Origin: Phytohabitans maris
GTDB lineage: Bacteria; Actinomycetota; Actinomycetes; Mycobacteriales; Micromonosporaceae
Reading direction: 5' to 3'
DNA length: 64,000 nucleotides
Assembly (NCBI RefSeq): GCF_031085175.1
Contig: NZ_JAVHUY010000023.1
Coordinates: 1-64,000, forward strand
Shown here: one piece after another, positions 1 to 64,000 of the stretch
Position numbering within the stretch: position 1 is the stretch's first letter
Layout: the number at the start of each line of letters is the position of its first letter
Notes under the pieces: generated by a model
What the model was told of the DNA's origin: nothing
Seen by the model: the letters and a program-made list of their open reading frames with translations, nothing else
Database searches by the model: none
Translations under genes and position numbers: made by a program

Positions 1-8
1 AGCGCTAG

Positions 9-1039
9 GGCCTGTACCAAAGTCGGTTTAGAGCCATTCGTTGATTGCGGCGATGTGCACGGTGGCTTCGTAGCGGACGGCTAGCTTGTCGTATCTGGTG
101 GCCACGGCTCGGTTGCGTTTGAGCCGGTTGATGCCGCATTCCACGGCGTGGCGCTGCTTGTAGGTCTCGGGGTCGAAGGTTGGTGGCCGGCCGCCCTTGG
201 CCCCGAGCTTGCGCCGGTTGGCGTCCTGGTCGGCCTTGGACGGGATGGTCGCCTTGATTCCGCGTCGGCGTAGGTAGCGGCGGGTGCCCTTGCTGGTGTA
301 CGCCTTGTCCGCCAGGGCCCGGTCCGGGCGGGTCCGGGGTCGGCCGCCGCCCAGCCGGGGTACCCGGATCCCCTCAAGCACCGCGATGAACTGCGGGTTG
401 TCCCCGCGTTGCCCGGCGGTCAGCACGATCGACAGTGGCTTCTGGCCCTGCTCGCAGCCCAGGTGCAGCTTCGTGGTCAGCCCGCCGCGGGAGCGGCCCA
501 ACGCGTGGTCGGCCGGCTCATCGCGTACCCCGCCGGGCGGTTCGGCCTGCGCAGCTGCGTTCTTACGCGCCCCGGCGGCGTGCTGATGCGCACGGGCTAC
601 CGTCGAGTCGACCGAGACATCCCAGACGATCCGGCCGGCCGCGTCCGCCATGGCCTGCAGCGTGCTCAGGATCAGGGCCCAGGTTCCGGCGCGTTGCCAG
701 CGTCGGAACAGGTTGTAGGCAGCCACCCACGACCCGTAGTACTCCGGCATGTCTCGCCAGGGCGTGCCAGCCCGGGTCCGCCACCGGATCCCGTCAATGA
801 GCTGCCGTTTGGTCCATATCGGCGGCCGTCCGGCCTTCTTCGGCGTCGGCAGCAACGGCGCCAGCACCGCCCACTGCGCGTCGGTCAGGTCGTGCCGCCT
901 CGTCACCGCTACAGTGGCCACGAGGTCTCCGTATAGATGGTCTTCTTGGTCGAAAACTCATCTACCGGAGACCTCGCTATCTACCGGTCCTGACACGCCG
1001 AAATTCCCAAACCGTCACCGACCGACTTTGGTACGCGGC
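9..1039 (-). mobile_element. IS5-family insertion sequence, complete
   Basis: Imperfect terminal inverted repeats lie at 9-27 and 1021-1039. The inner part GTACCAAAGTCGGT matches exactly, and 16 of 19 positions match overall. Both ends are flanked by CTAG (5-8 and 1040-1043), which fits a four-base target duplication. One transposase gene fills the element on the minus strand. The right end sits inside the coding sequence of a zinc dehydrogenase, so the insertion caused that gene's truncation. The element looks intact and may be active. The left flank is cut off by the window edge after four bases beyond the duplication. Confidence 0.9.
28..921 (-). CDS. IS5-family transposase (DDE)
   Basis: This protein of 297 residues begins with the usual IS5 N-terminal pattern ([14 protein letters not shown]), followed by [14 protein letters not shown] and a DDE core: [13 protein letters not shown] holds the first Asp, [14 protein letters not shown] the second, and the C-terminal [19 protein letters not shown] block the catalytic Glu. 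The start is GTG at 921. The length is normal for single-frame IS5 transposases, and no programmed frameshift is needed. It catalyses cut-and-paste movement of the surrounding element by acting on the terminal repeats. Confidence 0.92.
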
Positions 1040-1042
1040 CTA

Positions 1043-1622
1043 GGCGGGAGCGGTACTCACCGGTCTCGACCGCGACGACCGGCGCACCGCGACAGGCCGC
1101 GTTGACCACGGCTCCCAGCCCGACCGGGCCCAGCCCCGTGACCAGGACCCGGTCCGACGACGCGACGCCGGCTGTCTCGTACGCGCCGAACGACGCGCCT
1201 AGCGCGCAGCAGGCGAGCGAGGCGAGCTCGTCATCGAGGTTGTCAGGGATCGGGATGAGCAGGTCGTCCGGCTTGCGGATCGCCTCCGCGAGAGTCCCCA
1301 GCGGTTGCTCGCCAGTACGCCCGTACGGGCAGTGGATGTACCAGCCACCGCGACACATGTCGCAGCGTCCGCATCCGAGCAGTGGCATGGCGACGACGCG
1401 ATCGCCGGGCCGGACCCGGCTGCCCCGGTCGGCCTGCTCGACGACGCCCACGGCTTCATGCCCGAGGGGTTCGCCGACCCGAGTGCCCGCGGTGAAGTCC
1501 TGGAACTCCGTACACAGTGGAGCCACCGTGACCCGTACGCGGGCGAACCCGGGGGACGCCGCGGGCTCGGGCGCCTCCACCAGATGCGCCCGGCCGGCGC
1601 CGGCAATTCGTGCCGCCTTCAT
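1043..1622 (-). pseudogene. zinc-dependent alcohol dehydrogenase, 3' end lost to IS5 insertion
   Basis: Reading leftward from ATG 1622, the protein starts MKAARIAGAG and shows the medium-chain dehydrogenase order: GHEAVG, then a structural-zinc loop with CGRCDMCRGG, then the start of the Rossmann fold VTGLGPVGLGAVV. Translation runs into the IS5 end after about 193 residues, so roughly the last 150 residues (the rest of the NAD(P) domain and the C-terminal catalytic part) are missing. It lies four bases after the LacI gene in the same direction and was probably the last gene of that leftward operon. It cannot make a working enzyme as it stands. Confidence 0.85.
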
Positions 1623-1626
1623 CGCT

Positions 1627-2652
1627 TCAGTCACCGAAGGGCGACGGGGCGCCTGCCGGGCAGCCGCAGGACTGGCGATGGACGAACCGGGGCTTGAGGC
1701 GAATCGTCCGGGCCTGGGCGTCCGGGTTGCGTAGGCGTCGAAGCAGCAGACGCATGGCGTGCTCGCCCATTTGCACCGCGGGCTGGACCACGGAGGTGAT
1801 CCGAGGGGCGAAGTGCTCGGCGTAGGGAAGTTCGTCGAAGGAGACCAGGGCAACGTCGCGCGGAGTCCGCATATCGAGGTCATGGAGGGCACCGAGGACC
1901 CCAGCGGTGATGTTGGTGCTGCTGGTGACCAGGGCTCGCGGGCGCTCGTTGCCTTGCAGAATCGGCCGCATGGCCGCGCGAACCTCGCGTTCGGTACGCA
2001 CGTCGTCCACCACACGGTCGGAGCGCAGAGGTATGTCGGCCGCATCGAGCGCCTGCCGGTATCCTTCGAACCGTTCCTGCAGCGTTGGGACGCTGAGATC
2101 GCCAGCCACGATCGCGATGTCGTCGTACCCGTTGCCGATGAGGTGGTCCACGATCCGTTTCATCGGGCCGACGGTCTCCGCGCCGACCTGGTCGAGCCGG
2201 CGGCTGGCCAGGCGGTCCAGCAGGACCAGGGGAATCGAATCGGGCCGGAGCATCTCGTCGAAGCCGGCCAGGTCGTGCGATACCTCGGCGAGGATGATGC
2301 CGTCGACGCGATGCTCCTTGAACGTCTTGATCGCCTCCAGCTCCTGCTGCCCGTCATCCGCCGAACTGGCCAGCATCATCGCGTAGCCGGCGGCTCGGGC
2401 CTCCTTCGCGACGCCCTGGATCATCTGGCCGAAGACCGGCTGGGTCGGGTCGGAAACCACCACGCCCACCGTCTCGGTGGTGCTGCGGCGCATGGCGCGA
2501 GCCAGCCGGTCCCGCCGGTAGCCGGCGGCGTCGAGCGCGGCCTCGACACGCAGCCGCGTACTTTCCTTCACTGGGCGGGTGCCGTTGATCACATGAGACA
2601 CGGTGGCGACCGAGACGTTGGCGGCGTTCGCGATGTCGGCCATCCTCACCAT
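1627..2652 (-). CDS. LacI-family transcriptional regulator
   Basis: A 341-residue LacI/PurR-type regulator. The N-terminal helix-turn-helix (MADIANAANVSVATVSHVIN) and hinge helix (LARAMRRSTTETVGVVV) are followed by a periplasmic-binding-protein-like sensor domain (GYDDIAIVAGD, ALVTSS, DVALVSFDELPYA, SVVQPAVQMGEHAMRLLL). ATG 2652 begins two bases after the stop of the upstream dehydrogenase; ATG 2643 is equally possible and gives the more usual N-terminus. Its position between the dehydrogenases and opposite a sugar ABC importer makes it the likely local repressor, with a sugar or sugar derivative as inducer. The LacI-like sites in the 3731-3967 spacer would be its targets, which is an inference. 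Confidence 0.9.
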   Translation of the reverse strand: MVRMADIANAANVSVATVSHVINGTRPVKESTRLRVEAALDAAGYRRDRLARAMRRSTTETVGVVVSDPTQPVFGQMIQGVAKEARAAGYAMMLASSADDGQQELEAIKTFKEHRVDGIILAEVSHDLAGFDEMLRPDSIPLVLLDRLASRRLDQVGAETVGPMKRIVDHLIGNGYDDIAIVAGDLSVPTLQERFEGYRQALDAADIPLRSDRVVDDVRTEREVRAAMRPILQGNERPRALVTSSTNITAGVLGALHDLDMRTPRDVALVSFDELPYAEHFAPRITSVVQPAVQMGEHAMRLLLRRLRNPDAQARTIRLKPRFVHRQSCGCPAGAPSPFGD

Positions 2653-2653
2653 G

Positions 2654-3730
2654 TCAGAACGTGCTCCAATCGAACAGGACTCCCAGATGGCGCTGGGGGT
2701 CGTTGGCGATCCCCTGGTACGCATTCTGGCACTGCTCGGGCGCGAGGACATGTGTGGCCAGCGGGTGCGTCTGCAGCCGACCGGCGGCGAGCCAGGCGAG
2801 GATCTGCCGGTAGTTGTCTTCGATGGTGAACCGTGCCCGAGGCGTGCGTTTCGCGATGGGGTACCTCCATTCCAGGCCGCCGAGGACGTTGATGGCGAGC
2901 CAATGCACCCGGGCAAGCGCGCCGGTGAGGTCTGCGGAGTAGCGCACCCGCGGGGTGCCGAGCAGAACGACCGATCCGTACTGAGCCGTCATCTCGATGG
3001 CCTGCACTGCCAGCGAGGGCTGGCCGGTCGCCTCCACCGTGATGGCGGCGCCGTCGGCGACGTCTCCGCCCGAGCGCGAGCGCATGAACTCCACAGGATT
3101 ATCGACGATCGGGTCGACGACGGTGGCGACGCCGCACTGCCGCGCCACGTCACGGCGCTCCGCGCTGGGGTCGAACGCGACAACCTCGCAGCCGGCGAGC
3201 TGGAACAGTTGGGCGGCGAGGTTTCCTACTAGGCCGAGGCCGACGACGGCGACCGGATCTCCCGCGGCGGCATGAGCCGCGCGCAGCGCGGTGATCCCGA
3301 CACCGGCGAGGCGTGCGAAGACGGCGACCCGCGGGTCCAGCATGGCGGGGACCTCGACTGCGAAGAAGGCGGTGTCGCAGACCGCGATGGACGCGTGCCG
3401 GGACATGGTGAAGACCGATCGGCCGAGCATGCTCTGCGCCGGCCCGTCCCCCGCCGCCACCACCGTACCGACGTTGGCGTACCCGGTTCGGGCCGGGAAA
3501 ACGGCCGTCCCGTCACTGACGCCGGCGCCGTCGAAGGCGGGAACCTGCGAGTAGATCGCCGGCGCGTCGCTCATCACGCCGGTGAAGTACGAGGTTTCCG
3601 TTCCGGGGCTGACCAGCGAGATGTCGCTGCGCACCAGGATCTCGGTGGGACCCAGCGCGCCCGGATCGAGCTCCACGGCTTCCAACTCGGCACGGTACGG
3701 CCGAGGGAACACGATCCCTGTGCCCTTCAT
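2654..3730 (-). CDS. medium-chain dehydrogenase/reductase, zinc-type-like
   Basis: Starting at ATG 3730 (MKGTGIVFPRPYRAEL), with a strong GGAAGGGA ribosome site just upstream, this makes a 358-residue MDR-family protein. It has the early SPGTETSYFTG motif typical of the BchC-like/polyol-dehydrogenase branch, a Rossmann segment VAVVGLGLVGNLAAQLFQ near residue 170, and the ITVEATG block. The classic structural-zinc Cys cluster is absent, as is usual in this branch. It is the first gene of the leftward unit with LacI and the truncated dehydrogenase. An NAD(P)-dependent oxidation of a sugar or polyol is likely, and the substrate cannot be read from the sequence. Confidence 0.8.
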   Translation of the reverse strand: MKGTGIVFPRPYRAELEAVELDPGALGPTEILVRSDISLVSPGTETSYFTGVMSDAPAIYSQVPAFDGAGVSDGTAVFPARTGYANVGTVVAAGDGPAQSMLGRSVFTMSRHASIAVCDTAFFAVEVPAMLDPRVAVFARLAGVGITALRAAHAAAGDPVAVVGLGLVGNLAAQLFQLAGCEVVAFDPSAERRDVARQCGVATVVDPIVDNPVEFMRSRSGGDVADGAAITVEATGQPSLAVQAIEMTAQYGSVVLLGTPRVRYSADLTGALARVHWLAINVLGGLEWRYPIAKRTPRARFTIEDNYRQILAWLAAGRLQTHPLATHVLAPEQCQNAYQGIANDPQRHLGVLFDWSTF

Positions 3731-3967
3731 GAGGCAGTCCCTTCCTGTCGCGGTCGACCACGCTGGACCCATGGTAGGTAATCGTTTGCGGAAGCGTCAC
3801 TCCCTGCCTGCCATCTGGCCCGATATAGGCATTAGAGTCCGGTAAGTTTACGTCAGATTGTGACCGTTATTGTTTCGTTACCGTAAACGATTGCGCAAAT
3901 CATTGGCACCGCCGTTGAATGACGCCACGGCAGAGCCGTCCAGGTTCCTCGACGGAAGGGGACAGCA
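3731..3967 (-). promoter_or_regulatory. divergent control region with two LacI-type operator candidates
   Basis: This spacer separates the leftward dehydrogenase/LacI unit from the rightward ABC/GH32 unit. Two sites with the CG-centred LacI-family core occur: TAATCGTTTGC (3779-3789, 49 bases from the leftward start) and GTAAACGATTGC (3883-3894, about 75 bases before the rightward start). They share AATCGTTT in opposite orientation. A further inverted pair GTTTACG (3846-3852) / CGTAAAC (3882-3888) overlaps the second site. Divergent promoters are expected here, but no confident -35/-10 pair was assigned. Confidence 0.6.
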
Positions 3968-5317
3968 ATGCGAATCGTTGTGCGTCGCGGTCTTGTGGCC
4001 GCGCTGGTGGGAGCCATGGGGCTCGGTGTGGGTCTCGCGGGTTGTGGTGACGATGCCGGTTCAGCGGAGGTCGGCGGCCCGGGGTGCGAAGACTTCGCCG
4101 GCTACGGGAACCTGTCCGGCAAGTCGGTGAACGTCTACACGAACATCACGGCCCCGGAGGACCAGCAGTACAAGGACACCTTCACCCCGTTCACCCGGTG
4201 TACCGGCGCGAAGGTCGTGCTGGAGAGCTCCCGGGACTTCGAGGCCCAGCTCACCGTGCGGATACAGGGCGGGACCCCGCCCGACATCGCGCTGATCCCG
4301 TCGCCGGCGGTGCTCGCCACGGTCGTGCGTACCGGATCGGCCAAGGAGGCTCCGAAGGCGGTGCTGTCCAATCTGGACCAGTACTACTCGAGCACCTGGA
4401 AGGAGTACGGCACCGTCGACGGCAAGGTCTACGGAGCGCCCGCGGGTGCGTTCGTGAAGTCGATCGTCTGGTACTCGCCCAGGGTCTTCACCGAGCGCGG
4501 CTACCAGGTGCCGAAGAGCTGGGACGAGATGCTCGCGCTGTCCGACCGGATGGTCCGGGACGGCATCATGCCCTGGTGCGCGGGAGTCGCATCGGGCACC
4601 GCCACCGGGTGGCCGCTCACCGACTGGCTCGAGGACGTGATCCTTCGCCAGGAAGGCACTGCCTTCTACGACCAGTGGGTGGCGCACCAGGTGCCGTTCA
4701 ACGACCCGCGCGTGGCGACCGCCCTCGACACCGTCGGCCGCATCCTGAAGGACCCGCGCTACGTCAACGGCGGCATCGGCGACGTGGCGAGCATCGCCTC
4801 GACGACCTTCCAGGATGCCGGACTCGGTGTGGCGACCGGCAAATGCGGCATGTACCACATCGGCGACTTCTACGGCTCCATCTTCCCGCAGGGCACCACG
4901 GTCGGCGAGGACGGCGACGTGTACGCGTTCCCGCTGCCGGCCATGAAGCCGGACGTCCCGCAAGCGACCGAGGTCGGTGGCGAATTCGCGGTCGCGTTCA
5001 ACGACCGGGACGAGGTCTTCGCACTGCAGGCATACCTGTCCTCGCCCGCGGCCGCGAACGCCCAGGCCGCCAGTTCCACCACCAGCCGGGTCTCGCCCAA
5101 CTCCGGCGTGGACGCGACACGGTACCCGAGTCCGGTGTCGCGCCTGTCCGCGTCCATCCTGGCCGATCCGAAGGCCGTCGTCCGGTACGACGGATCCGAC
5201 CTAATGCCCGCGGTGGTCGGTGCCGGCACCTTCTGGAAGGAGATCACGAACTGGATCTCCGGTCAGAGCACCACCCAGACGCTGGACGCCATCGAAAAGT
5301 CCTGGCCGCACAACTGA
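3968..5317 (+). CDS. sugar ABC transporter substrate-binding lipoprotein (CUT1 type)
   Basis: This 449-residue protein has a lipoprotein signal: Arg-rich start, hydrophobic core, and lipobox LAGC with the acylated Cys at residue 26. The mature part follows the extracellular solute-binding family 1 pattern: VNVYTNITAPEDQQYKDTF, then ESSRDFEAQLTVRIQGGTPPDIALIPSP, and a C-terminal ITNWISGQ region. An AAGGGG ribosome site precedes ATG 3968. The next two genes are its membrane partners. The alpha-glucoside/AglE-like subgroup is the nearest match from memory. With GH32 enzymes downstream, a fructose-containing saccharide is a reasonable substrate guess. Confidence 0.9.
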   Translation: MRIVVRRGLVAALVGAMGLGVGLAGCGDDAGSAEVGGPGCEDFAGYGNLSGKSVNVYTNITAPEDQQYKDTFTPFTRCTGAKVVLESSRDFEAQLTVRIQGGTPPDIALIPSPAVLATVVRTGSAKEAPKAVLSNLDQYYSSTWKEYGTVDGKVYGAPAGAFVKSIVWYSPRVFTERGYQVPKSWDEMLALSDRMVRDGIMPWCAGVASGTATGWPLTDWLEDVILRQEGTAFYDQWVAHQVPFNDPRVATALDTVGRILKDPRYVNGGIGDVASIASTTFQDAGLGVATGKCGMYHIGDFYGSIFPQGTTVGEDGDVYAFPLPAMKPDVPQATEVGGEFAVAFNDRDEVFALQAYLSSPAAANAQAASSTTSRVSPNSGVDATRYPSPVSRLSASILADPKAVVRYDGSDLMPAVVGAGTFWKEITNWISGQSTTQTLDAIEKSWPHN

Positions 5318-5328
5318 GGGACACCCCC

Positions 5329-6291
5329 ATGTCGGTAACCGAGAAGTTCGGCCAGATGGCCCTCGTCCTCGGAGTGTTCGCGGTCGTGTTCGCCGGGATC
5401 CTCGTCACGGTCGGGAGGCTGGAAACCCGCGGCAGGGCCGTCGCACCCATCCTCCTGACCGGTCCAGCCCTCCTGCTGCTCGGCGTGGGTCTGGTCTACC
5501 CGGCGATCCGCACGATCGTCGCGTCGTTCTTCGACGCGCAGACCCAGCACTTCGTGGGCATGGCCAACTACAGCACGCTGGTCAACGACCCCAGCATGCG
5601 ACGAGTCATCGTCAACACGATGCTCTGGATCGTGATCTGCCCGATCGTGTCCACCGTCATCGGCATGGTGTACGCGGTTCTGGCCGACCGGGTCCGGTGG
5701 GAGGTGCTGGCGAAGACGCTTGTCTTCCTGCCGATGGCCATTTCGTTCGTGGGTGCGGCAATCATCTGGAAGTTCGTCTACGAGTACCGGGCCAACCAGC
5801 CCGACATCGCACAGATCGGCCTACTCAATCAGATCATCGTCTGGCTGGGGGGAGACCCTCAACACTTCGTCACCCGTGAACCCTGGAACACCCTCTTCCT
5901 CATGGTCGTCATGATCTGGATCGAGGCGGGGTTCGCTATGACGGTGGTTTCCGCCGCCATCAAGGGCGTTCCGTCCGAAACCATCGAGGCGTCGCGTCTG
6001 GACGGCTGCGGCGCGCTGCAGACCTTCCTCCACATCACCCTGCCGTCCATCCGCGCCGCCCTGGTGCTCGTGCTCACCGCCATCACCATCGCGGTACTCA
6101 AGGTCTTCGACGTCGTTCTCACCATGACCGGCGGGCAGTTCAACACGAGCGTCATCGCGAACGAGTACTACGCACAGACCTTCCGCTTCTTCAACGTAGG
6201 GGTGGGATCCGCCCTGGCCACCGTGCTGTTCCTATTCGTCATCCCGATCGTCGTCTACAACGTTCGCCAGTACCGAAGGGCCGACGCCTGA
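5329..6291 (+). CDS. sugar ABC transporter permease (AglF-like)
   Basis: ATG 5329 lies 11 bases after the binding-protein stop and gives 320 residues. It has an N-terminal membrane helix (residues 8-28), several further helices, and the cytoplasmic coupling loop EASRLDGCGALQTFLHITLP, the EAA motif that docks on the ATPase. Members of the CUT1 family form a heterodimer with the following gene product. It is translationally coupled to that gene by an ATGA overlap at 6291. No cognate ATPase is encoded nearby, so a shared MsiK-like ATPase elsewhere in the genome is likely, as is usual for actinobacterial CUT1 importers. Confidence 0.92.
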   Translation: MSVTEKFGQMALVLGVFAVVFAGILVTVGRLETRGRAVAPILLTGPALLLLGVGLVYPAIRTIVASFFDAQTQHFVGMANYSTLVNDPSMRRVIVNTMLWIVICPIVSTVIGMVYAVLADRVRWEVLAKTLVFLPMAISFVGAAIIWKFVYEYRANQPDIAQIGLLNQIIVWLGGDPQHFVTREPWNTLFLMVVMIWIEAGFAMTVVSAAIKGVPSETIEASRLDGCGALQTFLHITLPSIRAALVLVLTAITIAVLKVFDVVLTMTGGQFNTSVIANEYYAQTFRFFNVGVGSALATVLFLFVIPIVVYNVRQYRRADA

Positions 6292-7163
6292 TGACCACGC
6301 TCGCCGCCGCGGCCGCGCGCGCGAAGACTCGGCTGGGATCCCTGACGGCGACGGTCGCCACCGTCATCATCGCCGCCGTCTGGACCATACCGACCTTCGG
6401 CCTGTTGCTCTCCTCGTTCCGCCCCGAGGCTCAGATCAAGAGCACCGGGTGGTGGACGTTCTTCACCGACCCGCGCCTGACCCTGGACAACTACACCCAG
6501 GTGCTGTCCGGCGACTCCGCAGGGCTCGGCTCCATCTTCGTGAACTCGGTCGTCATCGCCGTGCCGGCGGTGATCATGCCCATCCTGCTCGCCGTGCTGG
6601 CCGCGTACGCGTTCGCATGGATCCGTTTCCCCGGCCGCGACTTGCTGTTCCTCGCCGTCTTCGCGGTCCAGATCGTGCCGGTCCAGGTCGCCCTGATCCC
6701 GCTGTTGAAGCTCTTTGTCAGCCTGCACGTCGCCGGCACGTTCTGGACACTGTGGATCGCGCACACGACGTTCGCACTGCCGCTGGCGATCTACCTGATC
6801 CACAACTTCATCGCCAAGCTGCCCGCCGAGCTCATCGAGGCCGCCCGGGTGGACGGGGCGACGCACGCCGCGATCATCTGGCGCATCGTCATCCCGCTGT
6901 CCATGCCCGGCATCGCGGCGTTCGGAGTTTTCCAGTTCCTCTGGGTCTGGAACGACCTGCTGGTCTCGCTAGCCTTCGCCGGCGGCGCCCCACAGATCGC
7001 GCCGCTGACCGTGCGGCTGGCCCAGCTGGCCGGAACGAACGGCACCCAGTGGCAGTTGCTGTCCGCCGGCGCGTTCATCGCGATCGCGGTCCCGCTGGTC
7101 GTCTTCATCGCCCTGCAACGCTACTTCGTCCGCGGCCTACTGACCGGAAGCAGCAAGTCATGA
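6291..7163 (+). CDS. sugar ABC transporter permease (AglG/MalG-like)
   Basis: A 290-residue second permease of the importer. A first membrane helix lies near residues 20-42 (VIIAAVWTIPTFGLLLSSF), followed by a periplasmic stretch with TGWWTFFTDPRLTLDNYTQV, which is characteristic of MalG-type proteins. The EAA loop EAARVDGATHAAIIWRIVIP is complete. The start overlaps the previous stop by one base and the stop overlaps the GH32 start, so all three are translated as a coupled series. It forms the channel together with the upstream permease. Confidence 0.92.
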   Translation: MTTLAAAAARAKTRLGSLTATVATVIIAAVWTIPTFGLLLSSFRPEAQIKSTGWWTFFTDPRLTLDNYTQVLSGDSAGLGSIFVNSVVIAVPAVIMPILLAVLAAYAFAWIRFPGRDLLFLAVFAVQIVPVQVALIPLLKLFVSLHVAGTFWTLWIAHTTFALPLAIYLIHNFIAKLPAELIEAARVDGATHAAIIWRIVIPLSMPGIAAFGVFQFLWVWNDLLVSLAFAGGAPQIAPLTVRLAQLAGTNGTQWQLLSAGAFIAIAVPLVVFIALQRYFVRGLLTGSSKS

Positions 7164-8575
7164 CCGCGCGACCTCTGCCCGTGGCCCATCCCCGTCCGCG
7201 GCACGGCTGGATCAACGATCCCACCGCACCGCTGTACAGCAACGGACGGTACGACCTCTTCGTCCAGCACCATCCACAGGCGCCGACCTGGGGAACGATC
7301 CGGTGGGGCTGGCTGACCAGCCGGGACCTGGTGCACTGGCAGGAGCTGCCACCCGCCCTGACACCCGGTTCCGAGGGCCCCGACCGCCACGGCTGCTGGT
7401 CCGGTTGCTCCTTCCTCGACGACGACGGGCACCCGCGGCTGGCGTACACCGCCGTACAGCAGCACGACGGAGCCTGGGCACAGACCGTCGCACTGGCGAC
7501 GCTGACCGGCACCGACACGTGGACCAAGGACCCGGCCAATCCGGTTATCTCCGGCCCGCCGCCCGGTCTGCGCGTCAAGGCATTCCGCGACCCCTACGTG
7601 TTCCGTGACGGCAAGAAGTGGACGATGCTGCTCGGTGCCGATGTCGACGGTCGGGGCGCCCTGCTCGGCTATCGCTCGCCGGACCTGCGTACCTGGGAGT
7701 TCACCGGTGTCGTACTGGCCGAGCAGCGACTCGACGGCCATCCGGCGCTGCGCGGCGCCGTCTGGGAATGCCCGCAGCTGGTCAAGCTGGGCGAGCGCTG
7801 GCTGCTCATCGTCAGCGTCCAGGAGAGCGGGATCCTGCTCCGCTCGGCCTGGGCACTGGGGGACTGGGACGGGAACCGCTTCGTGCCCACGGCCTCCGGA
7901 GTCCTCGACGAAGGAAGCCGCCTCTACGCGGCCGCCGCCCTGGTGCAGCAGTCCCGCGTACTCATCTGGGGCTGGATCCAGGAAACAGCCGCCGCGCTCG
8001 GCCCGGACGACTGGGCCGGGGCGTTGAGCCTTCCCCGCGAACTCTGGCTCGAGAACAACCAGGTGCGCTCCCGCCCGGCAGCCGAGTGGGCGTTGCTGCG
8101 AGAGGACCCGGTCACCCGTCACAGCGTGGCACTCGGCCGCCGCAGCCGCCTCCCGGGCGACCTCGACCGCTCGGTCAACCTGGCCCGGCTGCGCGGTGCC
8201 GCCGCCGACATCGAGGTCACCTGGGACAGCGACCCGACGGCCCGCCTGCTGTTGGGCCTCCGGGACGCCACCGGCAACGCCGTCGTACTTGAGTGGCGAG
8301 CCGCCGACCAACTGCTGACCGTCGCGCCGCGACTCGGGGGCGACCAGCTCAGCACCTTCCGGGTCGACCTGCTCCACCAGTGTCCACCATCGCTGCGAAT
8401 CGTCATCGACGCGGGCGTCCTCGAAGTGTTCACCCCGGACGGCCGCGCCCTGACCGCGCGGTTCCCATGGCCCGAGCCCGCGGACCTCACCATCGTCGCC
8501 GCCGCCGTCGGCGGCGAAGTCACCATCGGCAGCTTCGCCGCCTGGCCGCTGTCCAGTTGGCACGCCAACAGTTAG
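7160..8575 (+). CDS. GH32 beta-fructofuranosidase (invertase/levanase type)
   Basis: This 471-residue protein has the three GH32 signatures in order: WINDP at residues 17-21, whose Asp is the nucleophile; RDP near residue 144, the transition-state stabiliser; and ECP near residue 203, whose Glu is the acid/base. A C-terminal beta-sandwich follows (about residue 330 onward, ending in FTPDGRALTARFPWPEP). There is no signal peptide, so the enzyme is intracellular and would split an imported fructoside such as sucrose or a short fructan. ATG 7160 overlaps the permease stop. Confidence 0.93.
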   Translation: MTARPLPVAHPRPRHGWINDPTAPLYSNGRYDLFVQHHPQAPTWGTIRWGWLTSRDLVHWQELPPALTPGSEGPDRHGCWSGCSFLDDDGHPRLAYTAVQQHDGAWAQTVALATLTGTDTWTKDPANPVISGPPPGLRVKAFRDPYVFRDGKKWTMLLGADVDGRGALLGYRSPDLRTWEFTGVVLAEQRLDGHPALRGAVWECPQLVKLGERWLLIVSVQESGILLRSAWALGDWDGNRFVPTASGVLDEGSRLYAAAALVQQSRVLIWGWIQETAAALGPDDWAGALSLPRELWLENNQVRSRPAAEWALLREDPVTRHSVALGRRSRLPGDLDRSVNLARLRGAAADIEVTWDSDPTARLLLGLRDATGNAVVLEWRAADQLLTVAPRLGGDQLSTFRVDLLHQCPPSLRIVIDAGVLEVFTPDGRALTARFPWPEPADLTIVAAAVGGEVTIGSFAAWPLSSWHANS

Positions 8576-8584
8576 GAGTCTCAC

Positions 8585-10090
8585 TTGACCTCGTCCATCA
8601 TTCCCCGCCGCGTGCTGTACAAGCCAGATGACGGCTACTTCGGCGACGCCAACCCCATCTATGCCGATGGCCGGTACCACATCTTCTACATCTTCTGCGC
8701 CAGCGACGACGTCGACCAGCTCAACGGCGTGTGGCGCGGTCTGGACTGGGCGCACATCGTCACCGACGACTTCGCCACGTTCGAAGAGCTACCGATGGCG
8801 CTCTACCGGGGGCGCCCGGAGGAGCGCGACCCCCTCGCCGGCGCCGGCTGCGTTGTCCAGCGAGGCCCGGACGACTACGTCATGTTCTACGGCGGCATCA
8901 ACCCGGATCCACCCCCGGGCCGGCCGGAACAGGTGGTGCTGCGAGCCGTCAGTTCCGACCTGGTGACCTGGACCAAGGACCCGAAGTGGGAGATCCGCAC
9001 CACGCCAGAGCACTACCTGCCGGACTGCTTCCGCGACCCGTTCGTCTGGCAGGACGCGGACAGCGGCGAGTGGCGAATGATCTTCGCCGGGCAGGTTCCG
9101 CTCACCAGCGGCCCCGAGCACCGGCGAGGTGCGGTCGGGTACGCGACCTCATCCGACCTGGAGACGTGGGAGTTCCACCCTCCGCTGTTCAACCCGGGCA
9201 CGACACTGACACCGGAATGCCCGGAATACTTCACCCACAACGGTCGGCACTACCTGGTCTACTCGTCGTACTCGGAACGGTTCGCGACCCGCTACCGAGT
9301 CGCGGACCAGTTCGGCGGTCCCTGGCAGATTCCGGAGCACGACGCCTTCGACAGCAATGATGTCTACGCCGCGAAGACCGTCACCGATGGCCAGCGACGC
9401 TTCTACGTCGGCTGGCTGGCAACCCGGGGTATGGACCGCGACCTCGGTCATCGCCAGTGGGGTGGTCACCTCGTCGCGCATGAGCTGACCTCGCGTGCCG
9501 ATGGGACGTGGGCCACCTCGCCGGTCCCTGAGTTCCTGCGACGTTTCGAGACACAGGACGTGCGGCCGTGCCCGCGGATCGGGGAATGGGATCTCGACTC
9601 GACGAGCGCCTCCTTCGACGGACCGGGCTTTGGCTGGTGCAGCCTTGGCCGGCTCGACGACACGTGCCTGCTCGACGTCACGATTGACGCCGGGTACACC
9701 GCCGAGGAGGTCGGTATCGGGCTGCGGACCAGCAGCGACTTCCAGAAAGCGCTGCTGATCCGGCTCGAGCCGCAGCACGGTCGAGTGGTCTTCGACCGGC
9801 GCCCGCATAAGATCGTCATTCCGTTCGATCCCGACGGCGACCGTGAGTACGTTTCCGCCGCGGACTTCGAGATCGAACGTCCTTTGCGGATCGACGAGTC
9901 AGGCAGGGTTCGCATCCAGGTCGTCCTCGACGGATCTTCGATCGTCGCCTACATCAACGATGTCGCCCTGTCCACCCGCGGCTACGGCCAGCCCGCTGGT
10001 GAGTGGGGCATCTACGCGGCGGGCGTGCACACGCCGGTGACCTTCCGCGACTTCCGCTTCGGAGTCGCTCGATCACGGTTGGGAGTCTGA
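8585..10090 (+). CDS. GH32/GH68-superfamily five-bladed propeller protein, divergent
   Basis: TTG 8585 with an upstream GGAG gives 501 residues. The protein follows the GH32-like layout: GDANP near residues 20-24 in place of WxNDP, CFRDPFVW near 150, and TPECPEYF near 210, so Asp, Asp and Glu are all kept. A C-terminal sandwich-like part follows (about 330-501). No signal peptide is seen. The altered first motif suggests a different substrate or reaction from the preceding invertase-type enzyme, for example a fructosyl conjugate or an anhydride. It sits 9 bases after that gene in the same operon. The family is clear, the specific activity is not. Confidence 0.75.
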   Translation: MTSSIIPRRVLYKPDDGYFGDANPIYADGRYHIFYIFCASDDVDQLNGVWRGLDWAHIVTDDFATFEELPMALYRGRPEERDPLAGAGCVVQRGPDDYVMFYGGINPDPPPGRPEQVVLRAVSSDLVTWTKDPKWEIRTTPEHYLPDCFRDPFVWQDADSGEWRMIFAGQVPLTSGPEHRRGAVGYATSSDLETWEFHPPLFNPGTTLTPECPEYFTHNGRHYLVYSSYSERFATRYRVADQFGGPWQIPEHDAFDSNDVYAAKTVTDGQRRFYVGWLATRGMDRDLGHRQWGGHLVAHELTSRADGTWATSPVPEFLRRFETQDVRPCPRIGEWDLDSTSASFDGPGFGWCSLGRLDDTCLLDVTIDAGYTAEEVGIGLRTSSDFQKALLIRLEPQHGRVVFDRRPHKIVIPFDPDGDREYVSAADFEIERPLRIDESGRVRIQVVLDGSSIVAYINDVALSTRGYGQPAGEWGIYAAGVHTPVTFRDFRFGVARSRLGV

Positions 10091-10092
10091 GT

Positions 10093-10917
10093 GTGACTGA
10101 TTGGCGCAGCGAACTTCAGGCCCGGATCGACGCACGGGCCCGCTCCGGCGAAGCCTTCATTCTCGCCGGAGCGGGTGTCGGGCTGGTGGGTAAGGCGGCA
10201 GTGTCGGCCGGCGTCGACGCCGTGATGACGTACAACATCGCCCGGTTCCGGATGGATGGCCACTCTTCCCTGCTCGGCTACCTGCCCTACGGCGATGCCA
10301 ACGGCATCACGCTCGATCTCGCGGCGCGCATCATCCCGGCCGCCGGGGGTACGCCGGTGATTGCCGGCGTCGGGGCCGCGGATCCGTACCGCGACCTCGG
10401 CCGGCTTCTCGACCAACTGCTGCGGCTTGGATACGCCGGAGTTGTCAACACCCCCACGTCCGGCACCTACGACGGAGCCTTCCGTGCCGAACTGGAGAAG
10501 GCCGGTCTGGGCTACGACCGCGAAGTCGAGATGGTCCGCATCTGCCGCCAGCGAGGGATCTTCTCGCTGGTCTATGTCTTCGACACCGATGACGCCCGGC
10601 GCATGGCCGAAGCCGGAGCCGACGCGATCTCGCCGCACCTGGGCACCACAGGCTCCTTCAGCGACTTGGAGGAGGCACTGCAGGACGCGGTCCACCGCAC
10701 CGAACAGATGGCACGGGCGGCCCGGGAAATCGCCCCGAACATCCACGTGATCGCCCACGGCGGCCCCCTGGAAACCCCCGCCGCAGTCGCCCGGGTGCTG
10801 GCCGAGACCTCCGCGGTCGGCTACATCGCGGGGTCCTCGCTCGAGCGGATACCGGTGAACGAGGCGGTGCGGGCGAGCACGAAACAGTTCCGCGCGATCC
10901 GGCTCCGGGCATCATGA
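10093..10917 (+). CDS. TIM-barrel protein, PEP-hydrolase-like / Tm-1 C-terminal domain family
   Basis: GTG 10093 (VTDWRSELQARI), preceded by GGGAG, gives 274 residues. Family landmarks are GAGVGLVGKAAVSAGVDAV near the N-terminus, YNIARFRMDGHSSLLGYLPYG, a DAN loop, and the C-terminal HGGPLETP and GSSLERIPVNEAV. This is the family annotated as phosphoenolpyruvate hydrolase-like, which also forms the C-terminal TIM-barrel of the plant Tm-1 protein. The next gene encodes the other half of Tm-1 (UPF0261), joined by an ATGA overlap. The reaction is not established, and the PEP hydrolase name should be read as a family label only. Confidence 0.8.
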   Translation: MTDWRSELQARIDARARSGEAFILAGAGVGLVGKAAVSAGVDAVMTYNIARFRMDGHSSLLGYLPYGDANGITLDLAARIIPAAGGTPVIAGVGAADPYRDLGRLLDQLLRLGYAGVVNTPTSGTYDGAFRAELEKAGLGYDREVEMVRICRQRGIFSLVYVFDTDDARRMAEAGADAISPHLGTTGSFSDLEEALQDAVHRTEQMARAAREIAPNIHVIAHGGPLETPAAVARVLAETSAVGYIAGSSLERIPVNEAVRASTKQFRAIRLRAS

Positions 10918-12158
10918 GCACCGACCGGCCATCCGTCGCCGTCATCGGGTCGCTGGACACCAAAAGCGAGGAGTTCGCCTATGCGCTGACCATCCTGCGC
11001 AGGGCCGGCATCGACCCGGTGATGATCGACTGCGGCGTGGTCGGCGATCCTGCCTGGCAGCCGGACATCGGCGCCGACGAGGTCGCCCGCGCCGCCGGGC
11101 ACAGCCTCGCCGAGATGCGCGGCCGCCGGCACGAGGCGGGGGAGCGAGGTCGCATCATCGAGCAGATGGCGCAGGGCACCGCGGTCGTCACCCGGCGCCT
11201 GTACGACGAAGGGCGGATCGCCGGCGCCTTCGGGATGGGCGGCGGACAGGGCTCCACCATGGTCAGCGCATCGCTGCGCGCGCTGCCCGTCGGTGTCCCG
11301 AAAATGCTGCTGTCGACCATGACGCCGGACAACGCCGGGGGCTACTTCGGCGGGCACGACCTCGCCTTCCTCTACTCGATCGCCGACATCTCGGGTCTGA
11401 ACCGGGTCACCCGGCAGGCCATCGCCAACGCCGCGAACGCGGTCGCCGGCATGGTACTGCAGCGGCCCGACGCCACCCCATCGACCGCGCCGCTCATCGG
11501 GATCACCATGTTCGGCACCACCACCCGTGCCGGGCACCGCATCCAAGAACGCCTCCACGCAGCTGGCTTCGAAACGGTGGTCTTCCACGCCGTCGGAAGC
11601 GGGGGGCGCGTACTTGACGGCATGATCGACGCAGGGGAGATCGCCGGTGTCGTCGACCTTACGCCCAGCGAGGTCACCGATGATCTGTTCGGCGGTGTCT
11701 TCACTGCTGGGCCCGACCGGATGCGCGCCGCCACCCGCGCGGCCATCCCCCGAGTCGTCGTCCCGGGTGCCGCGGCGCAGATCACGTTCGGTGCCAGACC
11801 GACCGTGCCCGGCCGCTTCCTCACCCCGAATCGTGTCCTGCTCTCCCACAGCCCCACCGTGACGATCGTGCGCGCCAACGCCACAGAATGCGCGCAGATC
11901 GGGAAAGAGCTGATGGATCGCATCGACGGCGCGGTCGCCACCGAAGTGGTGCTGCCCCGTGGCGGACTCTCCGACTACGAGATGGCCGGTGCCGCACTGG
12001 ACGATCCGGACGCGGACGAGGCCCTCTTCGACGCCGTTCGCGCGTCCGCGCCCGCCGGAGTCCCGGTGCTGGACAGACCGGAGGACATCAACGCGCCGAC
12101 CTTCGCCGACTTCGTCGTCGACCGCTTTCTCGCGCTATGGAACAGGAGTCTCACGTGA
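10914..12158 (+). CDS. UPF0261 / Tm-1-like ATP-binding domain protein
   Basis: A 414-residue protein starting MSTDRPSVAVIGSLDTKSEEF, the typical UPF0261 opening. The Gly-rich segment GAFGMGGGQGSTMVSASLRALPVG and the TPDNAGGYFGGHD region are also family marks, and the C-terminus RFLALWNRSLT is normal, so the gene is full length. Plant Tm-1 fuses this domain to the TIM-barrel encoded by the genes on either side here. The bacterial role is unknown. The coupling suggests that the two proteins work as one enzyme or complex, with ATP binding by this subunit. Confidence 0.85.
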   Translation: MSTDRPSVAVIGSLDTKSEEFAYALTILRRAGIDPVMIDCGVVGDPAWQPDIGADEVARAAGHSLAEMRGRRHEAGERGRIIEQMAQGTAVVTRRLYDEGRIAGAFGMGGGQGSTMVSASLRALPVGVPKMLLSTMTPDNAGGYFGGHDLAFLYSIADISGLNRVTRQAIANAANAVAGMVLQRPDATPSTAPLIGITMFGTTTRAGHRIQERLHAAGFETVVFHAVGSGGRVLDGMIDAGEIAGVVDLTPSEVTDDLFGGVFTAGPDRMRAATRAAIPRVVVPGAAAQITFGARPTVPGRFLTPNRVLLSHSPTVTIVRANATECAQIGKELMDRIDGAVATEVVLPRGGLSDYEMAGAALDDPDADEALFDAVRASAPAGVPVLDRPEDINAPTFADFVVDRFLALWNRSLT

Positions 12159-13105
12159 ACACGCTGATGGACAAGACCGCGATCCTGGATCGGATGCGCG
12201 CCCAAGTGGCCGCCGGCAGCCCGATCATCGGTGCCGGGGCCGGCATCGGGCTCTCCGCGAAGTGGGCCGCCGCCCGGGGCGCCGGCCAGGTGATCGGCTT
12301 CAACGCCGGCAAGTAGGGCCCCCCCGCCCCCCCCCCCCGGGGGGGGGGCGGGGGGGGGGGGCCCCCCCCCCCCGCCCCCCCCGCCGCCGCCCCCGACCTG
12401 ATCATCGTCTACAACTCGGGAAAGTACCGGATGGCCGGCCGCGGATCGACCGCCGGCTACCTCTGCTACGGCGACGGCAACGGGATCGTGGCGGACATGG
12501 CGCCGGAGGTCATCCCGATGGCCGCAGACGTCCCGGTCGTTGCCGGCGTCTGCGGGACAGACCCGTTCCGGATCATGCGCGTCTACCTCGAGCAGCTGGT
12601 CAAACTCGGCTACTGCGGCGTGCAGAACTTCCCCACCGTGGGCCTCATCGACGGCCTGTTCCGCCAAAGCTTGGAAGAGACCGGCATGGGCTACGACAAA
12701 GAAGTCGAGATGATCCGCGAAGCGGCCGGGTTCGGGCTGCTCACCACGCCCTACGTCTTCACAGAGGAGGAGGCCCGGCTGATGGTCGACGCCGGTGCCG
12801 ACATCATCGTGGCGCACATGGGCGTCACCGTTAAGGGGACGATCGGCGCCCAGACGTCTATGAGCCTCGACGACGCGGTTGCCCGATGCGACGCCATCGC
12901 GGGTGCGGCCAAGGCGGTCAACCCCGAGGTACTCGTCCTGTGCCACGGTGGCCCGATCGCTGAGCAGGACGAGGCCGCCTACGTCTTCCAGCACAGCCGC
13001 GACATCGTCGGCTTCTACGGCGCGAGCAGCACCGAGCGCATCCCCACCGAGCGGGCCATGACCGCCAAGATGCGTGAGTTCAAGGCCCTGAACCTGACCC
13101 GATGA
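12155..13105 (+). pseudogene. second TIM-barrel (Tm-1 C-terminal domain family) gene, interrupted
   Basis: GTG 12155 overlaps the UPF0261 stop and encodes the normal family start up to GLSAKWAAARGA. Ten unexpected codons (GQVIGFNAGK) then lead into an in-frame TAG (12314-12316) and an 80-base stretch of only G and C. Translation resumes in the same frame with DLIIVYNSGKYRMAGRGS, the normal next family segment, and continues to a normal C-terminus at 13105. The inserted codons plus the G/C run are extra to the family alignment. Either the gene is broken or the assembly is wrong here. ATG 12431 could start a shortened product. Confidence 0.75.
12316..12395. repeat. 80-base G/C-only, self-complementary low-complexity stretch
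   Basis: From the last base of the TAG at 12314-12316 up to base 12395 the sequence contains no A or T. Long C runs, then G runs, then C runs again make it able to fold on itself. It lies inside a conserved coding region and breaks it. Such a pattern is more like an artefact of sequencing or gap-filling at a hard hairpin than an evolved insert, although a real insertion cannot be excluded from sequence alone. Confidence 0.9.
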
Positions 13106-13127
13106 CCCCGACAAACGAGGAGCAGCC

Positions 13128-13445
13128 ATGTTCTCCGTCATGACCTTTGTCCGGCGACGCCCGGAGATGTCCCTCGAGGAGTTCGAGCACTACTGGCGGT
13201 CCGTTCACGTGCCTATCACGCTCGCTCACACCGCGGTGAAGCGGTATCGAATCGGCATCTACCGCGACACCATGGGAGATGGCATCACGCAGCCGTGGGA
13301 TGGATGGGCGATCCTGACGTACGAAAGCCGCGAGGCATGGGAAGCCGACGAGCAGTCGCCGGAGTCGATCGCTTCCCAACAGGACGTACCGAAGTTCCTC
13401 AGCGCCCTCCACGCGGTCGTTGTCGACACCACCGACTATCGCTAA
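13128..13445 (+). CDS. EthD-domain protein
   Basis: A 105-residue protein with the EthD ferredoxin-like fold pattern: VMTFVRRRPEMSLEEFEHYWRSVHVPI, then KRYRIGIYRD, then DGWAILTYESREAWEA. GAGGAG lies 9 bases before ATG 13128. Relatives are small dimeric proteins found beside oxidative or lyase enzymes, including one needed for the EthB P450 system and others that are dehydratases or decarboxylases in polyketide routes. It closes the rightward carbohydrate unit, 22 bases after the interrupted TIM-barrel gene. Its reaction here is unknown. Confidence 0.8.
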   Translation: MFSVMTFVRRRPEMSLEEFEHYWRSVHVPITLAHTAVKRYRIGIYRDTMGDGITQPWDGWAILTYESREAWEADEQSPESIASQQDVPKFLSALHAVVVDTTDYR

Positions 13446-13725
13446 GCCTTGATCCACCGATCGATGCCGTAGTGTGAATGACCGTGTCGGGCCACCGGGG
13501 ATCTGTCGTGGATGATCAGTCCCACGGCTTGGAGGCGACCCCGCCCTAGGCGTGGAACCTGCTCCACCGGCGCTATTTGTCACCCAAGGTGACATGAGGG
13601 CGCCGTGCGTCCTAGCAGGTGGGCTCGGGTTGGCTCGCCGCGTTCCGTTTCGTTTGCATGATCCTGGCGGCCGCGGGTGGGGATGGGTGTTTGCGGCCGG
13701 ACCCGCAACTGGAAAGGTTGCGGGC
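13446..13725. other. intergenic region with a short hairpin
   Basis: No gene is supported in these 280 bases. A perfect small inverted repeat, TGTCACC (13578-13584) / GGTGACA (13588-13594) with a three-base loop, is the only clear structure. It may be a weak terminator or an operator. Transition to the damaged genes that follow suggests a recombination scar on this side of the carbohydrate locus. Confidence 0.5.
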
Positions 13726-14062
13726 GTGGAGCCTGAGAAGGAACGACCGGTGCGACAGGCGACGGCGCGTGACGCGGTTGTGGTTGCCGAGCTGCTGGAC
13801 GCCTTCAACCGGGAGTTCGACACGCCGTCACCGGGGACGAAGGTGCTTGCCTCGCGCCTTCGGCGTCTGGTGGCGGGGGAGGAGCTGGTGGCCGTTCTCG
13901 GCGGCGAACCGCCCGTCGGGGTCGCGATCATGTCGTTCCGTCCGAGTGTCTGGTACGAGGGTCCGGTCGCGACCCTGGATGAGCTCTATGTGCGGCCCGG
14001 CATGCGTGGGCGGCGGTTCGGCCACGCCATGTTGGAGGCCGTGTGCCGGCTGGCGCGGGCAC
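13726..14062 (+). pseudogene. GNAT N-acetyltransferase, 3' third missing
   Basis: GTG 13726, 6 bases after a GGAAAGG site, opens a GNAT protein: VRQATARDAVVVAELLDAFN, then LDELYVRPGMRGRRFGHAML, the acetyl-CoA-binding loop, then EAVCRLARARE. At about 14060 the similarity stops. The normal last segment, the one holding the FYERHGF-type beta strands, is absent and the sequence becomes histidine-kinase coding in another frame. A deletion joining the two genes is the simple explanation. A chimeric product would be read on to 14481 but its tail would be out of frame with the kinase. Confidence 0.7.
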
Positions 14063-14693
14063 GAGAAAGCCGCGCGGCAGCGCGAGGCCGCACTCGACCA
14101 GTTGCTCACCCAGTCCGCCGTCGCGCTGACGTTCATGGTAGTGCTCTCCGCCGGTCTGGGCTGGCTCGTCGCCGGGCGGATCCTGGGCCGGCTCGCCGCC
14201 ATCACCGCCACCGCGCACCGCCTTTCCACAGTGGACCTGCCGCACGCGCGGATCGGCCTGGCCGGCCCGGACGACGAACTCAAGGGCCCGCCCCCATGCC
14301 GGCACAGCGGGCGTACGCGTGCACTTCACGCACGGTCCCGCACCAGCTGTCGGCGACCCCGTCCTCCTCGAATGGCTGGTCGCCAACCTCGTCGGCAACG
14401 CGATACGCCACAACCACTCCGGCGGCTGGCTCACCGTGGCGACATCCACACAGGACGGTGCGGCGGCGCTGCTGGAAGTGACCAACAGCGGGCCCGTCGT
14501 GCGATCCCACGAGGCCGACTCCCTCTTCGACCCGTTCCGCCGCCTGGACAACGCCAACCACGCCAACGACAACGGCTTCGGCCTCGGACTCTCCATCGTC
14601 CGCGCCATCACCGACGCCCACCATGGAACGGTCTCCCTGCACCCCCGCGCCGAACGCGGACTAGCCGTGCGGGTAGCACTCCCCCGACGCTGA
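14060..14693 (+). pseudogene. sensor histidine kinase remnant (HAMP + ATPase, HisKA deleted)
   Basis: Two in-frame pieces of one kinase remain. Frame two (14060 to about 14285) encodes a membrane helix and HAMP region: FMVVLSAGLGWLVAGRILGR, then LAAITATAHRLS and LAGPDDEL. From about 14300 a different frame encodes the ATPase domain: LLEWLVANLVGNAIRHNHSGG (N box), SLFDPFRRLD and GFGLGLSIVRAI (G box), ending at 14693. The N-terminal sensor, the whole HisKA phospho-acceptor domain and the frame are lost between them. It cannot autophosphorylate. No response regulator lies beside it. Confidence 0.75.
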
Positions 14694-14699
14694 CGACGG

Positions 14700-15452
14700 T
14701 TACCGCGTGTGAGTGGCGTCGGCACCGGAGCTCGGGCTGGACCGTCGAGGTCTGAGCAGTAGGGCGGCGAGTTCGGTGTCGATGACCTCGATGGCGTAGG
14801 GGGTGGTGTCGGGGGTGATCGGGCGTAGCAGGCCGAATACTTCCATGGAGACGAGGCCGTGCAGGTGCACAAACAGGTCGAGCCATGCGGCGAGGGCCTC
14901 TGTCGGCAGCTGCTGTCCGTGCCGTTTGGACCAGGTTTGGAGCTGTTCGGCGGTGCCTGGTGACTGGCGGGCGGCGCGCCGGTGCAGCGTGTCGGGGTTG
15001 AGGCGTTCTTCTGCGTAGGCGCGGGCGACTAGTCCGAGGGTGAACCGGCCGATGCGGGTGCCGGCCCGCACGGTGTGTTCGGGTGGCGCGATGTAGCCGG
15101 GGACCGGCGTGCCGTAGGCGAGCCCGAATTCGGCCGGGTGGGCTACGGCCCAGGCCCGGTACGCGTGCATGACCCCGTGGAGCGCCTCTCCCACGTCGTC
15201 GTGCGCGCCGCCGGCTTCGACGGCGTCGGCGTGCGCGTCGAACGCGGCGACGATGAGGTCGGTCAGCAGTTCGTCGCGGCTCGGGAAGTACCGGTAGAGG
15301 GCGGAGACGGCGATCCCGACGTCACGGGCGACGGCGCGCAGGGACAGGCCGGCGGCCCCGGACCGGCGCAGTTCCTCGAGGGCGGCGGTGCGGATGGCGG
15401 CGAGCAACTCCTGACGGCGGCGGGCCCGTAGGCCGGTGGAAGCGGTCGTCAT
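14700..15452 (-). CDS. TetR/AcrR-family regulator
   Basis: ATG 15452 gives 250 residues. The N-terminal DNA-binding domain is clear: ARRRQELLAAIRTAALEELRRSGAAGLSLRAVARDVGIAVSALYRYF is read in this order over residues 9-55 (shown as the motifs LSLRAVARDVGIAVSALYRY). The C-terminal ligand domain is of the TetR_C_33/WHG type (HPAEFGLAYGTPVPGY). It is transcribed away from the membrane-protein gene at 15570, with two palindromic sites between them, so it most likely represses both genes until a small lipophilic ligand binds. Confidence 0.9.
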   Translation of the reverse strand: MTTASTGLRARRRQELLAAIRTAALEELRRSGAAGLSLRAVARDVGIAVSALYRYFPSRDELLTDLIVAAFDAHADAVEAGGAHDDVGEALHGVMHAYRAWAVAHPAEFGLAYGTPVPGYIAPPEHTVRAGTRIGRFTLGLVARAYAEERLNPDTLHRRAARQSPGTAEQLQTWSKRHGQQLPTEALAAWLDLFVHLHGLVSMEVFGLLRPITPDTTPYAIEVIDTELAALLLRPRRSSPSSGADATHTR

Positions 15453-15474
15453 CCCACCATGGTCACACAAAGCG

Positions 15475-15537
15475 AGAACAGTGTTCTTGACAGACCTGGA
15501 AAGAAGAGCGATGCTCTTGTCGAGAACACTGTTCGCT
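15475..15537 (+). promoter_or_regulatory. paired TetR-type operators in divergent spacer
   Basis: Two near-palindromes with the core GAACA-S-TGTTC occur: AGAACAGTGTTCTT (15475-15488) and GAGAACACTGTTCGCT (15522-15537). They are inverted copies of each other. A third small palindrome, AAGAGC-GAT-GCTCTT, lies between them (15504-15518). They lie between the TetR gene and the membrane-protein gene, the usual place for TetR control of both promoters. Confidence 0.75.
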
Positions 15538-15569
15538 ATTTGTTCGGCCTTGCCTGGGAGGTCCCTTCC

Positions 15570-16535
15570 ATGACGACCGCCGCCACTGCGACGACCGCAC
15601 CGACCGACGCCCGCGACCTGTTCACCAACCGGTGGCTGCTGCTGTTCCTCGCCGTCTGGGCGGCCGCCACCGTCTATATCTTCACGACCGACCGGTCCGT
15701 GCTGCCGCTTAGCGACCAGGAGCCGATCGGGTACTTCGCCGGCATTGGCGGCGGCATCGTCAGCCTGGCCGTCCTGTTCTGCCTCGTGCAGCGCCGTGCA
15801 CCGCTCGACCACCGCAACGCCCCCGACTTCCGCAATCCCGGCAAGGAGACTGCCGGCCTACTGGCTTGGATGGCAGCGGTCCTGGCGGTCGGCAGCCTGT
15901 TCGACATCCGCACACACATCGCGTTCGTCGGGCTCGCCCCCGGCGCGCAGGCGGTCTGGGACCAGCAGACCCCCACGACCACCCTCACCTGGGCGATCTT
16001 CAATTTCGTCACCCTCGCGGTGCTGCCGTACTGGTTCTTCCGCTACCGGCTGGGCTATCGCCCGGACAGCATGCTGCTGCGCTTCGACCGGCCCAAGGTG
16101 TGGGTGCCGTACGCCATCCTCGTCGGACTCCCGCCGATCTTCTTCGTCGCCACCCCGGAGTACTACACGACCTCAGTCGCCGGGCACGCGCTCACCCTCG
16201 CGCTGTTCACCCTCGGGTCGTTCCTGCCCATCATGGTCACGACCCAGGCGCTGCTGACCCCGCGGCTGTCGGTCCTGGCGCGATCCTGGGTGACCGGATC
16301 GGTCCTGTCCGCCCTCGCATACGGCGCCCTCAACATCACCGAGGCGTTCCTCGCCTGGGGGTCACTCGCGCAGCTCGCCCTGTCCCTCGCCTGGTTCATG
16401 CAGGTCGCGTTCTGGGGTCTCGCGAAGGCCGTCACCACGCTGCGGACCGGCAACGCCTGGCTGCACATCGCGACCACCCACACCATCCACCTCGCCGAGG
16501 CTCCAGCCGTTGCGACCACCTTCGACCTGCGATGA
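15570..16535 (+). CDS. multi-pass membrane protein, unknown function
   Basis: ATG 15570 gives 321 residues with about eight hydrophobic segments: near residues 23-41, 55-74, 95-113, 139-158, 175-193, 205-225, 240-258 and 265-285. No known motif was recognised. CPBP-type metal ligands and transporter signatures are both absent. It sits opposite a TetR regulator with palindromic operators between them, a setting common for drug or lipid-response membrane proteins. A four-base ATGA overlap couples it to a tiny membrane protein gene downstream. Confidence 0.7.
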   Translation: MTTAATATTAPTDARDLFTNRWLLLFLAVWAAATVYIFTTDRSVLPLSDQEPIGYFAGIGGGIVSLAVLFCLVQRRAPLDHRNAPDFRNPGKETAGLLAWMAAVLAVGSLFDIRTHIAFVGLAPGAQAVWDQQTPTTTLTWAIFNFVTLAVLPYWFFRYRLGYRPDSMLLRFDRPKVWVPYAILVGLPPIFFVATPEYYTTSVAGHALTLALFTLGSFLPIMVTTQALLTPRLSVLARSWVTGSVLSALAYGALNITEAFLAWGSLAQLALSLAWFMQVAFWGLAKAVTTLRTGNAWLHIATTHTIHLAEAPAVATTFDLR

Positions 16536-16663
16536 CCGCGACCTTGCTGGCCCACACCGCGCACCTCGCACCCCACAGCGGCGCCGAGGGATACACCGGG
16601 GTCGTGCTCCTGCTCATCGGCGCGGCGATGGTCCTGTGGTGGACCCGTCGACGAGACAGTTGA
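16532..16663 (+). CDS. 43-residue single-pass membrane peptide
   Basis: The ATG overlaps the stop of the preceding membrane-protein gene (ATGA). The product has one helix (GVVLLLIGAAMVLWW) followed by a basic cytoplasmic end TRRRDS. Overlap and codon use suggest it is really translated. It may be a small partner of the upstream protein. No family was recognised. The 182 bases between it and the convergent MFS gene hold no supported gene. Confidence 0.5.
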   Translation: MTATLLAHTAHLAPHSGAEGYTGVVLLLIGAAMVLWWTRRRDS

Positions 16664-16845
16664 AGAAGAGGGCACGATGGCGACGCCCGTTGGGACGACC
16701 CGCGGATCAAGACGGCGCCGCGCATGACCGTCGAGCTCCTGGACAGCTTCAACGCCAACGATTCGGCGGTGACCTGGGACAGCCGGAACGGTCAGTCGAA
16801 CGCTTACCAAGTGCCGGCGGTCGTACACATCCGAGGCGCTGGCCG

Positions 16846-18156
16846 TTACGGCGAGAGTTCGCTGTCCACACGAGTCACTTCGGCCGTGGGGGAGCGGTCG
16901 AACCGTAGCGCGAGCACGGCACCACCGCAGGCGAGCGCGGCGACGCCGCCCACCAGCAGGCCGTACCGGGGTCCGACATACGTGCCGATCGCACCGACGA
17001 GCGGCGCGCCGAGCACGCTTCCGCCCCGCCAGAAGATCGCCCATAGCGACATCACCCGGCCCCGCATGGTGGGGGCGCATTCCATTTGCAGGAGGGTCTT
17101 GGCCATCGAGCTGAACGTCACAGCGGCGGAGCCGACAAACGTCAATGCCACATACGCGAGTGGCAACGTGGGGGCCGCCGACGCCACGCAGATCAAACCT
17201 CCCCACAGCAGGGCGGAAATCGCGAGCGACCGCACGGTCACCACACGACGTCGCGCCGCGACCAGTCCGCCGACGACAGAGCCGACCGCGAGGCAGGCGA
17301 GCGCCGCGCCGTACGCCTCGGCTCCGGCGTGAAACGTGCCCGTGGTCAGCAACGGGAGCGACACGGGGAACTCCCAGGTCAGAACCCCCGTGACGATCAC
17401 CATCATCAGCGGGTAGCGCAGTTCCGGTCGGCTGGCCACATAGCGCCAACCCGCCAAAATCTGCCCCTTGGCCTTCGCCACGCGCTCGGTCGGGACGAGG
17501 GCCGACGTCCGCATGACCAGCAGGCTGCCCACCACGGCCAGGAACGAAACGGCGTTGATGAAGAAGCAGGGCGTCACACCCATGGTCGCGATGATCCCGC
17601 CCGCGACGCCCGGCCCGACGACCCGGGCCAGGTTGGTGGAGATCGAGTTGAGGGCGATCGCGTTGCCGAGGTATGGCCGGGGCACCAGCTGACTGATCAT
17701 GCTCTGACGCGGCGGATTGTCGAACACGCTGACCAGGCCGAGGAGGAGAACGAGGACCAAAACTGTGGCGACGTTGGCTGTGCCGGACAAGGAGACCAGC
17801 GCCAGCGCGAAGGACAGTAGCGCCGAGCACGTTTGAGTCAGTGTGAGGAGCCCTCGGTTGTCCACCCGGTCGGCTAGCAGGCCGCCCCACGATCCGAGCA
17901 GAAAGAGCGGCGCGTAGCGGGCGGCCGTGACGACTCCCAGCACCGTGCCGCTGTGGGTCAGCTCCAGGACCAGCCAACCGATGGCGAGATTCTGCATCCA
18001 GTTGCCGGCTACCGAGATGCTCTGCCCGACGAAGTAGAGGCGATAGTTGGGGACACGTAAGGAGCTAAACATCGATACCGGCGACTCTGCGCTGGCCCGG
18101 CGCCAGCCGCTGATCCGGTCGCGCAAGCCGCGGCTGCTCCGAGGCGTCGCTGTCAT
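16846..18156 (-). CDS. MFS exporter (EntS-like MFS_3 group)
   Basis: ATG 18156 overlaps the MarR stop (ATGA) and gives 436 residues with twelve hydrophobic segments. Family features are NYRLYFVGQSISVAGNWMQN at the first helix, the loop LLADRVDNRG after helix two, and DNPPRQSMISQLVP after helix four. These are typical of the enterobactin-exporter-like MFS group. Pairing with MarR points to inducible efflux of an antibiotic, siderophore or phenolic compound. The substrate is unknown. Confidence 0.9.
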   Translation of the reverse strand: MTATPRSSRGLRDRISGWRRASAESPVSMFSSLRVPNYRLYFVGQSISVAGNWMQNLAIGWLVLELTHSGTVLGVVTAARYAPLFLLGSWGGLLADRVDNRGLLTLTQTCSALLSFALALVSLSGTANVATVLVLVLLLGLVSVFDNPPRQSMISQLVPRPYLGNAIALNSISTNLARVVGPGVAGGIIATMGVTPCFFINAVSFLAVVGSLLVMRTSALVPTERVAKAKGQILAGWRYVASRPELRYPLMMVIVTGVLTWEFPVSLPLLTTGTFHAGAEAYGAALACLAVGSVVGGLVAARRRVVTVRSLAISALLWGGLICVASAAPTLPLAYVALTFVGSAAVTFSSMAKTLLQMECAPTMRGRVMSLWAIFWRGGSVLGAPLVGAIGTYVGPRYGLLVGGVAALACGGAVLALRFDRSPTAEVTRVDSELSP

Positions 18157-18623
18157 GCGGACGAACCCGACGCGCCCACCGCACCGGCGCTCGAGGTGGA
18201 CCGTGTGGTGAGTTCGTCGACGGCCTTCGTCAACGATCCCAGCGCAGCCAGCGCGTCGTTGGGTAGTCCGCCTCGTGCGCAGAGTTCTTCGAGCATCGCG
18301 ACCCAACCCGACTCAACGCGGTCCAACATTGCTTGCCCGGGCGGGGTCAGCGTCAAGGCGACCGCCCGCTGGTCCTCTCCGACGGACGCGCTGGTGATCA
18401 ACCCGCGTCGGGTCAGCGCGTCAACGCTCGCACTGACCGTTGGCTTGCCCAGCGCCAGACGTTGAGCCACGCGCGATGCGCGTTCCTCGCCAGCGCCGAC
18501 CGCTGCCAGAACTCGGTACTGGGCCAAGCTCAGCTCGCCCGAGTTTCTCTCCATCAGGCGCGCGAGGCGTGCCAGCACGCGGACGACCTCGACCATCCCG
18601 CCATCGCTTCGTTTCCTCGTCAC
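18153..18623 (-). CDS. MarR-family regulator
   Basis: A 156-residue winged-helix protein: LSLAQYRVLAAVGAGEERAS, then recognition helix LGKPTVSASVDALTRRGLI, then the wing SVGEDQRAVALTLT. Length and layout are normal. It is the first gene of a two-gene unit with the MFS exporter and probably represses it. An inverted repeat 20 bases before the start is the likely operator. Confidence 0.9.
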   Translation of the reverse strand: MTRKRSDGGMVEVVRVLARLARLMERNSGELSLAQYRVLAAVGAGEERASRVAQRLALGKPTVSASVDALTRRGLITSASVGEDQRAVALTLTPPGQAMLDRVESGWVAMLEELCARGGLPNDALAALGSLTKAVDELTTRSTSSAGAVGASGSSA

Positions 18624-18642
18624 AGGCCGACAGTAGCACTAC

Positions 18643-18660
18643 TTAGTTCGGCTAACGAAC
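18643..18660 (-). promoter_or_regulatory. candidate MarR operator
   Basis: GTTCG (18646-18650) and CGAAC (18656-18660) form a perfect inverted repeat with a five-base spacer, inside TTAGTTCGGCTAACGAAC. The site lies directly before the MarR start at 18623, which fits autorepression of the MarR/MFS unit. Confidence 0.5.
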
Positions 18661-18951
18661 CACTGCATCCGAGGCCGCGCTCACGTCGGTCGGCGGATCC
18701 ATTGTGGATGAACTGGGTGCCATCACCCGTCGTCGATTGAGCTACGCACAAGGCCGGCGTCATGAATATTCGGCATCCAACGCTGGGTCCCTGTCGACGG
18801 CACCCCCGCCGGACGGCTATGCGCGAGCGACCAGCCGTGCCGCCGACGGCGTGGGTGGGTCCAGCTCGACGCCGGTACACGGCGCGTGACGGCCAGTGCG
18901 GGCTTCGAGTGTCCGTGTCGAACCGGCCAAGATCGATCTTGGGGGCAAATC
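18661..18951. other. intergenic region between MarR and GntR genes
   Basis: I see no convincing gene in either strand. Short open frames exist but have no ribosome site or recognisable protein. The part near the GntR gene ends in a regulatory palindrome listed separately. Confidence 0.4.
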
Positions 18952-18970
18952 ATGACCATGGTCATACCCT
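18952..18970 (+). promoter_or_regulatory. GntR-type operator upstream of the GntR gene
   Basis: ATGACCATGGTCAT (18952-18965) is a perfect 14-base palindrome, about 60 bases before GTG 19025. Its right half continues as ATGGTCATACCCT, which follows the pattern RGTC-N3-CC of the operators in front of the downstream catabolic units. This would make the GntR gene a member of its own regulon. Confidence 0.6.
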
Positions 18971-19024
18971 CGTACGGTAGGACTACGGCGAGCCCGTGTG
19001 CTCAAGGTGTGAGACCATGTCGCA

Positions 19025-19801
19025 GTGAGCGAGGTAGCGAACAAGTCGGACCGAGCCGGCGGAGCTGGCGACGACCTCTTTCGGACCGTGACATCCAACC
19101 GCATGTCCGAAGCCATCGTCGACCAGATCCGCACGTTGATCCGGTCCGAGAAACTTCGCCCGGGTGACCGGCTGCCGAGCGAACGTGAGCTTGGCGAGCG
19201 GATGGGCGTGAGCCGGGTGACCGTGCGCGAAGCGCTGCGCGTCTTGGAGGCCGGAGGGCTGATCGAGATCCGTGTCGGTGCGCGCGGCGGTGCATTCGTC
19301 ACCTCGCCGACGACGAGCCAGGTCGGCTCCGGCCTGGCTGACCTGATCACCCTTTCGCCGGTGACGGCGAGCGAGGTCACCGAAGCACGTCAGGTTGTCG
19401 AGCTCGGGATCATCCCGATCGTCGTCGAGCGCGCCACCGACGAGGACATCGCCGAACTGCGCGCGATGGTCGAAGAGCACGCCGCTGCCCTCAAGAAGGG
19501 ACAGTACGGCATGCCGATGTCCGCTGCCTTCCACCAGCGGGTCGCCGCGTGCACACACAACAATGCGATCGAGATGCTCGTCCATTCGTTTCACGGCCCA
19601 TTGCTGATGTCCCTGCGCGAAGCCCAGGTCGCAGCGCCGCTGATGGGTCACCGCGGTACCAACGAGCACCGCGACTTTGTCGAGGCGCTCGCGGCCCGCG
19701 ACGCCGACCGCGCGACCGAGATCATGCGGACCCACCTGTCCCGAACAGCGCGCCGCGTCGCCCGGGTCCGGGCCGGCCAACAACGCGAATCTGCGGACTG
19801 A
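19025..19801 (+). CDS. FadR-subfamily GntR regulator (FCD domain)
   Basis: GTG 19025 gives 258 residues. The winged helix is at about residues 25-92 (DRLPSERELGERMGVSRVTV, then REALRVLEAGGLIEIR and the wing GARGGAFV). The C-terminal FCD domain has the metal and ligand residues of the family (EARQVVELGIIPIVVE, FHQRVAACTHN, GHRGTNEHRDFVEAL). FadR-type proteins bind short operators with TGGT/ACCA-like halves and release on a small organic acid. The gene is the first of the catabolic region, so it is the best candidate for the shared operator there. A strong hairpin follows the gene. Confidence 0.9.
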   Translation: MSEVANKSDRAGGAGDDLFRTVTSNRMSEAIVDQIRTLIRSEKLRPGDRLPSERELGERMGVSRVTVREALRVLEAGGLIEIRVGARGGAFVTSPTTSQVGSGLADLITLSPVTASEVTEARQVVELGIIPIVVERATDEDIAELRAMVEEHAAALKKGQYGMPMSAAFHQRVAACTHNNAIEMLVHSFHGPLLMSLREAQVAAPLMGHRGTNEHRDFVEALAARDADRATEIMRTHLSRTARRVARVRAGQQRESAD

Positions 19802-19827
19802 TTCCGCGCGGGAGAGGTCCCGCTTCA

Positions 19828-19853
19828 GCCGGCTCGTGTCTGAACGAGCCGGC
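19828..19853 (+). terminator. hairpin terminator after GntR gene
   Basis: GCCGGCTCGT (19828-19837) and ACGAGCCGGC (19844-19853) form a perfect ten-base stem with a six-base loop, 27 bases after the GntR stop. No T-run follows, which is common for actinobacterial terminators. Confidence 0.7.
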
Positions 19854-20193
19854 CTCATCGATGCGCCAACGGCGTCGTTCTCGCCTCGCGATCGGTGGCT
19901 CGGCTGCGCGCCCGCCTTGTGCCGCCCCATCCCGTGTCCGGCCGGCCCCGCGGCTCGGCGCCGGCCGGCGGCCGGTGGCATCGCGACCAGCCCGCCGGCC
20001 CGGCGACATCGGCGGATAGCCAGCGTCGGCCTCCACCGCCGGACGACCTCCGGTCGGATCGCCGCGGGCGACGGCCTCGCGATCACCGGGTAGCCCGCGC
20101 CGGTGGCCACTCCGTCCATGCCAGAGGCTATTCAGCGGCCCCTCGACGAGCTGGGGAGGCCCGATGCGACGGGTTCCACATCTCGTCTAAGGG
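19854..20193. other. intergenic region, no gene seen
   Basis: Between the hairpin and the promoter of the next unit no open frame with a ribosome site or known protein was found. Base composition is high in GC on both strands. Confidence 0.4.
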
Positions 20194-20219
20194 TATTATA
20201 GTCAGTCCATTACGAGGTG
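20194..20219 (+). promoter_or_regulatory. -10 box with shared operator, unit A
   Basis: TATTAT (20194-20199) resembles a -10 box. It runs directly into AGTCAGTCCATTACGAGG, the degenerate form of the RGTC-N3-CCAWT operator seen throughout this region. No good -35 was found. It would control the two Pht5-like genes that follow. Confidence 0.55.
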
Positions 20220-20289
20220 ACCTTGATGGAAGCGCAGGTCGTCGGCTGGGCATCCGGCCGGACGATCTATGGCGAGAGGAGCGCGAGGC

Positions 20290-21288
20290 GTGAGCGAAGG
20301 CGGCGTCGAACTCAGTGTCGCTGTAAGCACGGCACCACACACCAGGGCACTCAAAGAGGGCGCGGTGGCACCGCAGGGGCTGCGGCTGAACTTCGTCGAG
20401 GTCGTCCCGATGGTCGCGGCCTACCGAAGGATGATCAGGGATCTGGAGTTCGATGTCTGCGGGTTGGCCCCGGTCACCTATCTCGCGGCCCGCGAAGCGG
20501 GGTTGCCGATCACCGCACTGCCGATCTTCCTCGCCCGCCGATTCCACCATGGCGACATCGTGTGCCGGCCGGGGAGTGGGATCAGGACTCCTGAAGACCT
20601 AGAGGGTCGACGGATCGGCGTGCGGGCCTACACGGTGTCGACCGGAGTGTGGCTGCGGGGAATTCTCGAGTCCGAGTACGGCGTCGATCTCGACTCCATC
20701 ACCTGGGTGGTCGACGACGAGGAGCACGTGTCGTCCTTCGCGCTGCCGTCCAACGTCGAGAAGACCGCGCCCGGTGACTCGATCGCTGACCAGTTTGCCA
20801 ACGGGAAAATTGACGCCGGTTTGACCGGCCCGGCCGGTATCGGCCGCAAGGGCGCGGCCAAGGAGGGCTGGTCGGTGTCCGGCGCGAGTTTCGAGGACGC
20901 CCGTGCGGCCAGCGACCGGTTCTATCCCCTCTTTCCCGACGCCGAATCCGTGGAGACCGACTGGTACCGGCGCACACATATCTATCCGATACACGCCCTG
21001 CTCGCCGTCAAGTCGTCCGTCGTCGCGGCTCATCCGGAAGTGGCGGCGAGTCTTCTCGACGCGTTCGTCCAAGCGAAGGGCGTCTTCCTGACCGAGTTGG
21101 CTTCCGGATCGGCCAGCACCGCCAAGGGTCGGGAGTACAGCGCGTTGCAGGCGATCGTCGGACCTGACCCGCTGCCGTATGGCATCGAGGAGAACCGGGC
21201 GAGCCTCGAGGCGCTGTGTGACTTCGCCGTGAGCCAGCACATTGTTCAACGGCGGCCCACCGTCGATGAACTGTTTGTCAACACATGA
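20290..21288 (+). CDS. Pht5-like protein (4,5-dihydroxyphthalate decarboxylase / NMT1-fold), paralogue 1
   Basis: GTG 20290 with AGAGGA upstream gives 332 residues and no signal peptide. The chain follows the family of 4,5-dihydroxyphthalate decarboxylases: early VAAYRRMIRDLEFDVCGLAP, then FLARRFHHGDIVCRPGSG, then GVRAYTVSTGVWLRGIL, and a C-terminal GPDPLPYGIEENR. These proteins share the periplasmic-binding-protein fold but act in the cytoplasm, which fits the missing signal. It may decarboxylate an ortho-dihydroxy aromatic acid. Many relatives are also mislabelled ABC binding proteins, so the activity is an inference. Confidence 0.75.
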   Translation: MSEGGVELSVAVSTAPHTRALKEGAVAPQGLRLNFVEVVPMVAAYRRMIRDLEFDVCGLAPVTYLAAREAGLPITALPIFLARRFHHGDIVCRPGSGIRTPEDLEGRRIGVRAYTVSTGVWLRGILESEYGVDLDSITWVVDDEEHVSSFALPSNVEKTAPGDSIADQFANGKIDAGLTGPAGIGRKGAAKEGWSVSGASFEDARAASDRFYPLFPDAESVETDWYRRTHIYPIHALLAVKSSVVAAHPEVAASLLDAFVQAKGVFLTELASGSASTAKGREYSALQAIVGPDPLPYGIEENRASLEALCDFAVSQHIVQRRPTVDELFVNT

Positions 21289-21298
21289 AGTGGGTGTG

Positions 21299-22165
21299 AT
21301 GAGCGAACTATCTGTTGTCCTCGAGGACAAACCGTTTACGAAGACGCTGAAATCGCGCGCGGAGATCGCGGGCCTGAAAACGAGTTTCCCGTCCGTCGAC
21401 CCCATCCGTTCCGCGTTTCCGGACATGGTGCGGTCACAACGCTACGACGTGTGTGAGATGGCGATCGGTACCTACCTTCAAGCGCGGGATGCCGGCAAAC
21501 CGCTGCTGTTGCTGCCGGTCGCGGTACTCGGCAGCTTCAAACACAAGAGCCTCTTCGGGTCGCCGGCCTCGAACGTGTCGTCCGTCGCTGATCTCAAGGG
21601 CGCCCGGGTCGGGGTCCGCTCCTACAGCCAGACGACCGGACTCTGGGTGCGCGGCTGGATGGAGGAAGAGTTCGATCTGCCGGCCAGCGCGATGACCTGG
21701 GCGGTCACCAACCGCTCGCACTCCGACCAGTACGAAGATCCGGACAACGTGGTCCTGCTCGACGGCAAACTGACGGACGCACTTTACTCCGGACGAATCG
21801 ACGCGGCCATCACGAGTCAGCGGTCCGTCCCGGATCTGCGGCCGCTCGTACCGGACTTCGCCGAGCGCGACAGAGCGTGGTACCAGCGGCATGGCTGCGT
21901 TCCGATCAACCACATGGTCGTGGTGACGACGCGACTGGCGTCCGAGCGCCCCGACGTCGTACGTGAGGTGTACCGCTTGCTCGCGGACGGAATGGTGGAA
22001 ACCTCCGTCGAAAACAACGGGCTCCCGCCCGGACCTCGAAGTGGCCTGGACGAGGTTCGCCGGGCCGTGGAACTGGCGGCCGAGTACGCGTGCCGGCAGG
22101 CGCTCATCTCGGCCCCGGTCACCGAGATCGAGGCGTTGTTCTGCTTCGACGGACGCCTCGACTGA
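21299..22165 (+). CDS. Pht5/NMT1-fold protein, paralogue 2
   Basis: ATG 21299 (an adjacent GTG at 21296 is possible) gives 288 residues. It is a distant paralogue of the preceding gene with the same landmarks: RSQRYDVCEMAIGTYLQARD, KGARVGVRSYSQTTGLWVRG and RHGCVPINHMVVV. The C-terminus is shorter. It lacks a signal peptide. Together with the upstream protein it could form a two-subunit decarboxylase, or one copy may have a binding role. The gap of ten bases indicates one transcription unit. Confidence 0.7.
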   Translation: MSELSVVLEDKPFTKTLKSRAEIAGLKTSFPSVDPIRSAFPDMVRSQRYDVCEMAIGTYLQARDAGKPLLLLPVAVLGSFKHKSLFGSPASNVSSVADLKGARVGVRSYSQTTGLWVRGWMEEEFDLPASAMTWAVTNRSHSDQYEDPDNVVLLDGKLTDALYSGRIDAAITSQRSVPDLRPLVPDFAERDRAWYQRHGCVPINHMVVVTTRLASERPDVVREVYRLLADGMVETSVENNGLPPGPRSGLDEVRRAVELAAEYACRQALISAPVTEIEALFCFDGRLD

Positions 22166-22190
22166 CGCTCCCACGGGCGGATGCGGCCGC

Positions 22191-22239
22191 TTGACGAGGT
22201 CACTAGCAGCTGAAATACTTTGGTCAGTCCAATTGACCA
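22191..22239 (+). promoter_or_regulatory. promoter and shared operator, unit B
   Basis: TTGACG (22191-22196), a 17-base spacer and AATACT (22214-22219) form a good vegetative-type promoter. The operator TGGTCAGTCCAATTGACCA (22221-22239) follows directly, with inverted arms TGGTCA and TGACCA. Binding here would block initiation, so a repressor is expected. It would control the ten-kilobase unit from 22341 to 32671. Confidence 0.7.
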
Positions 22240-22340
22240 TAGGGCCAAGGGCGTCGCCGACGGCCAGAGCGCAGCCGTCCCAACCGCGCTCCGCCGCCCC
22301 CTCATCTCGAACCGGCGACGACGGACCAGAAGGAGTAGAC

Positions 22341-22919
22341 GTGCGCGACGACTACCTGAAGGGTGTCCTGTCGAGCGAGAAGAAGAACCTCGACTCGTCC
22401 GAGATCGCCGATCGGGACGAGTTCAACCGGCAGCACCCGCCGACCACCGGGCTCGTCGTCGCGGAAGATCTGCGCAAGATGGAGTTGCCGGCCCGGCCGT
22501 GGCGCAACAATCGCGGCCACTATTTCGACCTGGCCGACTACGAAGTGCTGGGCGCGCACATCTCCGAGCTGATGCCGGGAAACAAGTCGGTACGGCACCG
22601 GCACACGACCGAGGCGTACCTGTACGTCGTCAAGGGCCACGGCTACTCGCTCATCAACTACGAGGACGAGCCGATCGAAGTGGTCGAATGGCAGGAGGGC
22701 ACCCTCTTCGCCCCGCCGCGCTGGGCCTGGCACCAGCATTTCAACCTCGACACCAACGACACGGCCCGCTATCTGGCCATCCAGGACACGGGCCTGCTGC
22801 GTACCATGCGCCTCCACAACATCGAGCGACACTCCGTCCAGCTGACCCCCGAGGACGGCAAGAAGCTGCTGGACGAGGCGATCGCGAACGGGACCTCGCA
22901 CGGGGCCAACCGCCGATGA
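22341..22919 (+). CDS. cupin-domain protein
   Basis: GTG 22341 is preceded by AAGGAG at good distance and gives 192 residues. A single cupin barrel is visible: motif 1 around GNKSVRHRHTTEAYLYVVKG (with His, His and Glu ligands), and motif 2 around FAPPRWAWHQHFN. The metal-site residues are kept, so it is likely a metal-dependent enzyme or dioxygenase-like protein. The HQHFN block is repeated in the bicupin at 45241, which suggests related substrates. It is the first gene of unit B and overlaps the aldolase start. Confidence 0.8.
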   Translation: MRDDYLKGVLSSEKKNLDSSEIADRDEFNRQHPPTTGLVVAEDLRKMELPARPWRNNRGHYFDLADYEVLGAHISELMPGNKSVRHRHTTEAYLYVVKGHGYSLINYEDEPIEVVEWQEGTLFAPPRWAWHQHFNLDTNDTARYLAIQDTGLLRTMRLHNIERHSVQLTPEDGKKLLDEAIANGTSHGANRR

Positions 22920-23803
22920 CGACGTCCGCCCGGTTGAACGGGGTGATCGCCGCGCTCGAGCAGGATCGCCACGTGTTCGCCACGTTCGCGGCGCCCGAGG
23001 TCACGGCCGCGGTCCAGTTGAGCACGACGGCGTACGACGGCCTGGTCTTTGAGACCGAGCACAAGCCGTGGGACACCGGCCGGCTCGGTGACTGCTTCCA
23101 GTACCTGCTCAACCGGCGGCGGATATTCGAGGCGGACTCGCTGGCGCCGGCGGTGACGCCCCTGGTGCGGATCCCCCCGAACGGCCAGGAGCGGTCGCAG
23201 TGGCACGCCAAGCAGGTGCTCGACCTCGGGGCGTTCGGGATCGTGTGGCCCCACATCTCGTCGGTCGCCGACGCCTACAACGCCGTCGCGGCGTGCCGAT
23301 ACCCGCGACGGCCGGACCGGGAGCGCTATGCCCCGGCCGGGGTCCGCGGCGACAGCCCCAACGCCGCGAGCCGGTACTGGGGCGTCACGAAGACCGAGTA
23401 CTACCGCCGGGCCGACGTGTGGCCGCTCGATCCCGACGGCGAGATCCTCGTGGCCCTGATGATCGAGAGCGTCGCCGGCGTGGAGAATCTGCCGGCGATC
23501 CTCGACGAGGTCCCCGGGATCGGTCTCGTCATCATCGGCGAGGGAGATCTGAGCCAGGAGCTCGGCGTGCCGCGCCAGTACGAGCATCCCGACGTGCTGG
23601 CCCACAAGGCGGCGGTGCTCAAGACCTGTATCAGCCGGGGCGTCGCCGTCGGCCATCCGCACGTGAGCGTCAAGAACCTGCAACAGGTCCTCGACGACGG
23701 CTACCGGTTCCTCATGTCGAGCCCAGTGACCACCTACCCGGTCCTGGACCTGGGTCGGCAACTGACCGCCACCGAACAGACAGACAAGGGAGTAGGTACG
23801 TGA
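22916..23803 (+). CDS. HpcH/HpaI-family aldolase
   Basis: The ATG overlaps the cupin stop. The 295-residue product shows the class II pyruvate-aldolase layout: TTAYDGLVFETEHKPWD near residue 36, LVRIPPNGQ near 83, LDLGAFGIVWPHISSVADA near 102, and IESVAGVENLPAILDEVPGIGLVIIGEGDLS. The Glu and Asp that bind the metal in this family are present (MIES, EGDLS). It would split a 4-hydroxy-2-oxo acid to pyruvate or oxaloacetate plus a second carbonyl compound. Together with the LigJ-like hydratase at the end of the operon, cleavage of a 4-carboxy-4-hydroxy-2-oxoadipate type intermediate is plausible. Confidence 0.82.
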   Translation: MTTSARLNGVIAALEQDRHVFATFAAPEVTAAVQLSTTAYDGLVFETEHKPWDTGRLGDCFQYLLNRRRIFEADSLAPAVTPLVRIPPNGQERSQWHAKQVLDLGAFGIVWPHISSVADAYNAVAACRYPRRPDRERYAPAGVRGDSPNAASRYWGVTKTEYYRRADVWPLDPDGEILVALMIESVAGVENLPAILDEVPGIGLVIIGEGDLSQELGVPRQYEHPDVLAHKAAVLKTCISRGVAVGHPHVSVKNLQQVLDDGYRFLMSSPVTTYPVLDLGRQLTATEQTDKGVGT

Positions 23804-24675
23804 CCACGACGACGACTCAGGTCCGCATCGTGCCGCGGACGCCGAACTTCGGCGCGCGCGTGGAGGGTCTCGACGCCCGCGAGGAACTCGACGCCGACAC
23901 GATCGCCCAGCTGAAAGAGGCGATCCTCAAGTACAAGGTGCTGTTCTTCCGGGAGCAGAACCTGAACGAGGAGCAGCACGCCCGGTTCGCCGGCTACTTC
24001 GGAGAACCGTTCGAGCACAACAGCAACTTCGACATGCAGTACGAGGACGCCGGCCTGAGCAACGTCACGGTCGTCCCGCACTTCCACAGCGACGTCATGT
24101 ACATGACCGAACAGCCGGGCTTCGCGATGCTGCAGATGCTCACCCTGCCCGATGTCGGTGGCGACACCATGTGGGCCGACCTCGTCTCCAGCTACGACGC
24201 GCTGAGCGAGCCCATCAAGAAGCTCATCGATCCTCTCACGGTCATCAACGTCCACCCGGAGTACTTCGTCGACAGCCAGACACTCTCCGACCGCTACGAG
24301 AAGCGGTACGGCAAACCGCTGACCCCTGAGCAGATCGCCAAGCGGCGCAAGGACCTGAGCCCGACCGAGAGCCCTCTGGTCCGCGTCATTCCCGAGACCG
24401 GGTGCAAGAACTACTACATCAGCGCGTGGCACACGATGCAGATCAAGGGTCTGCCGAAGGACGAGAGCGACGCGATCCTCAACCTGTTGTACAGCCAGCA
24501 GCTCAAGCCCGAGTACGTCATCCGGTGGGAGTGGACGGTCGGCGACATCGCGTTCTGGGACCACCGTACGACGCTGCACGCCGGGGTCAACGACTACGCG
24601 GCGGGCGCGAAGCGGCACGGCCGGCGGGCCAACATCGGCGTCCACAGCCCAGTCCCGTCGGCGAGAGCGGCATGA
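23800..24675 (+). CDS. TauD/TfdA-family alpha-ketoglutarate-dependent dioxygenase
   Basis: The GTG start overlaps the aldolase stop. The 291-residue protein has the Fe(II) motif HxD at residues 96-98 (PHFHSDVMY), the GGDTMWADLVSSYDAL segment, and the distal His and oxoglutarate-binding Arg region WDHRTTLHAG and KRHGRRAN. Length is normal. The family hydroxylates substrates next to a heteroatom, releasing sulfite, a phenol or an alcohol. The substrate here is unknown. In this operon it may remove an ether or substituted side group from the compound before or after the Rieske step. Confidence 0.88.
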   Translation: MTTTTTQVRIVPRTPNFGARVEGLDAREELDADTIAQLKEAILKYKVLFFREQNLNEEQHARFAGYFGEPFEHNSNFDMQYEDAGLSNVTVVPHFHSDVMYMTEQPGFAMLQMLTLPDVGGDTMWADLVSSYDALSEPIKKLIDPLTVINVHPEYFVDSQTLSDRYEKRYGKPLTPEQIAKRRKDLSPTESPLVRVIPETGCKNYYISAWHTMQIKGLPKDESDAILNLLYSQQLKPEYVIRWEWTVGDIAFWDHRTTLHAGVNDYAAGAKRHGRRANIGVHSPVPSARAA

Positions 24676-26165
24676 CGTCGGCCGCAGCCGTCCGCCTGGA
24701 AGATCTGACCCTGGGCATGCCGGCCGCGACGGACGGCTTCGACTTCCCGGCACCGCGTTACCCCGCCTATCTGTGCCAGGAGCGGCCGAGCGACATCGAG
24801 GAGCTGATGCCACTGGCCCGCGCGCACGTGCGGCGCCGGTACGGCCGGTCCGCGCTCGGCGACATCAAGCCGCAGGACGAGCTGCTCATCGTCACATATC
24901 CCCACCAGAACGACATGGTGTTCGAAGCGCTGCGCCGCGCGATGCTGCTCGAAGGGGTGGCGAAGGTGGACCGGGTCGATGTGACGGACCTGGGCGTCGA
25001 GGTCGCTGACTACAGCGCGGCCGAAGGTTGGCGCGAGGTTACCGACCGGGTCGCGGCGATGACCGAGCAGGGGGTCATCCACAGCGTGGCCGCGGCCCGA
25101 TTGAAGGACTACCTGGACGACCGGCCCGGCTACACCGGCGTGCACGCGGGGGAGTCGGGGCGGCGCCACTGGAAGCGGTCAGCCGGGTCGCGGATGCGCA
25201 ACAACTGGACCTACTCCACCTACGAGGATTTCATCTCACGGTCGAACAGCTTTCCGGACGAGCTGTGGCGCATCATCGACCTCCGCGTCGTCGAGGCGTT
25301 CGCCGACGCCGCCGCCGTGCGCATCACCAGCCCGGAGGGGACCGACTTGCGCTGGGATGTCACGGCCGAGCAGGCGGCTCTGTGGGTCAAGGGAGCGTGG
25401 CAGTCGGGCCACATCCTCGGCTCGACCATTCAGGGCATCCGGTTCGGGCACTCGGTCGACACGTTCGTGCGCGAGGCCGAAATCCTGATGCCGACGACGA
25501 ACGGTGTGGTGGCCGGCACGAGCAACCACACCGGGTACTTCCCGCACGCCGAGGTGCACATCGAAGGCGGCATGATCAGCAAGGTGGTCGGCGGCGGGCG
25601 GTACGGTGACGTGTTCCGCGAGGTCATCGAACGCTTCAAGGACGCGCAGTACCCGGGTTTCCCGTACAAGGGATGGGCCTACTTCAACGACGCGTCCATC
25701 GGTACGAACCCGAAGAGCCACCGGCAGATCGAGACCCTCTGGAAGTACAACGACCCGCGGACGAACCTGCCCGAGCGGGCACAGGCCGGGGTCGTGCACT
25801 TCGGGTTCGGTGCGGAGCACTGGGACCAGGTCTTCCTCAAGTACGCGCGGGCCAACAAGCTGCCCACCATGCATTTCCCGCACATCCACAACATCTTCGC
25901 CACGTACGAGATCAAGCAACGCTCGACGGGTGAGTGGGTCAAGCTCATCGACAAGGGCCGGCTGTCGTGCCTCGACGACCCCGACATCGTCCGGATCGCC
26001 AACACCCTGGGCGGGCCGGAGCTGCTGCAGTACGACTGGATCCCCGCGTTGCCCGGCATCAACTACCCCGGCGACTACGCCACGGACTACGCGCGGGACC
26101 CCGTCTCGTGGATCAGGCGAGACCAGAACGGAGAGTTCCAGGTCGCCGCGGCCGGGAGGAGCTGA
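24672..26165 (+). CDS. M29 aminopeptidase / NicX-like metalloprotein
   Basis: A 497-residue protein. The block AAVRITSPEGTDLRWDV and the later GYFPHAEVHIEGGMISKVVGGGRYGD, followed by HFGFGAEHWDQVF and HFPHIHNIFATYEI, resemble the fold shared by M29 aminopeptidases and 2,5-dihydroxypyridine dioxygenase NicX, with His and Glu residues suited to bind a metal. It is longer than both (NicX about 350, M29 about 410). A ring-cleaving dioxygenase role would fill the gap left by the missing LigAB in this cluster, but that is a hypothesis. It overlaps the TauD gene and lies three bases before the MoxR-type gene. Confidence 0.55.
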   Translation: MTSAAAVRLEDLTLGMPAATDGFDFPAPRYPAYLCQERPSDIEELMPLARAHVRRRYGRSALGDIKPQDELLIVTYPHQNDMVFEALRRAMLLEGVAKVDRVDVTDLGVEVADYSAAEGWREVTDRVAAMTEQGVIHSVAAARLKDYLDDRPGYTGVHAGESGRRHWKRSAGSRMRNNWTYSTYEDFISRSNSFPDELWRIIDLRVVEAFADAAAVRITSPEGTDLRWDVTAEQAALWVKGAWQSGHILGSTIQGIRFGHSVDTFVREAEILMPTTNGVVAGTSNHTGYFPHAEVHIEGGMISKVVGGGRYGDVFREVIERFKDAQYPGFPYKGWAYFNDASIGTNPKSHRQIETLWKYNDPRTNLPERAQAGVVHFGFGAEHWDQVFLKYARANKLPTMHFPHIHNIFATYEIKQRSTGEWVKLIDKGRLSCLDDPDIVRIANTLGGPELLQYDWIPALPGINYPGDYATDYARDPVSWIRRDQNGEFQVAAAGRS

Positions 26166-26168
26166 ACC

Positions 26169-27023
26169 ATGACTGACGTGCGATCGCAATCGGTCGCGGA
26201 CCGGCGCCTGGCGTCGGCCGACTACCGGGTCCGCGAGGAGCCTTTCTACGTCCCGGTGGCCGACGAGGTGGCGACCTTCACCGCCGCGTACCAGTCGCGG
26301 CTTCCGGTGCTGCTGAAGGGGCCGACCGGATCGGGCAAGACTCGGTTCCTGGAGTACATGAGCTACCGGCTCGGCGCGGCCCAGCCGCTGCCACTGGTCA
26401 CGATCGCCTGCAACGACGAGTTGAGCTCAAGCGACCTCGTCGGGCGGTATCTGCTCACCGGGCAGGGATCGCAGTGGATCGACGGCCCGCTCACGGCGGC
26501 CGTGACGCACGGCGGGATCTGCTACCTGGACGAGGTGGTGGAGGCGCGCAAGGACACGGTCGTCATCCTGCACTCGCTCACCGACCACCGGCGGCTTCTG
26601 CCGATCGCGAAGCTCGGCGTGGTACTCGAGGCCCATCCCGACTTCCAGCTCGTCGCCTCCTACAACCCGCGGTACCAGTCGTCGATCAAGAATCTGAAGC
26701 ACAGTACCCAGCAGCGGTTCGTCGCGATCGAGTTCGACTATCCGGACACCGGGCGGGAAGCCGAGATCATCCGCGTGGAATCAGGTGTCGATGGCGAGAC
26801 GGCCGACCGGTTCGCCGAACTCGGCGCCAAGATTCGCAACCTAAGCCTGAACAACGTCATCGAGGGACCGAGCACGCGACTGCTCATCTACGCCGCGCGG
26901 ATGGTCGCCACCGGCGTCCCGCTGGGACAGGCATGCGAGGCCGCCATCACCCTGTCGGTGACGGACGATCGGGGTACTGCGGCCGGGATCCGCGAGATCA
27001 TCGACGCGGTCATGGGTGGCTGA
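26169..27023 (+). CDS. MoxR/NorQ/CbbQ-type AAA+ ATPase
   Basis: A 284-residue AAA+ protein. Walker A GPTGSGKT is at residues 51-58, Walker B ICYLDEV at about 117-123, sensor 1 near VASYNP, and the arginine-finger region QQRFVAIEFDYP is present. The early GRYLLTGQGSQWIDGPL segment is typical of NorQ/CbbQ proteins. These form rings that work with a VWA partner to insert or remodel a metal centre or to free an inhibited enzyme. The partner gene follows after five bases. The client is likely encoded in this cluster; TauD, the M29/NicX-like protein and the Rieske oxygenase are all candidates. Confidence 0.9.
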   Translation: MTDVRSQSVADRRLASADYRVREEPFYVPVADEVATFTAAYQSRLPVLLKGPTGSGKTRFLEYMSYRLGAAQPLPLVTIACNDELSSSDLVGRYLLTGQGSQWIDGPLTAAVTHGGICYLDEVVEARKDTVVILHSLTDHRRLLPIAKLGVVLEAHPDFQLVASYNPRYQSSIKNLKHSTQQRFVAIEFDYPDTGREAEIIRVESGVDGETADRFAELGAKIRNLSLNNVIEGPSTRLLIYAARMVATGVPLGQACEAAITLSVTDDRGTAAGIREIIDAVMGG

Positions 27024-27028
27024 CCGGG

Positions 27029-29104
27029 GTGTCGATGTCGGTCGATGGACCCACGGGTGTGGCCCTGGCGGACGTGTCGCCGAGGCTCGGGCTGCTCTAC
27101 ACCGGGCTGTCCGGCTGCGTGCGGACGATCGTGGCCCACGCGGATGCCGACGATCCGGTGCAGTTCCCGGACACCCTCGACACGATACAACTGCCCGCCT
27201 CGGCCCAGGGTCTCGACTGGTACCGCGCCGCCATCGCGCACCGCGCACTGCACGACACCTTGGGCAGCTTCGAGTTCCGGTTCGAGCAGGCGCCGGCCCT
27301 GTTGCCGAGTTCCCTGCGTGGCGTGGCGGCACCGGTGGCCGACGGCGCCGGGGACTTCGAGCGGGTCTTCGCGCTCTTCGGCCACCGGACCCTGGCCGAG
27401 CAGATCTTCACCGTGCTCGAGGACATCCGGGTCGAGGCGCGAACCACACGGTTCCGAGGCCTGCAGCCCGCCTTGCGAGCGGCTCGGGCCGCGGCCCGCG
27501 ACCGGTTCCCGCTGCGAGCGGGCGCGACGCCACGACAGGCGCTGGCCGACGCGCTGGCCCGGTTGAGTCTCGACGATCCGGCGGTCGCGGTTCCGGCCGT
27601 GATCGCCGCCGAAGCGGCGCAGGTCGCCTTCGTCTGCCGGCTGCTTCGCGATCCCCGCTCGACCGTGGCCGACACGGTCGAAGCGACTGTCCGGGTCTAC
27701 GGCCTTGTCACGCGGCTACCGGCGATCGGGCCGGCCGAACCGGCCGCGTCCTGGGTCCGTGTGCCGGCCGCGACCGACATCGAGCCGCCGGACTCTCGTC
27801 GCTGGCCGGACCACGCGGTCGTGGGACTCGAGGGTGGGAACGTACTCGACGTCGTCGTCCCCCCGGTCGACTACCGCGACGTGCTGTGGCCCCGCTTCCT
27901 GCCGCACACGCCGCCCATCCAGCATCGCGAGGCGGAGATCATACGATTCCTGCCACCCGGTGCGGGGCACGCGGCTGGCGAGTCGTGGCACGTGGACCAC
28001 CACGACGGCGACCACCACGATCACCATCACCACGACGAGCCCGAAGGGCTGCACCCGGTCGCGCACGAGCACAACGAGCCGGTCTTCGACGACGCGCCGG
28101 AGGCGCACGGGACGCTGTCTCCCGACGGCCCGGGCACCTTCGTCTACGACGAGTGGGACGGATTCCGCCGCGCGTATCGGCGGGCCTGGTGCCGGGTCCG
28201 GGAGCGGCGCATCGCGCCGGGCGAGAACGCCGATGGCTATCACGCCGCCCTCGATCGGCACACCGACGTGTTGCCCGCCCTGCACGCGCTCCTGGCGGCG
28301 CTCCGGCCGGAACGGCATCAGCTCGTCGGGCGTCAGGCCGAAGGCGACGAGATCGACCTGGACGCCGCGACCGAAGCGCTGATCGACCTGCGTGTCACCG
28401 GTTCGGCCTCGGACGACGTGTACCTGGCCCGGATGCCGGTCGAGCGGGACGTCGCGCTCGCCGCGTTGGTCGACCTGAGCTCGTCGACGGCCGAGCGCGT
28501 CGCGGCGACCGGCGACGGCTCGGACGACTTCCGGGACCGGCCGCGTGTGCTGGATCTGGAGATGGACAGCGTGGCGTTGCTGGCCCACCTTCTCGACCGG
28601 GTGCGCGATTCCTTCGCGGTCTACGGCTTCTCCGGCCGGGGGCGAGGGGCGGTCACCGTCGACGTGTTCAAGGAGTTCCACGAGCAGCTGACGCCTGGGG
28701 TCCTGTCCCGGTTCGCGCGCGCGGTACCGGTGTCCGGAACCCGGATGGGAGCGGCGATCCGGCACGCGACCCACAAACTTCGCGAGCAGTCGGCCCAGAC
28801 CCGGTTGCTCGTCGTCATCTCCGACGGACGTCCGTACGACCGGGACTACGGCCAGGAGTACGGCGAGGCCGCGGTGACCGACTACGCCAACCGGGACGTC
28901 CGCGCCGCGGTCGACGAGGCACGCGCCGCCGGCATCCGGGTCTTCCTGCTCACGGTCGACAAGGAGGGCCTGGACTACCTGCGCGAGACCTGCGGCGACG
29001 GCAACTACGAAGTCCTCGACGACGTGCGGCAGCTGCCCAGCCGGCTGCTGTCGCTGTACGGCGAACTCGTGGACTCGGGAACTGAGCTGGCATGGCGACG
29101 ATAA
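27029..29104 (+). CDS. VWA-domain partner of the MoxR ATPase (NorD/CbbO-like)
   Basis: GTG 27029 (ATG 27035 is also possible) gives 691 residues. The C-terminal VWA domain begins near residue 475 with the MIDAS DLSSST, followed by VYGFSGRGRG, GTRMGAAIRHAT and VVISDGRPYDRDYG. This is the NorD/CbbO layout. The long N-terminal part (VLEDIRVEARTTRFRG and others) is helical. Near residue 325-345 there is a run very rich in His, Asp and Glu (HVDHHDGDHHDHHHHDE), probably a metal-binding loop, which I do not know from standard NorD. It overlaps the start of the TPP-enzyme gene by 13 bases. Confidence 0.88.
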   Translation: MSMSVDGPTGVALADVSPRLGLLYTGLSGCVRTIVAHADADDPVQFPDTLDTIQLPASAQGLDWYRAAIAHRALHDTLGSFEFRFEQAPALLPSSLRGVAAPVADGAGDFERVFALFGHRTLAEQIFTVLEDIRVEARTTRFRGLQPALRAARAAARDRFPLRAGATPRQALADALARLSLDDPAVAVPAVIAAEAAQVAFVCRLLRDPRSTVADTVEATVRVYGLVTRLPAIGPAEPAASWVRVPAATDIEPPDSRRWPDHAVVGLEGGNVLDVVVPPVDYRDVLWPRFLPHTPPIQHREAEIIRFLPPGAGHAAGESWHVDHHDGDHHDHHHHDEPEGLHPVAHEHNEPVFDDAPEAHGTLSPDGPGTFVYDEWDGFRRAYRRAWCRVRERRIAPGENADGYHAALDRHTDVLPALHALLAALRPERHQLVGRQAEGDEIDLDAATEALIDLRVTGSASDDVYLARMPVERDVALAALVDLSSSTAERVAATGDGSDDFRDRPRVLDLEMDSVALLAHLLDRVRDSFAVYGFSGRGRGAVTVDVFKEFHEQLTPGVLSRFARAVPVSGTRMGAAIRHATHKLREQSAQTRLLVVISDGRPYDRDYGQEYGEAAVTDYANRDVRAAVDEARAAGIRVFLLTVDKEGLDYLRETCGDGNYEVLDDVRQLPSRLLSLYGELVDSGTELAWRR

Positions 29105-30723
29105 AGCTGCACGAGACCGTGGCCCGGTCGCTCGTCGACAGTGGCGTCGAGCGGCTGTTCGGGTTGATGGGTGACGCCAACCTGACCTACATCGCCGCGT
29201 ACCTCGACCTCGACAGCGGCCGATACATCGGTGCGGTGCACGAGTCGGGGGCCGTGTCCATGGCCGACGGCTACGCCCGCATGAGCGACAAGCTGGGCGT
29301 CGCCACGATCACCCACGGCCCGGGAACCACCAACGCGTTGACGGCGCTGACCGAAGCGGTCCGCACGCGCACCCCGCTGCTGTTGCTCACCGGCGAGACT
29401 CCCCGCGTCCGCGGTCACCTGCAGGCGCTCGACCTGCGGGCGGCGGCCCAGCTCACCGGGGCGGACTACCACCTTGTACACAGCGCGCGGACCGCGGTCG
29501 ACGACATCGCCATCGCGATGCGGACGATCTACGCGACCAGGCGCCCCGGGGTACTGAACGTCCCGCCCGAGCTGCTCGACGAGCCGGTCGAGTACCGGCC
29601 ATCGGTCTTCCGCTCGCCCGGGTTCGGCAGGCAGGCGGCCGGTCCGGACGAGGACGTGCTCGACGCCGCGGTCGGGGTGATCGCCTCGGCGGAACGACCG
29701 ATCATCCTGGCCGGGCGCGGCGTCGTCCAGAGCGGCGCGCGCGACGACGTGCTCGCGCTGTCCGAGCAGCTCGACGCCCCGCTGGCGACCACAGTCATGG
29801 CGAAGGACCTGTTCCGCGGTCATCCACTCGATCTGGGACTGTTCGGCGTCGAGGCCCACCCGCTCGCCCTCACCTACCTCAGCCGCGCCGACTGCGTGAT
29901 CGTCCTGGGCGCCGGACTCAACCGCTACACGACGGTCGGTGGCGACCTGCTCAGGGACAAGGCCGTCGTCCACTGCGACACCGACGTCTCGGTCCTCGGC
30001 GGACACCCGGGCTCGACGGTGTCAGTGCTGGCCGACGCTCGCACCTTCGCGCGGGCGGTACGCCGTTGCCTCACCGAACTGGGCCCGCCGCCGGCCCGAC
30101 GGTGGACCGGGTCGGTGCGCGCCGAACTCGCGGGCTTCACGCCGGAGACCCAGTTTCGCGATCGGAGCTCGGCGACGCTGATCGACATGCGCACCGCGAT
30201 GGTCGCGCTGGACCAGGTGCTGCCGGCCGAGCGGACGCTGGTCACCGATATCGGCCGCTTCCGGGGAGCACCCTGGCGATTTCTGCACTGCCGGCCCGGA
30301 GGGTTCTCGCACAGCGCGAGCTTCGGCTCCATCGGACTCGGTCTGGCGACGGCGATAGGCGCCAGTGTGGCCGACCCCGACCACGTGACGGTGGCGGCCG
30401 TCGGCGACGGCGGCCTGATGATGGGCCTGATGGAGCTCAACACCGCGGTGCAGGAGCGCCTGCCGCTCGTCGTCGCGGTGCTCAACGACGGTTCGTACGG
30501 GGCCGAGTTCCGCCGGCTCACCGCGCACGGCCACGACCCGAGCTACTCGCTGCGGCCATGGCCGTCGTTCGCCGCCGTCGCCAAGGCGCTGGGCGCGCGG
30601 AGCGCGACGATCCGCACGGTCGACGACATCCGCGAGCTGAAATCCACCTTCGAGAACCTCAGGACTCCGTTTCTGCTCGACATCAAGGCTGATCCCGCGC
30701 TCAGCGCGGGCGATTGGGAATGA
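29092..30723 (+). CDS. thiamine-diphosphate enzyme (acetolactate synthase/benzoylformate decarboxylase superfamily)
   Basis: A 543-residue protein with the three-domain layout. The catalytic Glu is E51 in VHESGAVSMADGYAR. The middle FAD/NAD-like domain carries RPIILAGRGVVQSG. The C-terminal TPP motif starts at GDGG near residue 438 and ends at the Asn of VVAVLND. It would decarboxylate a 2-oxo acid or join two carbonyl compounds. The absence of an obvious FAD role leaves decarboxylase and carboligase both open. It follows the MoxR/VWA pair with overlap, so the operon makes them together. Confidence 0.85.
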   Translation: MATIKLHETVARSLVDSGVERLFGLMGDANLTYIAAYLDLDSGRYIGAVHESGAVSMADGYARMSDKLGVATITHGPGTTNALTALTEAVRTRTPLLLLTGETPRVRGHLQALDLRAAAQLTGADYHLVHSARTAVDDIAIAMRTIYATRRPGVLNVPPELLDEPVEYRPSVFRSPGFGRQAAGPDEDVLDAAVGVIASAERPIILAGRGVVQSGARDDVLALSEQLDAPLATTVMAKDLFRGHPLDLGLFGVEAHPLALTYLSRADCVIVLGAGLNRYTTVGGDLLRDKAVVHCDTDVSVLGGHPGSTVSVLADARTFARAVRRCLTELGPPPARRWTGSVRAELAGFTPETQFRDRSSATLIDMRTAMVALDQVLPAERTLVTDIGRFRGAPWRFLHCRPGGFSHSASFGSIGLGLATAIGASVADPDHVTVAAVGDGGLMMGLMELNTAVQERLPLVVAVLNDGSYGAEFRRLTAHGHDPSYSLRPWPSFAAVAKALGARSATIRTVDDIRELKSTFENLRTPFLLDIKADPALSAGDWE

Positions 30724-30741
30724 CCAGAAGGGTTAGTTGGG

Positions 30742-31635
30742 ATGAACACGGATTGCTCGGTGTGCCGGCAACGGATCGATGACCGGTCACCTCTGAAGGC
30801 GAAGTTCGTCGATGACCGGATCTCCTGGCCCGAGCCGTACCGGATGGCCGTGTCCTTCGTCGTCAACTACCAGGGCAGCGAGGCACTCAAGCCCAAGCCC
30901 AACGGCTACGTCGACTACGAGAGCTTCACCGAGAAGGACTACGGCGCGGTGGACGGTGTGCGCCGCATGCTTCGCCTGCTGAAGTCCCGCGGTGTGCGCG
31001 CAACCTTCATGGTGTGCGGAGCGCTGGCCGAGCACTTCCCGGACGAGGTTCTGGCGATCAAGGAAGATGGGCACGAGATCGCCGGCCACGGTTATCACCA
31101 CGAGGTGGTCACCGACGTCCCTGTCGACCAGGAGCGCGAGATCTTCGCCGACACGCTGAACATCTTGGAACGGTTGACCGGTGATCGCCCGACCGGATGG
31201 CGGAGCTGCCACCAGAGTCCGAACACCACCGCCCTCGCCATGGAAATGGGCCTTCGGTACAACTCGAACTCGTACATCCGGGACATGCCGTTCCTGTTGA
31301 CCGACGGCTCCCGTGAGATCGTCGAGGTCATCCGCCAGCCGTTCGGCGACTCGAGAGCCTTCGGGGGGACGCGGTCGGGCGTCGACCCGGCGGTGGCGTT
31401 CGCCATCTGGAGCGGCGCGTTCGATACGTTCTATGGCGAGTCCGAGCTGGGGCCGGTCTACTGCCCGTTCTCGTTCCATCCGGAGATCTCGGGTCGGGCC
31501 GGGCGGATCAACGCGGTGGCCAAGCTGATCGACTACGTTCAGGGCCATGACGGCCTGTGGTTCGCGACGTCGGACGAGATCGCGCGCCGAACCCTCGAGT
31601 GCGCCGGGAGTTCCACCCAGCTCGTGGTGGCATAG
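30742..31635 (+). CDS. polysaccharide-deacetylase-fold protein, PuuE allantoinase-like
   Basis: A 297-residue NodB-fold protein. The start region EPYRMAVSFVVNYQGSE corresponds to the PuuE opening, and the metal-binding part is AGHGYHHEVV near residues 115-125. The motif RSCHQSPNTTAL and the final FATSDEIARRTLE also fit PuuE. PuuE enzymes open cyclic amides such as allantoin or imides. A cyclic imide, lactam or N-heterocycle intermediate would therefore be a fitting substrate. There is no signal peptide, so it does not work on cell-wall sugar. It begins 18 bases after the TPP gene. Confidence 0.8.
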   Translation: MNTDCSVCRQRIDDRSPLKAKFVDDRISWPEPYRMAVSFVVNYQGSEALKPKPNGYVDYESFTEKDYGAVDGVRRMLRLLKSRGVRATFMVCGALAEHFPDEVLAIKEDGHEIAGHGYHHEVVTDVPVDQEREIFADTLNILERLTGDRPTGWRSCHQSPNTTALAMEMGLRYNSNSYIRDMPFLLTDGSREIVEVIRQPFGDSRAFGGTRSGVDPAVAFAIWSGAFDTFYGESELGPVYCPFSFHPEISGRAGRINAVAKLIDYVQGHDGLWFATSDEIARRTLECAGSSTQLVVA

Positions 31636-31651
31636 AGGCGAGGGTCCGACT

Positions 31652-32671
31652 GTGATCATCGACTGCCATGGCCACTACACGACCACGCCGCCACAACTCA
31701 AGGCATTCCGCGACGCGCAACTGGCGTGGCTGTCCGACCGGGCCGGCCCGGCCCCGGAGTTGTCGGCCATCACCGACGGCGAGATCCGTCGGAGCATCGA
31801 GCCGAACCAGCTGCGTCTTCTGCGCGAACGCGGCGGCGACGTCATGCTGTTCTCGCCCAAAGCCTCCGGCATGGGCCACCATGTGCCGGACCCCGGCGTC
31901 GCCCGGGTGTGGGCACGCGAGTCGAATGACCTTGTCCATCGGGTCACGGAGCTCTTTCCCGAGCACTTCGCCGGCGTCGCCCAGCTCCCACAGACCCCGG
32001 CGAACGGGTTCGACGACTCGATCCGTGAACTTCGACGGTGCGTGGACGAACTGGGCTTCGTCGGCTGCAACCTCAACCCGGACCCCTCGGGTGGCTTCTG
32101 GACCGGCCCACCGCTGACCGACCGTTACTGGTACCCGATCTACGAGGCGATGGTCGAGCTGGACGTGCCGGCGATGGTGCATGTCTCCTCGTCGCGAAAC
32201 CGCAACTTCCACGCCCTCGGCGCCCACTACCTCAACGCGGACACGTCCGTGTTCATGCAGCTGATCGAGGGCGATCTGTTCCGCGACTTCCCGACCCTGC
32301 GCCTGGTCCTGCCGCACGGCGGGGGAGCGGTGCCGTACCACTGGGGTCGGTTCCGAGGACTGGCTGAGCGGCTGCGGCGGCCACCGTTGGACGAGCACGT
32401 CATGGGCAACGTCTTCTTCGACACCTGCGTTTACCACCAGGCTGGAGTCGACCTGCTGACCCGGGTCGTCGACGCCGGCAACATCCTGTTCGCCTCGGAG
32501 ATGCTCGGCGCGGTCAAAGGCGTCGATCCGGACACCGGCACCGGGTGGGACGACACGAAACGCTACGTCGACGCGGCGGACCTTTCGGGCGAGCAGCGGG
32601 ACGCCATCTTCACGCGTAACGCGTTGCGGGTCTATCCGCGGCTCGCGGTCAGGCTGGGCCTGCGCGCGTGA
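31652..32671 (+). CDS. ligJ: amidohydrolase-fold hydratase, LigJ (4-oxalomesaconate hydratase)-like
   Basis: GTG 31652 opens with VIIDCHGHYTTTP, the N-terminal signature of LigJ-type 4-oxalomesaconate hydratases, with two His metal ligands. Later His and Asp ligands are in VHVSSS, LPHGGGAVPYH and FASEMLGAVKG. The product is 339 residues, the normal size. LigJ adds water to 4-oxalomesaconate in the protocatechuate 4,5-cleavage route, making the substrate for a class II aldolase like the one at 22916. This is the strongest marker of the lower pathway in this cluster. It is the last gene of unit B. Confidence 0.75.
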   Translation: MIIDCHGHYTTTPPQLKAFRDAQLAWLSDRAGPAPELSAITDGEIRRSIEPNQLRLLRERGGDVMLFSPKASGMGHHVPDPGVARVWARESNDLVHRVTELFPEHFAGVAQLPQTPANGFDDSIRELRRCVDELGFVGCNLNPDPSGGFWTGPPLTDRYWYPIYEAMVELDVPAMVHVSSSRNRNFHALGAHYLNADTSVFMQLIEGDLFRDFPTLRLVLPHGGGAVPYHWGRFRGLAERLRRPPLDEHVMGNVFFDTCVYHQAGVDLLTRVVDAGNILFASEMLGAVKGVDPDTGTGWDDTKRYVDAADLSGEQRDAIFTRNALRVYPRLAVRLGLRA

Positions 32672-32760
32672 CCCGCGGCTCACCAGGCGACGCGGCGGCC
32701 GTCGATCGCGGTGTGAAGAGCTGGTTACGGCCTCTGATCAGGCAGATTTCGGCTTGAGCG

Positions 32761-32813
32761 TTGACGTGAGCGGGGTCACCCTCGTAGGGTAATGGTCTGC
32801 CCAATGGACCATT
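32761..32813 (+). promoter_or_regulatory. promoter and shared operator, unit C
   Basis: TTGACG (32761-32766), an 18-base spacer and TAGGGT (32785-32790) form the promoter. The operator (32791-32813) starts at the next base: AATGGTC, then TGC, then CCAATGGACCATT. Its AATGGTC and GACCATT arms are perfectly inverted. This is the best copy of the motif in the region. It controls the iron-type ABC importer. Confidence 0.75.
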
Positions 32814-32850
32814 ATTCCGATGGACCGGCATTCAAGGTGGAGGTGTGTAA

Positions 32851-33942
32851 ATGGCCAAGTGCGGCCCGCGCTGGGGCATCTTCGCAACGGGCCTCATGGT
32901 CGCGCTCGTCATGGCCGGGTGCGGGGACTCGGAGCCAACGAGCACGGCGGTCGGAAACGCTGGCGGGACGCCACTCGAGCAGCTGTACGCGGCGGCCCAG
33001 AAGGAAGGCGAGGTGGCTTGGCAGTCTCCGCGCAGCCAGGAAACCGTGCAGCCGGTCATCGAGGCCTTCGAGAAGGCGTACCCCGGCGTCAAAGTGAAGT
33101 ACATCAGCAACAAGAACTCCTCTCAGATTCAGAAGCTGCAGTTGGAACAGGCCGGCCGCGCCGTCACTCTCGACCTGGGCATGACCACCGGATCCACGGT
33201 GTCCACGGTCACCTCGGAGATCTCGGAGGTCGTCGACTGGCCGAAGTACGGGGTCGCCTCCGCCGACCTGTCCCTGCACCCGAACCTCATGTACTCGTGG
33301 GCCTCCACGGGTATCTGGGCCTATAACACGGAGCGGGTCCCGGCGGCCGACGTTCCGAAGTCGCTGGACGACCTCCTCAAGCCGCAGTGGGCGAACAAGG
33401 GCATGCTCGCGGTCGACACGGGCGGCAGCTACACGGACACCTACGTCCTCAACCCCGAGTTGGGCGGGATACCCGCCGCGGTCGCCTACACGGAGAAGCT
33501 CGCGGCCCAGAAGCCGACGCTCACCGCCAACGGCACCGAGAACATCGCGCTTCTGACCTCCGGTCAGGTGGCCCTGACCCCCACGGAGATGAACCTGCTC
33601 CTGGAACAGAAGCACCGGGGCGCACCGGTCGCCTTGGCGCCGCTCGGCCCGGCCGGGGTCTCGCCGACCTTCGCCTACGTTCCCAAGGGCGCGCCGCATC
33701 CCAACGCCGGGACGCTTTTGGGGATCTTCCTTTCCAGCCCCGAGGGCCAGCAGGCCCTGGTCAAAGTCAACAGCTCGAAGGTTCCGCTCACCACCGACTG
33801 CTCCGCTGAGTCGGTGAAGCTCGAGATCGTCAAGGAGATGTGCGACGCGGGCCTGGAATGGGAGGCGGCCGCGAAGCCGGAGGACTTCGACCAGCTGTCG
33901 GAGAAGGGCGACCAGATCGCGAAGGTCTTCGGCGTCAGCTGA
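32851..33942 (+). CDS. ferric/carboxylate-type ABC substrate-binding lipoprotein (FbpA-like)
   Basis: ATG 32851 with GGAGG upstream gives 363 residues. The lipobox is VMAGC with Cys at residue 24. The mature protein fits the AfuA/FbpA group: LEQLYAAAQKEGEVAWQSP, FEKAYPGVKVKYI, and the hinge part WASTGIWAYNTERVP. Many members of this group carry organic acids or phosphonates rather than iron. The usual Tyr pair for Fe(III) was not confirmed. Given the operator and neighbours, import of the aromatic or heterocyclic acid degraded by the cluster is more likely than iron uptake. Confidence 0.85.
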   Translation: MAKCGPRWGIFATGLMVALVMAGCGDSEPTSTAVGNAGGTPLEQLYAAAQKEGEVAWQSPRSQETVQPVIEAFEKAYPGVKVKYISNKNSSQIQKLQLEQAGRAVTLDLGMTTGSTVSTVTSEISEVVDWPKYGVASADLSLHPNLMYSWASTGIWAYNTERVPAADVPKSLDDLLKPQWANKGMLAVDTGGSYTDTYVLNPELGGIPAAVAYTEKLAAQKPTLTANGTENIALLTSGQVALTPTEMNLLLEQKHRGAPVALAPLGPAGVSPTFAYVPKGAPHPNAGTLLGIFLSSPEGQQALVKVNSSKVPLTTDCSAESVKLEIVKEMCDAGLEWEAAAKPEDFDQLSEKGDQIAKVFGVS

Positions 33943-33965
33943 GGCCGGACGACCTTTGTCCCGGC

Positions 33966-34008
33966 GACCACCGCACCGAGGCGCTGAACGGGCCGCGGTG
34001 CGGTGGTC
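33966..34008 (+). terminator. strong hairpin between binding protein and permease genes
   Basis: GACCACCGCACCG (33966-33978) and CGGTGCGGTGGTC (33996-34008) form a perfect 13-base stem with a 17-base loop, 24 bases after the binding-protein stop. Such a structure inside an ABC operon usually protects or partly terminates the message so that the binding protein is made in excess over the membrane parts. Confidence 0.75.
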
Positions 34009-34100
34009 GAAGGGCGGCCCTCGGGCACGTTCAGCTTGACATTGGTACGCGGTACGGAAGGCGGATGGACAGTGCACAAACGTGGTGATGGATCAGTGGG

Positions 34101-35954
34101 ATGAGCGATAGCCGAGAGCTGACGCCGACCGTGCCGCGACCACAGGTGGCAGAAGGCACCCGGCCGGCCGACGAACTCAACGGTCGCGCACCGGAGCCGG
34201 CGCGGCGGGCGGGCACCCGACAGGGCCACCATGTCCGGGCCTACAACCTCACGAAGGCCTTCGCCCGGCGGATCCACGCGGCGTACATCGTCCTGACCAT
34301 CATCGTTCTCGGCCTGGTCGCCGTTCCCGTGGTGACCCTGCTCTACAGCAGCCTCAAACCGACGACGAGTCAATTGCCCTTCCGGGTGGACGGCTACTCG
34401 CTGAGCAACTTCGTCAATATCTTCAGTACCTCGAAGATTCTCGAGTTGGCCGCGAACACCGCGATCTTCGTGGGCGGGACGCTGGTGCTCACGATGGTGC
34501 TGTCGGTCGGCCTGGCCTACGTCATCGAGCGGACCGACGTGCCGTACCGGTCGTTTCTGGAGTCGCTCGTGGTGGCCCCCATGGCGGTGCCGGGAACCGT
34601 CCTGGTCATCGCCTGGCTTCTGGTCGCCAATCCGGTGAACGGCCCGCTGACCGTCGTACTCGGCAAGATGTTCGGGGTGAACTTCGACATCTACTCGCTG
34701 CTGGGCATGATCATCGTCAGCGGTGTCTTCGGTGTGCCGAGCATGTACATGATGATCGCTCCGCAGTTCAGCAGCTTCAACACGGAACTGGAGGAGGTGG
34801 CGGCCTCCGCCGGCGCTGGTTGGCGACGGCGCATGCGGGCGATCGTCCTGCCGCTGGCCTCGCCCGGGATCTTCGCCGGGGCCATCCTGCTCGTCGTCGT
34901 CACGTTGGAGGCCTTCTCGATTCCGGCGCTCCTGGGCCGAGGCGACGGGATCTTCGTCTTCAGCACCTACATCCAGCAGGCTCTGCAGCCGCCCTCGGGA
35001 CTGCCGAACTACGGTGCGGCCAGCGCCTACGGCGTGCTCATCCTAGTAGTGGCGATGGCCCTCTTCGAGCTGTACCGCCGCCAGGTGAAGCACGCGAACC
35101 GCTTCCGCGTCGTGACGGGCGTCGGCTACCGGCCGACGGTCAAACCCCTGGGACGGTGGCGCTTTACCGTCTTCGCGCTAGTGCTGGTTTACCAGGCGGT
35201 CGGGATCGTGATACCCGTCCTGACCCTGCTGTGGATGAGCTTCCTGCCGTACGTCCAAAAGTTCAGCTGGGCCTCCTTCGCGGACTTCACATTGGACAAC
35301 TACGAAGTGATCTTCCGGCCCGGCGTCTTCGAGCTGGCGCGCAACACCCTGATCATCAGTCTGGCCACTGCGACGATAACCACGTTGCTGGCGCTGTGCA
35401 TCGTTATCGTCGCCGTCCGCGGCCGGTTCCGCGGTGGCGGGCTGCTGTTGGAGATGACGTCCCTGGTGTACGGCGTCCCGAGCGTCGTGCTCGGCGCGTC
35501 CATCCTGTTCTTCTACCTCATGGCCCCCATCCCGTTGTACGGCACCATTTGGATCATCGTGTTGGGCTTCGTCACGGCGTATCTGCCGCGCACGACGCGC
35601 CAGACCCAGGCGGGGTTTCTGCAGTTGGACAACGGTCTGGAAGAGGTCGGGCGGGTCTCGGGTGCCTCGGCCTTCACGGTGAACCTCAGGATCGTGCTCC
35701 CGTTGATGTGGCCGACGCTGTCGCGCGCCTGGCTCTGGGTGTTCGTACACGCCTTGGGAGAACTGCCCATCGCGCTGCTGCTGTCGACGGGCGACACCCG
35801 CACGATCATGGTGCTCGTATGGCAGTACCTCACCGAGAGCGCGGCCTATCCCCAGGCGAGCGCACTGGCGGTGATGCTGCTCGTTGTGTGCACGTCGATT
35901 ACGTGGTTGATCAATCGCAGAAACCGGAGATCGTCGGAAGGCGGCGCGTTATGA
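34101..35954 (+). CDS. fused ABC permease, two FbpB/AfuB-type domains
   Basis: A 617-residue membrane protein with about twelve helices in two homologous halves. The first half has the coupling loop EEVAASAGAGWRRRMRAIVLP near residue 240; the second has EEVGRVSGASAFTVNLRIVLP near 520. A Pro-rich cytoplasmic tail of about 55 residues precedes the first helix. This two-in-one layout is normal for AfuB-type importers. It overlaps the ATPase gene by four bases. Both EAA loops are complete, so both sites for the ATPase dimer are present. Confidence 0.92.
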   Translation: MSDSRELTPTVPRPQVAEGTRPADELNGRAPEPARRAGTRQGHHVRAYNLTKAFARRIHAAYIVLTIIVLGLVAVPVVTLLYSSLKPTTSQLPFRVDGYSLSNFVNIFSTSKILELAANTAIFVGGTLVLTMVLSVGLAYVIERTDVPYRSFLESLVVAPMAVPGTVLVIAWLLVANPVNGPLTVVLGKMFGVNFDIYSLLGMIIVSGVFGVPSMYMMIAPQFSSFNTELEEVAASAGAGWRRRMRAIVLPLASPGIFAGAILLVVVTLEAFSIPALLGRGDGIFVFSTYIQQALQPPSGLPNYGAASAYGVLILVVAMALFELYRRQVKHANRFRVVTGVGYRPTVKPLGRWRFTVFALVLVYQAVGIVIPVLTLLWMSFLPYVQKFSWASFADFTLDNYEVIFRPGVFELARNTLIISLATATITTLLALCIVIVAVRGRFRGGGLLLEMTSLVYGVPSVVLGASILFFYLMAPIPLYGTIWIIVLGFVTAYLPRTTRQTQAGFLQLDNGLEEVGRVSGASAFTVNLRIVLPLMWPTLSRAWLWVFVHALGELPIALLLSTGDTRTIMVLVWQYLTESAAYPQASALAVMLLVVCTSITWLINRRNRRSSEGGAL

Positions 35955-37180
35955 CGGCAAACGTGGATCAGCGGGAGACGCCGGGGGCGGCACCGCGGCC
36001 GGCCGTTGGTCGCGGCTCGGTCCGCACCCGCGGCGAGACGCTGCAGGTCTCCGGCCTGACCAAGTCTTTCCTCGACGCCAGGCAGAAGACGCGGGCGTTC
36101 GCCATCGAGGACATCTCCTTCGAGGTGCCGAAGGGCAGCTTCTTCAGCCTCGTCGGCCCGAGCGGGTGTGGCAAGACGACGACCCTGCGCTGTATCGCCG
36201 GCCTCGAGAACGCCGACCGGGGTGAAGTCAGGATCGGCGACGCCGTGGTGTTCTCGACGGCGAGCAGGCGCAACCTGTCGCCCGAGGAGCGGCCTATCGC
36301 GCTGGTGCCGCAGTCGTACGGCATCTGGCCGCACATGAGCGTGTACGACGTCGCCGCCTTCCCGTTCAAGCATGGCCGGTTCAGGCGGGCACACCGCCGC
36401 GGAAATCGGCAGGCCACCAAGCGGCGTGTGATGGAGATGCTCGAAGTGGTCGGCCTCGACCACGCGGCGACACGGTGGTCCACGCAGCTGAGCGGCGGCC
36501 AGCAGCAACGCCTTGCGCTGGCCCGGGCGCTGCTGTGCGAACCCGACCTCTTGCTTCTGGACGAGCCCTTGTCGAACCTCGACGCCAAACTACGGTCGCA
36601 GCTGCGCACCGAGCTCAAATCCTTCCAGCAGGACTTCGGGGTGACCACGCTCTACGTGACCCACGACCAGAGCGAGGCGCTGGCGCTTTCGGACAGCCTC
36701 GCGGTGCTGAACGCCGGCCGGGTCGAACAGGTGGGCTCGCCGAAGGCGATCTACGACTCGCCCCGCTCGTCGTTCGTGGCCGACTTCCTCGGCAGCGCCA
36801 ACCTGGTTCCCGGCACCCTCGTCACTCCGTTCGGCGACGACGACGAAGTCCACGTGCGCACGGCCTTCGGAGTGGTGCGCTGCATGCGATTCCGGGGCGA
36901 GGACAGCGGGACCGACGGGACGAGCGCAGTCGACGGCAACGTCTGCATCCGCCCGGAGGACATCGACGTGCAGCCGGCCACGACCGGTCAGCCGTCGCAG
37001 CCCAACGCACTGACCGGCACCGCGGTGTCGGTCGAGTTCCTGGGCCACATGCAGCACATGATCGTCGACCTGAGCGGGACGAAGCTCCACGCGTACCTGC
37101 CGCCGTCCACCGCGTGCCGGCAAGGCGACCCGGTGATCGTGACGGTGCGACCCGACCGGGCCCTCTACCTGTCGCGATAA
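35951..37180 (+). CDS. ABC transporter ATPase (FbpC/PotA group)
   Basis: A 409-residue ATPase. Walker A is GPSGCGKTT near residue 75, the Q-loop LVPQSYGIWPHMSVYDV near 120, signature LSGGQQQR near 182, Walker B DLLLLDEPLSNLDAK, and switch His in YVTHDQSEA. A C-terminal TOBE regulatory domain follows (VCIRPEDIDV near 335, HMQHMIVDLSG). The ATG overlaps the permease stop. It powers the importer made by the two preceding genes. Confidence 0.95.
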   Translation: MTANVDQRETPGAAPRPAVGRGSVRTRGETLQVSGLTKSFLDARQKTRAFAIEDISFEVPKGSFFSLVGPSGCGKTTTLRCIAGLENADRGEVRIGDAVVFSTASRRNLSPEERPIALVPQSYGIWPHMSVYDVAAFPFKHGRFRRAHRRGNRQATKRRVMEMLEVVGLDHAATRWSTQLSGGQQQRLALARALLCEPDLLLLDEPLSNLDAKLRSQLRTELKSFQQDFGVTTLYVTHDQSEALALSDSLAVLNAGRVEQVGSPKAIYDSPRSSFVADFLGSANLVPGTLVTPFGDDDEVHVRTAFGVVRCMRFRGEDSGTDGTSAVDGNVCIRPEDIDVQPATTGQPSQPNALTGTAVSVEFLGHMQHMIVDLSGTKLHAYLPPSTACRQGDPVIVTVRPDRALYLSR

Positions 37181-37205
37181 ACGCTCACTGCCTGGGAGAA
37201 GCTAC

Positions 37206-38063
37206 ATGTTCTATTTCGACACCCATACGCACGTCATCTCGTCCGACCGCGAGCAGTACCCGTTCGCCCCGCTGGGCGGCGTCCAGTCGGCCTGGTCCGT
37301 CGAGCATCCCGCCACCGCCGAGGATCTCCTGACCCAGATGGACGAGGCCGGCGTGGACCGGGCGGTGCTCATCCAGGCGGCGACGGCCTACGGCGTCGAC
37401 AACAGCTACGCCGCCGACACCCTGGAGCGCCACCGGGACCGCTTCGTCGGCGTCTGCGCGGTGGACTTCCTGTCCGACGGCGTGATCGACGACCTGGACC
37501 ATTGGATCTCGGACCGGGGCTTCTCGGGCGTCCGGATCCGCCGATCTCCCGGCAGCACGAACATCGAGGCGCCGGCGCGACTCGACGATCCACGCCACAA
37601 CCGGGTGTGGGAATACCTGTCGGACCGCAAGATCCCGGTCTGCGTCACAGTACGGGCCGAGCACCTGCCCGAACTGTCCGCGGTTCTCTTCGGATTCCCC
37701 GGCCTCACCGTGTTGGTGGACAACGGAGGACGTCCCCGGCTCGACGGCGGGCCCCCGTACGACGAGGGCATCAGGGAACTGTCCGTGCTCAAGGAATTCG
37801 ACGTCCACCTCAAGATCACCCCAGGGGTGATCCACCGGGTCCAGAAGCAACCCGGTGGCGATCCGGGCGCGCTCGTGACCCGACTGATCGAAGAGTTCGG
37901 GTCCGAGCGAGTGATGGTGGGCTCCAACTTTCCCGCGGCGAAGGGGAGCCTCGGCGATCTGCTGGACCTCATCGAAGACACCCTGGGCGCGCTGGGGCCG
38001 GCCCAGAAGAGCGCCGTCCTCGGCACGAACGCCGCGGCGATCTACCGGGTGAGTACCGCTTGA
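37206..38063 (+). CDS. amidohydrolase 2 family, PDC-lactonase-like
   Basis: A 285-residue TIM-barrel hydrolase. FDTHTHVISSDREQYPFAP at the start has the HxH metal pair. DEAGVDRAVLIQAATAYGVDNSY and the final VGSNFPAAKGS (Asp replaced by Asn at the usual metal Asp position) are seen. Family members open 2-pyrone-4,6-dicarboxylate or related lactones. Such a lactone is a known side product of protocatechuate 4,5-cleavage, in line with the LigJ-like gene. It ends unit C, 25 bases after the ATPase gene. Confidence 0.75.
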   Translation: MFYFDTHTHVISSDREQYPFAPLGGVQSAWSVEHPATAEDLLTQMDEAGVDRAVLIQAATAYGVDNSYAADTLERHRDRFVGVCAVDFLSDGVIDDLDHWISDRGFSGVRIRRSPGSTNIEAPARLDDPRHNRVWEYLSDRKIPVCVTVRAEHLPELSAVLFGFPGLTVLVDNGGRPRLDGGPPYDEGIRELSVLKEFDVHLKITPGVIHRVQKQPGGDPGALVTRLIEEFGSERVMVGSNFPAAKGSLGDLLDLIEDTLGALGPAQKSAVLGTNAAAIYRVSTA

Positions 38064-38116
38064 CGGCCGTAGAGCAGAGGTGCTCCCTGCTGGTACATTG
38101 GACCTACCATTGGTCC
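38060..38116 (+). promoter_or_regulatory. promoter region and shared operator, unit D
   Basis: TTGACG (38060-38065) overlaps the previous stop codon and may be a -35, but the spacing to a -10 is not good; TACATT (38094-38099) is a possible -10. The operator ATTGGACCTACCATTGGTCC (38097-38116) follows, with TTGGACC and GGTCC arms. It lies 17 bases before the ferredoxin start and controls the Rieske unit. Confidence 0.6.
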
Positions 38117-38133
38117 TTCGGGGAGGGAGTGCC

Positions 38134-38460
38134 GTGCCGAAGGTCGTCTACATCGGCAGCGACGGCGATCAGCGCTCGGTCGACGCCAACCCCGGCGAGT
38201 CGGTCATGAGCGCCGCCGTCCGCGCCGGCGTCCCCGGGATCGTCGGGGAATGCGGCGGTCAGCTCTCGTGCGCTACCTGTCACGTGTGGGTCCGGGAGGA
38301 CTTCCGCGAGCGGGTGGGTGGACCCGGTGAGATGGAAGCCGATCTGCTCGACCTCGGGGTGACCGACTTCACCGAGGCAAGCCGCCTCGGCTGCCAGATC
38401 CCGATCACCGAGGAGCTCGACGGACTCGTCGTCGAACCGCGCCCCGAGGCGTGGCGCTGA
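38134..38460 (+). CDS. [2Fe-2S] ferredoxin (adrenodoxin/terpredoxin type)
   Basis: GTG 38134, 6 bases after GGGAGGG, gives 108 residues. The four cluster ligands are Cys40, Cys46, Cys49 and Cys87 (spacing C-x5-C-x2-C-x37-C). It carries electrons from the reductase (42329-43567) to the oxygenase encoded next. This vertebrate-type ferredoxin with a GR-like reductase makes the set a class III-like Rieske system. Confidence 0.93.
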   Translation: MPKVVYIGSDGDQRSVDANPGESVMSAAVRAGVPGIVGECGGQLSCATCHVWVREDFRERVGGPGEMEADLLDLGVTDFTEASRLGCQIPITEELDGLVVEPRPEAWR

Positions 38461-38481
38461 GAGCGAAGGAACGCATGAGCC

Positions 38482-39783
38482 ATGTTGCGGCCTGACATCA
38501 ACGACCTGCTCACGCAAACGGGTCCCGGCACGCCGATGGGTGAGCTGTTCCGGCGGTACTGGCAGCCCGTGCTGCACACTGACGAGCTCCCCGAGGACGG
38601 GTGTCCACCGGTGCGGGTCAAGATCCTGTCCGAACGCCTCATCGCCGTCCGCACGCCCGAAGGCGAGTACGGGCTGATGGACGAGTTCTGCGCCCACCGG
38701 GGTGTCTCGTTGTGGTTCGGCCGCGTCGAGGAGGGGGGCATCCGCTGCCCGTATCACGGGTGGAAGTACGCCGCCGACGGCCAGGCGATCGACGTCCCGA
38801 GCGAACTCAACAACTCCGAGTTCTGCAAGAACGTCAAGCTGCGCTCCTACCCGCTCGTGAAGGTGGGCGACCTGCTGTGGTCCTACCTCGGCGACCCGGC
38901 CAAGCAGCCGCCCCTGCCGGAGTGGGAGTTCGCCACCGTCCCGTCCGAGCAGACCTTCACGTCGAAGCGCTTCCAGGAGTGCAACTGGCTCCAGGCCCTC
39001 GAAGGCGGCATCGACTCCAGTCACGTGACCTGGCTGCACGGCGGGGGACCGAACGGCGACGGCCTCGAGGCCGACCCGCTGTTCGCCGGCGCGAGGGGCA
39101 ATCAGTACAACAAGGGAGACCTCAAGCCGTACTTCGAAATCGTCGAACGAGACGGCGGCCTGCTCATCGGCGCCCGCCGCAACGCCGAAGAGGGCCACTA
39201 CTACTGGCGGGTGACGCCGTGGGTACTGCCCAACTTCACGATGGTGCCGCCGCGCGGAGACCACTCGCTGCATGGCCACTTCTGGGTGCCGATCGACGAC
39301 GAGAACTGCTGGGCGTGGAGCTTCGACTACCACCCCGTCCGCCCGCTCACCGCGGCCGAGCGGGACGCGATGAAGGGCGGCGCCGGCGTGCACAGCAAGA
39401 ACGTCCCCGGCACCTACCGTCCGGTGGCGAACAAGGACAACGACTACCTCATCGACCGCGAGAAGCAACGGACCGGCGAGTGGTTCTCCGGGGTCGAGGG
39501 CATCGCGATCCAGGACTCGTCGTTGCAGGAGAGCATGGGCCCGATCGTCGACCGCACCAAAGAGCGTCTGGTCGCCACCGACGTCGGCATCATCAAGGCG
39601 CGCCAGAAGCTGCGGCGCGCCGCCGAAGCTCTGCGTGACTACGGCACCGAGCCGCTGGGCAACCGGCCGGCCCACCAGCGGATCCGCTCCGTCGCCGTGG
39701 TCCTGCCGGCGGACCAGTCGTTCGTGGAGGGCAGTGGTGAGGCGTTCGACGCACGCCCGGGTGTGGCCCAGACGTCGGTCTGA
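38482..39783 (+). CDS. Rieske oxygenase, phthalate 4,5-dioxygenase/LigX-like terminal component
   Basis: A 433-residue oxygenase. Rieske ligands are C70-x-H72 (FCAHRG) and C89-x2-H92 (CPYHGW). The mononuclear iron site lies around ECNWLQALEGGIDSSHVTWLH, given here as its two halves ECNWLQALEGG and DSSHVTWLH. This block is characteristic of the phthalate 4,5-dioxygenase / dehydrodivanillate O-demethylase branch, which is a homo-oligomer without a small subunit. It either hydroxylates an aromatic acid or removes an O-methyl group. It likely performs the first step of the pathway. Three Pht5-like proteins in the region support a phthalate-like dihydroxy product. Confidence 0.88.
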   Translation: MLRPDINDLLTQTGPGTPMGELFRRYWQPVLHTDELPEDGCPPVRVKILSERLIAVRTPEGEYGLMDEFCAHRGVSLWFGRVEEGGIRCPYHGWKYAADGQAIDVPSELNNSEFCKNVKLRSYPLVKVGDLLWSYLGDPAKQPPLPEWEFATVPSEQTFTSKRFQECNWLQALEGGIDSSHVTWLHGGGPNGDGLEADPLFAGARGNQYNKGDLKPYFEIVERDGGLLIGARRNAEEGHYYWRVTPWVLPNFTMVPPRGDHSLHGHFWVPIDDENCWAWSFDYHPVRPLTAAERDAMKGGAGVHSKNVPGTYRPVANKDNDYLIDREKQRTGEWFSGVEGIAIQDSSLQESMGPIVDRTKERLVATDVGIIKARQKLRRAAEALRDYGTEPLGNRPAHQRIRSVAVVLPADQSFVEGSGEAFDARPGVAQTSV

Positions 39784-39803
39784 CCAGAGGCACGTGAGGA
39801 ATC

Positions 39804-40286
39804 ATGGCTGAACCGAGTCCGGTGAGCCGGTGCGCCCGGGCCGCCACCGCGAAGGAGGCGGCGTACCGGATCGACTATCCGTTGGCCTACGCGCGGTCCA
39901 CCCGCGTGGTGGCCTTCGACGACGAGGCGGCGCGGACCGTCCGCGCGGTCATGGACGAGCCGTGGGGCCAGGCGCAGTTCTACTCGGCGCCCGGTCCGGG
40001 CCACGAGCTCCTCACCGTGGCCGGTGAGGCCCGTCCGCTCGCGGGCGAGCTGGCGGACTCGGACTCCGTCATCATGGTCGCTACCAACCGCGTCAACGCC
40101 GAGGCGGTCGCCACGGTCGGTGCAGCGGCGCAGGTGCGCGCCATCATGACGGCCGGCCTCCTGATGGCAGATGAGGACGGCTTGACCGGCGAGACCTTCA
40201 TGGCGATCCGACCGTACGCCCGCATCCTCCTGGCGCCGGCGGATCAGGACGACCTCGTCGAGCTGTTGAGAGCGATCCGCGCCTGA
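39804..40286 (+). CDS. unknown 160-residue protein of the Rieske unit
   Basis: I do not recognise the family. The protein is soluble, without signal or membrane segment. A conserved-looking middle (GHELLTVAGEARPLAGELADSD is two beta strands and a helix; VIMVATNRVNAEAV follows) suggests a small alpha/beta nucleotide- or flavin-binding fold. It begins 20 bases after the Rieske gene and 28 bases before the hydrolase gene, so it is part of the same unit. Confidence 0.6.
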   Translation: MAEPSPVSRCARAATAKEAAYRIDYPLAYARSTRVVAFDDEAARTVRAVMDEPWGQAQFYSAPGPGHELLTVAGEARPLAGELADSDSVIMVATNRVNAEAVATVGAAAQVRAIMTAGLLMADEDGLTGETFMAIRPYARILLAPADQDDLVELLRAIRA

Positions 40287-40314
40287 GCCGTCCGGGCGTC
40301 TGAGGAGGAAAGAC

Positions 40315-41163
40315 ATGCCAATCGTCGAGCTGCACGGAATCCGGACCCGCTACGAGACCGTGGGAGCCGGACCACCGCTGCTGATGTTCAGCCCGGGCGG
40401 GTTCGATTCGAGCCTCGAGAACTGGACGCAGCTCGGTCGCTACCGCCGGCTCGGTTTCGTGGAGGCGCTATCGCCCCACTACACCTGCATCGTCTTCGAC
40501 CGACGCGAGTCGGGCGCCTCGGGCAGCCGGCTGGAGCGGCTCTCCTGGGCCAAGTACGTCGCCCAGGCGGTCGCTCTCCTCGACCATCTCGGCATCGCGT
40601 CGACGCACACCATGGGTGGCTGTGTGGGCTGCTCGTCGGCGGCGCTGCTGGCCATCGCCGATCCGGTCCGGGTACGGTCGATGGTACTGTTTTCGCCGGC
40701 CGGTGGGGTCACCTACCGGATGCGACAGCAGGAACGCTTCACCGCTCATCTCGGCTTCGTAGCGACGGCCGGCCTGGCGGCGGTGGTCGAGCTTGCCCGG
40801 TCGACGACCGCCGGCTTCTCGACCGACCCGCGGGTCGGCCCGTGGGCCGCGGTGTTGCGTGGCGACGACGCTTTCGCCGCGGCCTACGCGGAGTTCGATC
40901 CGACCCGCTACGCGTGGCTGGTCAGTGGATCAGCGCGTCTGCTCTTCGACCGCGACACCGTGCCCGGTCCGGAGCCAGAAGACCTGCTGACGCTCGATGT
41001 CCCGGCGCTGATCGTGCCCGGGGAGGATACGTCGCACACCCGCTCGGCCGCGCGCTACCTGCAGGAGTGCCTGCCGAACAACGAGTATTGGGACGTGCCC
41101 GTCGCCGAGCAGACGCCCGAGGCGTCGACGGCGCGTGTCCTGGAGTTCCTCGGCCGGCAGTGA
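40315..41163 (+). CDS. alpha/beta hydrolase with Cys in the nucleophile elbow
   Basis: GAGGAGGAA before ATG 40315 gives 282 residues. The fold is clear: LLMFSPGG (oxyanion strand), VFDRRESGAS, elbow MGGCVGCSSA near residue 102, and LIVPGEDTSHT. The elbow has Cys where most members have Ser, as in dienelactone hydrolase. The acid (ED) is present. The catalytic His is not certain. Reaction on an activated ester, enol lactone or C-C bond is possible. In this unit a ring-cleavage product is the natural guess. Confidence 0.78.
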   Translation: MPIVELHGIRTRYETVGAGPPLLMFSPGGFDSSLENWTQLGRYRRLGFVEALSPHYTCIVFDRRESGASGSRLERLSWAKYVAQAVALLDHLGIASTHTMGGCVGCSSAALLAIADPVRVRSMVLFSPAGGVTYRMRQQERFTAHLGFVATAGLAAVVELARSTTAGFSTDPRVGPWAAVLRGDDAFAAAYAEFDPTRYAWLVSGSARLLFDRDTVPGPEPEDLLTLDVPALIVPGEDTSHTRSAARYLQECLPNNEYWDVPVAEQTPEASTARVLEFLGRQ

Positions 41164-41192
41164 TGCCGTGCTGTAACCACATTGGAGTGTCG

Positions 41193-42326
41193 ATGACAGA
41201 TCGAGTGCGGGCAGCGGTCCGGACCGCGCCGCGGACCACCGAGATCCTCGAGTTCCCGATGCCGGTTCTTGGTGACCACGACGCCCTGCTGCGCGTCGAG
41301 GTCGCCGGCATCTGCGGGACCGACGTCAAGTTGTACGACAACCCCGTGATCGGGGGACCGGTCATCATGGGCCATGAAAACGTCGGGACCATCGAACACG
41401 CTGGTCCTGGATTCACCCGACTGCACGGCGTGAAGCGCGGGGACCGGGTGTTCGTCGAGCATTACGTCGGCTGCTACCACTGTGAGTGGTGTCGGATCGG
41501 GGAGTTCCGTCACTGTGAGGCCACCGATTGGCGGACCAACCCTGACGCGCGTCGCTTCGGCTACACGCCGACCACCAACGAGGGCACGTTGTGGGGTGGC
41601 TTCTCGGAGTACATGTACCTGCCGTGGAACGCGGTCGTCCACCGGGTCCCGGAGGGCGTCAACGCCGAGCTCGCCGGTCTGGTGACCCCACTGTCCAACG
41701 GCATCGAGTGGGCATTGCTCGCCGCGGGCGTCGGCTACTCCGACACCGTCCTCATCCAAGGCCCGGGTCAGCAAGGGCTGTCGCAGGTGGTCGCCTGCAA
41801 GCAGGCCGGAGCGGCACAGATCATCGTCACCGGCACCACTCGCGACAAGGCCCGGCTCGGCCTCGCTCAGGAGCTCGGCGCGGACCACGTCGTCGACATC
41901 TCCCAGGAGGACCCGCTCGACCGGGTCCGCGAGATCACCGACGGCCGGGGCGTCGACTTCGTGCTCGACTGCACCTCTCGGGCCGGCGCGGGTCCCGTCC
42001 TGCTCGGCATCGACGCGCTCAAGCGCCGCGAGGGTGTGCTGCTCATCCAGGGCGAGCTGGCCGCGTTCCCCGACTTCCCGGTCAAGAAAGTCACCGAGAA
42101 GGCGATCACCATCAAGAGTGCGCGCGGGCACTCGTACAAGGCGTGCGAGCTCGCGCTCGAGCAACTGGCGTCGGGTCGCTTCCCGCTGGAGCGGCTGGCC
42201 ACTCACCGATTCCCGCTCGAGGACGTCGACCTCGCCATCCGCACCCTCGGCGGCGAGGGAGTCGACGACGTCATCCACATCTCGCTCATGCCGGGGCTGA
42301 CCCGTCAGCAGATCGAGGCGCTCTGA
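41193..42326 (+). CDS. zinc-dependent medium-chain alcohol dehydrogenase
   Basis: A 377-residue dehydrogenase. Catalytic zinc ligands are in GICGTDVKLYD and GHENVGTIEH. The structural-zinc loop is CYHCEWCRIGEFRHC (four Cys). The coenzyme fold starts at LIQGPGQQGLSQVVACKQAG. It probably oxidises an alcohol or hydroxy acid formed in the pathway. It closes unit D. Its stop lies two bases from the end of the convergent reductase gene. Confidence 0.88.
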   Translation: MTDRVRAAVRTAPRTTEILEFPMPVLGDHDALLRVEVAGICGTDVKLYDNPVIGGPVIMGHENVGTIEHAGPGFTRLHGVKRGDRVFVEHYVGCYHCEWCRIGEFRHCEATDWRTNPDARRFGYTPTTNEGTLWGGFSEYMYLPWNAVVHRVPEGVNAELAGLVTPLSNGIEWALLAAGVGYSDTVLIQGPGQQGLSQVVACKQAGAAQIIVTGTTRDKARLGLAQELGADHVVDISQEDPLDRVREITDGRGVDFVLDCTSRAGAGPVLLGIDALKRREGVLLIQGELAAFPDFPVKKVTEKAITIKSARGHSYKACELALEQLASGRFPLERLATHRFPLEDVDLAIRTLGGEGVDDVIHISLMPGLTRQQIEAL

Positions 42327-42328
42327 CC

Positions 42329-43567
42329 TCAGGCCGTAGCCTGGAGAAAGACCTTGAGAGGCAAGCTCGGGTCGCTCGCGTGCGGCGCCGGTACGTTGCC
42401 GCCGCGCTCCAGGATGCGGCGCACCGCCATGAAGTCGCGGGGCGAGTTGACCGCGTCGATCGACACCAGCTCGCCGCGTCGGTAGTACAGCAGCGAGAAC
42501 GCCTCGGAGGCTGGATCGCCGCGGAGCACCGTTTCGTCGTATCCGCTGTTGAGTCCCGCGATCCGCAGTTTGAGGTCGGCCTGGTCGGACCAGAACCAGG
42601 GCACGCCGGCAGCCGGGGTCACCACGCCCAGCAGTGTCGCGGCCGCGACCTTGGCCTGGGCGACCGCGTTCGGTACCGATTCCAGCCCCAGGGACCCGAA
42701 CTCGGGGTGGGCGGTGACGGTGCAGTCGCCGGCGGCCACGACGCTCGGAACGCTGGTGCGGGCGCGCTCGTCGACGACGATGCCGCCGTGGCAGGTCAGG
42801 CCGAGCGACTCCGCCAGCTCGGTGCGGGGGACCAGACCGATGCCGACGACGACCATGTCTGCCGGCAGCACGCGCCCATCGGTGAGCTCGACGCCAGTCA
42901 ACCGGCCGCGGTCGCCGGTGAAGCTGGCGACCGCGGTTCCCAATAGGATCCGGGTGCCGCGCCGGCGGTGGGCCGCGCTGTAGAAGTGCGACATCGTCGG
43001 CGCGACGGCCCGGGCCAGCAGCCGGTCGGCCGCCTCGACGACGGTGACGGCCTTGCCCGCCGCGGTCGCGGCGGCCGCGGCCTCGAGTCCGACGAACCCA
43101 CCACCGACGACCACCACTTCTTGGGCGTCTTCGAGCTCCGTGCGCAGCTGAGCGGCGTCGTCGACGTCACGTAGGTAGTGGATGCCGGACAGCTCCGATC
43201 CGGGCGCCCAGATCCGCCGCGGCGCGCCGCCGACGGTGAGCGCCAACCGGTCGAATTCCAGCGTTCGCCCGTTGCGCGTGGTCGCCACACCGGCGCCTTT
43301 TACCGGATCGGTGAGCCGAACGCCCTCGACCCACTCGCCGCACACGAGGTCGATGTCGTAGTCGCGGTAGAACTCCGGCCCCCGGAGGGCAAGATGATCT
43401 TCGCCGAGCTCGCCCTGAAGATATGCCTTGGACAGGGGTGGACGCTGGTACGGCGGCCGTCGCTCGCCGCCGATCAACGTGATCGGCCCGGTTCCGCCGA
43501 GGTCGCGCAGGCTTGTCGCCAACTGAAGACCGGCCTGACTCGCTCCGACGACCAGGGTGGACTCCAT
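42329..43567 (-). CDS. FAD-dependent ferredoxin reductase (putidaredoxin-reductase type)
   Basis: A 412-residue flavoprotein. FAD-binding VVGASQAGLQLATSLRD is at the start, ERRPPYQRPPLSKAYL follows near residue 36, the NAD(P)H site is VVVGGGFVGLEAAAAA near 148, and the second FAD contact AAGDC is near 275. A reductase C-terminal domain closes it. It passes electrons from NAD(P)H to the ferredoxin at 38134. It is convergent with unit D but has its own copy of the shared operator, so the three Rieske parts are co-regulated. Confidence 0.93.
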   Translation of the reverse strand: MESTLVVGASQAGLQLATSLRDLGGTGPITLIGGERRPPYQRPPLSKAYLQGELGEDHLALRGPEFYRDYDIDLVCGEWVEGVRLTDPVKGAGVATTRNGRTLEFDRLALTVGGAPRRIWAPGSELSGIHYLRDVDDAAQLRTELEDAQEVVVVGGGFVGLEAAAAATAAGKAVTVVEAADRLLARAVAPTMSHFYSAAHRRRGTRILLGTAVASFTGDRGRLTGVELTDGRVLPADMVVVGIGLVPRTELAESLGLTCHGGIVVDERARTSVPSVVAAGDCTVTAHPEFGSLGLESVPNAVAQAKVAAATLLGVVTPAAGVPWFWSDQADLKLRIAGLNSGYDETVLRGDPASEAFSLLYYRRGELVSIDAVNSPRDFMAVRRILERGGNVPAPHASDPSLPLKVFLQATA

Positions 43568-43580
43568 ACGACGACTCCTT

Positions 43581-43628
43581 TGGTCGATTGGCCATACCAT
43601 ATTACATTCGCTTGATCGGTGGGCGCAA
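43581..43628 (-). promoter_or_regulatory. promoter and shared operator, unit E (reductase)
   Basis: On the minus strand TTGCGC (43628-43623), an 18-base spacer and TAATAT form the promoter, and ATGGTATGGCCAATCGACCA (43600-43581) follows at once. The motif is ATGGT-ATGG-CCAAT-C-GACCA, again with GACCA as the closing arm. The site lies 14 bases before the reductase start. Confidence 0.65.
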
Positions 43629-43663
43629 CGGCGCGGGGTGGGTGCGGCCCCGGTAGACCACGG

Positions 43664-43703
43664 TTGACCGGCCGCGGCGTAATGGTCTAACCTATTTGGG
43701 ACC
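43664..43703 (+). promoter_or_regulatory. promoter and shared operator, unit F
   Basis: TTGACC (43664-43669) and CTAACC/TAACCT at 43687-43693 with about 17 bases between form a promoter. The operator starts at 43681 as AATGGTC-TAA-CCTATT and ends with GGGACC at 43703, so it overlaps the -10. It faces the operator of unit E in the same spacer. Confidence 0.65.
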
Positions 43704-43763
43704 GTTCGAACCGGGGAGACCGCCATTCCGCACGAGCATCGACACCGCCTCGACGACGGCTAC

Positions 43764-45248
43764 GTGGAGGTCCAGAGCTTCGAGCAGCACACGCTGACCT
43801 CGGTCGGCATCGACATCGGATCGTCGACGTCCCATGTCGTGCTGTCTCGCCTCAGGATCCGCCGCCAGGGCGATTTCTCCAGTCGATTCGTGGTCACCGA
43901 CCGGGAAGTCGTCTATCTGAGCCCGCCTCGCCTCACCCCGTACTCGACCGGAACGACCATAGACGTCACTGAGCTGGAGACGTTCGTCCGCGCCAGCTAC
44001 GAGGCGGCGGGCCTACAACCCAAGGATGTCGAGACCGGCGCGGTGGTGGTCACCGGCGAGGCCCTCAACAAGCACAACGCCCAGCAGATCGCTGATCTGG
44101 CTGCCCATTGGTCCGGCGACTTCATCTGTGTGTCCGCCGGTCCGCGTCACGAGGCACTGTTGGCCGCGCACGGATCCGGTTCGGTCGCCCTGTCCCGAGC
44201 CACCACCGGCACCGTTCTGAACGTCGACATCGGCGGCGGCACGACGAAGGTTTCACTGGTCGAGAACGGCGCAGTCACCCACCTCGAGGTGTTCAGCGTG
44301 GGCGCCCGGCTGGTCGCCTTCGACGACGCCGGGATGCTGACCCGGATCGAGCCGCCGGCATACCTCTTCGCCGACGAGCTGGGCGTCACGCTGGCGGTGG
44401 GGCGTCGGATCACACAAGACGTGACCGAGGCGATGGCCGGGTTGATGGCGCGGGTCGTCCTCGACTCGGTGACGCCCGGTCCGGCCGCCGAACTGCGGGC
44501 GCGGCTGATGGTGACGCCCTCCGGTGTCCCGTCGCGGCAGCACGGGTGCGCGTTCGACCACATCGTCTTCTCGGGCGGGGTGTCGGAGTACATCGACGAT
44601 CGCGACGACGCTTCATACGGGGATCTGGGCCCGGCTCTGGGGCGGCACATTCGGCGGCTGGTCGCGAGTGCGGGTCTGACCGACCTTCTCGCTCCGGCCG
44701 AGCAGGGCATTCGAGCGACGGTGCTGGGAGCCAGTCAGTTCTCCGTTCAGGCCAGCGGCCAGACCTGCTACATCGCGGAGCCGTCGGCGTTGCCGGTGCG
44801 CAACCTGCCGGTGGCCAGGGTCGAGCTTTGTCCCGGGGCGGATCACGAGAGAGCTCTCATCGACACGCTGAGTCGAGTGGACCGTATCTCGATGGACGAG
44901 CCGATCGCCTTGGTGGTGGAGTTCGCCGGGCCCAGGAACTACCAGGCCCTGCGCCGCTACGCCGAAGCGCTCGTGCGGGTCGCGGCCGGCCACCCGCTGT
45001 ATCTGGTGCTGCGGGACGACCTGGCCCGCTCGTTGGGCCGGCTGATCGCCGAGGAGCTGGGACACGCGGCCACCACCGTCGTCGACGAGATCGAGGTGGG
45101 CGACCTCGAATACCTCGACATCGGGAAACCGATGGGTGCCACCCGATCCCTACCGGTCACCGTCAAGTCCCTGGCGTTTCCACACCAACAGCTGGCCCAC
45201 GCGGCCGGGCGAGACGCGACAAGCGAAGATAGGAACCGAGATGTCTGA
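43764..45248 (+). CDS. EutA-like enzyme-reactivating ATPase (ASKHA fold)
   Basis: From GTG 43764 this gives 494 residues. LTSVGIDIGSSTSHVVLSRL near residue 11 is the phosphate-1 loop, VVVTGEALNKHNAQQIADL follows, and VLNVDIGGGTTKVSLVENG near 151 is phosphate-2. All are typical of EutA, which exchanges damaged cobalamin in ethanolamine ammonia-lyase. No EutBC is in the window. GTG 43764 has no ribosome site. An in-frame ATT at 43725, six bases after GGGGAG, would add a His-rich start (IPHEHRHRLDDGY) like the N-termini of other EutA proteins. The client enzyme is unknown. Confidence 0.78.
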   Translation: MEVQSFEQHTLTSVGIDIGSSTSHVVLSRLRIRRQGDFSSRFVVTDREVVYLSPPRLTPYSTGTTIDVTELETFVRASYEAAGLQPKDVETGAVVVTGEALNKHNAQQIADLAAHWSGDFICVSAGPRHEALLAAHGSGSVALSRATTGTVLNVDIGGGTTKVSLVENGAVTHLEVFSVGARLVAFDDAGMLTRIEPPAYLFADELGVTLAVGRRITQDVTEAMAGLMARVVLDSVTPGPAAELRARLMVTPSGVPSRQHGCAFDHIVFSGGVSEYIDDRDDASYGDLGPALGRHIRRLVASAGLTDLLAPAEQGIRATVLGASQFSVQASGQTCYIAEPSALPVRNLPVARVELCPGADHERALIDTLSRVDRISMDEPIALVVEFAGPRNYQALRRYAEALVRVAAGHPLYLVLRDDLARSLGRLIAEELGHAATTVVDEIEVGDLEYLDIGKPMGATRSLPVTVKSLAFPHQQLAHAAGRDATSEDRNRDV

Positions 45249-46359
45249 TTCGGGCGAAGCGAAACCGAGTGCGTCATTCTTCTACGACGAGTGGATGGAG
45301 AGCCAGAATTTGCCCGTCTATCGGGGACACTTCGTTCCCGATCTGCGCACCATCGACCTGGGCCACTGGCCGGAGCGAGGCTGCAACGGCGCGTTCGTGC
45401 GGCTCGCGGGCATGGAAGGCATCAGCGAGGCCCGCATCACCGAGGTCCTGCCCGGACAGACGACCGAACCCTACAAGGTGGCGGTCGACGAGATGGTGTA
45501 CGTGATCAGCGGTTCTGGTTCGACCACGGTCTGGGCCACCGGCGACCACGCCGAGCAGGGCAAGCAGTTCGAGTGGGCAGACAAGGCCCTGTTCCTCGCG
45601 CCGAACAACCACTACCGGCAGTTCAGCAACCTCTCCGGTGACCGGCCGGCTCGGCTCCTGCACTACAACTACCTGCCCCTGGCCATGTCGGTCATCACCG
45701 ATGTGGCCTTCTTCTTCGACAACCCTTACCGGGCCAACACGACCCGGGCCGAACTCGACTCCGCTTTCGCCCACGCCAAGGAGATGAAGGGTTCCGGGAT
45801 GCGCTGGCTCGCCGGTCGGAACCCGAATGCCACCTACTGGTACGGCAACTTCTTCCCGGACATGAGCGCCTGGGATCAGCTCGACACGAACGCCCATCGA
45901 GGTGCCGGCGGTCGCGTCGTCCGCATCCAGTTCGCCGACTCGGACATGAGCGCACACATGTCCGTCTTCGACGCCCAAACCTACAAGAAGGCGCACCGCC
46001 ACGGCCCGGGCAGATTGATCGTGATCCCGACCGGAGCCGGCTACTCGACTCTCTGGCTGGAGGGCGAGAAGCCGGTCGTCGTGCCGTGGCAGGAAGGTGC
46101 GCTGTTCGTACCGCCGGACCGCTGGTTCCACCAACATTTCAACCTGGGCGCGAAGCCGGCCCGCTACCTGGCCCTCCACCCGCCGGTACAGTTCCATGGC
46201 CACGCCGAACGACCCGAGGACCGGGCACGGGACCAGATCGAGTACCCGGACGAAGATCCAGCCGTTCGCGAGTACTTCGAGGCAGAGTTGGCCAAGCGTG
46301 GCCTGGCCAGCGAGATGCGGCCCGAGGCCTACCAGCGACACGCCGACGCTTGGGCCTGA
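45241..46359 (+). CDS. two-domain cupin protein
   Basis: A 372-residue protein whose ATG overlaps the EutA-like stop. The first cupin barrel has VLPGQTTEPYKVAVDEMVYVISG and FLAPNNHYRQF. The second has MSVFDAQTYKKAHRHGPGRL and FVPPDRWFHQHFN. The second domain keeps the two-His motif plus the closing His; the first seems to have lost most metal ligands. Gentisate-type dioxygenases share this layout. It may be a ring-cleaving enzyme of the pathway, but that is an inference. The HQHFN block matches the single cupin at 22341. Confidence 0.75.
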   Translation: MSDSGEAKPSASFFYDEWMESQNLPVYRGHFVPDLRTIDLGHWPERGCNGAFVRLAGMEGISEARITEVLPGQTTEPYKVAVDEMVYVISGSGSTTVWATGDHAEQGKQFEWADKALFLAPNNHYRQFSNLSGDRPARLLHYNYLPLAMSVITDVAFFFDNPYRANTTRAELDSAFAHAKEMKGSGMRWLAGRNPNATYWYGNFFPDMSAWDQLDTNAHRGAGGRVVRIQFADSDMSAHMSVFDAQTYKKAHRHGPGRLIVIPTGAGYSTLWLEGEKPVVVPWQEGALFVPPDRWFHQHFNLGAKPARYLALHPPVQFHGHAERPEDRARDQIEYPDEDPAVREYFEAELAKRGLASEMRPEAYQRHADAWA

Positions 46360-46380
46360 CGTCCGGGAAGCCCCGACCTC

Positions 46381-46414
46381 CGAGGCCGTTGTCGACCCCC
46401 CGGCAACGGCCTCG
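46381..46414 (+). terminator. bidirectional hairpin terminator
   Basis: CGAGGCCGTTG (46381-46391) and CAACGGCCTCG (46404-46414) form a perfect 11-base stem with a 12-base loop. It lies between the convergent bicupin and Pht5-like genes and can end transcription from both sides. Confidence 0.8.
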
Positions 46415-46467
46415 TCGGTGGTGAGCGTGGCGGAGCGAAGGTCGTTGCCGCGAGATCGCTCCGCGGA

Positions 46468-47418
46468 TCAGCCGCGCAGTTCTTGTGTACCCTCGGCGAA
46501 CAGCGTCTCCAGCGCGACCGGGCGTGTGAGGATGCCCTGGTCGGTGGCGTGCCGGACGATCTCCTCCAGCACCGCGCGGTTGTCCTCCAACCCGTAGGGG
46601 AGCGGATCGGCGCCGGTGATCCGCATGACCCGTTCGTGCGTTCGATCCACAGAGGTCGGATTGTCGACGGCGCCGTCGCGCAACCGCCGCACGTAGCGTT
46701 GCTTCGAAGACGTGAACGCCTCGAAGAGATCTGCGGCGAGGTCCGGGTACGCGTCCAGCAGTTCGTCACGCACGACGACGAGGTGGTTGATCGGGTAGTG
46801 GCCGCGGGCCCGGAGAGCCGCGTAGCCGGCCTCCGCCGCGTCCGGGATCAGCGGCGCGACCCCCGGCGCGTCGACGGACGAACCCACGGCCGCGTCTAGG
46901 GCGCCGGTGCTCACCAGCTCAGCCAGGTCGGGACTGCCGGCCGGAAGCGGGCGCACGTTCGGTGGGGGCGCGTACTCGGCAACGTGCTCGTCTCCCGACG
47001 GCGCCCATGTCACCTTGTCCAGGTCCAAGCCGTACTCGTCACGCAGGACGCCGCGGGCCCAGACACCCGTGGTCACGGTGTAACCCCGGCTGACCCCGAC
47101 CGTGCGCCCCGCGAGGTCGGTCGGGTTCGTGATGCCCGCAGCTGTGTTGACCACGACTGCGCCGTGGTGGAATCCGCGAACCAGGAAGATCGGCAACGCC
47201 GTGAAGGCAATCCCATGCTCCTTGGCGCAGAGGTACGTGGTGACAGCCATCTCGCAGACGTCGAACTCGAGCCGGCGGACCATGCGGCGAAAGGCTTGCA
47301 CCAGCACGGGGACGTCGACGAACTCCAGCTGGTAGCGCCTGGGCCGAACCAGCCCGGAGGTGAGGTCCCGGTTGTTGCCTTGGGTGCGAGTAACGGTGCG
47401 CAACGCCCGTTCTGCCAC
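46468..47418 (-). CDS. Pht5-like protein, paralogue 3
   Basis: GTG 47418 gives 316 residues without a signal peptide. The same family blocks as in paralogue 1 are seen: RRMVRRLEFDVCEMAVTTYL, FLVRGFHHGAVVVNTAAG, VSRGYTVTTGVWARGVL and GADPLPYGLEDNR. It is closer to the gene at 20290 than to the one at 21299. Its own promoter was not found, but the operator of unit G lies in the shared upstream spacer and is nearly symmetric, so it could act in both directions. Confidence 0.75.
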   Translation of the reverse strand: MAERALRTVTRTQGNNRDLTSGLVRPRRYQLEFVDVPVLVQAFRRMVRRLEFDVCEMAVTTYLCAKEHGIAFTALPIFLVRGFHHGAVVVNTAAGITNPTDLAGRTVGVSRGYTVTTGVWARGVLRDEYGLDLDKVTWAPSGDEHVAEYAPPPNVRPLPAGSPDLAELVSTGALDAAVGSSVDAPGVAPLIPDAAEAGYAALRARGHYPINHLVVVRDELLDAYPDLAADLFEAFTSSKQRYVRRLRDGAVDNPTSVDRTHERVMRITGADPLPYGLEDNRAVLEEIVRHATDQGILTRPVALETLFAEGTQELRG

Positions 47419-47452
47419 CTTGCCCCGCCTCTCGACGCTCCTGGATTTTCGC

Positions 47453-47484
47453 TAGACTATCAAACAGTCAGTCCATTAGGCCAT
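47453..47484 (+). promoter_or_regulatory. -10 box and shared operator, unit G
   Basis: TAGACT (47453-47458) is a likely -10 and AGTCAGTCCATTAGGCCAT (47466-47484) is the operator. Its left half is identical to the one at unit A. The site lies between the leftward Pht5-like gene and the rightward MFS gene. Confidence 0.6.
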
Positions 47485-47547
47485 CGGGTGTGAAGCTGGC
47501 ACCAAGACGGGAGCGAACATTGGCGGAACTTCGATGGGGTTAGGAGC

Positions 47548-48828
47548 GTGACGACCGCGCAGCGCCGGCCCATCCTTCGGCGACTGATCATCGACATCAC
47601 GCCGCTGCGTGAGTCATCCGACTACCGGCGACTCTGGACCGGAAACGCCATAGCAATCCTGGGCAACCAGATGACCCGGGTCGCGGTGCCCTACCAGGTC
47701 TACGTGCTGACTCACTCGACCCTGATCGTTGGTCTGGCGAGCCTCGCGCAACTCGTCCCGCTGATGCTCTGCTCGCTGTTCGGCGGCGCGGTCGCGGACG
47801 CCGTTGACCGGCGCAAGCTGTTGATCGTCACCGAGAGCCTGGCCGCCGCCGTCGTCGGCGGCTTGGCCCTGCTCGCGTTGATCGCCCGTCCCCCGGTCTG
47901 GGCCATCTTCCTGCTCGTTGCCGTCTCGGCCGGTCTCTCCGCGTTGGAGGGCCCGGCCCGCAACGCCTCGTTCGCCGGCCTGGTTCGGCGGGACATCCTC
48001 CCGTCCGCGTTCGCGCTGAACCGGAGCCTCAACCAGGTCGGGACGATCGTCGGGCCAGCGGTGGCCGGTGTCGTGATCGCGGCGCTCGGCGTGTCGACCA
48101 CGTACCTGGCCAACGCCATCACCTTCCTTCTATCCATCGCGGTGCTCAGCCGGATGCGGCCGATGCCGCCGGCCCACGCCGTCACCCGGCCCGGACTCCG
48201 GTCCGTCATGGAAGGCCTCAACTACCTTCGGAGCAAGCCCGCCGTGATGGGTTGCTTTCTGGCCGACCTGAACGCGATGTTCTTCGGGATGCCGCGGGCA
48301 CTGTTCCCAGCGATCGCCCTGGACCAGCTCGGCGGCGACGCGGTGACCGTCGGCTTGTTGGCCGCCGCCCCGGGCGCCGGTGCTCTCATCGGCGCCCTTA
48401 CCTCGGGCTGGATCAGCTCGGTGACGCGGCAAGGACGCGCCGTAATCACCTCGGTCGTCATGTGGGGCCTGGCGATCGCCGGTTTCGGCCTCTCGCACTG
48501 GCTACCCCTCAGCCTGCTCTTCCTGATGGTCGCCGGCGTGGCCGACGTGGTCTCGGCCGTGTTCCGCCAGACCGTTCTGCAGCTCAGCGTGCCCGATCGC
48601 TTGCGCGGACGGCTTTCCTCTGTCCACATCGGCGTCGTCGCGGGCGGTCCGCTACTGGGGGACGCGCGGGCCGGAGCGGTCGCGAGCGTCACCGGTCCGG
48701 CGTTCGCGATGGTCTCCGGTGGTGTTGCCTGCTCAGTCATCATGGGACTTCTCGGCTGGCGGCTGACCGCCCTTCGGCGGTGGACGCTCGCCGATGCCGA
48801 GGTCGATCACCGCGACGACGGAGCATGA
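47548..48828 (+). CDS. MFS transporter (MFS_3 group)
   Basis: GTG 47548 with AGGAG just upstream gives 426 residues and twelve hydrophobic segments. SDYRRLWTGNAIAILGNQMT at the first helix, GGAVADAVDRRKLL after helix two and EGPARNASFAGLVRRD after helix four place it in the same exporter group as the gene at 16846. Because it carries the shared operator, it may export a toxic intermediate or an unused part of the substrate. Import is served by the ABC system of unit C. Confidence 0.88.
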   Translation: MTTAQRRPILRRLIIDITPLRESSDYRRLWTGNAIAILGNQMTRVAVPYQVYVLTHSTLIVGLASLAQLVPLMLCSLFGGAVADAVDRRKLLIVTESLAAAVVGGLALLALIARPPVWAIFLLVAVSAGLSALEGPARNASFAGLVRRDILPSAFALNRSLNQVGTIVGPAVAGVVIAALGVSTTYLANAITFLLSIAVLSRMRPMPPAHAVTRPGLRSVMEGLNYLRSKPAVMGCFLADLNAMFFGMPRALFPAIALDQLGGDAVTVGLLAAAPGAGALIGALTSGWISSVTRQGRAVITSVVMWGLAIAGFGLSHWLPLSLLFLMVAGVADVVSAVFRQTVLQLSVPDRLRGRLSSVHIGVVAGGPLLGDARAGAVASVTGPAFAMVSGGVACSVIMGLLGWRLTALRRWTLADAEVDHRDDGA

Positions 48829-48912
48829 TGGCGGAGCACGGGCCGCGCTCACCGCGACCGGCCGGCCCGGTGACGAACGGACCAGCTCGACCGCGCCCCG
48901 CCGAACGGAGCA

Positions 48913-49791
48913 CTAGCTACGGCCGTGGCCGGCGGTGGTGCGTCCGGGGTTGTGGCCGAGTCGGCGGGAGACCTCGTTTGTCGCTTGCAGTAACGCGGTG
49001 ACCATTGCCGGGCGTTGGTCGGAGTCGAGGTGCTCGCGTTGCCCGGCCAAGCTGAGCGCGGCGATGGTGTTGCCGTACAGGTCGTGGATCGGGGCGCCGA
49101 TCGCGGCCACGCCGACGGTGACGTCGTCGACGGTGAAGCTGTAGCCGTCGACCCTGATCTTCGCGAGCAGCGCGGCCAGTTGTTCGATGCTGTCGAACGG
49201 GCGCCGCTCGAGGGTCTGCGCCTCGTGCCAGGCGCGGTCGAGCAGCTCCTGCTCGTGGAAGGCGAGCAGCGCGGTGGGTGCGGCGCCGATGGTCAGCGGG
49301 GTGACGCTGCCGGCGCGCAGCGAGACGATCCGGAACGGGCGCGTGCCTTCGACTCGCTCCAGGCAGACCGCGCGCCCGTGGTCGAGGACGTAGAGGTAGA
49401 CGGTCTCGCCGAACTCGTCGCGTAGCCGGCGCATGGTGGGTAGGGCCTCGGTGCGCAGGTCGATGCCGTCGGCGATGCCGGCGGCGATCTCGAAGAGCCG
49501 GATCGTCATCTTGTAGCGGCCGTCGCCGACCCGGGTGACCCAGCCGGCCTCTTCGAGCGTGGCCAGCAGGCGCCGGGTCGTCGACTTGGTCATCTCGGTG
49601 GCGCCGGCGAGCTCAGCCAGGCTCATGTCCGGTTGGTGGGCGCTGAGTAATTCGACCAGTTTCGCGGCTTTTAGCACTGAGTTGACGATGTTCTTGTCGC
49701 CAGCGGGCGCGGTCCGGCCGTCGAGGGGTGCCGCGGGTTCGACGGCTGCTCTTTCCACGGCACGGACAGTAGCACCGGGTCCGGCGGCCAC
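48913..49791 (-). CDS. IclR-family regulator
   Basis: GTG 49791 gives 292 residues; GTG 49758 is another possible start, since residues before NIVNSVLKAAKLVELL look unconserved. The winged helix (MSLAELAGATEMTKSTTRRL) and the ligand domain (VSLRAGSVTPLTIGAAPTALL, VAAIGAPIHDLYGNTIAAL) are normal. IclR proteins often control aromatic catabolism. It could act on the large cluster to its left or on the now dead monooxygenase gene to its right. The perfect inverted repeat in the divergent spacer favours the second. Confidence 0.88.
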   Translation of the reverse strand: MAAGPGATVRAVERAAVEPAAPLDGRTAPAGDKNIVNSVLKAAKLVELLSAHQPDMSLAELAGATEMTKSTTRRLLATLEEAGWVTRVGDGRYKMTIRLFEIAAGIADGIDLRTEALPTMRRLRDEFGETVYLYVLDHGRAVCLERVEGTRPFRIVSLRAGSVTPLTIGAAPTALLAFHEQELLDRAWHEAQTLERRPFDSIEQLAALLAKIRVDGYSFTVDDVTVGVAAIGAPIHDLYGNTIAALSLAGQREHLDSDQRPAMVTALLQATNEVSRRLGHNPGRTTAGHGRS

Positions 49792-49905
49792 GGTCGCAGC
49801 GCGTCGCCGGCCGGATGCGCGGGGCAGTGGTCACCCGGGCGTGAGTGGCGGCGCTCGGGAAATCTTTCGTTCGTCCCTTGACTGACCAGTGGTTATTCAC
49901 CAAGA

Positions 49906-49939
49906 TTCCGGTATCCGGTTCGCGTGCCGGATACCGGAA
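49906..49939. promoter_or_regulatory. perfect 13-base inverted repeat, candidate IclR operator
   Basis: TTCCGGTATCCGG (49906-49918) and CCGGATACCGGAA (49927-49939) are separated by eight bases. The site lies between the IclR gene and the HpaB-like remnant, about 115 bases before each start. IclR-type operators often contain TTCCG/CGGAA ends. Confidence 0.65.
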
Positions 49940-50043
49940 CAGTGGAACGGGATGAACGAGCGACGCCGGCCAGCCCGCCGGCGCCCGCCACGGGGCCGGC
50001 CGGGGAGCCACAGGTGGCTCCCCGGCCAGGCGAAGGAGGACTG

Positions 50044-50640
50044 GTGATCAGGACCGGAAAGCAGTACATCGACGGCCTCGGGCCGGATCGGGAGATCTAC
50101 ATCGGCGGCCGGCTGGTCCGTGACGTCACCAGCTACGCGCCGTTCCGACCGGTGATCGACTCTTACGCCGCGCTGTACGACCTCAAGCACGACCCCGCGC
50201 ACCGCGACGTGCTTACATACGCCACCGGTGACGGAGACGGGCGGGCAGACGTGAGCTTCCTGCTCCCGCAGACGCCGGAGGACGTGGTGCGGCGCGGCGA
50301 CGCCCTGCGGCTGTTCTCCAACACCAGCCTCGGCATGCTCTCCCGCTCGCCGGACATCATGAACTCCCAACTCGCCGGCATCGCCGACAACGCCGACTGG
50401 TTCCGCCAGTGGGGCGACCAGTGGGCCGAGAACATCACCAACTACTACCGGTACGTCCGCGACAACGACCTCTTCCTCACCCATGCCCTCGGCAGCCCGT
50501 AGACCGACCGGTCCAAGCCTTCGCACCAGCAGAAGGACCCGTCGATGAACGTCCACGTCGTCCGGGAGACCGACGCCGGCCTGATCGTCTCCGGCGCCAA
50601 GCAGCTGGCGACCACCAGGAGTTGCCGGTTCTGGCGCTGG
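50044..50640 (+). pseudogene. HpaB-like 4-hydroxyphenylacetate 3-monooxygenase, N-terminal remnant
   Basis: GTG 50044 after GGAGGA opens the family start RTGKQYIDGLGPDREIYIGG. The sequence is well conserved to NDLFLTHALGSP, where TAG (50500-50502) replaces what is probably a Gln codon. The same frame goes on with TDRSKPSHQQKDPSMN and ETDAGLIVSGAKQLAT, again family sequence. Soon after this the frame shifts and similarity ends. About 200 of the usual 480-520 residues remain. The gene is dead through a nonsense change, a frameshift and a large 3' deletion. Confidence 0.8.
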
Positions 50641-50650
50641 CCACCGGCCT

Positions 50651-50908
50651 ACCCGGCTGACCGTACCGCGCGTTTCAGGCGACGGCTGCGGGCGATGGCG
50701 TTTGGGTGCGTGGCTGGGTTGGTGCTGGCCGTCGTCGCCGTCGCGGAGCTGGCGGTGCTGGCCAGGGTTCGCGGCGGGTCAGCATTCTGGCCTGCTGCGG
50801 GTGGCTGGGGTGGCCGCCGTCGTCACGTTCGCGATCGCCGTTATCGGCTTGCTGACGCTCGGACGTTCTTCATTGGCACGGACAAACTTCATTGGCAAAG
50901 GACACTGA
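50651..50908 (+). pseudogene. small membrane-protein remnant with frameshift
   Basis: One frame gives FRRRLRAMAFGCVAGLVLAVVAVAELAV (one helix; quoted here as AMAFGCVAGLVLAVVAVAEL), and the next frame gives LRVAGVAAVVTFAIAVIGLL (second helix), ending at 50908. Joined together they make a two-helix membrane protein, interrupted by a one-base shift near 50785. No family was recognised. It follows the dead monooxygenase without a proper gap, so it may be part of the same deletion scar. Confidence 0.4.
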
Positions 50909-50953
50909 CCACCCGCACCCGGTATCTGGTCTACCGGGGCTGTTCTTGGCAAC

Positions 50954-51297
50954 GTGGATGAGCACCACCCGGGCATCGGTTTCGAGCGCCAATCCCTACC
51001 AGTTCGGTCGGGCACCGAGCGCAGTCGTGCATGATCGTTGGGCAAGAAGATCGGGAGCCACCGCATCGACGCAGGGCGTCACCCGCCGTGCTCGATGGCA
51101 ACCCGACCCGCACCGCAGGCGCGCCAGCGCCGAGGCGCGGAAGCGGGGCGGCAGCCAGGACGTCACTTGCGGTGACCTCGCCACAGATCGCAAAGCTGCG
51201 AGTTGGTGGACCCCAAACTCGCTGCCCATCGTCCCATTCGAATCGCTCGACCGGGGTTGTGGTGCTCGATGAGGTTGCCCGGGTGGTGCTCATCCAC
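50954..51297. repeat. 344-base segment bounded by perfect 22-base inverted repeats
   Basis: The left arm (50954-50975) begins GTGGATGAGCACC and the right arm (51276-51297) is its exact reverse complement, ending in GGTGCTCATCCAC. No supported gene lies between them, and none is supported up to 51528. The layout is that of a small non-autonomous transposable element or the remains of one. No target duplication was seen next to the arms. Confidence 0.5.
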
Positions 51298-51528
51298 CCT
51301 GCCGAAACAACCGGGGCCGCCGGGCCGCGCTTGACGCGGCCGGCGCCCGAGCGTGCGGCGAGTTCGGAGCCCAGGTCCCACGACGGTTCGGCTGAAAGTC
51401 GGCCGGGGCGGGCCGGCGCGACGGCTCGTCGGGCGCTGCGGGCGGCCTGAGCGGCCGTCGGGTTGGCGTGTGTGGACGTGCCTGGTCCGCGTTCTCGGTT
51501 ACAGCGCGCTGGGGGGGGTGGGGCGGGG

Positions 51529-52005
51529 TCAGCAGTCGTCTTGCTTCCATGTGCCGTCTTCGCGTACCCAGGGTTCTTTGGTCTGGTTGAGGGCCGGCAC
51601 GTCGTAGGTGTAGGTGACTCGGGTGAGGTCACCGGAGATCTGCGCGTCGAAGCTTTTGATCGGCAGTGCCTTGCCGTACATCTGCTTGGCGGCCGTCAGC
51701 ATGCCGGTGAATTCGCTGAGGGTGATGCGTTGTTTGCACCTGGCCGAGAACAGGTTGTACGCCACGGTCGGTTTCGCGTCCAGGAAGGCGTCCGAGTAGG
51801 CCACGACTGCTTGGCGAAGTTCGTCCTGCTGGCCGGAGGCCCGGGTGGTCGCAGGGGTGCCGGCGCTTGGCGTTGCGCTCGCGGAGGCGGTTGCGGGCGT
51901 TGTGGGGGTGGCGGCGTCTGGGGTGTCGGTGTCTGCCGCGCAGGCGGTGAGGGACAGCAGGAGCAGCGGCGACAAGATCATGGCTTTGCGGATCACGGTC
52001 GGCAT
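51529..52005 (-). CDS. small secreted lipoprotein, unknown function
   Basis: ATG 52005 gives 158 residues. The signal has a short basic start (MPTVIRKA) and the lipobox LTAC with Cys at residue 22. A linker rich in Thr, Ala, Ser and Pro runs to about residue 60. The folded part (ELRQAVVAYSDAFLDAKPTV, then YNLFSARCKQRITLSEFTGM) looks like the NTF2/DUF4878-type cone fold. Many actinobacterial lipoproteins share this design and have no assigned role. Confidence 0.75.
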   Translation of the reverse strand: MPTVIRKAMILSPLLLLSLTACAADTDTPDAATPTTPATASASATPSAGTPATTRASGQQDELRQAVVAYSDAFLDAKPTVAYNLFSARCKQRITLSEFTGMLTAAKQMYGKALPIKSFDAQISGDLTRVTYTYDVPALNQTKEPWVREDGTWKQDDC

Positions 52006-52104
52006 GCTACTGCCCACCGGCACGGCTCGAACGCGCTGTGCGCTACCGGGCCACCCGCTACGCCGTGATCAGCGAGGAGTGGCTATGGCGTTTCTGCGGT
52101 GCCT

Positions 52105-52338
52105 CTAGTGGGGTGCTTGGCCGACGAACACGCCCAGGCCTTTGTGGCCTTGCAGGACGCCGTCTTCCTGTAGCCGTTCGATGGCGCGTCTGGCGGTGGC
52201 GATGGAGCATTTGTAGGTGGCGGCGAGTTCGGTCACGGACGGGATTTTGTCACCTTCGTTCAGTTGGCCGTTGGTGATCTGTGCGGTGATGTCGGCGATG
52301 ATGCGCTCGGTGAATGTCTGGGCTGGTGTCTTGGGCAT
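52105..52338 (-). CDS. short GntR-type DNA-binding protein (winged helix only)
   Basis: A 77-residue protein made of a GntR winged helix alone: QTFTERIIADITAQITNGQL, then IPSVTELAATYKCSIATARRAI and LGVFVG. There is no ligand domain. Such short forms occur near actinobacterial mobile elements and regulate single promoters. It could bind the direct repeats at 52542-52587 upstream of it. Confidence 0.85.
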   Translation of the reverse strand: MPKTPAQTFTERIIADITAQITNGQLNEGDKIPSVTELAATYKCSIATARRAIERLQEDGVLQGHKGLGVFVGQAPH

Positions 52339-52541
52339 CTAGCGGCTGCTCCCTGTGCGTAGGCGGACCCATTGTCCACCACGCGGCGGGACTGCCTGTC
52401 GCCGAAGCGCGCGGCGGCCGTCCACCGGTTGGCGTGCCCTCGACGTCGCCGACCTGTGCGCCGGGTATGCGTCGAGCTTCCCGCGCTGGCCTCGGTCAAC
52501 CCCGGTGAGCAGCGACGCAACCCCGCCCCAACTTCATCCGC

Positions 52542-52587
52542 CTAACTCATCTGTCTCACCTTGTTGACCTAACTCACCTATCTCATC
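52542..52587. repeat. two 19-base imperfect direct repeats, 27-base period
   Basis: CTAACTCATCTGTCTCACC (52542-52560) and CTAACTCACCTATCTCATC (52569-52587) match at 16 of 19 positions. They lie about 200 bases before the short GntR gene and 360 bases before the binding-protein gene. Binding sites for the short GntR are a possible explanation. The rest of 52339-52947 contains no supported gene. Confidence 0.55.
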
Positions 52588-52947
52588 TAGTTTGGGCGGC
52601 GAGGTACGGCGCTGCCCTGCGTAGGCGTGTGGAGCGGTCGATGTGCCTTTCCCGTCTTCGCGGGAGACCGGGTCGGCGTTTGCCGTGGCGCCAGGCCAGG
52701 GGAGCCGGCTCGGTCACGCAAGGGACTTTCCGTGCGCCCCGACCCGGGCTGGCGTGGACCTGGCCGGGTGGTGCGGCTTTTACGCGTATTTGTCGTGAGG
52801 TTGGAGGCTTGGGTGGCGACGGTGACGTTGACCGGTGAGGCGTTCGTGGCGGGTACCGCGGACGTGCGTGATGGTGGCCGGTGGTCGAGCACCGCCGTGC
52901 GGGTGAGGGCTGGCCGGTCGCGGCCGGTGCCGGCTGGCGGGGGTGGG

Positions 52948-53988
52948 GTGTCACGTCGGGTGCTGGGCGCGGGGGTGTTGGCCGCTGGTGTGGCGGTCGC
53001 GGCCGGGGCGTGCAGCGATGACGGGGCGGGCGCGGCCGGGCAGGAGGTGGAGCAGGTGACGTTTTTGACCACGGTCGGTAAGCAGGGCCGGGACGCGGCC
53101 GCGTTCGTGGCCGAGGCGAAGGGGTTCTTCGCCGCGCATGGTTTGAAGGTCGACATTCAGCCGGGCCGGGCCGGTGACTACAACCATCAGCAGTTGGCGG
53201 CCGGGAGCGCGCAGTACGCGACGGTGGACGGCGCGGGTGCGGTGGTGCGGTACGCCACCGGTAAGGACACGTCGTTCCAGGTGTTGGCCGCGGTGCACCA
53301 GCAGACGGTGGTCGGGATCGTCGGGCTGGCTGGCGGCCGGATCAGCAGCGACCCGCGCAGCCTGGTCGGGAGGACGCTGGGCACGATCAAGAACGCGGTG
53401 CCGGAAGTGTTGTGGCCGGCGTACGCCAAGGCGGCCGGGATCGACGCGAAGTCGGTGACCTGGCGGTACGCGGCCACCGCGGACCAGCTCAACCAGCTGG
53501 TGGCCGCGGGGACGATCGACGGTTCCGCTCAGTTCGTGATCGGTGCTCCGGGGATCGAGGCCGCGGCCGGCAAGGCCGGCCGCAAACCCGAAGCCGTGGT
53601 GATCCCCTACAGCACCCATCTGGGGTCGCTGTATGGCGGGGTGCTGATCGCGCAGAAGAGCACCATCGACGCCCACCCCGCCCAGGCGAAGCGGTTCGCG
53701 GCGGCGCTGTCCATGGGCCTGGACTACGCGGTGAAGAACCCGCAGGAGGCGGGGCAGATCATGGCGGACCAGGCCGGCCAGGATCCGGTGGTGGCCGCGG
53801 CCGAGTTGGAGCGGATGCGGGCCTACGTGTTCGCCGCCGGGGTGACCACCGCCGGGGCGCTGGACGAAACCCGGGTGGCCGGGATGGTCGGCTCGTTGAC
53901 CGCGCACGGGCTGATCCCGCAGGGGATGAACCCGGACCTGCCCAAGACGATCGCCCGGTTCGACCTGGCCCCCGCAGCGACGTCGTGA
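52948..53988 (+). CDS. NMT1/SsuA-type ABC substrate-binding lipoprotein
   Basis: GTG 52948 opens a lipoprotein signal (VSRRVLGAGVLAAGVAVAAG followed by Ala-Cys) and gives 346 residues; an upstream GTG 52813 after GGAGG is also in frame but would bury the signal. The mature protein is of the NMT1/THI5 type: VTFLTTVGKQGRDAAAFVAE, FFAAHGLKVDIQPG, and LAAGSAQYATVDGAG. Typical loads are sulfonates, nitrate, taurine or pyrimidines. The permease gene is two genes away and no ATPase gene is close. Confidence 0.82.
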   Translation: MSRRVLGAGVLAAGVAVAAGACSDDGAGAAGQEVEQVTFLTTVGKQGRDAAAFVAEAKGFFAAHGLKVDIQPGRAGDYNHQQLAAGSAQYATVDGAGAVVRYATGKDTSFQVLAAVHQQTVVGIVGLAGGRISSDPRSLVGRTLGTIKNAVPEVLWPAYAKAAGIDAKSVTWRYAATADQLNQLVAAGTIDGSAQFVIGAPGIEAAAGKAGRKPEAVVIPYSTHLGSLYGGVLIAQKSTIDAHPAQAKRFAAALSMGLDYAVKNPQEAGQIMADQAGQDPVVAAAELERMRAYVFAAGVTTAGALDETRVAGMVGSLTAHGLIPQGMNPDLPKTIARFDLAPAATS

Positions 53989-54845
53989 ACCCGACCCCGC
54001 CTTCACCCCCGACCCCGACCCCGTCCGCGCCGGTGTCGGTGTCGGTGTCGGTGTCGTATGCGTTGCCGAACACCGACCGGCACGCCCCCGAGCTGCACAC
54101 CGGCCTGGCCACCCTGTTCGATGAGGACACCATCGCCCGGCTGACCGAGCTCGGCGGCGGGGGTGGATGGGCCGGGGCGAGGTGTCTGGAGTTCGGTGCC
54201 GGGGCCGGCAGCATCGCCGGCTGGCTGGCCGACGCGGTCGGCCCGCACGGCCGGGTGTACGCCACCGACCTGGTGGTCGAGCAGATCCCGGCGCATCCAC
54301 GGCTGACGGTCCTGCGGCACGACCTGCGCAGCGACCCGCTGCCGGCCGGGGTGTTCGACCTGATCCACGGCCGGCGGGTCCTCGAACACCTGCCACAGCG
54401 GCAGATCATCCTGGACCGGCTGGTCGACAAACTCGCCGCCGGCGGCACCCTGCTGGTCGAGGGCGGCCGCGCGTTACGCACCCCCGACATCGTGATCAGC
54501 GCCCCTGACCCGGACGCCCGCGAGTTGTACCTGCGCTACCAACGCACGGTCGGGCAGGTCTTCGCCGGCCAGGGCGCCGACCCCGGCTGGGCGCCGACCA
54601 TGCACCGCGCGTTCTTCGAGCGCGGGCTGGTCGATGTGCGCACCCGCATCCGCAGCGGGTACTGGACCGGCGGCGACGCCGGCTGCCGGATGCTGACCGC
54701 CGTCCAGCAGATGCTACGGCCGAAGCTGATCGAGGCCGGGATGACCGACGCGGACCTGCACGCGGTCACCGCGCTGCTGCGCGACCCGCGGCTGGTCGTG
54801 CGCAGCCACGAGATCTACGCCACCAGCGGCCAGGCAGCCGCCTAA
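53985..54845 (+). CDS. SAM-dependent methyltransferase (class I)
   Basis: GTG 53985 overlaps the binding-protein stop. The 286-residue product has a low-complexity start (Pro/Thr and VSVSVSVS, from a hexamer repeat), the SAM motif LEFGAGAGSIAGWLADAVG near residue 66, VYATDLVVEQIP (acidic ribose-binding Asp) and HDLRSDPLPAGVFDLIHGRR. The acceptor is unknown. A methyltransferase translated with an uptake system suggests that it modifies the imported compound. Confidence 0.82.
   Translation: MNPTPPSPPTPTPSAPVSVSVSVSYALPNTDRHAPELHTGLATLFDEDTIARLTELGGGGGWAGARCLEFGAGAGSIAGWLADAVGPHGRVYATDLVVEQIPAHPRLTVLRHDLRSDPLPAGVFDLIHGRRVLEHLPQRQIILDRLVDKLAAGGTLLVEGGRALRTPDIVISAPDPDARELYLRYQRTVGQVFAGQGADPGWAPTMHRAFFERGLVDVRTRIRSGYWTGGDAGCRMLTAVQQMLRPKLIEAGMTDADLHAVTALLRDPRLVVRSHEIYATSGQAAA
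54032..54055 (+). repeat. GGTGTC hexamer repeat, four copies
   Basis: Four perfect tandem copies of GGTGTC (54032-54055) encode Val-Ser pairs near the N-terminus of the methyltransferase. Copy-number change would keep the frame, since the unit is six bases, and would only lengthen or shorten the flexible start. Confidence 0.85.
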
Positions 54846-54918
54846 ACCCCCGACGGCCCAACCGTTCGAGCACCGGCGGGGGCTCCGGCAAGGCGGCCGG
54901 AGCCCGCCACCAGGCGGC

Positions 54919-55722
54919 ATGGAAGCGAGACGACGAACCCCCGTGATCCGGTTACCCCTTCACCGGCTACGGCCGCAGCTACCGCTGACCCTGCCCATCC
55001 TGGCCGCCGCCACCGCCGTGGCCGTCTGGTGGCTGGCCGTGGCCGCCTTCGACATCGCGCCGCTGTTTCTGCCCTCACCAGCCGCGGTCGCCTCCGCTTT
55101 CGCCACCGCGCCGGGCCCGCTGCTACGCGAGACCGGCGCCACCGCAGCGGTCACCCTGGCCGGCTTCGCCCTGGCCGGCATCAGCGCGGTCGTGCTCGGC
55201 GCGGTCCTGGCCGCCTGCCGCACCGTCGAGCGGGCCGTCCTGCCCCTGCTGATCGGCGGTAACGCCATCCCCAAAGTGTCCCTGGCGCCGCTGCTGGTGG
55301 TCTGGCTCGGCTTCGGACCACAGCCACGCATCGTCATGGTCGCCGCGATCTGCTTCTTCCCCATCCTGCTGTCCACCATGGCCGGCCTACGCACCCCCAC
55401 CGAACTGGCCGAACTAGCCCGCTCCCTGACCGCCTCCCGCTGGCGCACCTTCACCAAAATCCGCTTCCCGTGGGCGCTACCACAGATCTTCACCGGCCTC
55501 AAAACCGCCATCACCCTCGCCGTGATCGGCGCCGTCGTGGCCGAGATCGCCTCACCCAACGCCGGCCTCGGCGCCGTCATCGTCGCCGCCGGTGCCAGCG
55601 CCGACACCGCCCAAGCCTTCGCCGCCATCACCCTGCTCGCCCTACTTAGCACCGCCCTGTTCTACCTGCTGCACGGCCTCGAGCGGATGCTGCTGCGCTG
55701 GGCCCGTGACACCTCCACCTAA
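54919..55722 (+). CDS. ABC transporter permease, SsuC/TauC type
   Basis: ATG 54919 gives 267 residues and six helices. The coupling loop is ELARSLTASRWRTFTKIRFP near residue 172. The first helix has VWWLAVAAFDI, then LFLPSPAAVASAF, a typical SsuC-type start. It pairs with the NMT1-type binding protein at 52948. The ATPase normally found beside it is missing from the window, so the system is either incomplete or uses an ATPase from elsewhere. Confidence 0.88.
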   Translation: MEARRRTPVIRLPLHRLRPQLPLTLPILAAATAVAVWWLAVAAFDIAPLFLPSPAAVASAFATAPGPLLRETGATAAVTLAGFALAGISAVVLGAVLAACRTVERAVLPLLIGGNAIPKVSLAPLLVVWLGFGPQPRIVMVAAICFFPILLSTMAGLRTPTELAELARSLTASRWRTFTKIRFPWALPQIFTGLKTAITLAVIGAVVAEIASPNAGLGAVIVAAGASADTAQAFAAITLLALLSTALFYLLHGLERMLLRWARDTST

Positions 55723-56074
55723 AGAGCACCCCACCACCCACCTTTCTGCGGTACGACACCCCTGCCCACCAGGAGGGACATCGATCCACGTGCGTCACCC
55801 CGATGCCCGAAACCGGGAGCTGATCGCCACATCGCCCGCCAGCCGCCGACCAGGTGACCACGCCACCGCACACCGGCGACAAGGTCCTCGACCCGCTTGG
55901 CCGTCGGATCCACGGACATCGACCACACCTGCACCGGCCGCCGTACGCAACGAACTGGCCACAACGGACTGGACCCGACCGGTGTCCGCGGTTACCGGGC
56001 ATTGCCCGGCTCGGCTGCCGGGAATCGGCCTTGAACCTTTCGGTGAACACAGCAACGAGTAAGGAGACCAACGA
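55723..56074. other. intergenic region, possible short frame only
   Basis: A frame open from about GTG 55791 to a stop at 56062 could encode some 90 residues, and AGGAGG at 55771-55776 is near it but 14 bases from that GTG. The protein has no recognisable feature and is rich in Pro, Arg and Thr, so I do not call it a gene. The last bases contain the ribosome site of the next gene. Confidence 0.35.
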
Positions 56075-56920
56075 ATGCCTCCAGGCGTGCGGATCCGCCG
56101 CCGGCAGTTGCAGACGGCCGTCCGTCATTTCCGGCACCGACGAGACGGCCGCCGGATCACACTGGTCGCGACCATCCACTGCGCGCTACCGGTCTACTTC
56201 ACTGAACTCAAACACCTGATCTGCCAGATCGAGCAGACCGGAGCGGCGGTGTACTGCGAAGGACTCGACCGGTTTGTCGGCCCACCCGAGCCGGACCCCA
56301 CGCCGGCCGAGCAGCAGATCCTCGACCGGTGGAACCAGCAGGACGCCGACAATGCCGACCGACGGGCACAGCGGCACGGATACGTCACCCAGCGACACCT
56401 GCTGGACCACCCCAGCTGGCGGAACGTGGACCTGCCCGCCCGCGGCATGGTCCGGCTGGTGGGCCTGGACGACATGCGGCAGTGGCTCGACGACCATCGC
56501 ACCGCGGCCGCCGAAGACCCGCACGCCGAGCTGGCCAGCCAGGTTAGCGACCTCACTTTCTGGCGGGAGATGGCCAGCCGCCGCCGGCGGATCCAGCGGC
56601 GGGTCGCGGCCCGCGAACACCCGCGCCTGTACGCCCGCCGCCGTCAGATCATCCTGGAACGGTTGCACGCCCAAGCCGTGGACCAAGACATCGTGGCCGT
56701 CAACGGCTGCGGTCACCACTGGGCGATGTGCGCGGATCTGCGCGCGCACGGCTACCGGCAGACCGGCGTCAGCTGGCACACCGCCCGGCCCTTTCCCAGC
56801 TTCCTGGAGCAGATCCGCCTGCTTCAGCAACTGAACGTGGCGCGGCAGAGCCAGGCGGATCGACCGATCACCAATCCCGCCACCGCATCGACAGCGGGTC
56901 AAAGCGAGGGCAGTGCGTGA
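56075..56920 (+). CDS. TraB/PrgY-like protein, unknown function
   Basis: AAGGAG, eight bases before ATG 56075, gives 281 residues. TLVATIHCALPVYFTELKHL near residue 29, AAVYCEGLDRF near 60, and VAVNGCGHHWAMCADLRAHG near 208 resemble the TraB/PrgY/GumN pattern of an N-terminal beta strand with a Glu loop and a late Gly-x-x-His motif. This family is thought to contain metal-dependent hydrolases and the pheromone-shutdown protein PrgY. No membrane helix is seen here. The stop overlaps the NB-ARC gene start. Confidence 0.55.
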   Translation: MPPGVRIRRRQLQTAVRHFRHRRDGRRITLVATIHCALPVYFTELKHLICQIEQTGAAVYCEGLDRFVGPPEPDPTPAEQQILDRWNQQDADNADRRAQRHGYVTQRHLLDHPSWRNVDLPARGMVRLVGLDDMRQWLDDHRTAAAEDPHAELASQVSDLTFWREMASRRRRIQRRVAAREHPRLYARRRQIILERLHAQAVDQDIVAVNGCGHHWAMCADLRAHGYRQTGVSWHTARPFPSFLEQIRLLQQLNVARQSQADRPITNPATASTAGQSEGSA

Positions 56921-57904
56921 GCCACCCACCACATCCGGCGTCGCGGTCCGGCGGGGTCGAGGGGTTGGCATGTTCGATGCCCCCGCTGCTGGCGGCGGTC
57001 GCCAGCGTGGTGGCTGGCCGGGCTGTCGACGGGATCGCCGAGGGTGGTAAGGCGTTGCTACGGCGTCGGGCCGTCGCGGACCCGGCTGCCGCCGCCGCCC
57101 TCGACCACGGCGACCTGGACGAGCAAGTGTTGATCGCGGTTCGGGCGTTCCTGCGCGCGGCGGCGCAGGCCGACCCGGCTGTCGCCGCCCAGCTGACGCA
57201 GCTGGGGCGGCTACTGCCGCCACCACGGCAGCTGCCTTCACCTGCCGCGTGTGAGGTCAATCGCGGCGAAGAACTCAGCCCGCTACGGCAGCTGCACGGC
57301 GAGGTCGGGCGACGGGTCGTGGTGCTACTGGTGGGCCCGGCCGGGGTGGGCAAGACCGCGCTGGCTGTCCAGGCCGCGACACCCGACGAGCGGGAGCAGG
57401 ACGGCCACCTGTACGTGGACCTCCGTGGCACAGCCGCCGATGGTCCGCTGCCGGCGGCGTTGGCGCGGCTGCTGCGGTCGGTCGGGATTGCGGAACCCGC
57501 GGCTGCCGCACGAGGTGGATGAGCTGGTGACGTTGTGGCGGTCGGTCACCGCATCTGGCCGTCTGGTCGTGCTGATGGACAACGCTGATTCGGCGCAGCA
57601 GGTCCAACCGCTGCTGCCGGCCACCGCGCACTGCCTGGTGTACGTGACCGCCCGCACCGCCCTGCCAGCTCTGGTCGCCGCCGGTGCCCACCTGCTACCC
57701 GTCGGACCACTGGACGGCGACGCCGCCACCATCAGGCTCGACCGGATCGCCGGCCGGCAGCGGTTGGCCAGCGACCCGCCCACTGCCGCCGGCCTGGTCG
57801 ACGCCTGCCGGGGGATGCCGCTGGCGGTAACGGTCGCCGGTGCGCACCTGGTCGCCGACCCCGGCCACACGGTGCGGCGTCTGGCCCACACCCTCACCAT
57901 TTAA
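56917..57904 (+). pseudogene. NB-ARC (STAND) ATPase fragment with frameshift
   Basis: GTG 56917 overlaps the previous stop. The first frame has a short helical start and Walker A GPAGVGKTAL near residue 141, then LYVDLRGTAADGPLPAALAR, and ends at 57522. The next frame continues the same domain: LPHEVDELVTLWRS, Walker B LVVLMDNADSAQQVQPLLPA, LVYVTARTALPAL and GMPLAVTVAGAHLV, ending at 57904. One base was gained or lost near 57495-57515. Even when joined, the C-terminal sensor repeats of STAND proteins are missing. It is either decayed or a minimal form read by frameshifting. Confidence 0.65.
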
Positions 57905-57917
57905 GGAGTAGCACCGG

Positions 57918-58889
57918 ATGGCATCGACGATCCCCGCAGGCGGCGGCTCAGAGCCCGGTAGCGGCATCACCGCAACCCGGCCGGCCGAGCCGCTGGACGG
58001 CCCGGCGCCGGCGGTGCCGGGCATCGCGGTCGGCAGCCGATATCACCGCCTGGCCGGCGGCGCTGGCCGCCGCCGGTGGGCGACGGCCGTGGCCGGGATC
58101 CTCGTGCTTGCGGGCGGGCTGGTGCTGGTCAGCGGCTCTCAACGGGTAGCCCGGTGGCTGCCGGGCGATGGCCTGCCGCTGTTGCGTGGGCAGACGGCGC
58201 TGGCCCTGTTGTTCCTTGCCGAGGGGCTGTTCCTACCGCTCGTGCTGGTCGTCGCCCGCTGGGTGGAAAAGCGCCCCGCCGGCACCGTGCTGTCCGTGCA
58301 GGGGCGGGTGCGGTGCAGGTGGCTTGGCTGGTGCCTTGTCCTCACCCTGGCCTGGTACCTGACCCTGGCCACAGTCACCGTCCTAGGCGGCAGCGAGCAG
58401 TGGGTCGGCTGGCAAGCCTTCGCTGGCCCCTTCACCGCCCTGGCAGCGGCCGTCGTCGTCGGATCCGCCGGTGAGGAACTCGTGTTTCGTGGCCTGCTGC
58501 TGCAGGCCGCGGGCAGGTTCTTCTCCCAACCGTGGCCCGCGATCCTCATCCAGGCCGTGCTGTGGACGGCCATGTACAACCCATCCCAGATATGGGCGGC
58601 GGCCTGCCTGCTGGCCATAGGCATCACGCTCGGCTGGCTCACCATCCATACCGGCGGGCCGGAAGCGGCGATCGCCTGGCACGCGGCGCAGGGCGTGAGC
58701 GCGACCGTGTTAGGCGTGGCGTTCTGGGACGGCGGCCAGGCCCCCACCGACCAGACCAGCGGCGACCTGACGGCCGGCCCCGCGATCGTCTACCTCCTGC
58801 TCTCGGCGCTGATCGTGGCTGCCCTCTACGGCCTGGCCCGCACGCTCAAACCAACCACCACCTACACCCTTGGACGACCTGACCGCTGA
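57918..58889 (+). CDS. CPBP-family intramembrane metalloprotease
   Basis: A 323-residue membrane protein with about eight helices. The catalytic motifs are EELVFRG near residue 183 (two Glu and Arg), and the later His of AIAWHAAQG near 252. These match the CPBP (Abi/Rce1-like) pattern. A cytoplasmic Pro/Gly-rich start of about 45 residues precedes the first helix. Members of this group take part in prenyl-protein processing, bacteriocin self-immunity and signal release. It lies 13 bases after the frameshifted NB-ARC gene. Confidence 0.85.
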   Translation: MASTIPAGGGSEPGSGITATRPAEPLDGPAPAVPGIAVGSRYHRLAGGAGRRRWATAVAGILVLAGGLVLVSGSQRVARWLPGDGLPLLRGQTALALLFLAEGLFLPLVLVVARWVEKRPAGTVLSVQGRVRCRWLGWCLVLTLAWYLTLATVTVLGGSEQWVGWQAFAGPFTALAAAVVVGSAGEELVFRGLLLQAAGRFFSQPWPAILIQAVLWTAMYNPSQIWAAACLLAIGITLGWLTIHTGGPEAAIAWHAAQGVSATVLGVAFWDGGQAPTDQTSGDLTAGPAIVYLLLSALIVAALYGLARTLKPTTTYTLGRPDR

Positions 58890-59045
58890 ACCTGGCTCCC
58901 CAGGCCACCCTCCGGCCAGCAACCATCCATAGTGGATTAGTCGAGTTCGGCACCAGGGCCTTTCCTTCACGTACTCCGCCGAAGCGGCGACCATCCACAT
59001 CAGACCAGCAGCGCGACCGACGACAGGAAGGGAACAGGGACGAGG

Positions 59046-59270
59046 ATGGGCGTCTACGACTGGCCCGGACGCTGGTGGCCACCGGCCGGCACCGTACTCG
59101 CCGTCATCCTGGCGGCCGCCGCTGGCGTGGGCGTCGCGACCCTGCTGCCCCGGCAGAACCCAGCAGGGTACCGAGCCGCCGCCCTGCGCCACCGGGCCGG
59201 AACCGTCCACTCAGGCAGCGGAATAGACCCCGCCGGTGGTCATCGACGACCTCGTGCTGCAGATCGCTGA
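59046..59270 (+). CDS. small single-pass membrane protein
   Basis: ATG 59046, preceded by ACGAGG, gives 74 residues. It has one N-terminal helix (AGTVLAVILAAAAGVGVATL near residue 14) and a basic Pro- and Arg-rich end. No family was recognised. The frame may be real because of its start signals, but the C-terminal half looks like non-coding sequence. The 248 bases after it contain no better candidate. Confidence 0.4.
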   Translation: MGVYDWPGRWWPPAGTVLAVILAAAAGVGVATLLPRQNPAGYRAAALRHRAGTVHSGSGIDPAGGHRRPRAADR

Positions 59271-59518
59271 TACGCGGAGCGACCGAACACGCTCGAGACC
59301 GATGACGCGGCGCGGTCGCGTTTCACGGGCCGAACACAGCCACCCGAACATGCCCACCGGGGCCACCGCATCGACGACCGCAACCCGTACCCGGTGGCTG
59401 AAACCTCACCGCAGACCAGACCCAGCAACCCGCGAACCGAGCCCAAACGCCCGCTGAAGCCGTGCAGCCCACCACAAACAACCCCGCGCATCGATCCACA
59501 ACCGTTGGGAGCCAACAC

Positions 59519-60025
59519 GTGCACGAGTCCGACCTGAGCAGCACCATCCACAGCAGCCGGCACCTGACCGCGTCCGCTGCCGTGTTCGACCCGACCCGCC
59601 GCACGGTGTTGCTGGCCGTGCACAAACTGACCCGCTACTACCAGCTCCCGGGTGGTCATTTCGGGCCGGGGGAGAGTGGTAGCGACGCCGCGATCCGTGA
59701 GGTGCGTGAGGAGACCGGGGTGCAGGCCACCCTGTGGCGGGCAGGCCAGTTCGATGTGCCCGGTGGGACCTGGCAGCCGTCACCGATCATGACGATCGAG
59801 TACCCGGCACCGGCCAACCCGACCTGGAACGAGGACCCGCACCACCACGTCGACCTGCTGTTCCTGGCCACCGCCGACAGCCTTCTGCCCACCGTCCCAC
59901 AACTCGAGGAGGTCGACGCCGTGCGGTGGCTGCCGATCGATGCACTCGACCGTCCGGACGTGCGCCCCGACATGCCAGTGATCGTCCCGATTGCCTGGCG
60001 ACTGCTCCAGATAGGACAGCTGTAG
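59519..60025 (+). CDS. Nudix hydrolase
   Basis: GTG 59519 gives 168 residues. The complete Nudix box GX5EX7REUXEEXGU starts at GGHFGPGESGSDAAIREVRE and closes with ETGV, near residue 47. The start LTASAAVFDPTRRTVLLAVH and the end VRWLPIDAL are also typical. It splits a nucleoside diphosphate linked to another group with Mg(II). The substrate cannot be told. It probably stands alone, 250 bases after the small membrane gene. Confidence 0.9.
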   Translation: MHESDLSSTIHSSRHLTASAAVFDPTRRTVLLAVHKLTRYYQLPGGHFGPGESGSDAAIREVREETGVQATLWRAGQFDVPGGTWQPSPIMTIEYPAPANPTWNEDPHHHVDLLFLATADSLLPTVPQLEEVDAVRWLPIDALDRPDVRPDMPVIVPIAWRLLQIGQL

Positions 60026-60435
60026 ACGGTGTCCGAAAGTGGGACGAACCCGGGCCTGGCCGGCGACGGCTGTGGTGACGCAAACCCTGCCCGACGCCAG
60101 CCCGCTGATCTGCCGCCTCCCGATACCGATGGCAGTGGGAACACCTCTACAAGGCGATCCGTGGCCTGCTGGAGGGCTGCGGCGTACGTCGGGACCGGCC
60201 ACCCGAACGCTACCCCGGTCCGGACCAAAGGGGCCTATCAGCTTCGCGGGCCCTTACCGGTGGCGGTCGGCCAAGCCCACGTGCTGGCCCCTATCGGGGC
60301 GAGCCCGTCGATCCGTTGCCGCACCGACGATACCGCTCGCCGGCCTCGAGGCCAGGCGCTGTTGGGGCGTGCCGTCACCGACAACTGTCCAAACCGGACA
60401 GCATGTGGACGACAACATTACAAGCGAGGAATCTC
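60026..60435. other. 410-base region without a supported gene
   Basis: Several overlapping frames exist, one of which runs into the next gene, but none has a ribosome site plus a recognisable protein. The first part contains WEHLYKAIRGLLEGCGV in one frame, which may be a leftover of a lost gene. Confidence 0.3.
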
Positions 60436-61203
60436 GTGACGAGCAGACTGTTCAACCCCAGGACCGCGGCGGCCGCAGCGGCGGCAGCGGCGGCAGCCGT
60501 GGCCGGTTCAGCGGCGCTGTGGATGGTGCTGTCCTGGCCGTATCCGCGACCAAGTGGCACGCAGCGCTGGCAGGTGGTCCTGGCCGGACTGCTGGTAGGC
60601 ACCACTACCAGCATCGTTGGTGGCGGCCTGGCCGGGGCGGTCGCGTCTGGGAACCGGACGGCGTTGCGCTGGTGGGGCAGGGCCGGGCGGACGCTGCCGG
60701 TGGTGGCGATGGTCACGCTCGTGCTGGCCATGATGGCGGCGTGTGGCTCGCGGTCCCGGCCGGGCGATGGTGTGCCGAGGCTGGCGGATTCGTTGCTGGT
60801 TTCGGATGCGCCGTCCGGGTCGGCGACGCAGAGCTACCCGGCGATGGCGAACCTGATCAAACCGAAGCAGGGCGGCGACCGGCACGCCCGCGGCGCCGCC
60901 CTGGTCTGGCGCACCCATGTGCTCACCGCGGCGCACTGCGTCACCGACCAGGCCGGCACCGTGGAAGACCACACCGGGATGCAGGTCCGGATCCGGTCGG
61001 CCCAGTGGCGCACCGGTGGGCTCGCCACGACTGTGGCGGCGGTGGAGGTGTTTGGGGCCTGGCGCGGCGACGCCCTGCATTGGCCGGACCGAAGCGCGAC
61101 CCTGGCCCTGCTGCGGCTGGCGGCCACCGTGAGACCGGGCGGTGTGTGGTCCTGGTCGGTTGGCGGACTCGCGCCGCCGCGACACAAGGAGGATCCGAGG
61201 TGA
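60436..61203 (+). CDS. membrane-anchored trypsin-like protein, catalytic triad incomplete
   Basis: GTG 60436 with GAGGA five bases upstream gives 255 residues. A poly-Ala helix (residues 10-30), a second and a third hydrophobic part (VVLAGLLVGTTTSIVGGGLA, VVAMVTLVLAMMAACG) anchor it. The outer part is an S1 protease start: VLTAAHCVTDQAG holds the catalytic His. At the usual Asp position (DIALLRL in the family) ATLALLRLA is found. The chain ends before the GDSGG serine loop. It is therefore inactive or a fragment. The end lies 87 bases before the IS1182 insertion. Confidence 0.6.
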   Translation: MTSRLFNPRTAAAAAAAAAAAVAGSAALWMVLSWPYPRPSGTQRWQVVLAGLLVGTTTSIVGGGLAGAVASGNRTALRWWGRAGRTLPVVAMVTLVLAMMAACGSRSRPGDGVPRLADSLLVSDAPSGSATQSYPAMANLIKPKQGGDRHARGAALVWRTHVLTAAHCVTDQAGTVEDHTGMQVRIRSAQWRTGGLATTVAAVEVFGAWRGDALHWPDRSATLALLRLAATVRPGGVWSWSVGGLAPPRHKEDPR

Positions 61204-61294
61204 CCGCTACCGGTTCCAGCCCAGCCGGGCAGCCGCCGGTGGTGGTGACGCAGCCGCCACAGTTGGCCCGGCTCACCCGGTCGCGCCTGGCTAG

Positions 61295-63088
61295 GAGCCC
61301 CCTGAACAATCCGGCTTCGGGTGGGGGTGTGGGAACGGGGAAGGCTTCTCAATGGCCGTCTGTGCGGCGGTTGGGTCACAGCGCGTGGCTGGACAACGAG
61401 CTTGCCTTTCCCCGTTCTGGGTTGAGGTTAGCCCGGTGTCCGGTGGTGGTCAGGCGATGGCCCAGCCGTCGGGGTGGCGGGTGAGGCCGAGGTTGATCAG
61501 GCGGCGGAGGTTGAGGGCGGCCATGCGGGTGTGTAGCCACCAGTCGTTCGCGGTCACGCCGTGGTAGCGCAGTTTGCGGCAGCGGCCTTTCGGGCCGATG
61601 AGCCAGGCGATGGAGCGTTCGACCATGGGTCGGTGCCGGCGGTAGGTGTCACGGAGGTCGTCGTGGGTGGCCCAGTCGTGGCGGGCTTGGCGTAGCAGCG
61701 CGTGGTGTTTGTGTAGGACTAGGCCTCGGCCTGTCTTTGAGGTGGTGCAGTGCTGTTGTAGTGGGCAGTCGCGGCAGGCGGCGCCGAAGGTGACCGTGCG
61801 GCGGGCGGTGATGCGTCGGGTGACGTGGTTGGGGCAGGTGACGGTGCCGGCGGTCTCGTCGACGGTGAAGTCGTCCAGGGTGAACCCGCCGGCAACGGCG
61901 GGGGTCAGCGGTCCCGGTTTGATGACCGCGGTGTGCCCGGCGTCGGTGAGGGCGGCGCGGGCCTCGCCGGTGCCGTAGGCCGAATCGCCCAGTACTTCGA
62001 ACCCGTCGGGCGGCGGATCGACCGGGTCGTTGTCCAGCAGGTACAGACCGACGACGGCTTCGTGGTTGTCCTCGCCGCAGGCCATGGTGAGCTCGCCAGC
62101 GGTGAACAGCCCGGTGTCCGGCTCGATGGCCACGTGGGCCTTGTAGCCGTCCTGGCGGTGGTGCACGGTTTTGTGCGCGTGCCGGGCCTGCGGATCGACG
62201 GTGGAGATCACCCGGTCCTCGGCGACCCGATGGGCGATCCGCCACCGCCCATCCGTGCCATCGGAGCCGTCGGCGGGTTCGACGTCCTGACCGGCGACCA
62301 GCGCCAACAACGCCAAGGCCTGGGCGGCCGGCTCGTCCAGCTTCGCCTCGGCCAACTCAGCCACGATGGTGTTGGCGTCGTTGACCAGCACCGACACCAG
62401 CGCGTCCCGGGCCGCCTTGTCATCCCACGCAATCGAAGGCTTGCCCGGATCATCCCAGTCGTGCGCGTAACACCGCTCGGCAATCAGGTCGGCCGCGGCG
62501 GGGACCAAGCGGCGGACCCTTCGCACCGCGGCGATCAACTGGGTGACCGTGTCCTGCGTAGCCACGGCGTCATCCAGGACCACCGAATCCAACGCCCGCC
62601 GCGTCTTGCCTTTCAACACACCGGTCTGGGCGACCACCTGGCGAACCGCCTCGAAGATCCGGTCCGGCCGGTTCGAGGCCCGTAGCCGGTTGCGCCACAC
62701 CGTCAACGTGGTCGGGTGGAACCCCTCATGATCGATCGGCAGCCCACACGCGGTCTTCCACCGCAGATCACACCGCAACGCGGTCATCGCCTCGCTATCG
62801 GAGCGATCCTCCAACGTCTGCAACACCAGCACCGAGGCGATCACCTCGCCCGGTACCGACGGGCGACCCTTCCCAGACGGGAACAGATCCGCGAACAGCC
62901 CGTCCGGGAACACATCCAGCCGGTGCTCGGCCAGGAACGCGTACACACTGCCCGCCGGTACCAGATGCCCCACCAAAGCCGCGGCATCCAACAACACACG
63001 GTCCGGATCCGATCGACCCTGCATCACCCGATTATCGATCAAACCCGATCAAACCCGATGGACCGCCACACCATTAATCAGCGGTCTC
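61295..63088 (-). mobile_element. IS1182-family insertion sequence, complete
   Basis: The ends GAGCCCCCTGAACAAT (61295-61310) and, on the other strand, GAGACCGCTGATTAAT (63088-63073) are imperfect inverted repeats with 12 of 16 matches. CTAG flanks both ends (61291-61294 and 63089-63092), the four-base palindromic target duplication usual for IS1182. One full transposase gene is inside. The element lies after the protease-like gene and does not cut it. Confidence 0.88.
61450..63042 (-). CDS. IS1182-family transposase
   Basis: A 530-residue DDE transposase. SVYAFLAEHRLDVFPDGLFA and RPSVPGEVIASVLVLQTLED near the start form the DUF772 region. The catalytic core shows Asp in ALDSVVLDDAVATQDT, Asp in VLGDSAYGTGEARAAL and Glu in RPMVERSIAWLIGPKGRCRK. 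A zinc-ribbon-like Cys group (CRDCPLQQHC) lies between, as in other IS1182 proteins. Length and frame are complete, so it may be active. Confidence 0.93.
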   Translation of the reverse strand: MIDNRVMQGRSDPDRVLLDAAALVGHLVPAGSVYAFLAEHRLDVFPDGLFADLFPSGKGRPSVPGEVIASVLVLQTLEDRSDSEAMTALRCDLRWKTACGLPIDHEGFHPTTLTVWRNRLRASNRPDRIFEAVRQVVAQTGVLKGKTRRALDSVVLDDAVATQDTVTQLIAAVRRVRRLVPAAADLIAERCYAHDWDDPGKPSIAWDDKAARDALVSVLVNDANTIVAELAEAKLDEPAAQALALLALVAGQDVEPADGSDGTDGRWRIAHRVAEDRVISTVDPQARHAHKTVHHRQDGYKAHVAIEPDTGLFTAGELTMACGEDNHEAVVGLYLLDNDPVDPPPDGFEVLGDSAYGTGEARAALTDAGHTAVIKPGPLTPAVAGGFTLDDFTVDETAGTVTCPNHVTRRITARRTVTFGAACRDCPLQQHCTTSKTGRGLVLHKHHALLRQARHDWATHDDLRDTYRRHRPMVERSIAWLIGPKGRCRKLRYHGVTANDWWLHTRMAALNLRRLINLGLTRHPDGWAIA

Positions 63089-63417
63089 CTAGCTGCCGCT
63101 AGCTGTCAGTGGACCGGTCGGGCCGCCGGAGATGCGTTCGACACCGGGCGACCGTCGCGGACCAGAAGAGTCAGCGGACGGACCGGGGTTTTCTCATCGA
63201 CCGAGCCTTCCGGCGGCGGACGTGCCGGCCGGTGTCGGGGGCGTGGTGGGGCACGTACCCCCAGGGCCAGCCCTGCGCGATGCTGTCTGGATCAGCCCGG
63301 CACCAAAGCGCGCCGTCAGCGGCCAGCACAATGTCGCCCGTCTGCCATTGTTCTGCGATCCATCCAAGCCGCCGCGCCAACACGGCCCGCACCCCGGTGG
63401 CCCACTCAGGAATTCGC

Positions 63418-63612
63418 TCAGTGCGAGGGTTCGAGATCGTCGAGGCGGACACCCCTGCCTTCGGCGAGGGCGATTCGTATGTCGCCGGCCGGGTCTGGCG
63501 CCATGGGCGCGTCGCCGATCGCGTCGAGCAGCGCGAGCAGTCTGGGGTACGGCGCCTGGCGGATTCGCTCATGGACGCCTCGCTGGCTGGCTTCTCGTAC
63601 CCTTCCACGCAT
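63418..63612 (-). CDS. possible 64-residue protein, doubtful
   Basis: A minus-strand frame encodes a helical, Leu- and Asp-rich peptide (PYPRLLALLDAIGDAPMAPD, then IRIALAEGRGVRLDDL) with normal-looking composition. Its ATG at 63612 overlaps the ATG of the rightward gene at 63611, so both cannot be right at these starts; a later GTG may be used. A second overlapping frame continues to 63171. No family was recognised. The 325 bases between the IS end and this frame hold no supported gene. Confidence 0.3.
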   Translation of the reverse strand: MRGRVREASQRGVHERIRQAPYPRLLALLDAIGDAPMAPDPAGDIRIALAEGRGVRLDDLEPSH

Positions 63613-64000
63613 GGCGTCCGAAGAAGAGGGTAGATCGTCCGGCGGAAGCGCCCGAAAGCTGCCGGTCCTGCGGCGGCTATGGGGTTCGGATCGTCAGTGG
63701 ACGATCGCCGATAAATTGACCGCGCTGGGTCTAGTAGTTGCCCTCGGCAGCCTCGCGGTCGCGGTCGTCCAGCTTCGTCAGGGCGGGACGAGCGCCGCAA
63801 CGCCGTCGACCACATCCTCGGCTGATCCGCCAACGCTGTCCCCCGAGAAGAGCCCGACCTCGAGCGTCACGCCGCCACAGCCGAGCCAAGAAGGTGCTTC
63901 ACCATCCGCGCCTGCCGGACCGCCGTCGTTCGGCCCGGCCGGCGTCGACCTCCTCAGCAGCGGTACCGCGCGCGTGGAAGTCGACGACGAGCCAGTGGGG
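63611..64000 (+). CDS. single-pass membrane protein with Pro/Ser/Thr-rich outer part, cut by window end
   Basis: From ATG 63611 a frame stays open to the last base, 130 codons. The cytoplasmic start is charged (MASEEEGRSSGGSARKLPVL), one helix follows (TALGLVVALGSLAVAVVQLR near residue 44), then a linker rich in Thr, Ser and Pro, and the start of a possible folded part (VDLLSSGTARVEVDDEPV). No stop is reached. Proteins of this design are common near STAND or effector genes in actinobacteria. The function is unknown. Confidence 0.6.
   Translation, partial: MASEEEGRSSGGSARKLPVLRRLWGSDRQWTIADKLTALGLVVALGSLAVAVVQLRQGGTSAATPSTTSSADPPTLSPEKSPTSSVTPPQPSQEGASPSAPAGPPSFGPAGVDLLSSGTARVEVDDEPVG

Follow-up and report, generated by a model that had tools for sequence, protein, structure and literature searches.

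Gene content and regulation

Within the window, i.e., the whole 64,000-nucleotide stretch of Phytohabitans maris DNA analyzed here, the positions from 19.0 to 48.8 kb form a catabolic regulon, which contains a GntR regulator, an ABC importer, a three-component Rieske oxygenase, LigJ, Pht5-like proteins, a TauD-family dioxygenase, a TPP-dependent enzyme, a PuuE-like hydrolase and two cupins (Table 1). Gene families were assigned by Pfam/NCBIfam at the coordinates that an earlier note had given for them, and the Rieske set, TauD, both cupins, the HpcH aldolase, the TPP enzyme, the PuuE-like hydrolase and ABC import, which it had named, are all present. Its three Pht5-like genes are there as well; the profiles match only generic binding-protein models, and the Pht5 label comes from resemblance. 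Two labels were overextended. A PDC-lactonase-like protein turned out to be merely a generic Amidohydro_2 member with no PDB match, and a supposed Cys-nucleophile hydrolase, whose single-sequence model has a pLDDT of 38, lacks a Pfam match, and no Cys is invariant across its orthologues.

Table 1. Features of the catabolic region (positions in the window)
Feature	Coordinates	Strand	Basis or remark
GntR/FCD regulator, probably controls regulon	19025..19801	+	Pfam FCD, GntR; regulators 58-72% identical by orthologous units
Pht5-like protein 1	20305..21288	+	Pfam Phosphonate-bd/NMT1 only
Pht5-like protein 2	21299..22165	+	weak Phosphonate-bd
Operator TGGTCAGTCCAATTGACCA	22221..22239	+	
Cupin 1	22335..22919	+	Cupin_2; 84% identical orthologue in G057
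HpcH/HpaI aldolase	22916..23803	+	Pfam/NCBIfam
TauD-family dioxygenase	23800..24675	+	Pfam/NCBIfam
NicX/M29-fold metalloenzyme candidate (M29-like)	24672..26165	+	AlphaFold model; conserved family
CbbQ/NorQ-type AAA+ ATPase	26169..27023	+	AAA_5 and CbbQ_C
CbbO/NorD-like VWA protein	27035..29104	+	position 3' of CbbQ and sequence
TPP-dependent enzyme	29092..30723	+	Pfam/NCBIfam
PuuE-like polysaccharide-deacetylase-family hydrolase	30742..31635	+	Pfam/NCBIfam
LigJ, 4-oxalomesaconate hydratase	31652..32671	+	E 9e-141 to solved structure 6dwv
Operator TGGTCTGCCCAATGGACCA	32793..32811	+	
ABC solute-binding protein	32851..33942	+	Pfam/NCBIfam
ABC permease, two transport domains	34101..35954	+	Pfam/NCBIfam
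ABC ATPase with TOBE domain	35951..37180	+	Pfam/NCBIfam
Amidohydro_2 family hydrolase	37206..38063	+	generic Amidohydro_2; no PDB match
Operator TGGTAGGTCCAATGTACCA	38091..38109	-	similar site 5' of ferredoxin gene in L066
2Fe-2S ferredoxin	38134..38460	+	Fer2
Rieske oxygenase, isophthalate-dioxygenase-like	38482..39783	+	Rieske/LigXa_C; 9ina match E 3.2e-122
Small conserved protein, no invariant Cys	39804..40286	+	no Pfam match
Alpha/beta hydrolase	40315..41163	+	Pfam/NCBIfam
Zinc alcohol dehydrogenase family protein	41193..42326	+	Pfam/NCBIfam
Ferredoxin reductase	42329..43570	-	Pfam/NCBIfam
Operator TGGTATGGCCAATCGACCA	43581..43599	-	
EutA-like ASKHA ATPase	43764..45248	+	PF06277 E 2.4e-101
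Cupin 2, bicupin partner of EutA-like protein	45241..46359	+	near EutA-like in other loci
Pht5-like protein 3	46468..47418	-	58-68% identical orthologues in five other loci
MFS transporter	47548..48828	+	Pfam/NCBIfam

The claim of a single operator type is borne out: the common operator TGGTCNNNCCAATGGACCA, allowing up to three mismatches, occurs at six sites in the region against 0.53 expected (0 of 100 shuffles), four of them lying 5' of the cupin 1, binding-protein, ferredoxin and reductase genes. Two other genomes likewise carry the operator beside orthologous genes, and the GntR protein is the probable regulator. A genome-wide scan with two mismatches gave 8 matches for the pattern and 15 for its reversed control, so that the genome-wide count is uninformative; the two best matches outside the region (L042 and L047) adjoin non-catabolic genes.

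Occurrence and modularity

The earlier note had proposed a search for the same gene set in other genomes, and such a search indeed finds it again as a unit. The literature searched contained no description of this gene combination, nothing that links EutA with a dioxygenase cluster or combines LigJ and a cupin with a Pht5-type decarboxylase, and nothing usable on the breakdown of dipicolinate or benzene polycarboxylates. The recurring unit, the common operator and the literature thus fit the suggestion that the region serves catabolism of a substituted aromatic acid outside the described pathways. We regard it as a conserved, previously undescribed gene set of soil bacteria, whose substrate is probably a multi-carboxylated aromatic acid.

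The region consists of two modules, namely a core unit, which runs from Rieske to LigJ and in most cases includes cupin 2 and EutA, and an added M29-CbbQO module. The core unit stands without M29-CbbQO nearby in a second copy in the same genome as the window (G000:C29, locus L103) and in G427 and G272, and M29-CbbQO stands without an adjoining core unit in many loci. A cultivable Oxalobacteraceae isolate, CAVE-383, has both M29-CbbQO and a EutA-like gene. G449 carries both but has no EutA-like gene. Thus, neither module strictly requires the other, and a single linear pathway is not required. This raises the alternative that the regulon comprises two or three separate short routes that have only a regulator and an importer in common, the parts at 20–31 kb and 38–46 kb acting on different compounds. 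Such a division would account for the separate occurrences, but the operator is common to both parts and both parts occur together in this genome, G449, G450 and G057 (on one contig in G449 and G450), and we consider it rather improbable.

The Rieske oxygenase and the LigJ step

The phthalate-type Rieske link drawn earlier is supported and can be narrowed to isophthalate dioxygenase. In the enzyme of Comamonas testosteroni KF1 (9INA), R234 and H257 anchor the substrate carboxylates (PMC12445078). The Rieske protein here is about 45% identical to 9INA over some 416 residues and retains the Rieske and iron ligands together with both carboxylate anchors, as R243 and H266. We note two differences from the KF1 enzyme. 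First, the ortho-face F249 is replaced by R258, L198 by N207 and F333 by I341, and the additional Arg258 is found in seven of seven orthologues and missing from two paralogues. Second, the KF1 system uses one reductase, whereas a separate ferredoxin and reductase are encoded here. With isophthalate dioxygenase as nearest relative, both anchors kept and the extra Arg conserved, the sequence points to an aromatic polycarboxylate as the substrate.

The LigJ-like hydratase of the earlier note is a genuine LigJ, as judged by its match to the solved 4-oxalomesaconate hydratase, and LigJ is present twice in this genome. The proposed link to the protocatechuate 4,5-cleavage (Lig) pathway also stands, in that LigK accompanies LigJ in relatives: a LigK-type RraA gene adjoins LigJ there, with LigK at L066, L034 and L077. 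Of the core-unit genes, the window lacks LigK and the PanB-like one; the second copy of the unit at L103 has both. The enzymes ahead of the LigJ step differ from those of the Lig pathway. LigAB is absent from the region, as the earlier note had stated, and the LigB family (PF02900) has no match in the whole genome, though LigB-family genes do occur elsewhere in other genomes carrying the core unit.

The NicX-fold protein and CbbQO

The region's most unusual parts, i.e., the CbbQ, CbbO-like and EutA-like genes, were overlooked by the earlier note, whose overall view of a large aromatic-acid regulon fits the evidence. CbbQ and CbbO follow the gene of an M29-like protein, for which the fold part of the former M29/NicX assignment survives and the sequence part does not. 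The protein has no sequence match in Pfam or PDB. Its AlphaFold model (pTM 0.74) has NicX as best fold match, with a VIA Z of 16.5 over 311 residues, followed by M29 aminopeptidases with Z of 9–11. The PF02073 profile gave no match, and hhalign returned E 0.025 at a probability of 2%; sequence profiles thus did not prove M29 membership. NicX is a 2,5-dihydroxypyridine dioxygenase (7CN3) with the ligand motif H318xD320 (PMC7910607). Compared with NicX, the M29-like protein is 11% identical, about 150 residues longer and accompanied by CbbQO, and, in an alignment made by eye, apparently has HxH where M29/NicX have HxD. The insignificant sequence link to M29 enzymes and the differing apparent ligand set leave its oxygenase activity uncertain.

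The earlier note leaned toward an N-heterocycle or imide, and such a substrate is conceivable. NicX as best fold match suggests another reading, in which the regulon degrades a pyridine-type dicarboxylate (e.g., a dipicolinate-like compound with carboxylates also meta): the Rieske enzyme would hydroxylate the ring, the NicX-fold protein would cleave the hydroxypyridine, and hydrolases would finish like NicD/NicF. The alpha/beta hydrolase of the core unit is consistent with this route, as are a gene of the isochorismatase family on the contig from G450 and the PuuE-like and TPP genes, a mixture reminiscent of lumichrome breakdown (PMC12746152). However, the genuine LigJ, with LigK in relatives, points to 4-oxalomesaconate, which arises from carbocyclic rings; in addition, no NicF-type gene was seen in the region, and the apparent metal ligands of the M29-like protein are unlike those of NicX. 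We judge a pyridine substrate unlikely.

NorQD and CbbQO are AAA+/VWA pairs whose partners are cNOR and rubisco, respectively (PMC13036017, PMC4660213). The CbbQ protein here is homologous to them over nearly its whole length (E 4.5e-91 to 5c3c; E 8.6e-85 to NorQ, 9qh4) with conserved Walker motifs, and its VWA partner has an intact MIDAS, the DxSxS and DG being invariant among 10 aligned sequences. In contrast to the known pairs, the partner gene encodes a NicX-fold protein, and the scanned part of the region contains neither rubisco nor cNOR genes. CbbQ and/or CbbO accompany the M29-like gene, in two gene orders, at all 25 informative related loci.

The EutA-like ATPase and its cupin

The EutA-like protein belongs to the family of the ethanolamine ammonia-lyase reactivase EutA and has conserved ATPase motifs, its score lying under the NCBIfam equivalog cut-offs. 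A role as ethanolamine reactivase was rejected, since EutB (PF06751) is absent from the eight cluster genomes tested (this one and seven others). Unlike EutA proper, it is linked to a cupin: a cupin 2 relative lies within about 4 kb of the EutA-like gene at 18 of 21 loci, directly adjacent at 14, and near none of three EutB-adjacent EutAs. The cupin-linked and EutB-adjoining proteins form separate clades (100/99). The putative metal ligands of cupin 2, H254, H256, H299 and H301, are invariant in 19 sequences.

We tentatively propose that the CbbQO AAA+/VWA complex and the EutA-type ASKHA ATPase are dedicated activases of mononuclear-metal ring-cleaving enzymes, the NicX-fold protein and the cupin, which would be a new ATP-dependent upkeep of aromatic dioxygenases. 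Linkage is association only and does not give the target, and the motors might instead act on, e.g., the Rieske oxygenase or a transporter. Yet the M29-like gene retains its CbbQO even where the other genes vary, and the EutA-like gene keeps a cupin 2 relative nearby across phyla, which makes another target quite improbable.

Proposed pathway and implications

From the observed gene families, conserved linkage, operator and residues, we infer a substrate, a reaction order and the oxygenase and activase roles as follows. The GntR-controlled regulon would allow the cell to utilize an aromatic polycarboxylic acid aerobically, taking it up through the ABC system and hydroxylating its ring with the isophthalate-dioxygenase-like Rieske system. 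Dehydrogenase and Pht5-like steps may then re-aromatize or decarboxylate the product. Since a LigB-type dioxygenase is missing from this genome, we attribute ring opening to a mononuclear-metal enzyme, which may be cupin 2 and/or the NicX-fold protein. LigJ would then act with an aldolase, which is LigK in relatives and may be HpcH here, to yield pyruvate and oxaloacetate. The EutA-like ATPase would be the ATP-driven partner of cupin 2, and CbbQ-CbbO that of the NicX-fold protein; by analogy with NorQD, CbbQO and EutA on their own targets, they may load metal or free the enzyme from a dead-end state. As a whole, this aromatic-polycarboxylate pathway, in which CbbQO- and EutA-type motors load or reactivate the ring-opening metalloenzymes, is the reading we favor, although our confidence in it falls somewhat short of even.

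Ring-cleaving dioxygenases are inactivated through oxidation of their iron, a known means of rescue being a ferredoxin (XylT); to our knowledge, dedicated ATP-burning helper proteins have not been reported for the known ring-opening enzymes. The conserved pairing, if true, would extend the AAA+/VWA and EutA-type motor families to new targets and offer small soluble systems in which to study the action of MoxR-type and ASKHA motors. The gene set can also serve as a signature by which to recognize a soil pathway that is widespread but so far undescribed and that probably acts on aromatic polycarboxylates.

Gene content of the catabolic region

Gene models built from frame composition, Pfam and NCBIfam bore out the gene list of the earlier note with two exceptions, i.e., a "PDC-lactonase-like" gene, which is a generic Amidohydro_2 gene, and a "Cys-nucleophile hydrolase", a label that we dropped because the protein has no Pfam match and its orthologues share no invariant cysteine. 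LigJ, also on that list, proved genuine (E 9e-141 against the solved 4-oxalomesaconate hydratase). Three genes were absent from it, encoding CbbQ, a CbbO-like VWA protein (together CbbQO) and a EutA-like ATPase. A frame of 192 residues that matches only part of the profile for the HpaB N-terminal domain appears truncated or frameshifted.

Positions of the genes and loci discussed (in the window unless a locus is named)
Feature	Position	Strand	Remark
GntR/FCD regulator	19025-19801		
M29-like protein	24672-26165	+	
CbbQ	26169-27023		
CbbO-like VWA protein	27035-29104		
"PDC-lactonase-like"	37206-38063		Amidohydro_2
"Cys-nucleophile hydrolase"	39804-40286		label dropped
EutA-like ATPase	43764-45248	+	PF06277, E 2.4e-101
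Cupin 2	45241-46359	+	bicupin
HpaB N-terminal domain	49924-50502		
Tandem M29-like copies	L038:2457-3917, 9080-10528		
Isochorismatase-like genes	L070:70-774, 1998-2675		
Second core unit	G000:C29:30000-49900 (L103)		own genome

Linkage of two metalloenzyme candidates with ATPases

The M29-like protein (497 residues) has no sequence match in Pfam or the PDB. The best structural match of its AlphaFold model (27-sequence alignment, pLDDT 72, pTM 0.74) is NicX, with Z 16.5 over 311 residues at 11% identity, followed by the M29 aminopeptidases (Z 9-11). Alignment by eye places HxH in this family where M29 and NicX have HxD, a difference taken as a lead only, since the profile comparison is not significant. 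Relatives were found at 25 loci in Actinomycetota and Betaproteobacteria by a scan of species genomes, plus one in genome G057. CbbQ and/or CbbO stands beside the M29-like gene in all 25 informative genes, i.e., those on a contig long enough to tell, in the order M29-Q-O or Q-O-M29; at one of the 25, the second copy in locus L038, one gene intervenes. Left out of this count are L037, at a contig end, and the first tandem copy in L038, where CbbQO lies at the sister. The two L038 copies are accompanied by a single CbbQO set. The remaining neighbours differ by locus and include ABC importers, TctABC-like genes (so named on sequence resemblance), TPP enzymes and cupins. Distant relatives in G096 and G114 (~33-36% identity) have cupins and transporters nearby, and CbbQO is absent from their neighbourhoods. 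Loci L080 and L081, which hold distant relatives with cupins and transporters and lack CbbQO, offer a useful activase-free comparison.

CsoCbbQ and NorQ are homologues of the window CbbQ, and alignment shows that the Walker motifs of CbbQ and the MIDAS of CbbO are kept. NorQD serves iron insertion into nitric oxide reductase, and CbbQO serves rubisco reactivation (PMC13036017, PMC4660213).

EutA homologues were searched for in seven cluster genomes, 395 genomes of the class and 300 genomes of the order of G451, and neighbourhoods were read for most of those found. Among 21 EutA-like genes, including that of the window and leaving out three EutB-linked homologues, 18 have a relative of cupin 2 within ~4 kb, directly adjoining in 14. 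The other three comprise two in L062, one close to the contig start and one with smaller cupins ~8 kb off, and one in L110, at a contig end with a different cupin near. The EutB-linked homologues (L108, L109, L115) have EutB directly after them (E below 1e-200) and no cupin 2 relative, and are a built-in control. A tree splits these three from 19 sequences of the EutA-like group with support 100/99; the window sequence sits on a long branch, and its position within its own group is unsure. EutB was not found in eight cluster genomes. In cupin 2, H254, H256, H299 and H301 are invariant in 19/19 aligned sequences. In the Oxalobacteraceae bacterium CAVE-383 (G451), EutA-like matches number six (L062, L063, L064, L068), of which five are almost full length; most have cupins, binding proteins or Pht5-like genes close by.

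Core unit and operator

Genes for the Rieske protein, a small conserved protein and an alpha/beta hydrolase co-occur in G449, G450, G057, G272, G427 and again in the own genome, accompanied at most loci by ferredoxin, alcohol dehydrogenase, a Pht5-like protein, LigJ and GntR. The cupin 2-EutA pair belongs to this core unit in G450, G272, G427 and L103. The last is the second copy in the own genome, with PanB-like, LigK, cupin 2-EutA and GntR genes and no M29-CbbQO within the stretch read. The window has neither the PanB-like gene nor the LigK-type RraA present in relatives' units. The contig of the G450 cluster also carries two isochorismatase-like genes, one Pfam-confirmed.

The operator TGGTCNNNCCAATGGACCA, allowing up to three mismatches, has six sites in the window versus 0.53 expected, a count equalled in 0 of 100 shuffles. 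Four precede cupin 1, the binding protein, ferredoxin and reductase. A matrix was derived from these four, so that independent evidence comes only from its matches in other genomes. Those matches are TGGTATGTCCATTAGACCA (24.4 bits), immediately upstream of the ferredoxin orthologue in a genome of the Streptosporangiales (L066:130), and TGGTCTGTCCATTAGACCA (23.4 bits), between ferredoxin and cupin 2 in G272 (L107:5802); the top score in the reversed-window control, 16.6, is below both. The GntR/FCD regulator, with 58-72% identical relatives beside orthologous units, probably binds this operator.

Ring opening and substrate

In the Lig pathway, LigJ's substrate is normally supplied by LigAB or gallate dioxygenase. 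PF02900 has no match in the own genome (97% complete), and LigB-family genes were found elsewhere in six other genomes tested. Cupin 2 and the NicX-fold protein would be natural candidates for ring opening.

The nearest solved structure to the Rieske protein is isophthalate dioxygenase (~45% identity). The two carboxylate anchors of that enzyme are kept here as R243 and H266, and the iron ligands are kept as well; its F249 is R258 here. R258 is kept in seven orthologues, and two paralogues have F or Y. In an engineered isophthalate enzyme, F249H was intended to give an extra contact with an ortho carboxylate (PMC12445078). From the kept anchors, R258 and this design, we therefore infer that the substrate is a meta-dicarboxylate with one further acidic or polar group.

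The enzyme families are known; their conserved combination is undescribed. Two probable mononuclear-metal enzymes are each linked with ATP-driven remodelling proteins, a double linkage that is unusual and well supported; a tentative hypothesis, to which we give rather less than even credence, is that these remodelling proteins may act as activases.

Follow-up and report, generated by a model that had tools for sequence, protein, structure and literature searches.

MoxR/VWA pairs are widespread, and to our knowledge the client is known for few of them. Two of the described pairs, NorQ-NorD and CbbQ-CbbO, are the closest to the one reported here. For NorQ-NorD, one account gives an order of steps in which a finger of the VWA protein sits in the pore of the ATPase, rotation follows, the linker is pulled and the client opens (PMC13036017). 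The NorD linker, residues 242–393 in J. thermophila, is unresolved in the maps, and each linker deletion tested gave a nitric oxide reductase without FeB, so that the linker is essential for iron insertion (PMC13036017). CbbQ-CbbO acts on rubisco, which it repairs and does not load with metal; it strips inhibitors from the enzyme and reads a C-terminal motif of RbcL (PMC8718961). A further point of reference is NicX, a homohexameric Fe(II) dioxygenase with the ligands His265, Ser302, His318 and Asp320; the P. putida enzyme is active and contains iron when E. coli produces it by itself (PMC7910607).

We conclude that the pair described here belongs to a lineage of the NorQD type that specialises in one new family of clients, that of a NicX-like protein, and we consider metal loading of this protein by the pair plausible.

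Locus layout and identity of the ATPase/VWA pair

In the window, which is the whole 64,000-nucleotide stretch of DNA that was analysed, three genes follow one another on the plus strand and are followed in turn by the gene for a TPP enzyme. This trio encodes a NicX-like protein of 497 amino acids with a predicted M29/NicX fold, which is the proposed client (24672–26165), a CbbQ/NorQ-type MoxR AAA+ ATPase of 284 amino acids (26169–27023) and a NorD/CbbO-type VWA protein (27029–29104), which starts at GTG 27029 or at ATG 27035 and has 689 amino acids from the ATG. The gap between the NicX-like stop, ending at 26165, and the ATPase start is 3 bases, that between the ATPase and VWA genes is 5 bases from the GTG or 11 from the ATG, and the VWA stop, ending at 29104, overlaps by 13 bases the start of the TPP enzyme gene (29092–30723, plus strand), which belongs to the same operon and whose product is probably not a client. 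The original prediction, that a MoxR/NorQ-type ATPase and its VWA partner lie between a NicX-like protein and a TPP enzyme, with the 13-base overlap, is borne out by these coordinates and by the Pfam matches, PDB matches and motifs given below. On the 5' side of the trio are substrate-binding proteins, a cupin, an HpcH/HpaI aldolase and a TauD-like dioxygenase, and on the 3' side a polysaccharide-deacetylase-like protein, amidohydrolases, an ABC transporter, a ferredoxin and a Rieske protein.

The ATPase belongs to the CbbQ/NorQ subfamily. It matches Pfam AAA_5 (2e-30; 106 bits against a cut-off of 22) and CbbQ_C (1.5e-23; 83.3 bits against a cut-off of 20.6), and its best sequence matches in the PDB are CbbQ (5c3c, 6l1q) and then NorQ (9qh4, 9qhd), with phmmer values of 4.5e-91 for 5c3c and 8.6e-85 for NorQ 9qh4. 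Its motifs, which are conserved in the ATPase alignment (A4), are Walker A GPTGSGKT at residue 51, GRYLL at 92, corresponding to the GRxLL motif of the NorQ H2 insert, and Walker B CYLDEV at 118. It is the sole CbbQ_C protein of the window's genome.

The VWA protein is of the NorD/CbbO type, with a complete C-terminal MIDAS VWA domain, a finger region and a PEWD region. In a sequence search, both of its PDB matches below E 1e-29 are NorD and cover the C-terminal half, and the profile match to NorD 9qhd_G spans profile positions 378–696 (5.6e-61). The AlphaFold2 model (pLDDT 72.1, pTM 0.48) predicts a helical N-terminal domain, a disordered linker at about residues 289–355 and then the VWA domain, and the six best Foldseek matches of this model are all NorD (1.2e-19 to 9qh6_G). 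The MIDAS motif DLSSST is found at residue 480, and all 19 aligned VWA sequences share the residues D480, S482, S484, T569 and D597. A search of the window's genome with the VWA protein returned a single match, the window gene itself. CbbO proper is encoded with rubisco genes, and none was found among the window genes scanned; NorD proper has a norCB neighbour and groups with NorD, and the clade of the window's VWA protein stands apart from the three NorD rows in the tree (SH-aLRT 100).

The His-bearing linker and the NicX-like protein

The linker of the VWA protein contains a His-rich element at residues 318–346 (WHVDHHDGDHHDHHHH...PVAHEH; 27986–28072, plus strand), in which WHVDHH begins at residue 318 and PVAHEH at 341 (numbering from ATG 27035), both before YDEWD at 371. 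As pLDDT is approximately 26–31 across residues 291–350, this His stretch lies inside the part predicted to be disordered. A dense His/Asp stretch had been noted near residues 325–345, and the His density withstood a shuffling test: the densest 20 residues of the protein hold 9 His, a number that none of 2000 shuffled versions of its sequence reached. Such an extended His run is peculiar to the window's VWA protein, and a short PxxHxH is the hallmark of the whole lineage. P..H.H occurs within the 70 residues before EWD in 22 of 23 VWA rows from trios, the exception (L038) having PLPHEDH. In the form PxxH-x(1-2)-H it is present in all 22 distinct readable trio linkers, two of the 23 rows being the same gene, versus none of the 17 control rows with a recognisable EWD, three of which are NorD. 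The same 70 residues contain 4–14 His in trio rows versus 0–2 in controls, and two amidase-linked VWA proteins without EWD, read by eye, are also without PxxHxH. As the NorD linker serves iron insertion although it has no His motif, PxxHxH is no proof of metal handling.

By sequence, the NicX-like protein has no match in Pfam (E 0.01), NCBIfam or the PDB. An assignment to the M29 peptidases on sequence grounds was tried and rejected, as Pfam, NCBIfam, phmmer and hmmsearch against the PDB and hhalign gave nothing significant, and 0 of the 24 members of the NicX-like alignment match M29 (PF02073) at E up to 5. When compared by BLAST with a second, M29-like protein of the genome, the NicX-like protein reached E 0.007, but in a set of three sequences, and this value is not counted here as evidence. 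The structural comparison used an AlphaFold2 model built from 24 sequences (pLDDT 69.7, pTM 0.71), for which Foldseek finds significant matches solely to M29 aminopeptidases (PepS, AmpT) and NicX (E 4.8e-10 to 8.8e-8). VIA-align places NicX first (7cn3 and 7cup; Z 17.6 and 17.5 over 309 and 305 residues), followed by M29 enzymes (Z 10.5–11.3), CgnE/CgnB (10.0 and 9.1) and the remainder at 6.1 or below. As modelled, the NicX-like protein carries the NicX fold. Mapping by motif order makes H376 and H401/H404 candidate Fe ligands and assigns no residue to the Ser and Asp of NicX, with the MAFFT alignment giving no support to this mapping at the last His motif. We suggest that the NicX-like proteins form an unnamed enzyme family of the NicX fold that is probably catabolic, and that the window's member is probably a metal-dependent enzyme.

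The protein also has a distinctive C-terminal tail, which in the window reads WIRRDQNGEF at residue 480. All 26 readable NicX-like proteins that are linked to a pair match the pattern WIxx[DE]xxG[EA]F exactly or nearly so (23 with GEF and 3 with GAF), a count that, like the NicX-like tree, excludes L060, where the contig ends in the gene, and the first L061 copy, whose match crosses a stop codon. Two relatives with no pair (L063 and L064; approximately 33% identical) end earlier and lack the tail (0 of 2). They keep H247, H286, H376, H401, H404 and H406 in the numbering of the NicX-like protein.

Linkage of the pair to the NicX-like gene

A scan of 84,980 species, each represented by a single genome, with two short NicX-like peptide patterns, which miss distant relatives, gave 25 loci in 19 assemblies of Actinomycetota and Betaproteobacteria. 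The 25 include two overlapping contigs (L048 and L052), and the trees use the VWA and CbbQ sequences of this overlap once. A CbbQ and/or VWA gene adjoins the NicX-like gene at 24 of the 25 loci, a count that rests partly on loci found with the NicX-like gene as bait; at the other (L060), the contig ends inside the NicX-like gene. Two gene orders occur, NicX-CbbQ-VWA and CbbQ-VWA-NicX, with gaps mostly below approximately 160 bases. At L061 a substrate-binding protein gene lies in between, and there is a second NicX-like copy about 5 kb off, the match crossing a stop codon. A genome from another family of the same order (G022) has the trio without the TPP gene, and its proteins are 73% (NicX-like), 57% (ATPase) and 41% (VWA) identical to those of the window.

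The reverse search, starting from the VWA protein, covered 298 genomes from the order and 396 from the phylum, some of them in both sets. Members of the same clade were found in the window, in G022 and twice in a further genome (G704), and a NicX-like gene adjoins all four. Beside VWA genes outside the clade it was found at 0 of 18 fetched loci, with some control stretches being short (L106, L108); of the 45 places in the phylum listing, 20 were fetched, and two of these (L100, L101) are trios. Whole-genome counts of CbbQ_C proteins equal the number of trios seen (one in the window's genome, one in G022 and two in G704), and the same count is zero in the genomes of the pair-less L063 and L064, where the NicX-like gene adjoins a bicupin gene and lies near a similar ABC transporter. 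That the pair travels almost everywhere with the NicX-like gene suggests that the machine serves this single enzyme.

The trees point the same way. They were made by a quick method with no bootstrap, have several long branches and include no CbbO sequences, and in them the trio rows fall on one side of a branch, with SH-aLRT 92 for the ATPase (23 trio and 22 control rows) and 100 for the C-terminal part of the VWA protein (23 and 23). Over 20 trios, Mantel correlations of the distances were 0.869 for NicX-like/ATPase, 0.869 for NicX-like/VWA and 0.927 for ATPase/VWA (0 of 5000 permutations each), an agreement that in part reflects shared genome history. Three assemblies (clean582, FK2.bin13 and LSA3.bin6) each have three NicX-like paralogs, and an own adjacent pair is visible for eight of these nine, the ninth being L060; where sequences are complete enough, the trees show the same three paralog types as corresponding clades. 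An LSA3 contig 24,674 bases long contains the end of one trio and then two more trios in succession. Betaproteobacterial trios (Oxalobacteraceae) nest among the actinobacterial ones, and five genomes congeneric with that of the window lack a NicX-like gene, so the trio probably moves between lineages as a module. A search of plasmids gave no match to the NicX-like protein. Related MoxR/VWA pairs adjoin an aliphatic amidase on two plasmids, and the literature on amidase operons yielded nothing relevant to the pair.

Proposed client and outcome, and known systems

We consider the NicX-like protein very probably the client of the pair. The original prediction had put the client among the enzymes of the cluster; linkage, trees and tail uphold this for the NicX-like protein, and the TauD-like, Rieske and TPP enzymes, with few or no relatives at these loci, find no support. 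It had also suggested that a client of this kind was undescribed, and the literature searched, which left most subscription papers outside its reach, showed no NicX-type or M29-type client for any MoxR/VWA pair. It is improbable that the client is instead another enzyme of the cluster and the NicX-like protein merely a frequent neighbour, and the TauD-like, Rieske, cupin and TPP proteins are each unlikely in that role. The TPP gene does overlap the VWA gene in the window, but clusters of TPP enzymes reach at most three relatives' loci, the window's own lies outside them, and we rejected it as too little conserved beside the relatives. Among NicX-like loci, Rieske proteins occur solely at the window and L057 and TauD solely at the window. 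Cupins lie near 10 of the 25 loci, but they accompany pair-less NicX-like genes as well; as they follow the NicX-like gene and not the pair, they too were rejected. It is less probable still that the pair acts as a chaperone in general stress or quality control and that a mobile catabolic island merely happens to carry it, as the sporadic occurrence of the cluster, with no NicX-like gene in the five congeneric genomes, might suggest, since the parallel trees, the paralog-by-paralog duplication and the clade-specific linker and tail fit a dedicated client.

On balance, we favour a remodelling machine of the NorQD/CbbQO type, with the NicX-like protein as its dedicated client and metal loading or replacement as the likeliest outcome. 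By analogy with NorQD, the VWA domain would dock via its finger in the pore of a hexameric ATPase, the N-terminal domain and/or the MIDAS would hold the client, and ATP-driven rotation would pull the linker and so open the client's active site, where a mononuclear metal, probably Fe(II), may be loaded or replaced. The conserved tail of the NicX-like protein is a candidate docking tag, comparable to the RbcL C-terminus recognised by CbbQO. Given the NicX-like protein as client, we would assign about two thirds of the weight to metal loading. Three points favour it: NorQD inserts iron, the fold predicted for the client matches that of an Fe(II) enzyme, and the linker has a lineage-specific His element in the region that NorD requires in intact form to insert iron. 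A more specific version, in which the linker itself binds Fe(II), its PxxHxH (in the window, the His/Asp run) is drawn into the NicX-like site by the turning of the ATPase and the VWA protein keeps hold of the client by its WIxxDQxGEF tail, appears doubtful; if true, it would be a metal-insertion machine that brings its own metal to a soluble enzyme with the fold of a ring-cleaving dioxygenase.

Several observations speak against metal loading: the pair-less L063 and L064 retain the conserved His in genomes without any CbbQ, the three NorD control linkers lack the His element, the rubisco machine repairs without loading metal, and NicX becomes active and iron-loaded without a pair, so that the NicX fold as such needs no activator. 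The objection from the pair-less relatives is weakened by a parallel among nitric oxide reductases, of which qNOR needs no NorQD and cNOR does (PMC9976466). It is possible, although rather unlikely, that the NicX-like protein is the client of a reactivase that removes a dead-end ligand or an oxidised centre, or aids oligomer assembly, with no transfer of metal. The same linkage evidence would support this, as would the parallel between the tail and the RbcL motif read by CbbQO when it strips inhibitors, the unaided iron uptake and homohexameric state of NicX, and the existence of an amidase-linked pair. However, the lineage-specific His element of the linker has no obvious role in the release of an inhibitor. 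The trio is a compact three-gene module of a pair and a soluble, separately encoded, probably metal-dependent candidate client, so that NorD-type linker action and client recognition become testable without a membrane enzyme. It addresses two questions, namely the effect of the linker on the client and recognition via the linker His element or the client's C-terminal tail, and the work also defines an unnamed family of NicX-fold enzymes.

Among known systems, NorQ-NorD shares with the window pair the CbbQ_C ATPase, a VWA protein with MIDAS and PEWD region, and the layout of N-terminal domain, disordered linker and VWA domain, whereas the window pair falls in a separate clade in both trees, has the linker His element and has a soluble proposed client in place of the membrane protein NorB. 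CbbQ-CbbO shares the ATPase family, to judge from the best PDB matches, and a client C-terminal motif that tracks the pair, since a motif in RbcL marks the CbbQO-associated forms (PMC8718961), but rubisco is absent from the genes annotated at NicX-like-linked loci. The M29 aminopeptidases (AmpT, PepS, AmpS) share the modelled fold of the NicX-like protein, but with Z-scores below those of NicX and with profile comparisons that are not significant. NicX itself (2,5-dihydroxypyridine 5,6-dioxygenase) is the closest fold to the model, with 309 of 349 residues aligned, but is approximately 11% identical, gives no sequence match, is some 150 residues shorter and needs no activator (PMC7910607); in place of its His-Ser-His-Asp set, the NicX-like protein would have the conserved H376/H401/H404/H406. 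As far as the literature searched extends, the NorQD/CbbQO kind of machine is already known, and the client family, the linker element and the client tail are new.

Genes accompanying NicX-like proteins

Molybdenum hydroxylase genes neighbour the NicX-like gene in some loci, lying at L044:716-3264, where a domain scan found MoCoBD and [2Fe-2S] domains, and at L046:544-3092, and this neighbourhood hints at heteroaromatic substrates. In the same L044 and in L062, both of which carry the NicX-like, ATPase and VWA genes together, a second AAA ATPase with a His-rich start directly precedes a TPP enzyme (L062:5261-6148, Pfam AAA, PF00004, in a scan of L062; L044:6430-7341).

The surrounding genome

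The Phytohabitans maris genome encodes a second M29-like protein (G000:C7:1098-2330, locus L074; PF02073, 36 bits), which shows no linkage to a CbbQ/VWA pair, a single CbbQ_C protein being found genome-wide. Close to either end of the window lie putative transposase open reading frames (28-921 and 61450-63042), their resemblance judged by eye.

Pairs beside other enzymes

Four genomes, all of family f73, have a NorQ/NorD-type pair near a divergently oriented TPP-enzyme-like gene (L103, L104, L105 and L119, in G783, G793, G937 and G674), whose product is 26-28% identical to the window's TPP enzyme. On two plasmids, one from Roseibium (L068:6729-11039) and one from Paraburkholderia (L069:3037-6687), genes for an aliphatic amidase, a CbbQ-type ATPase and a VWA protein are consecutive, and this hydrolase is an apparent additional client for such ATPase/VWA pairs.
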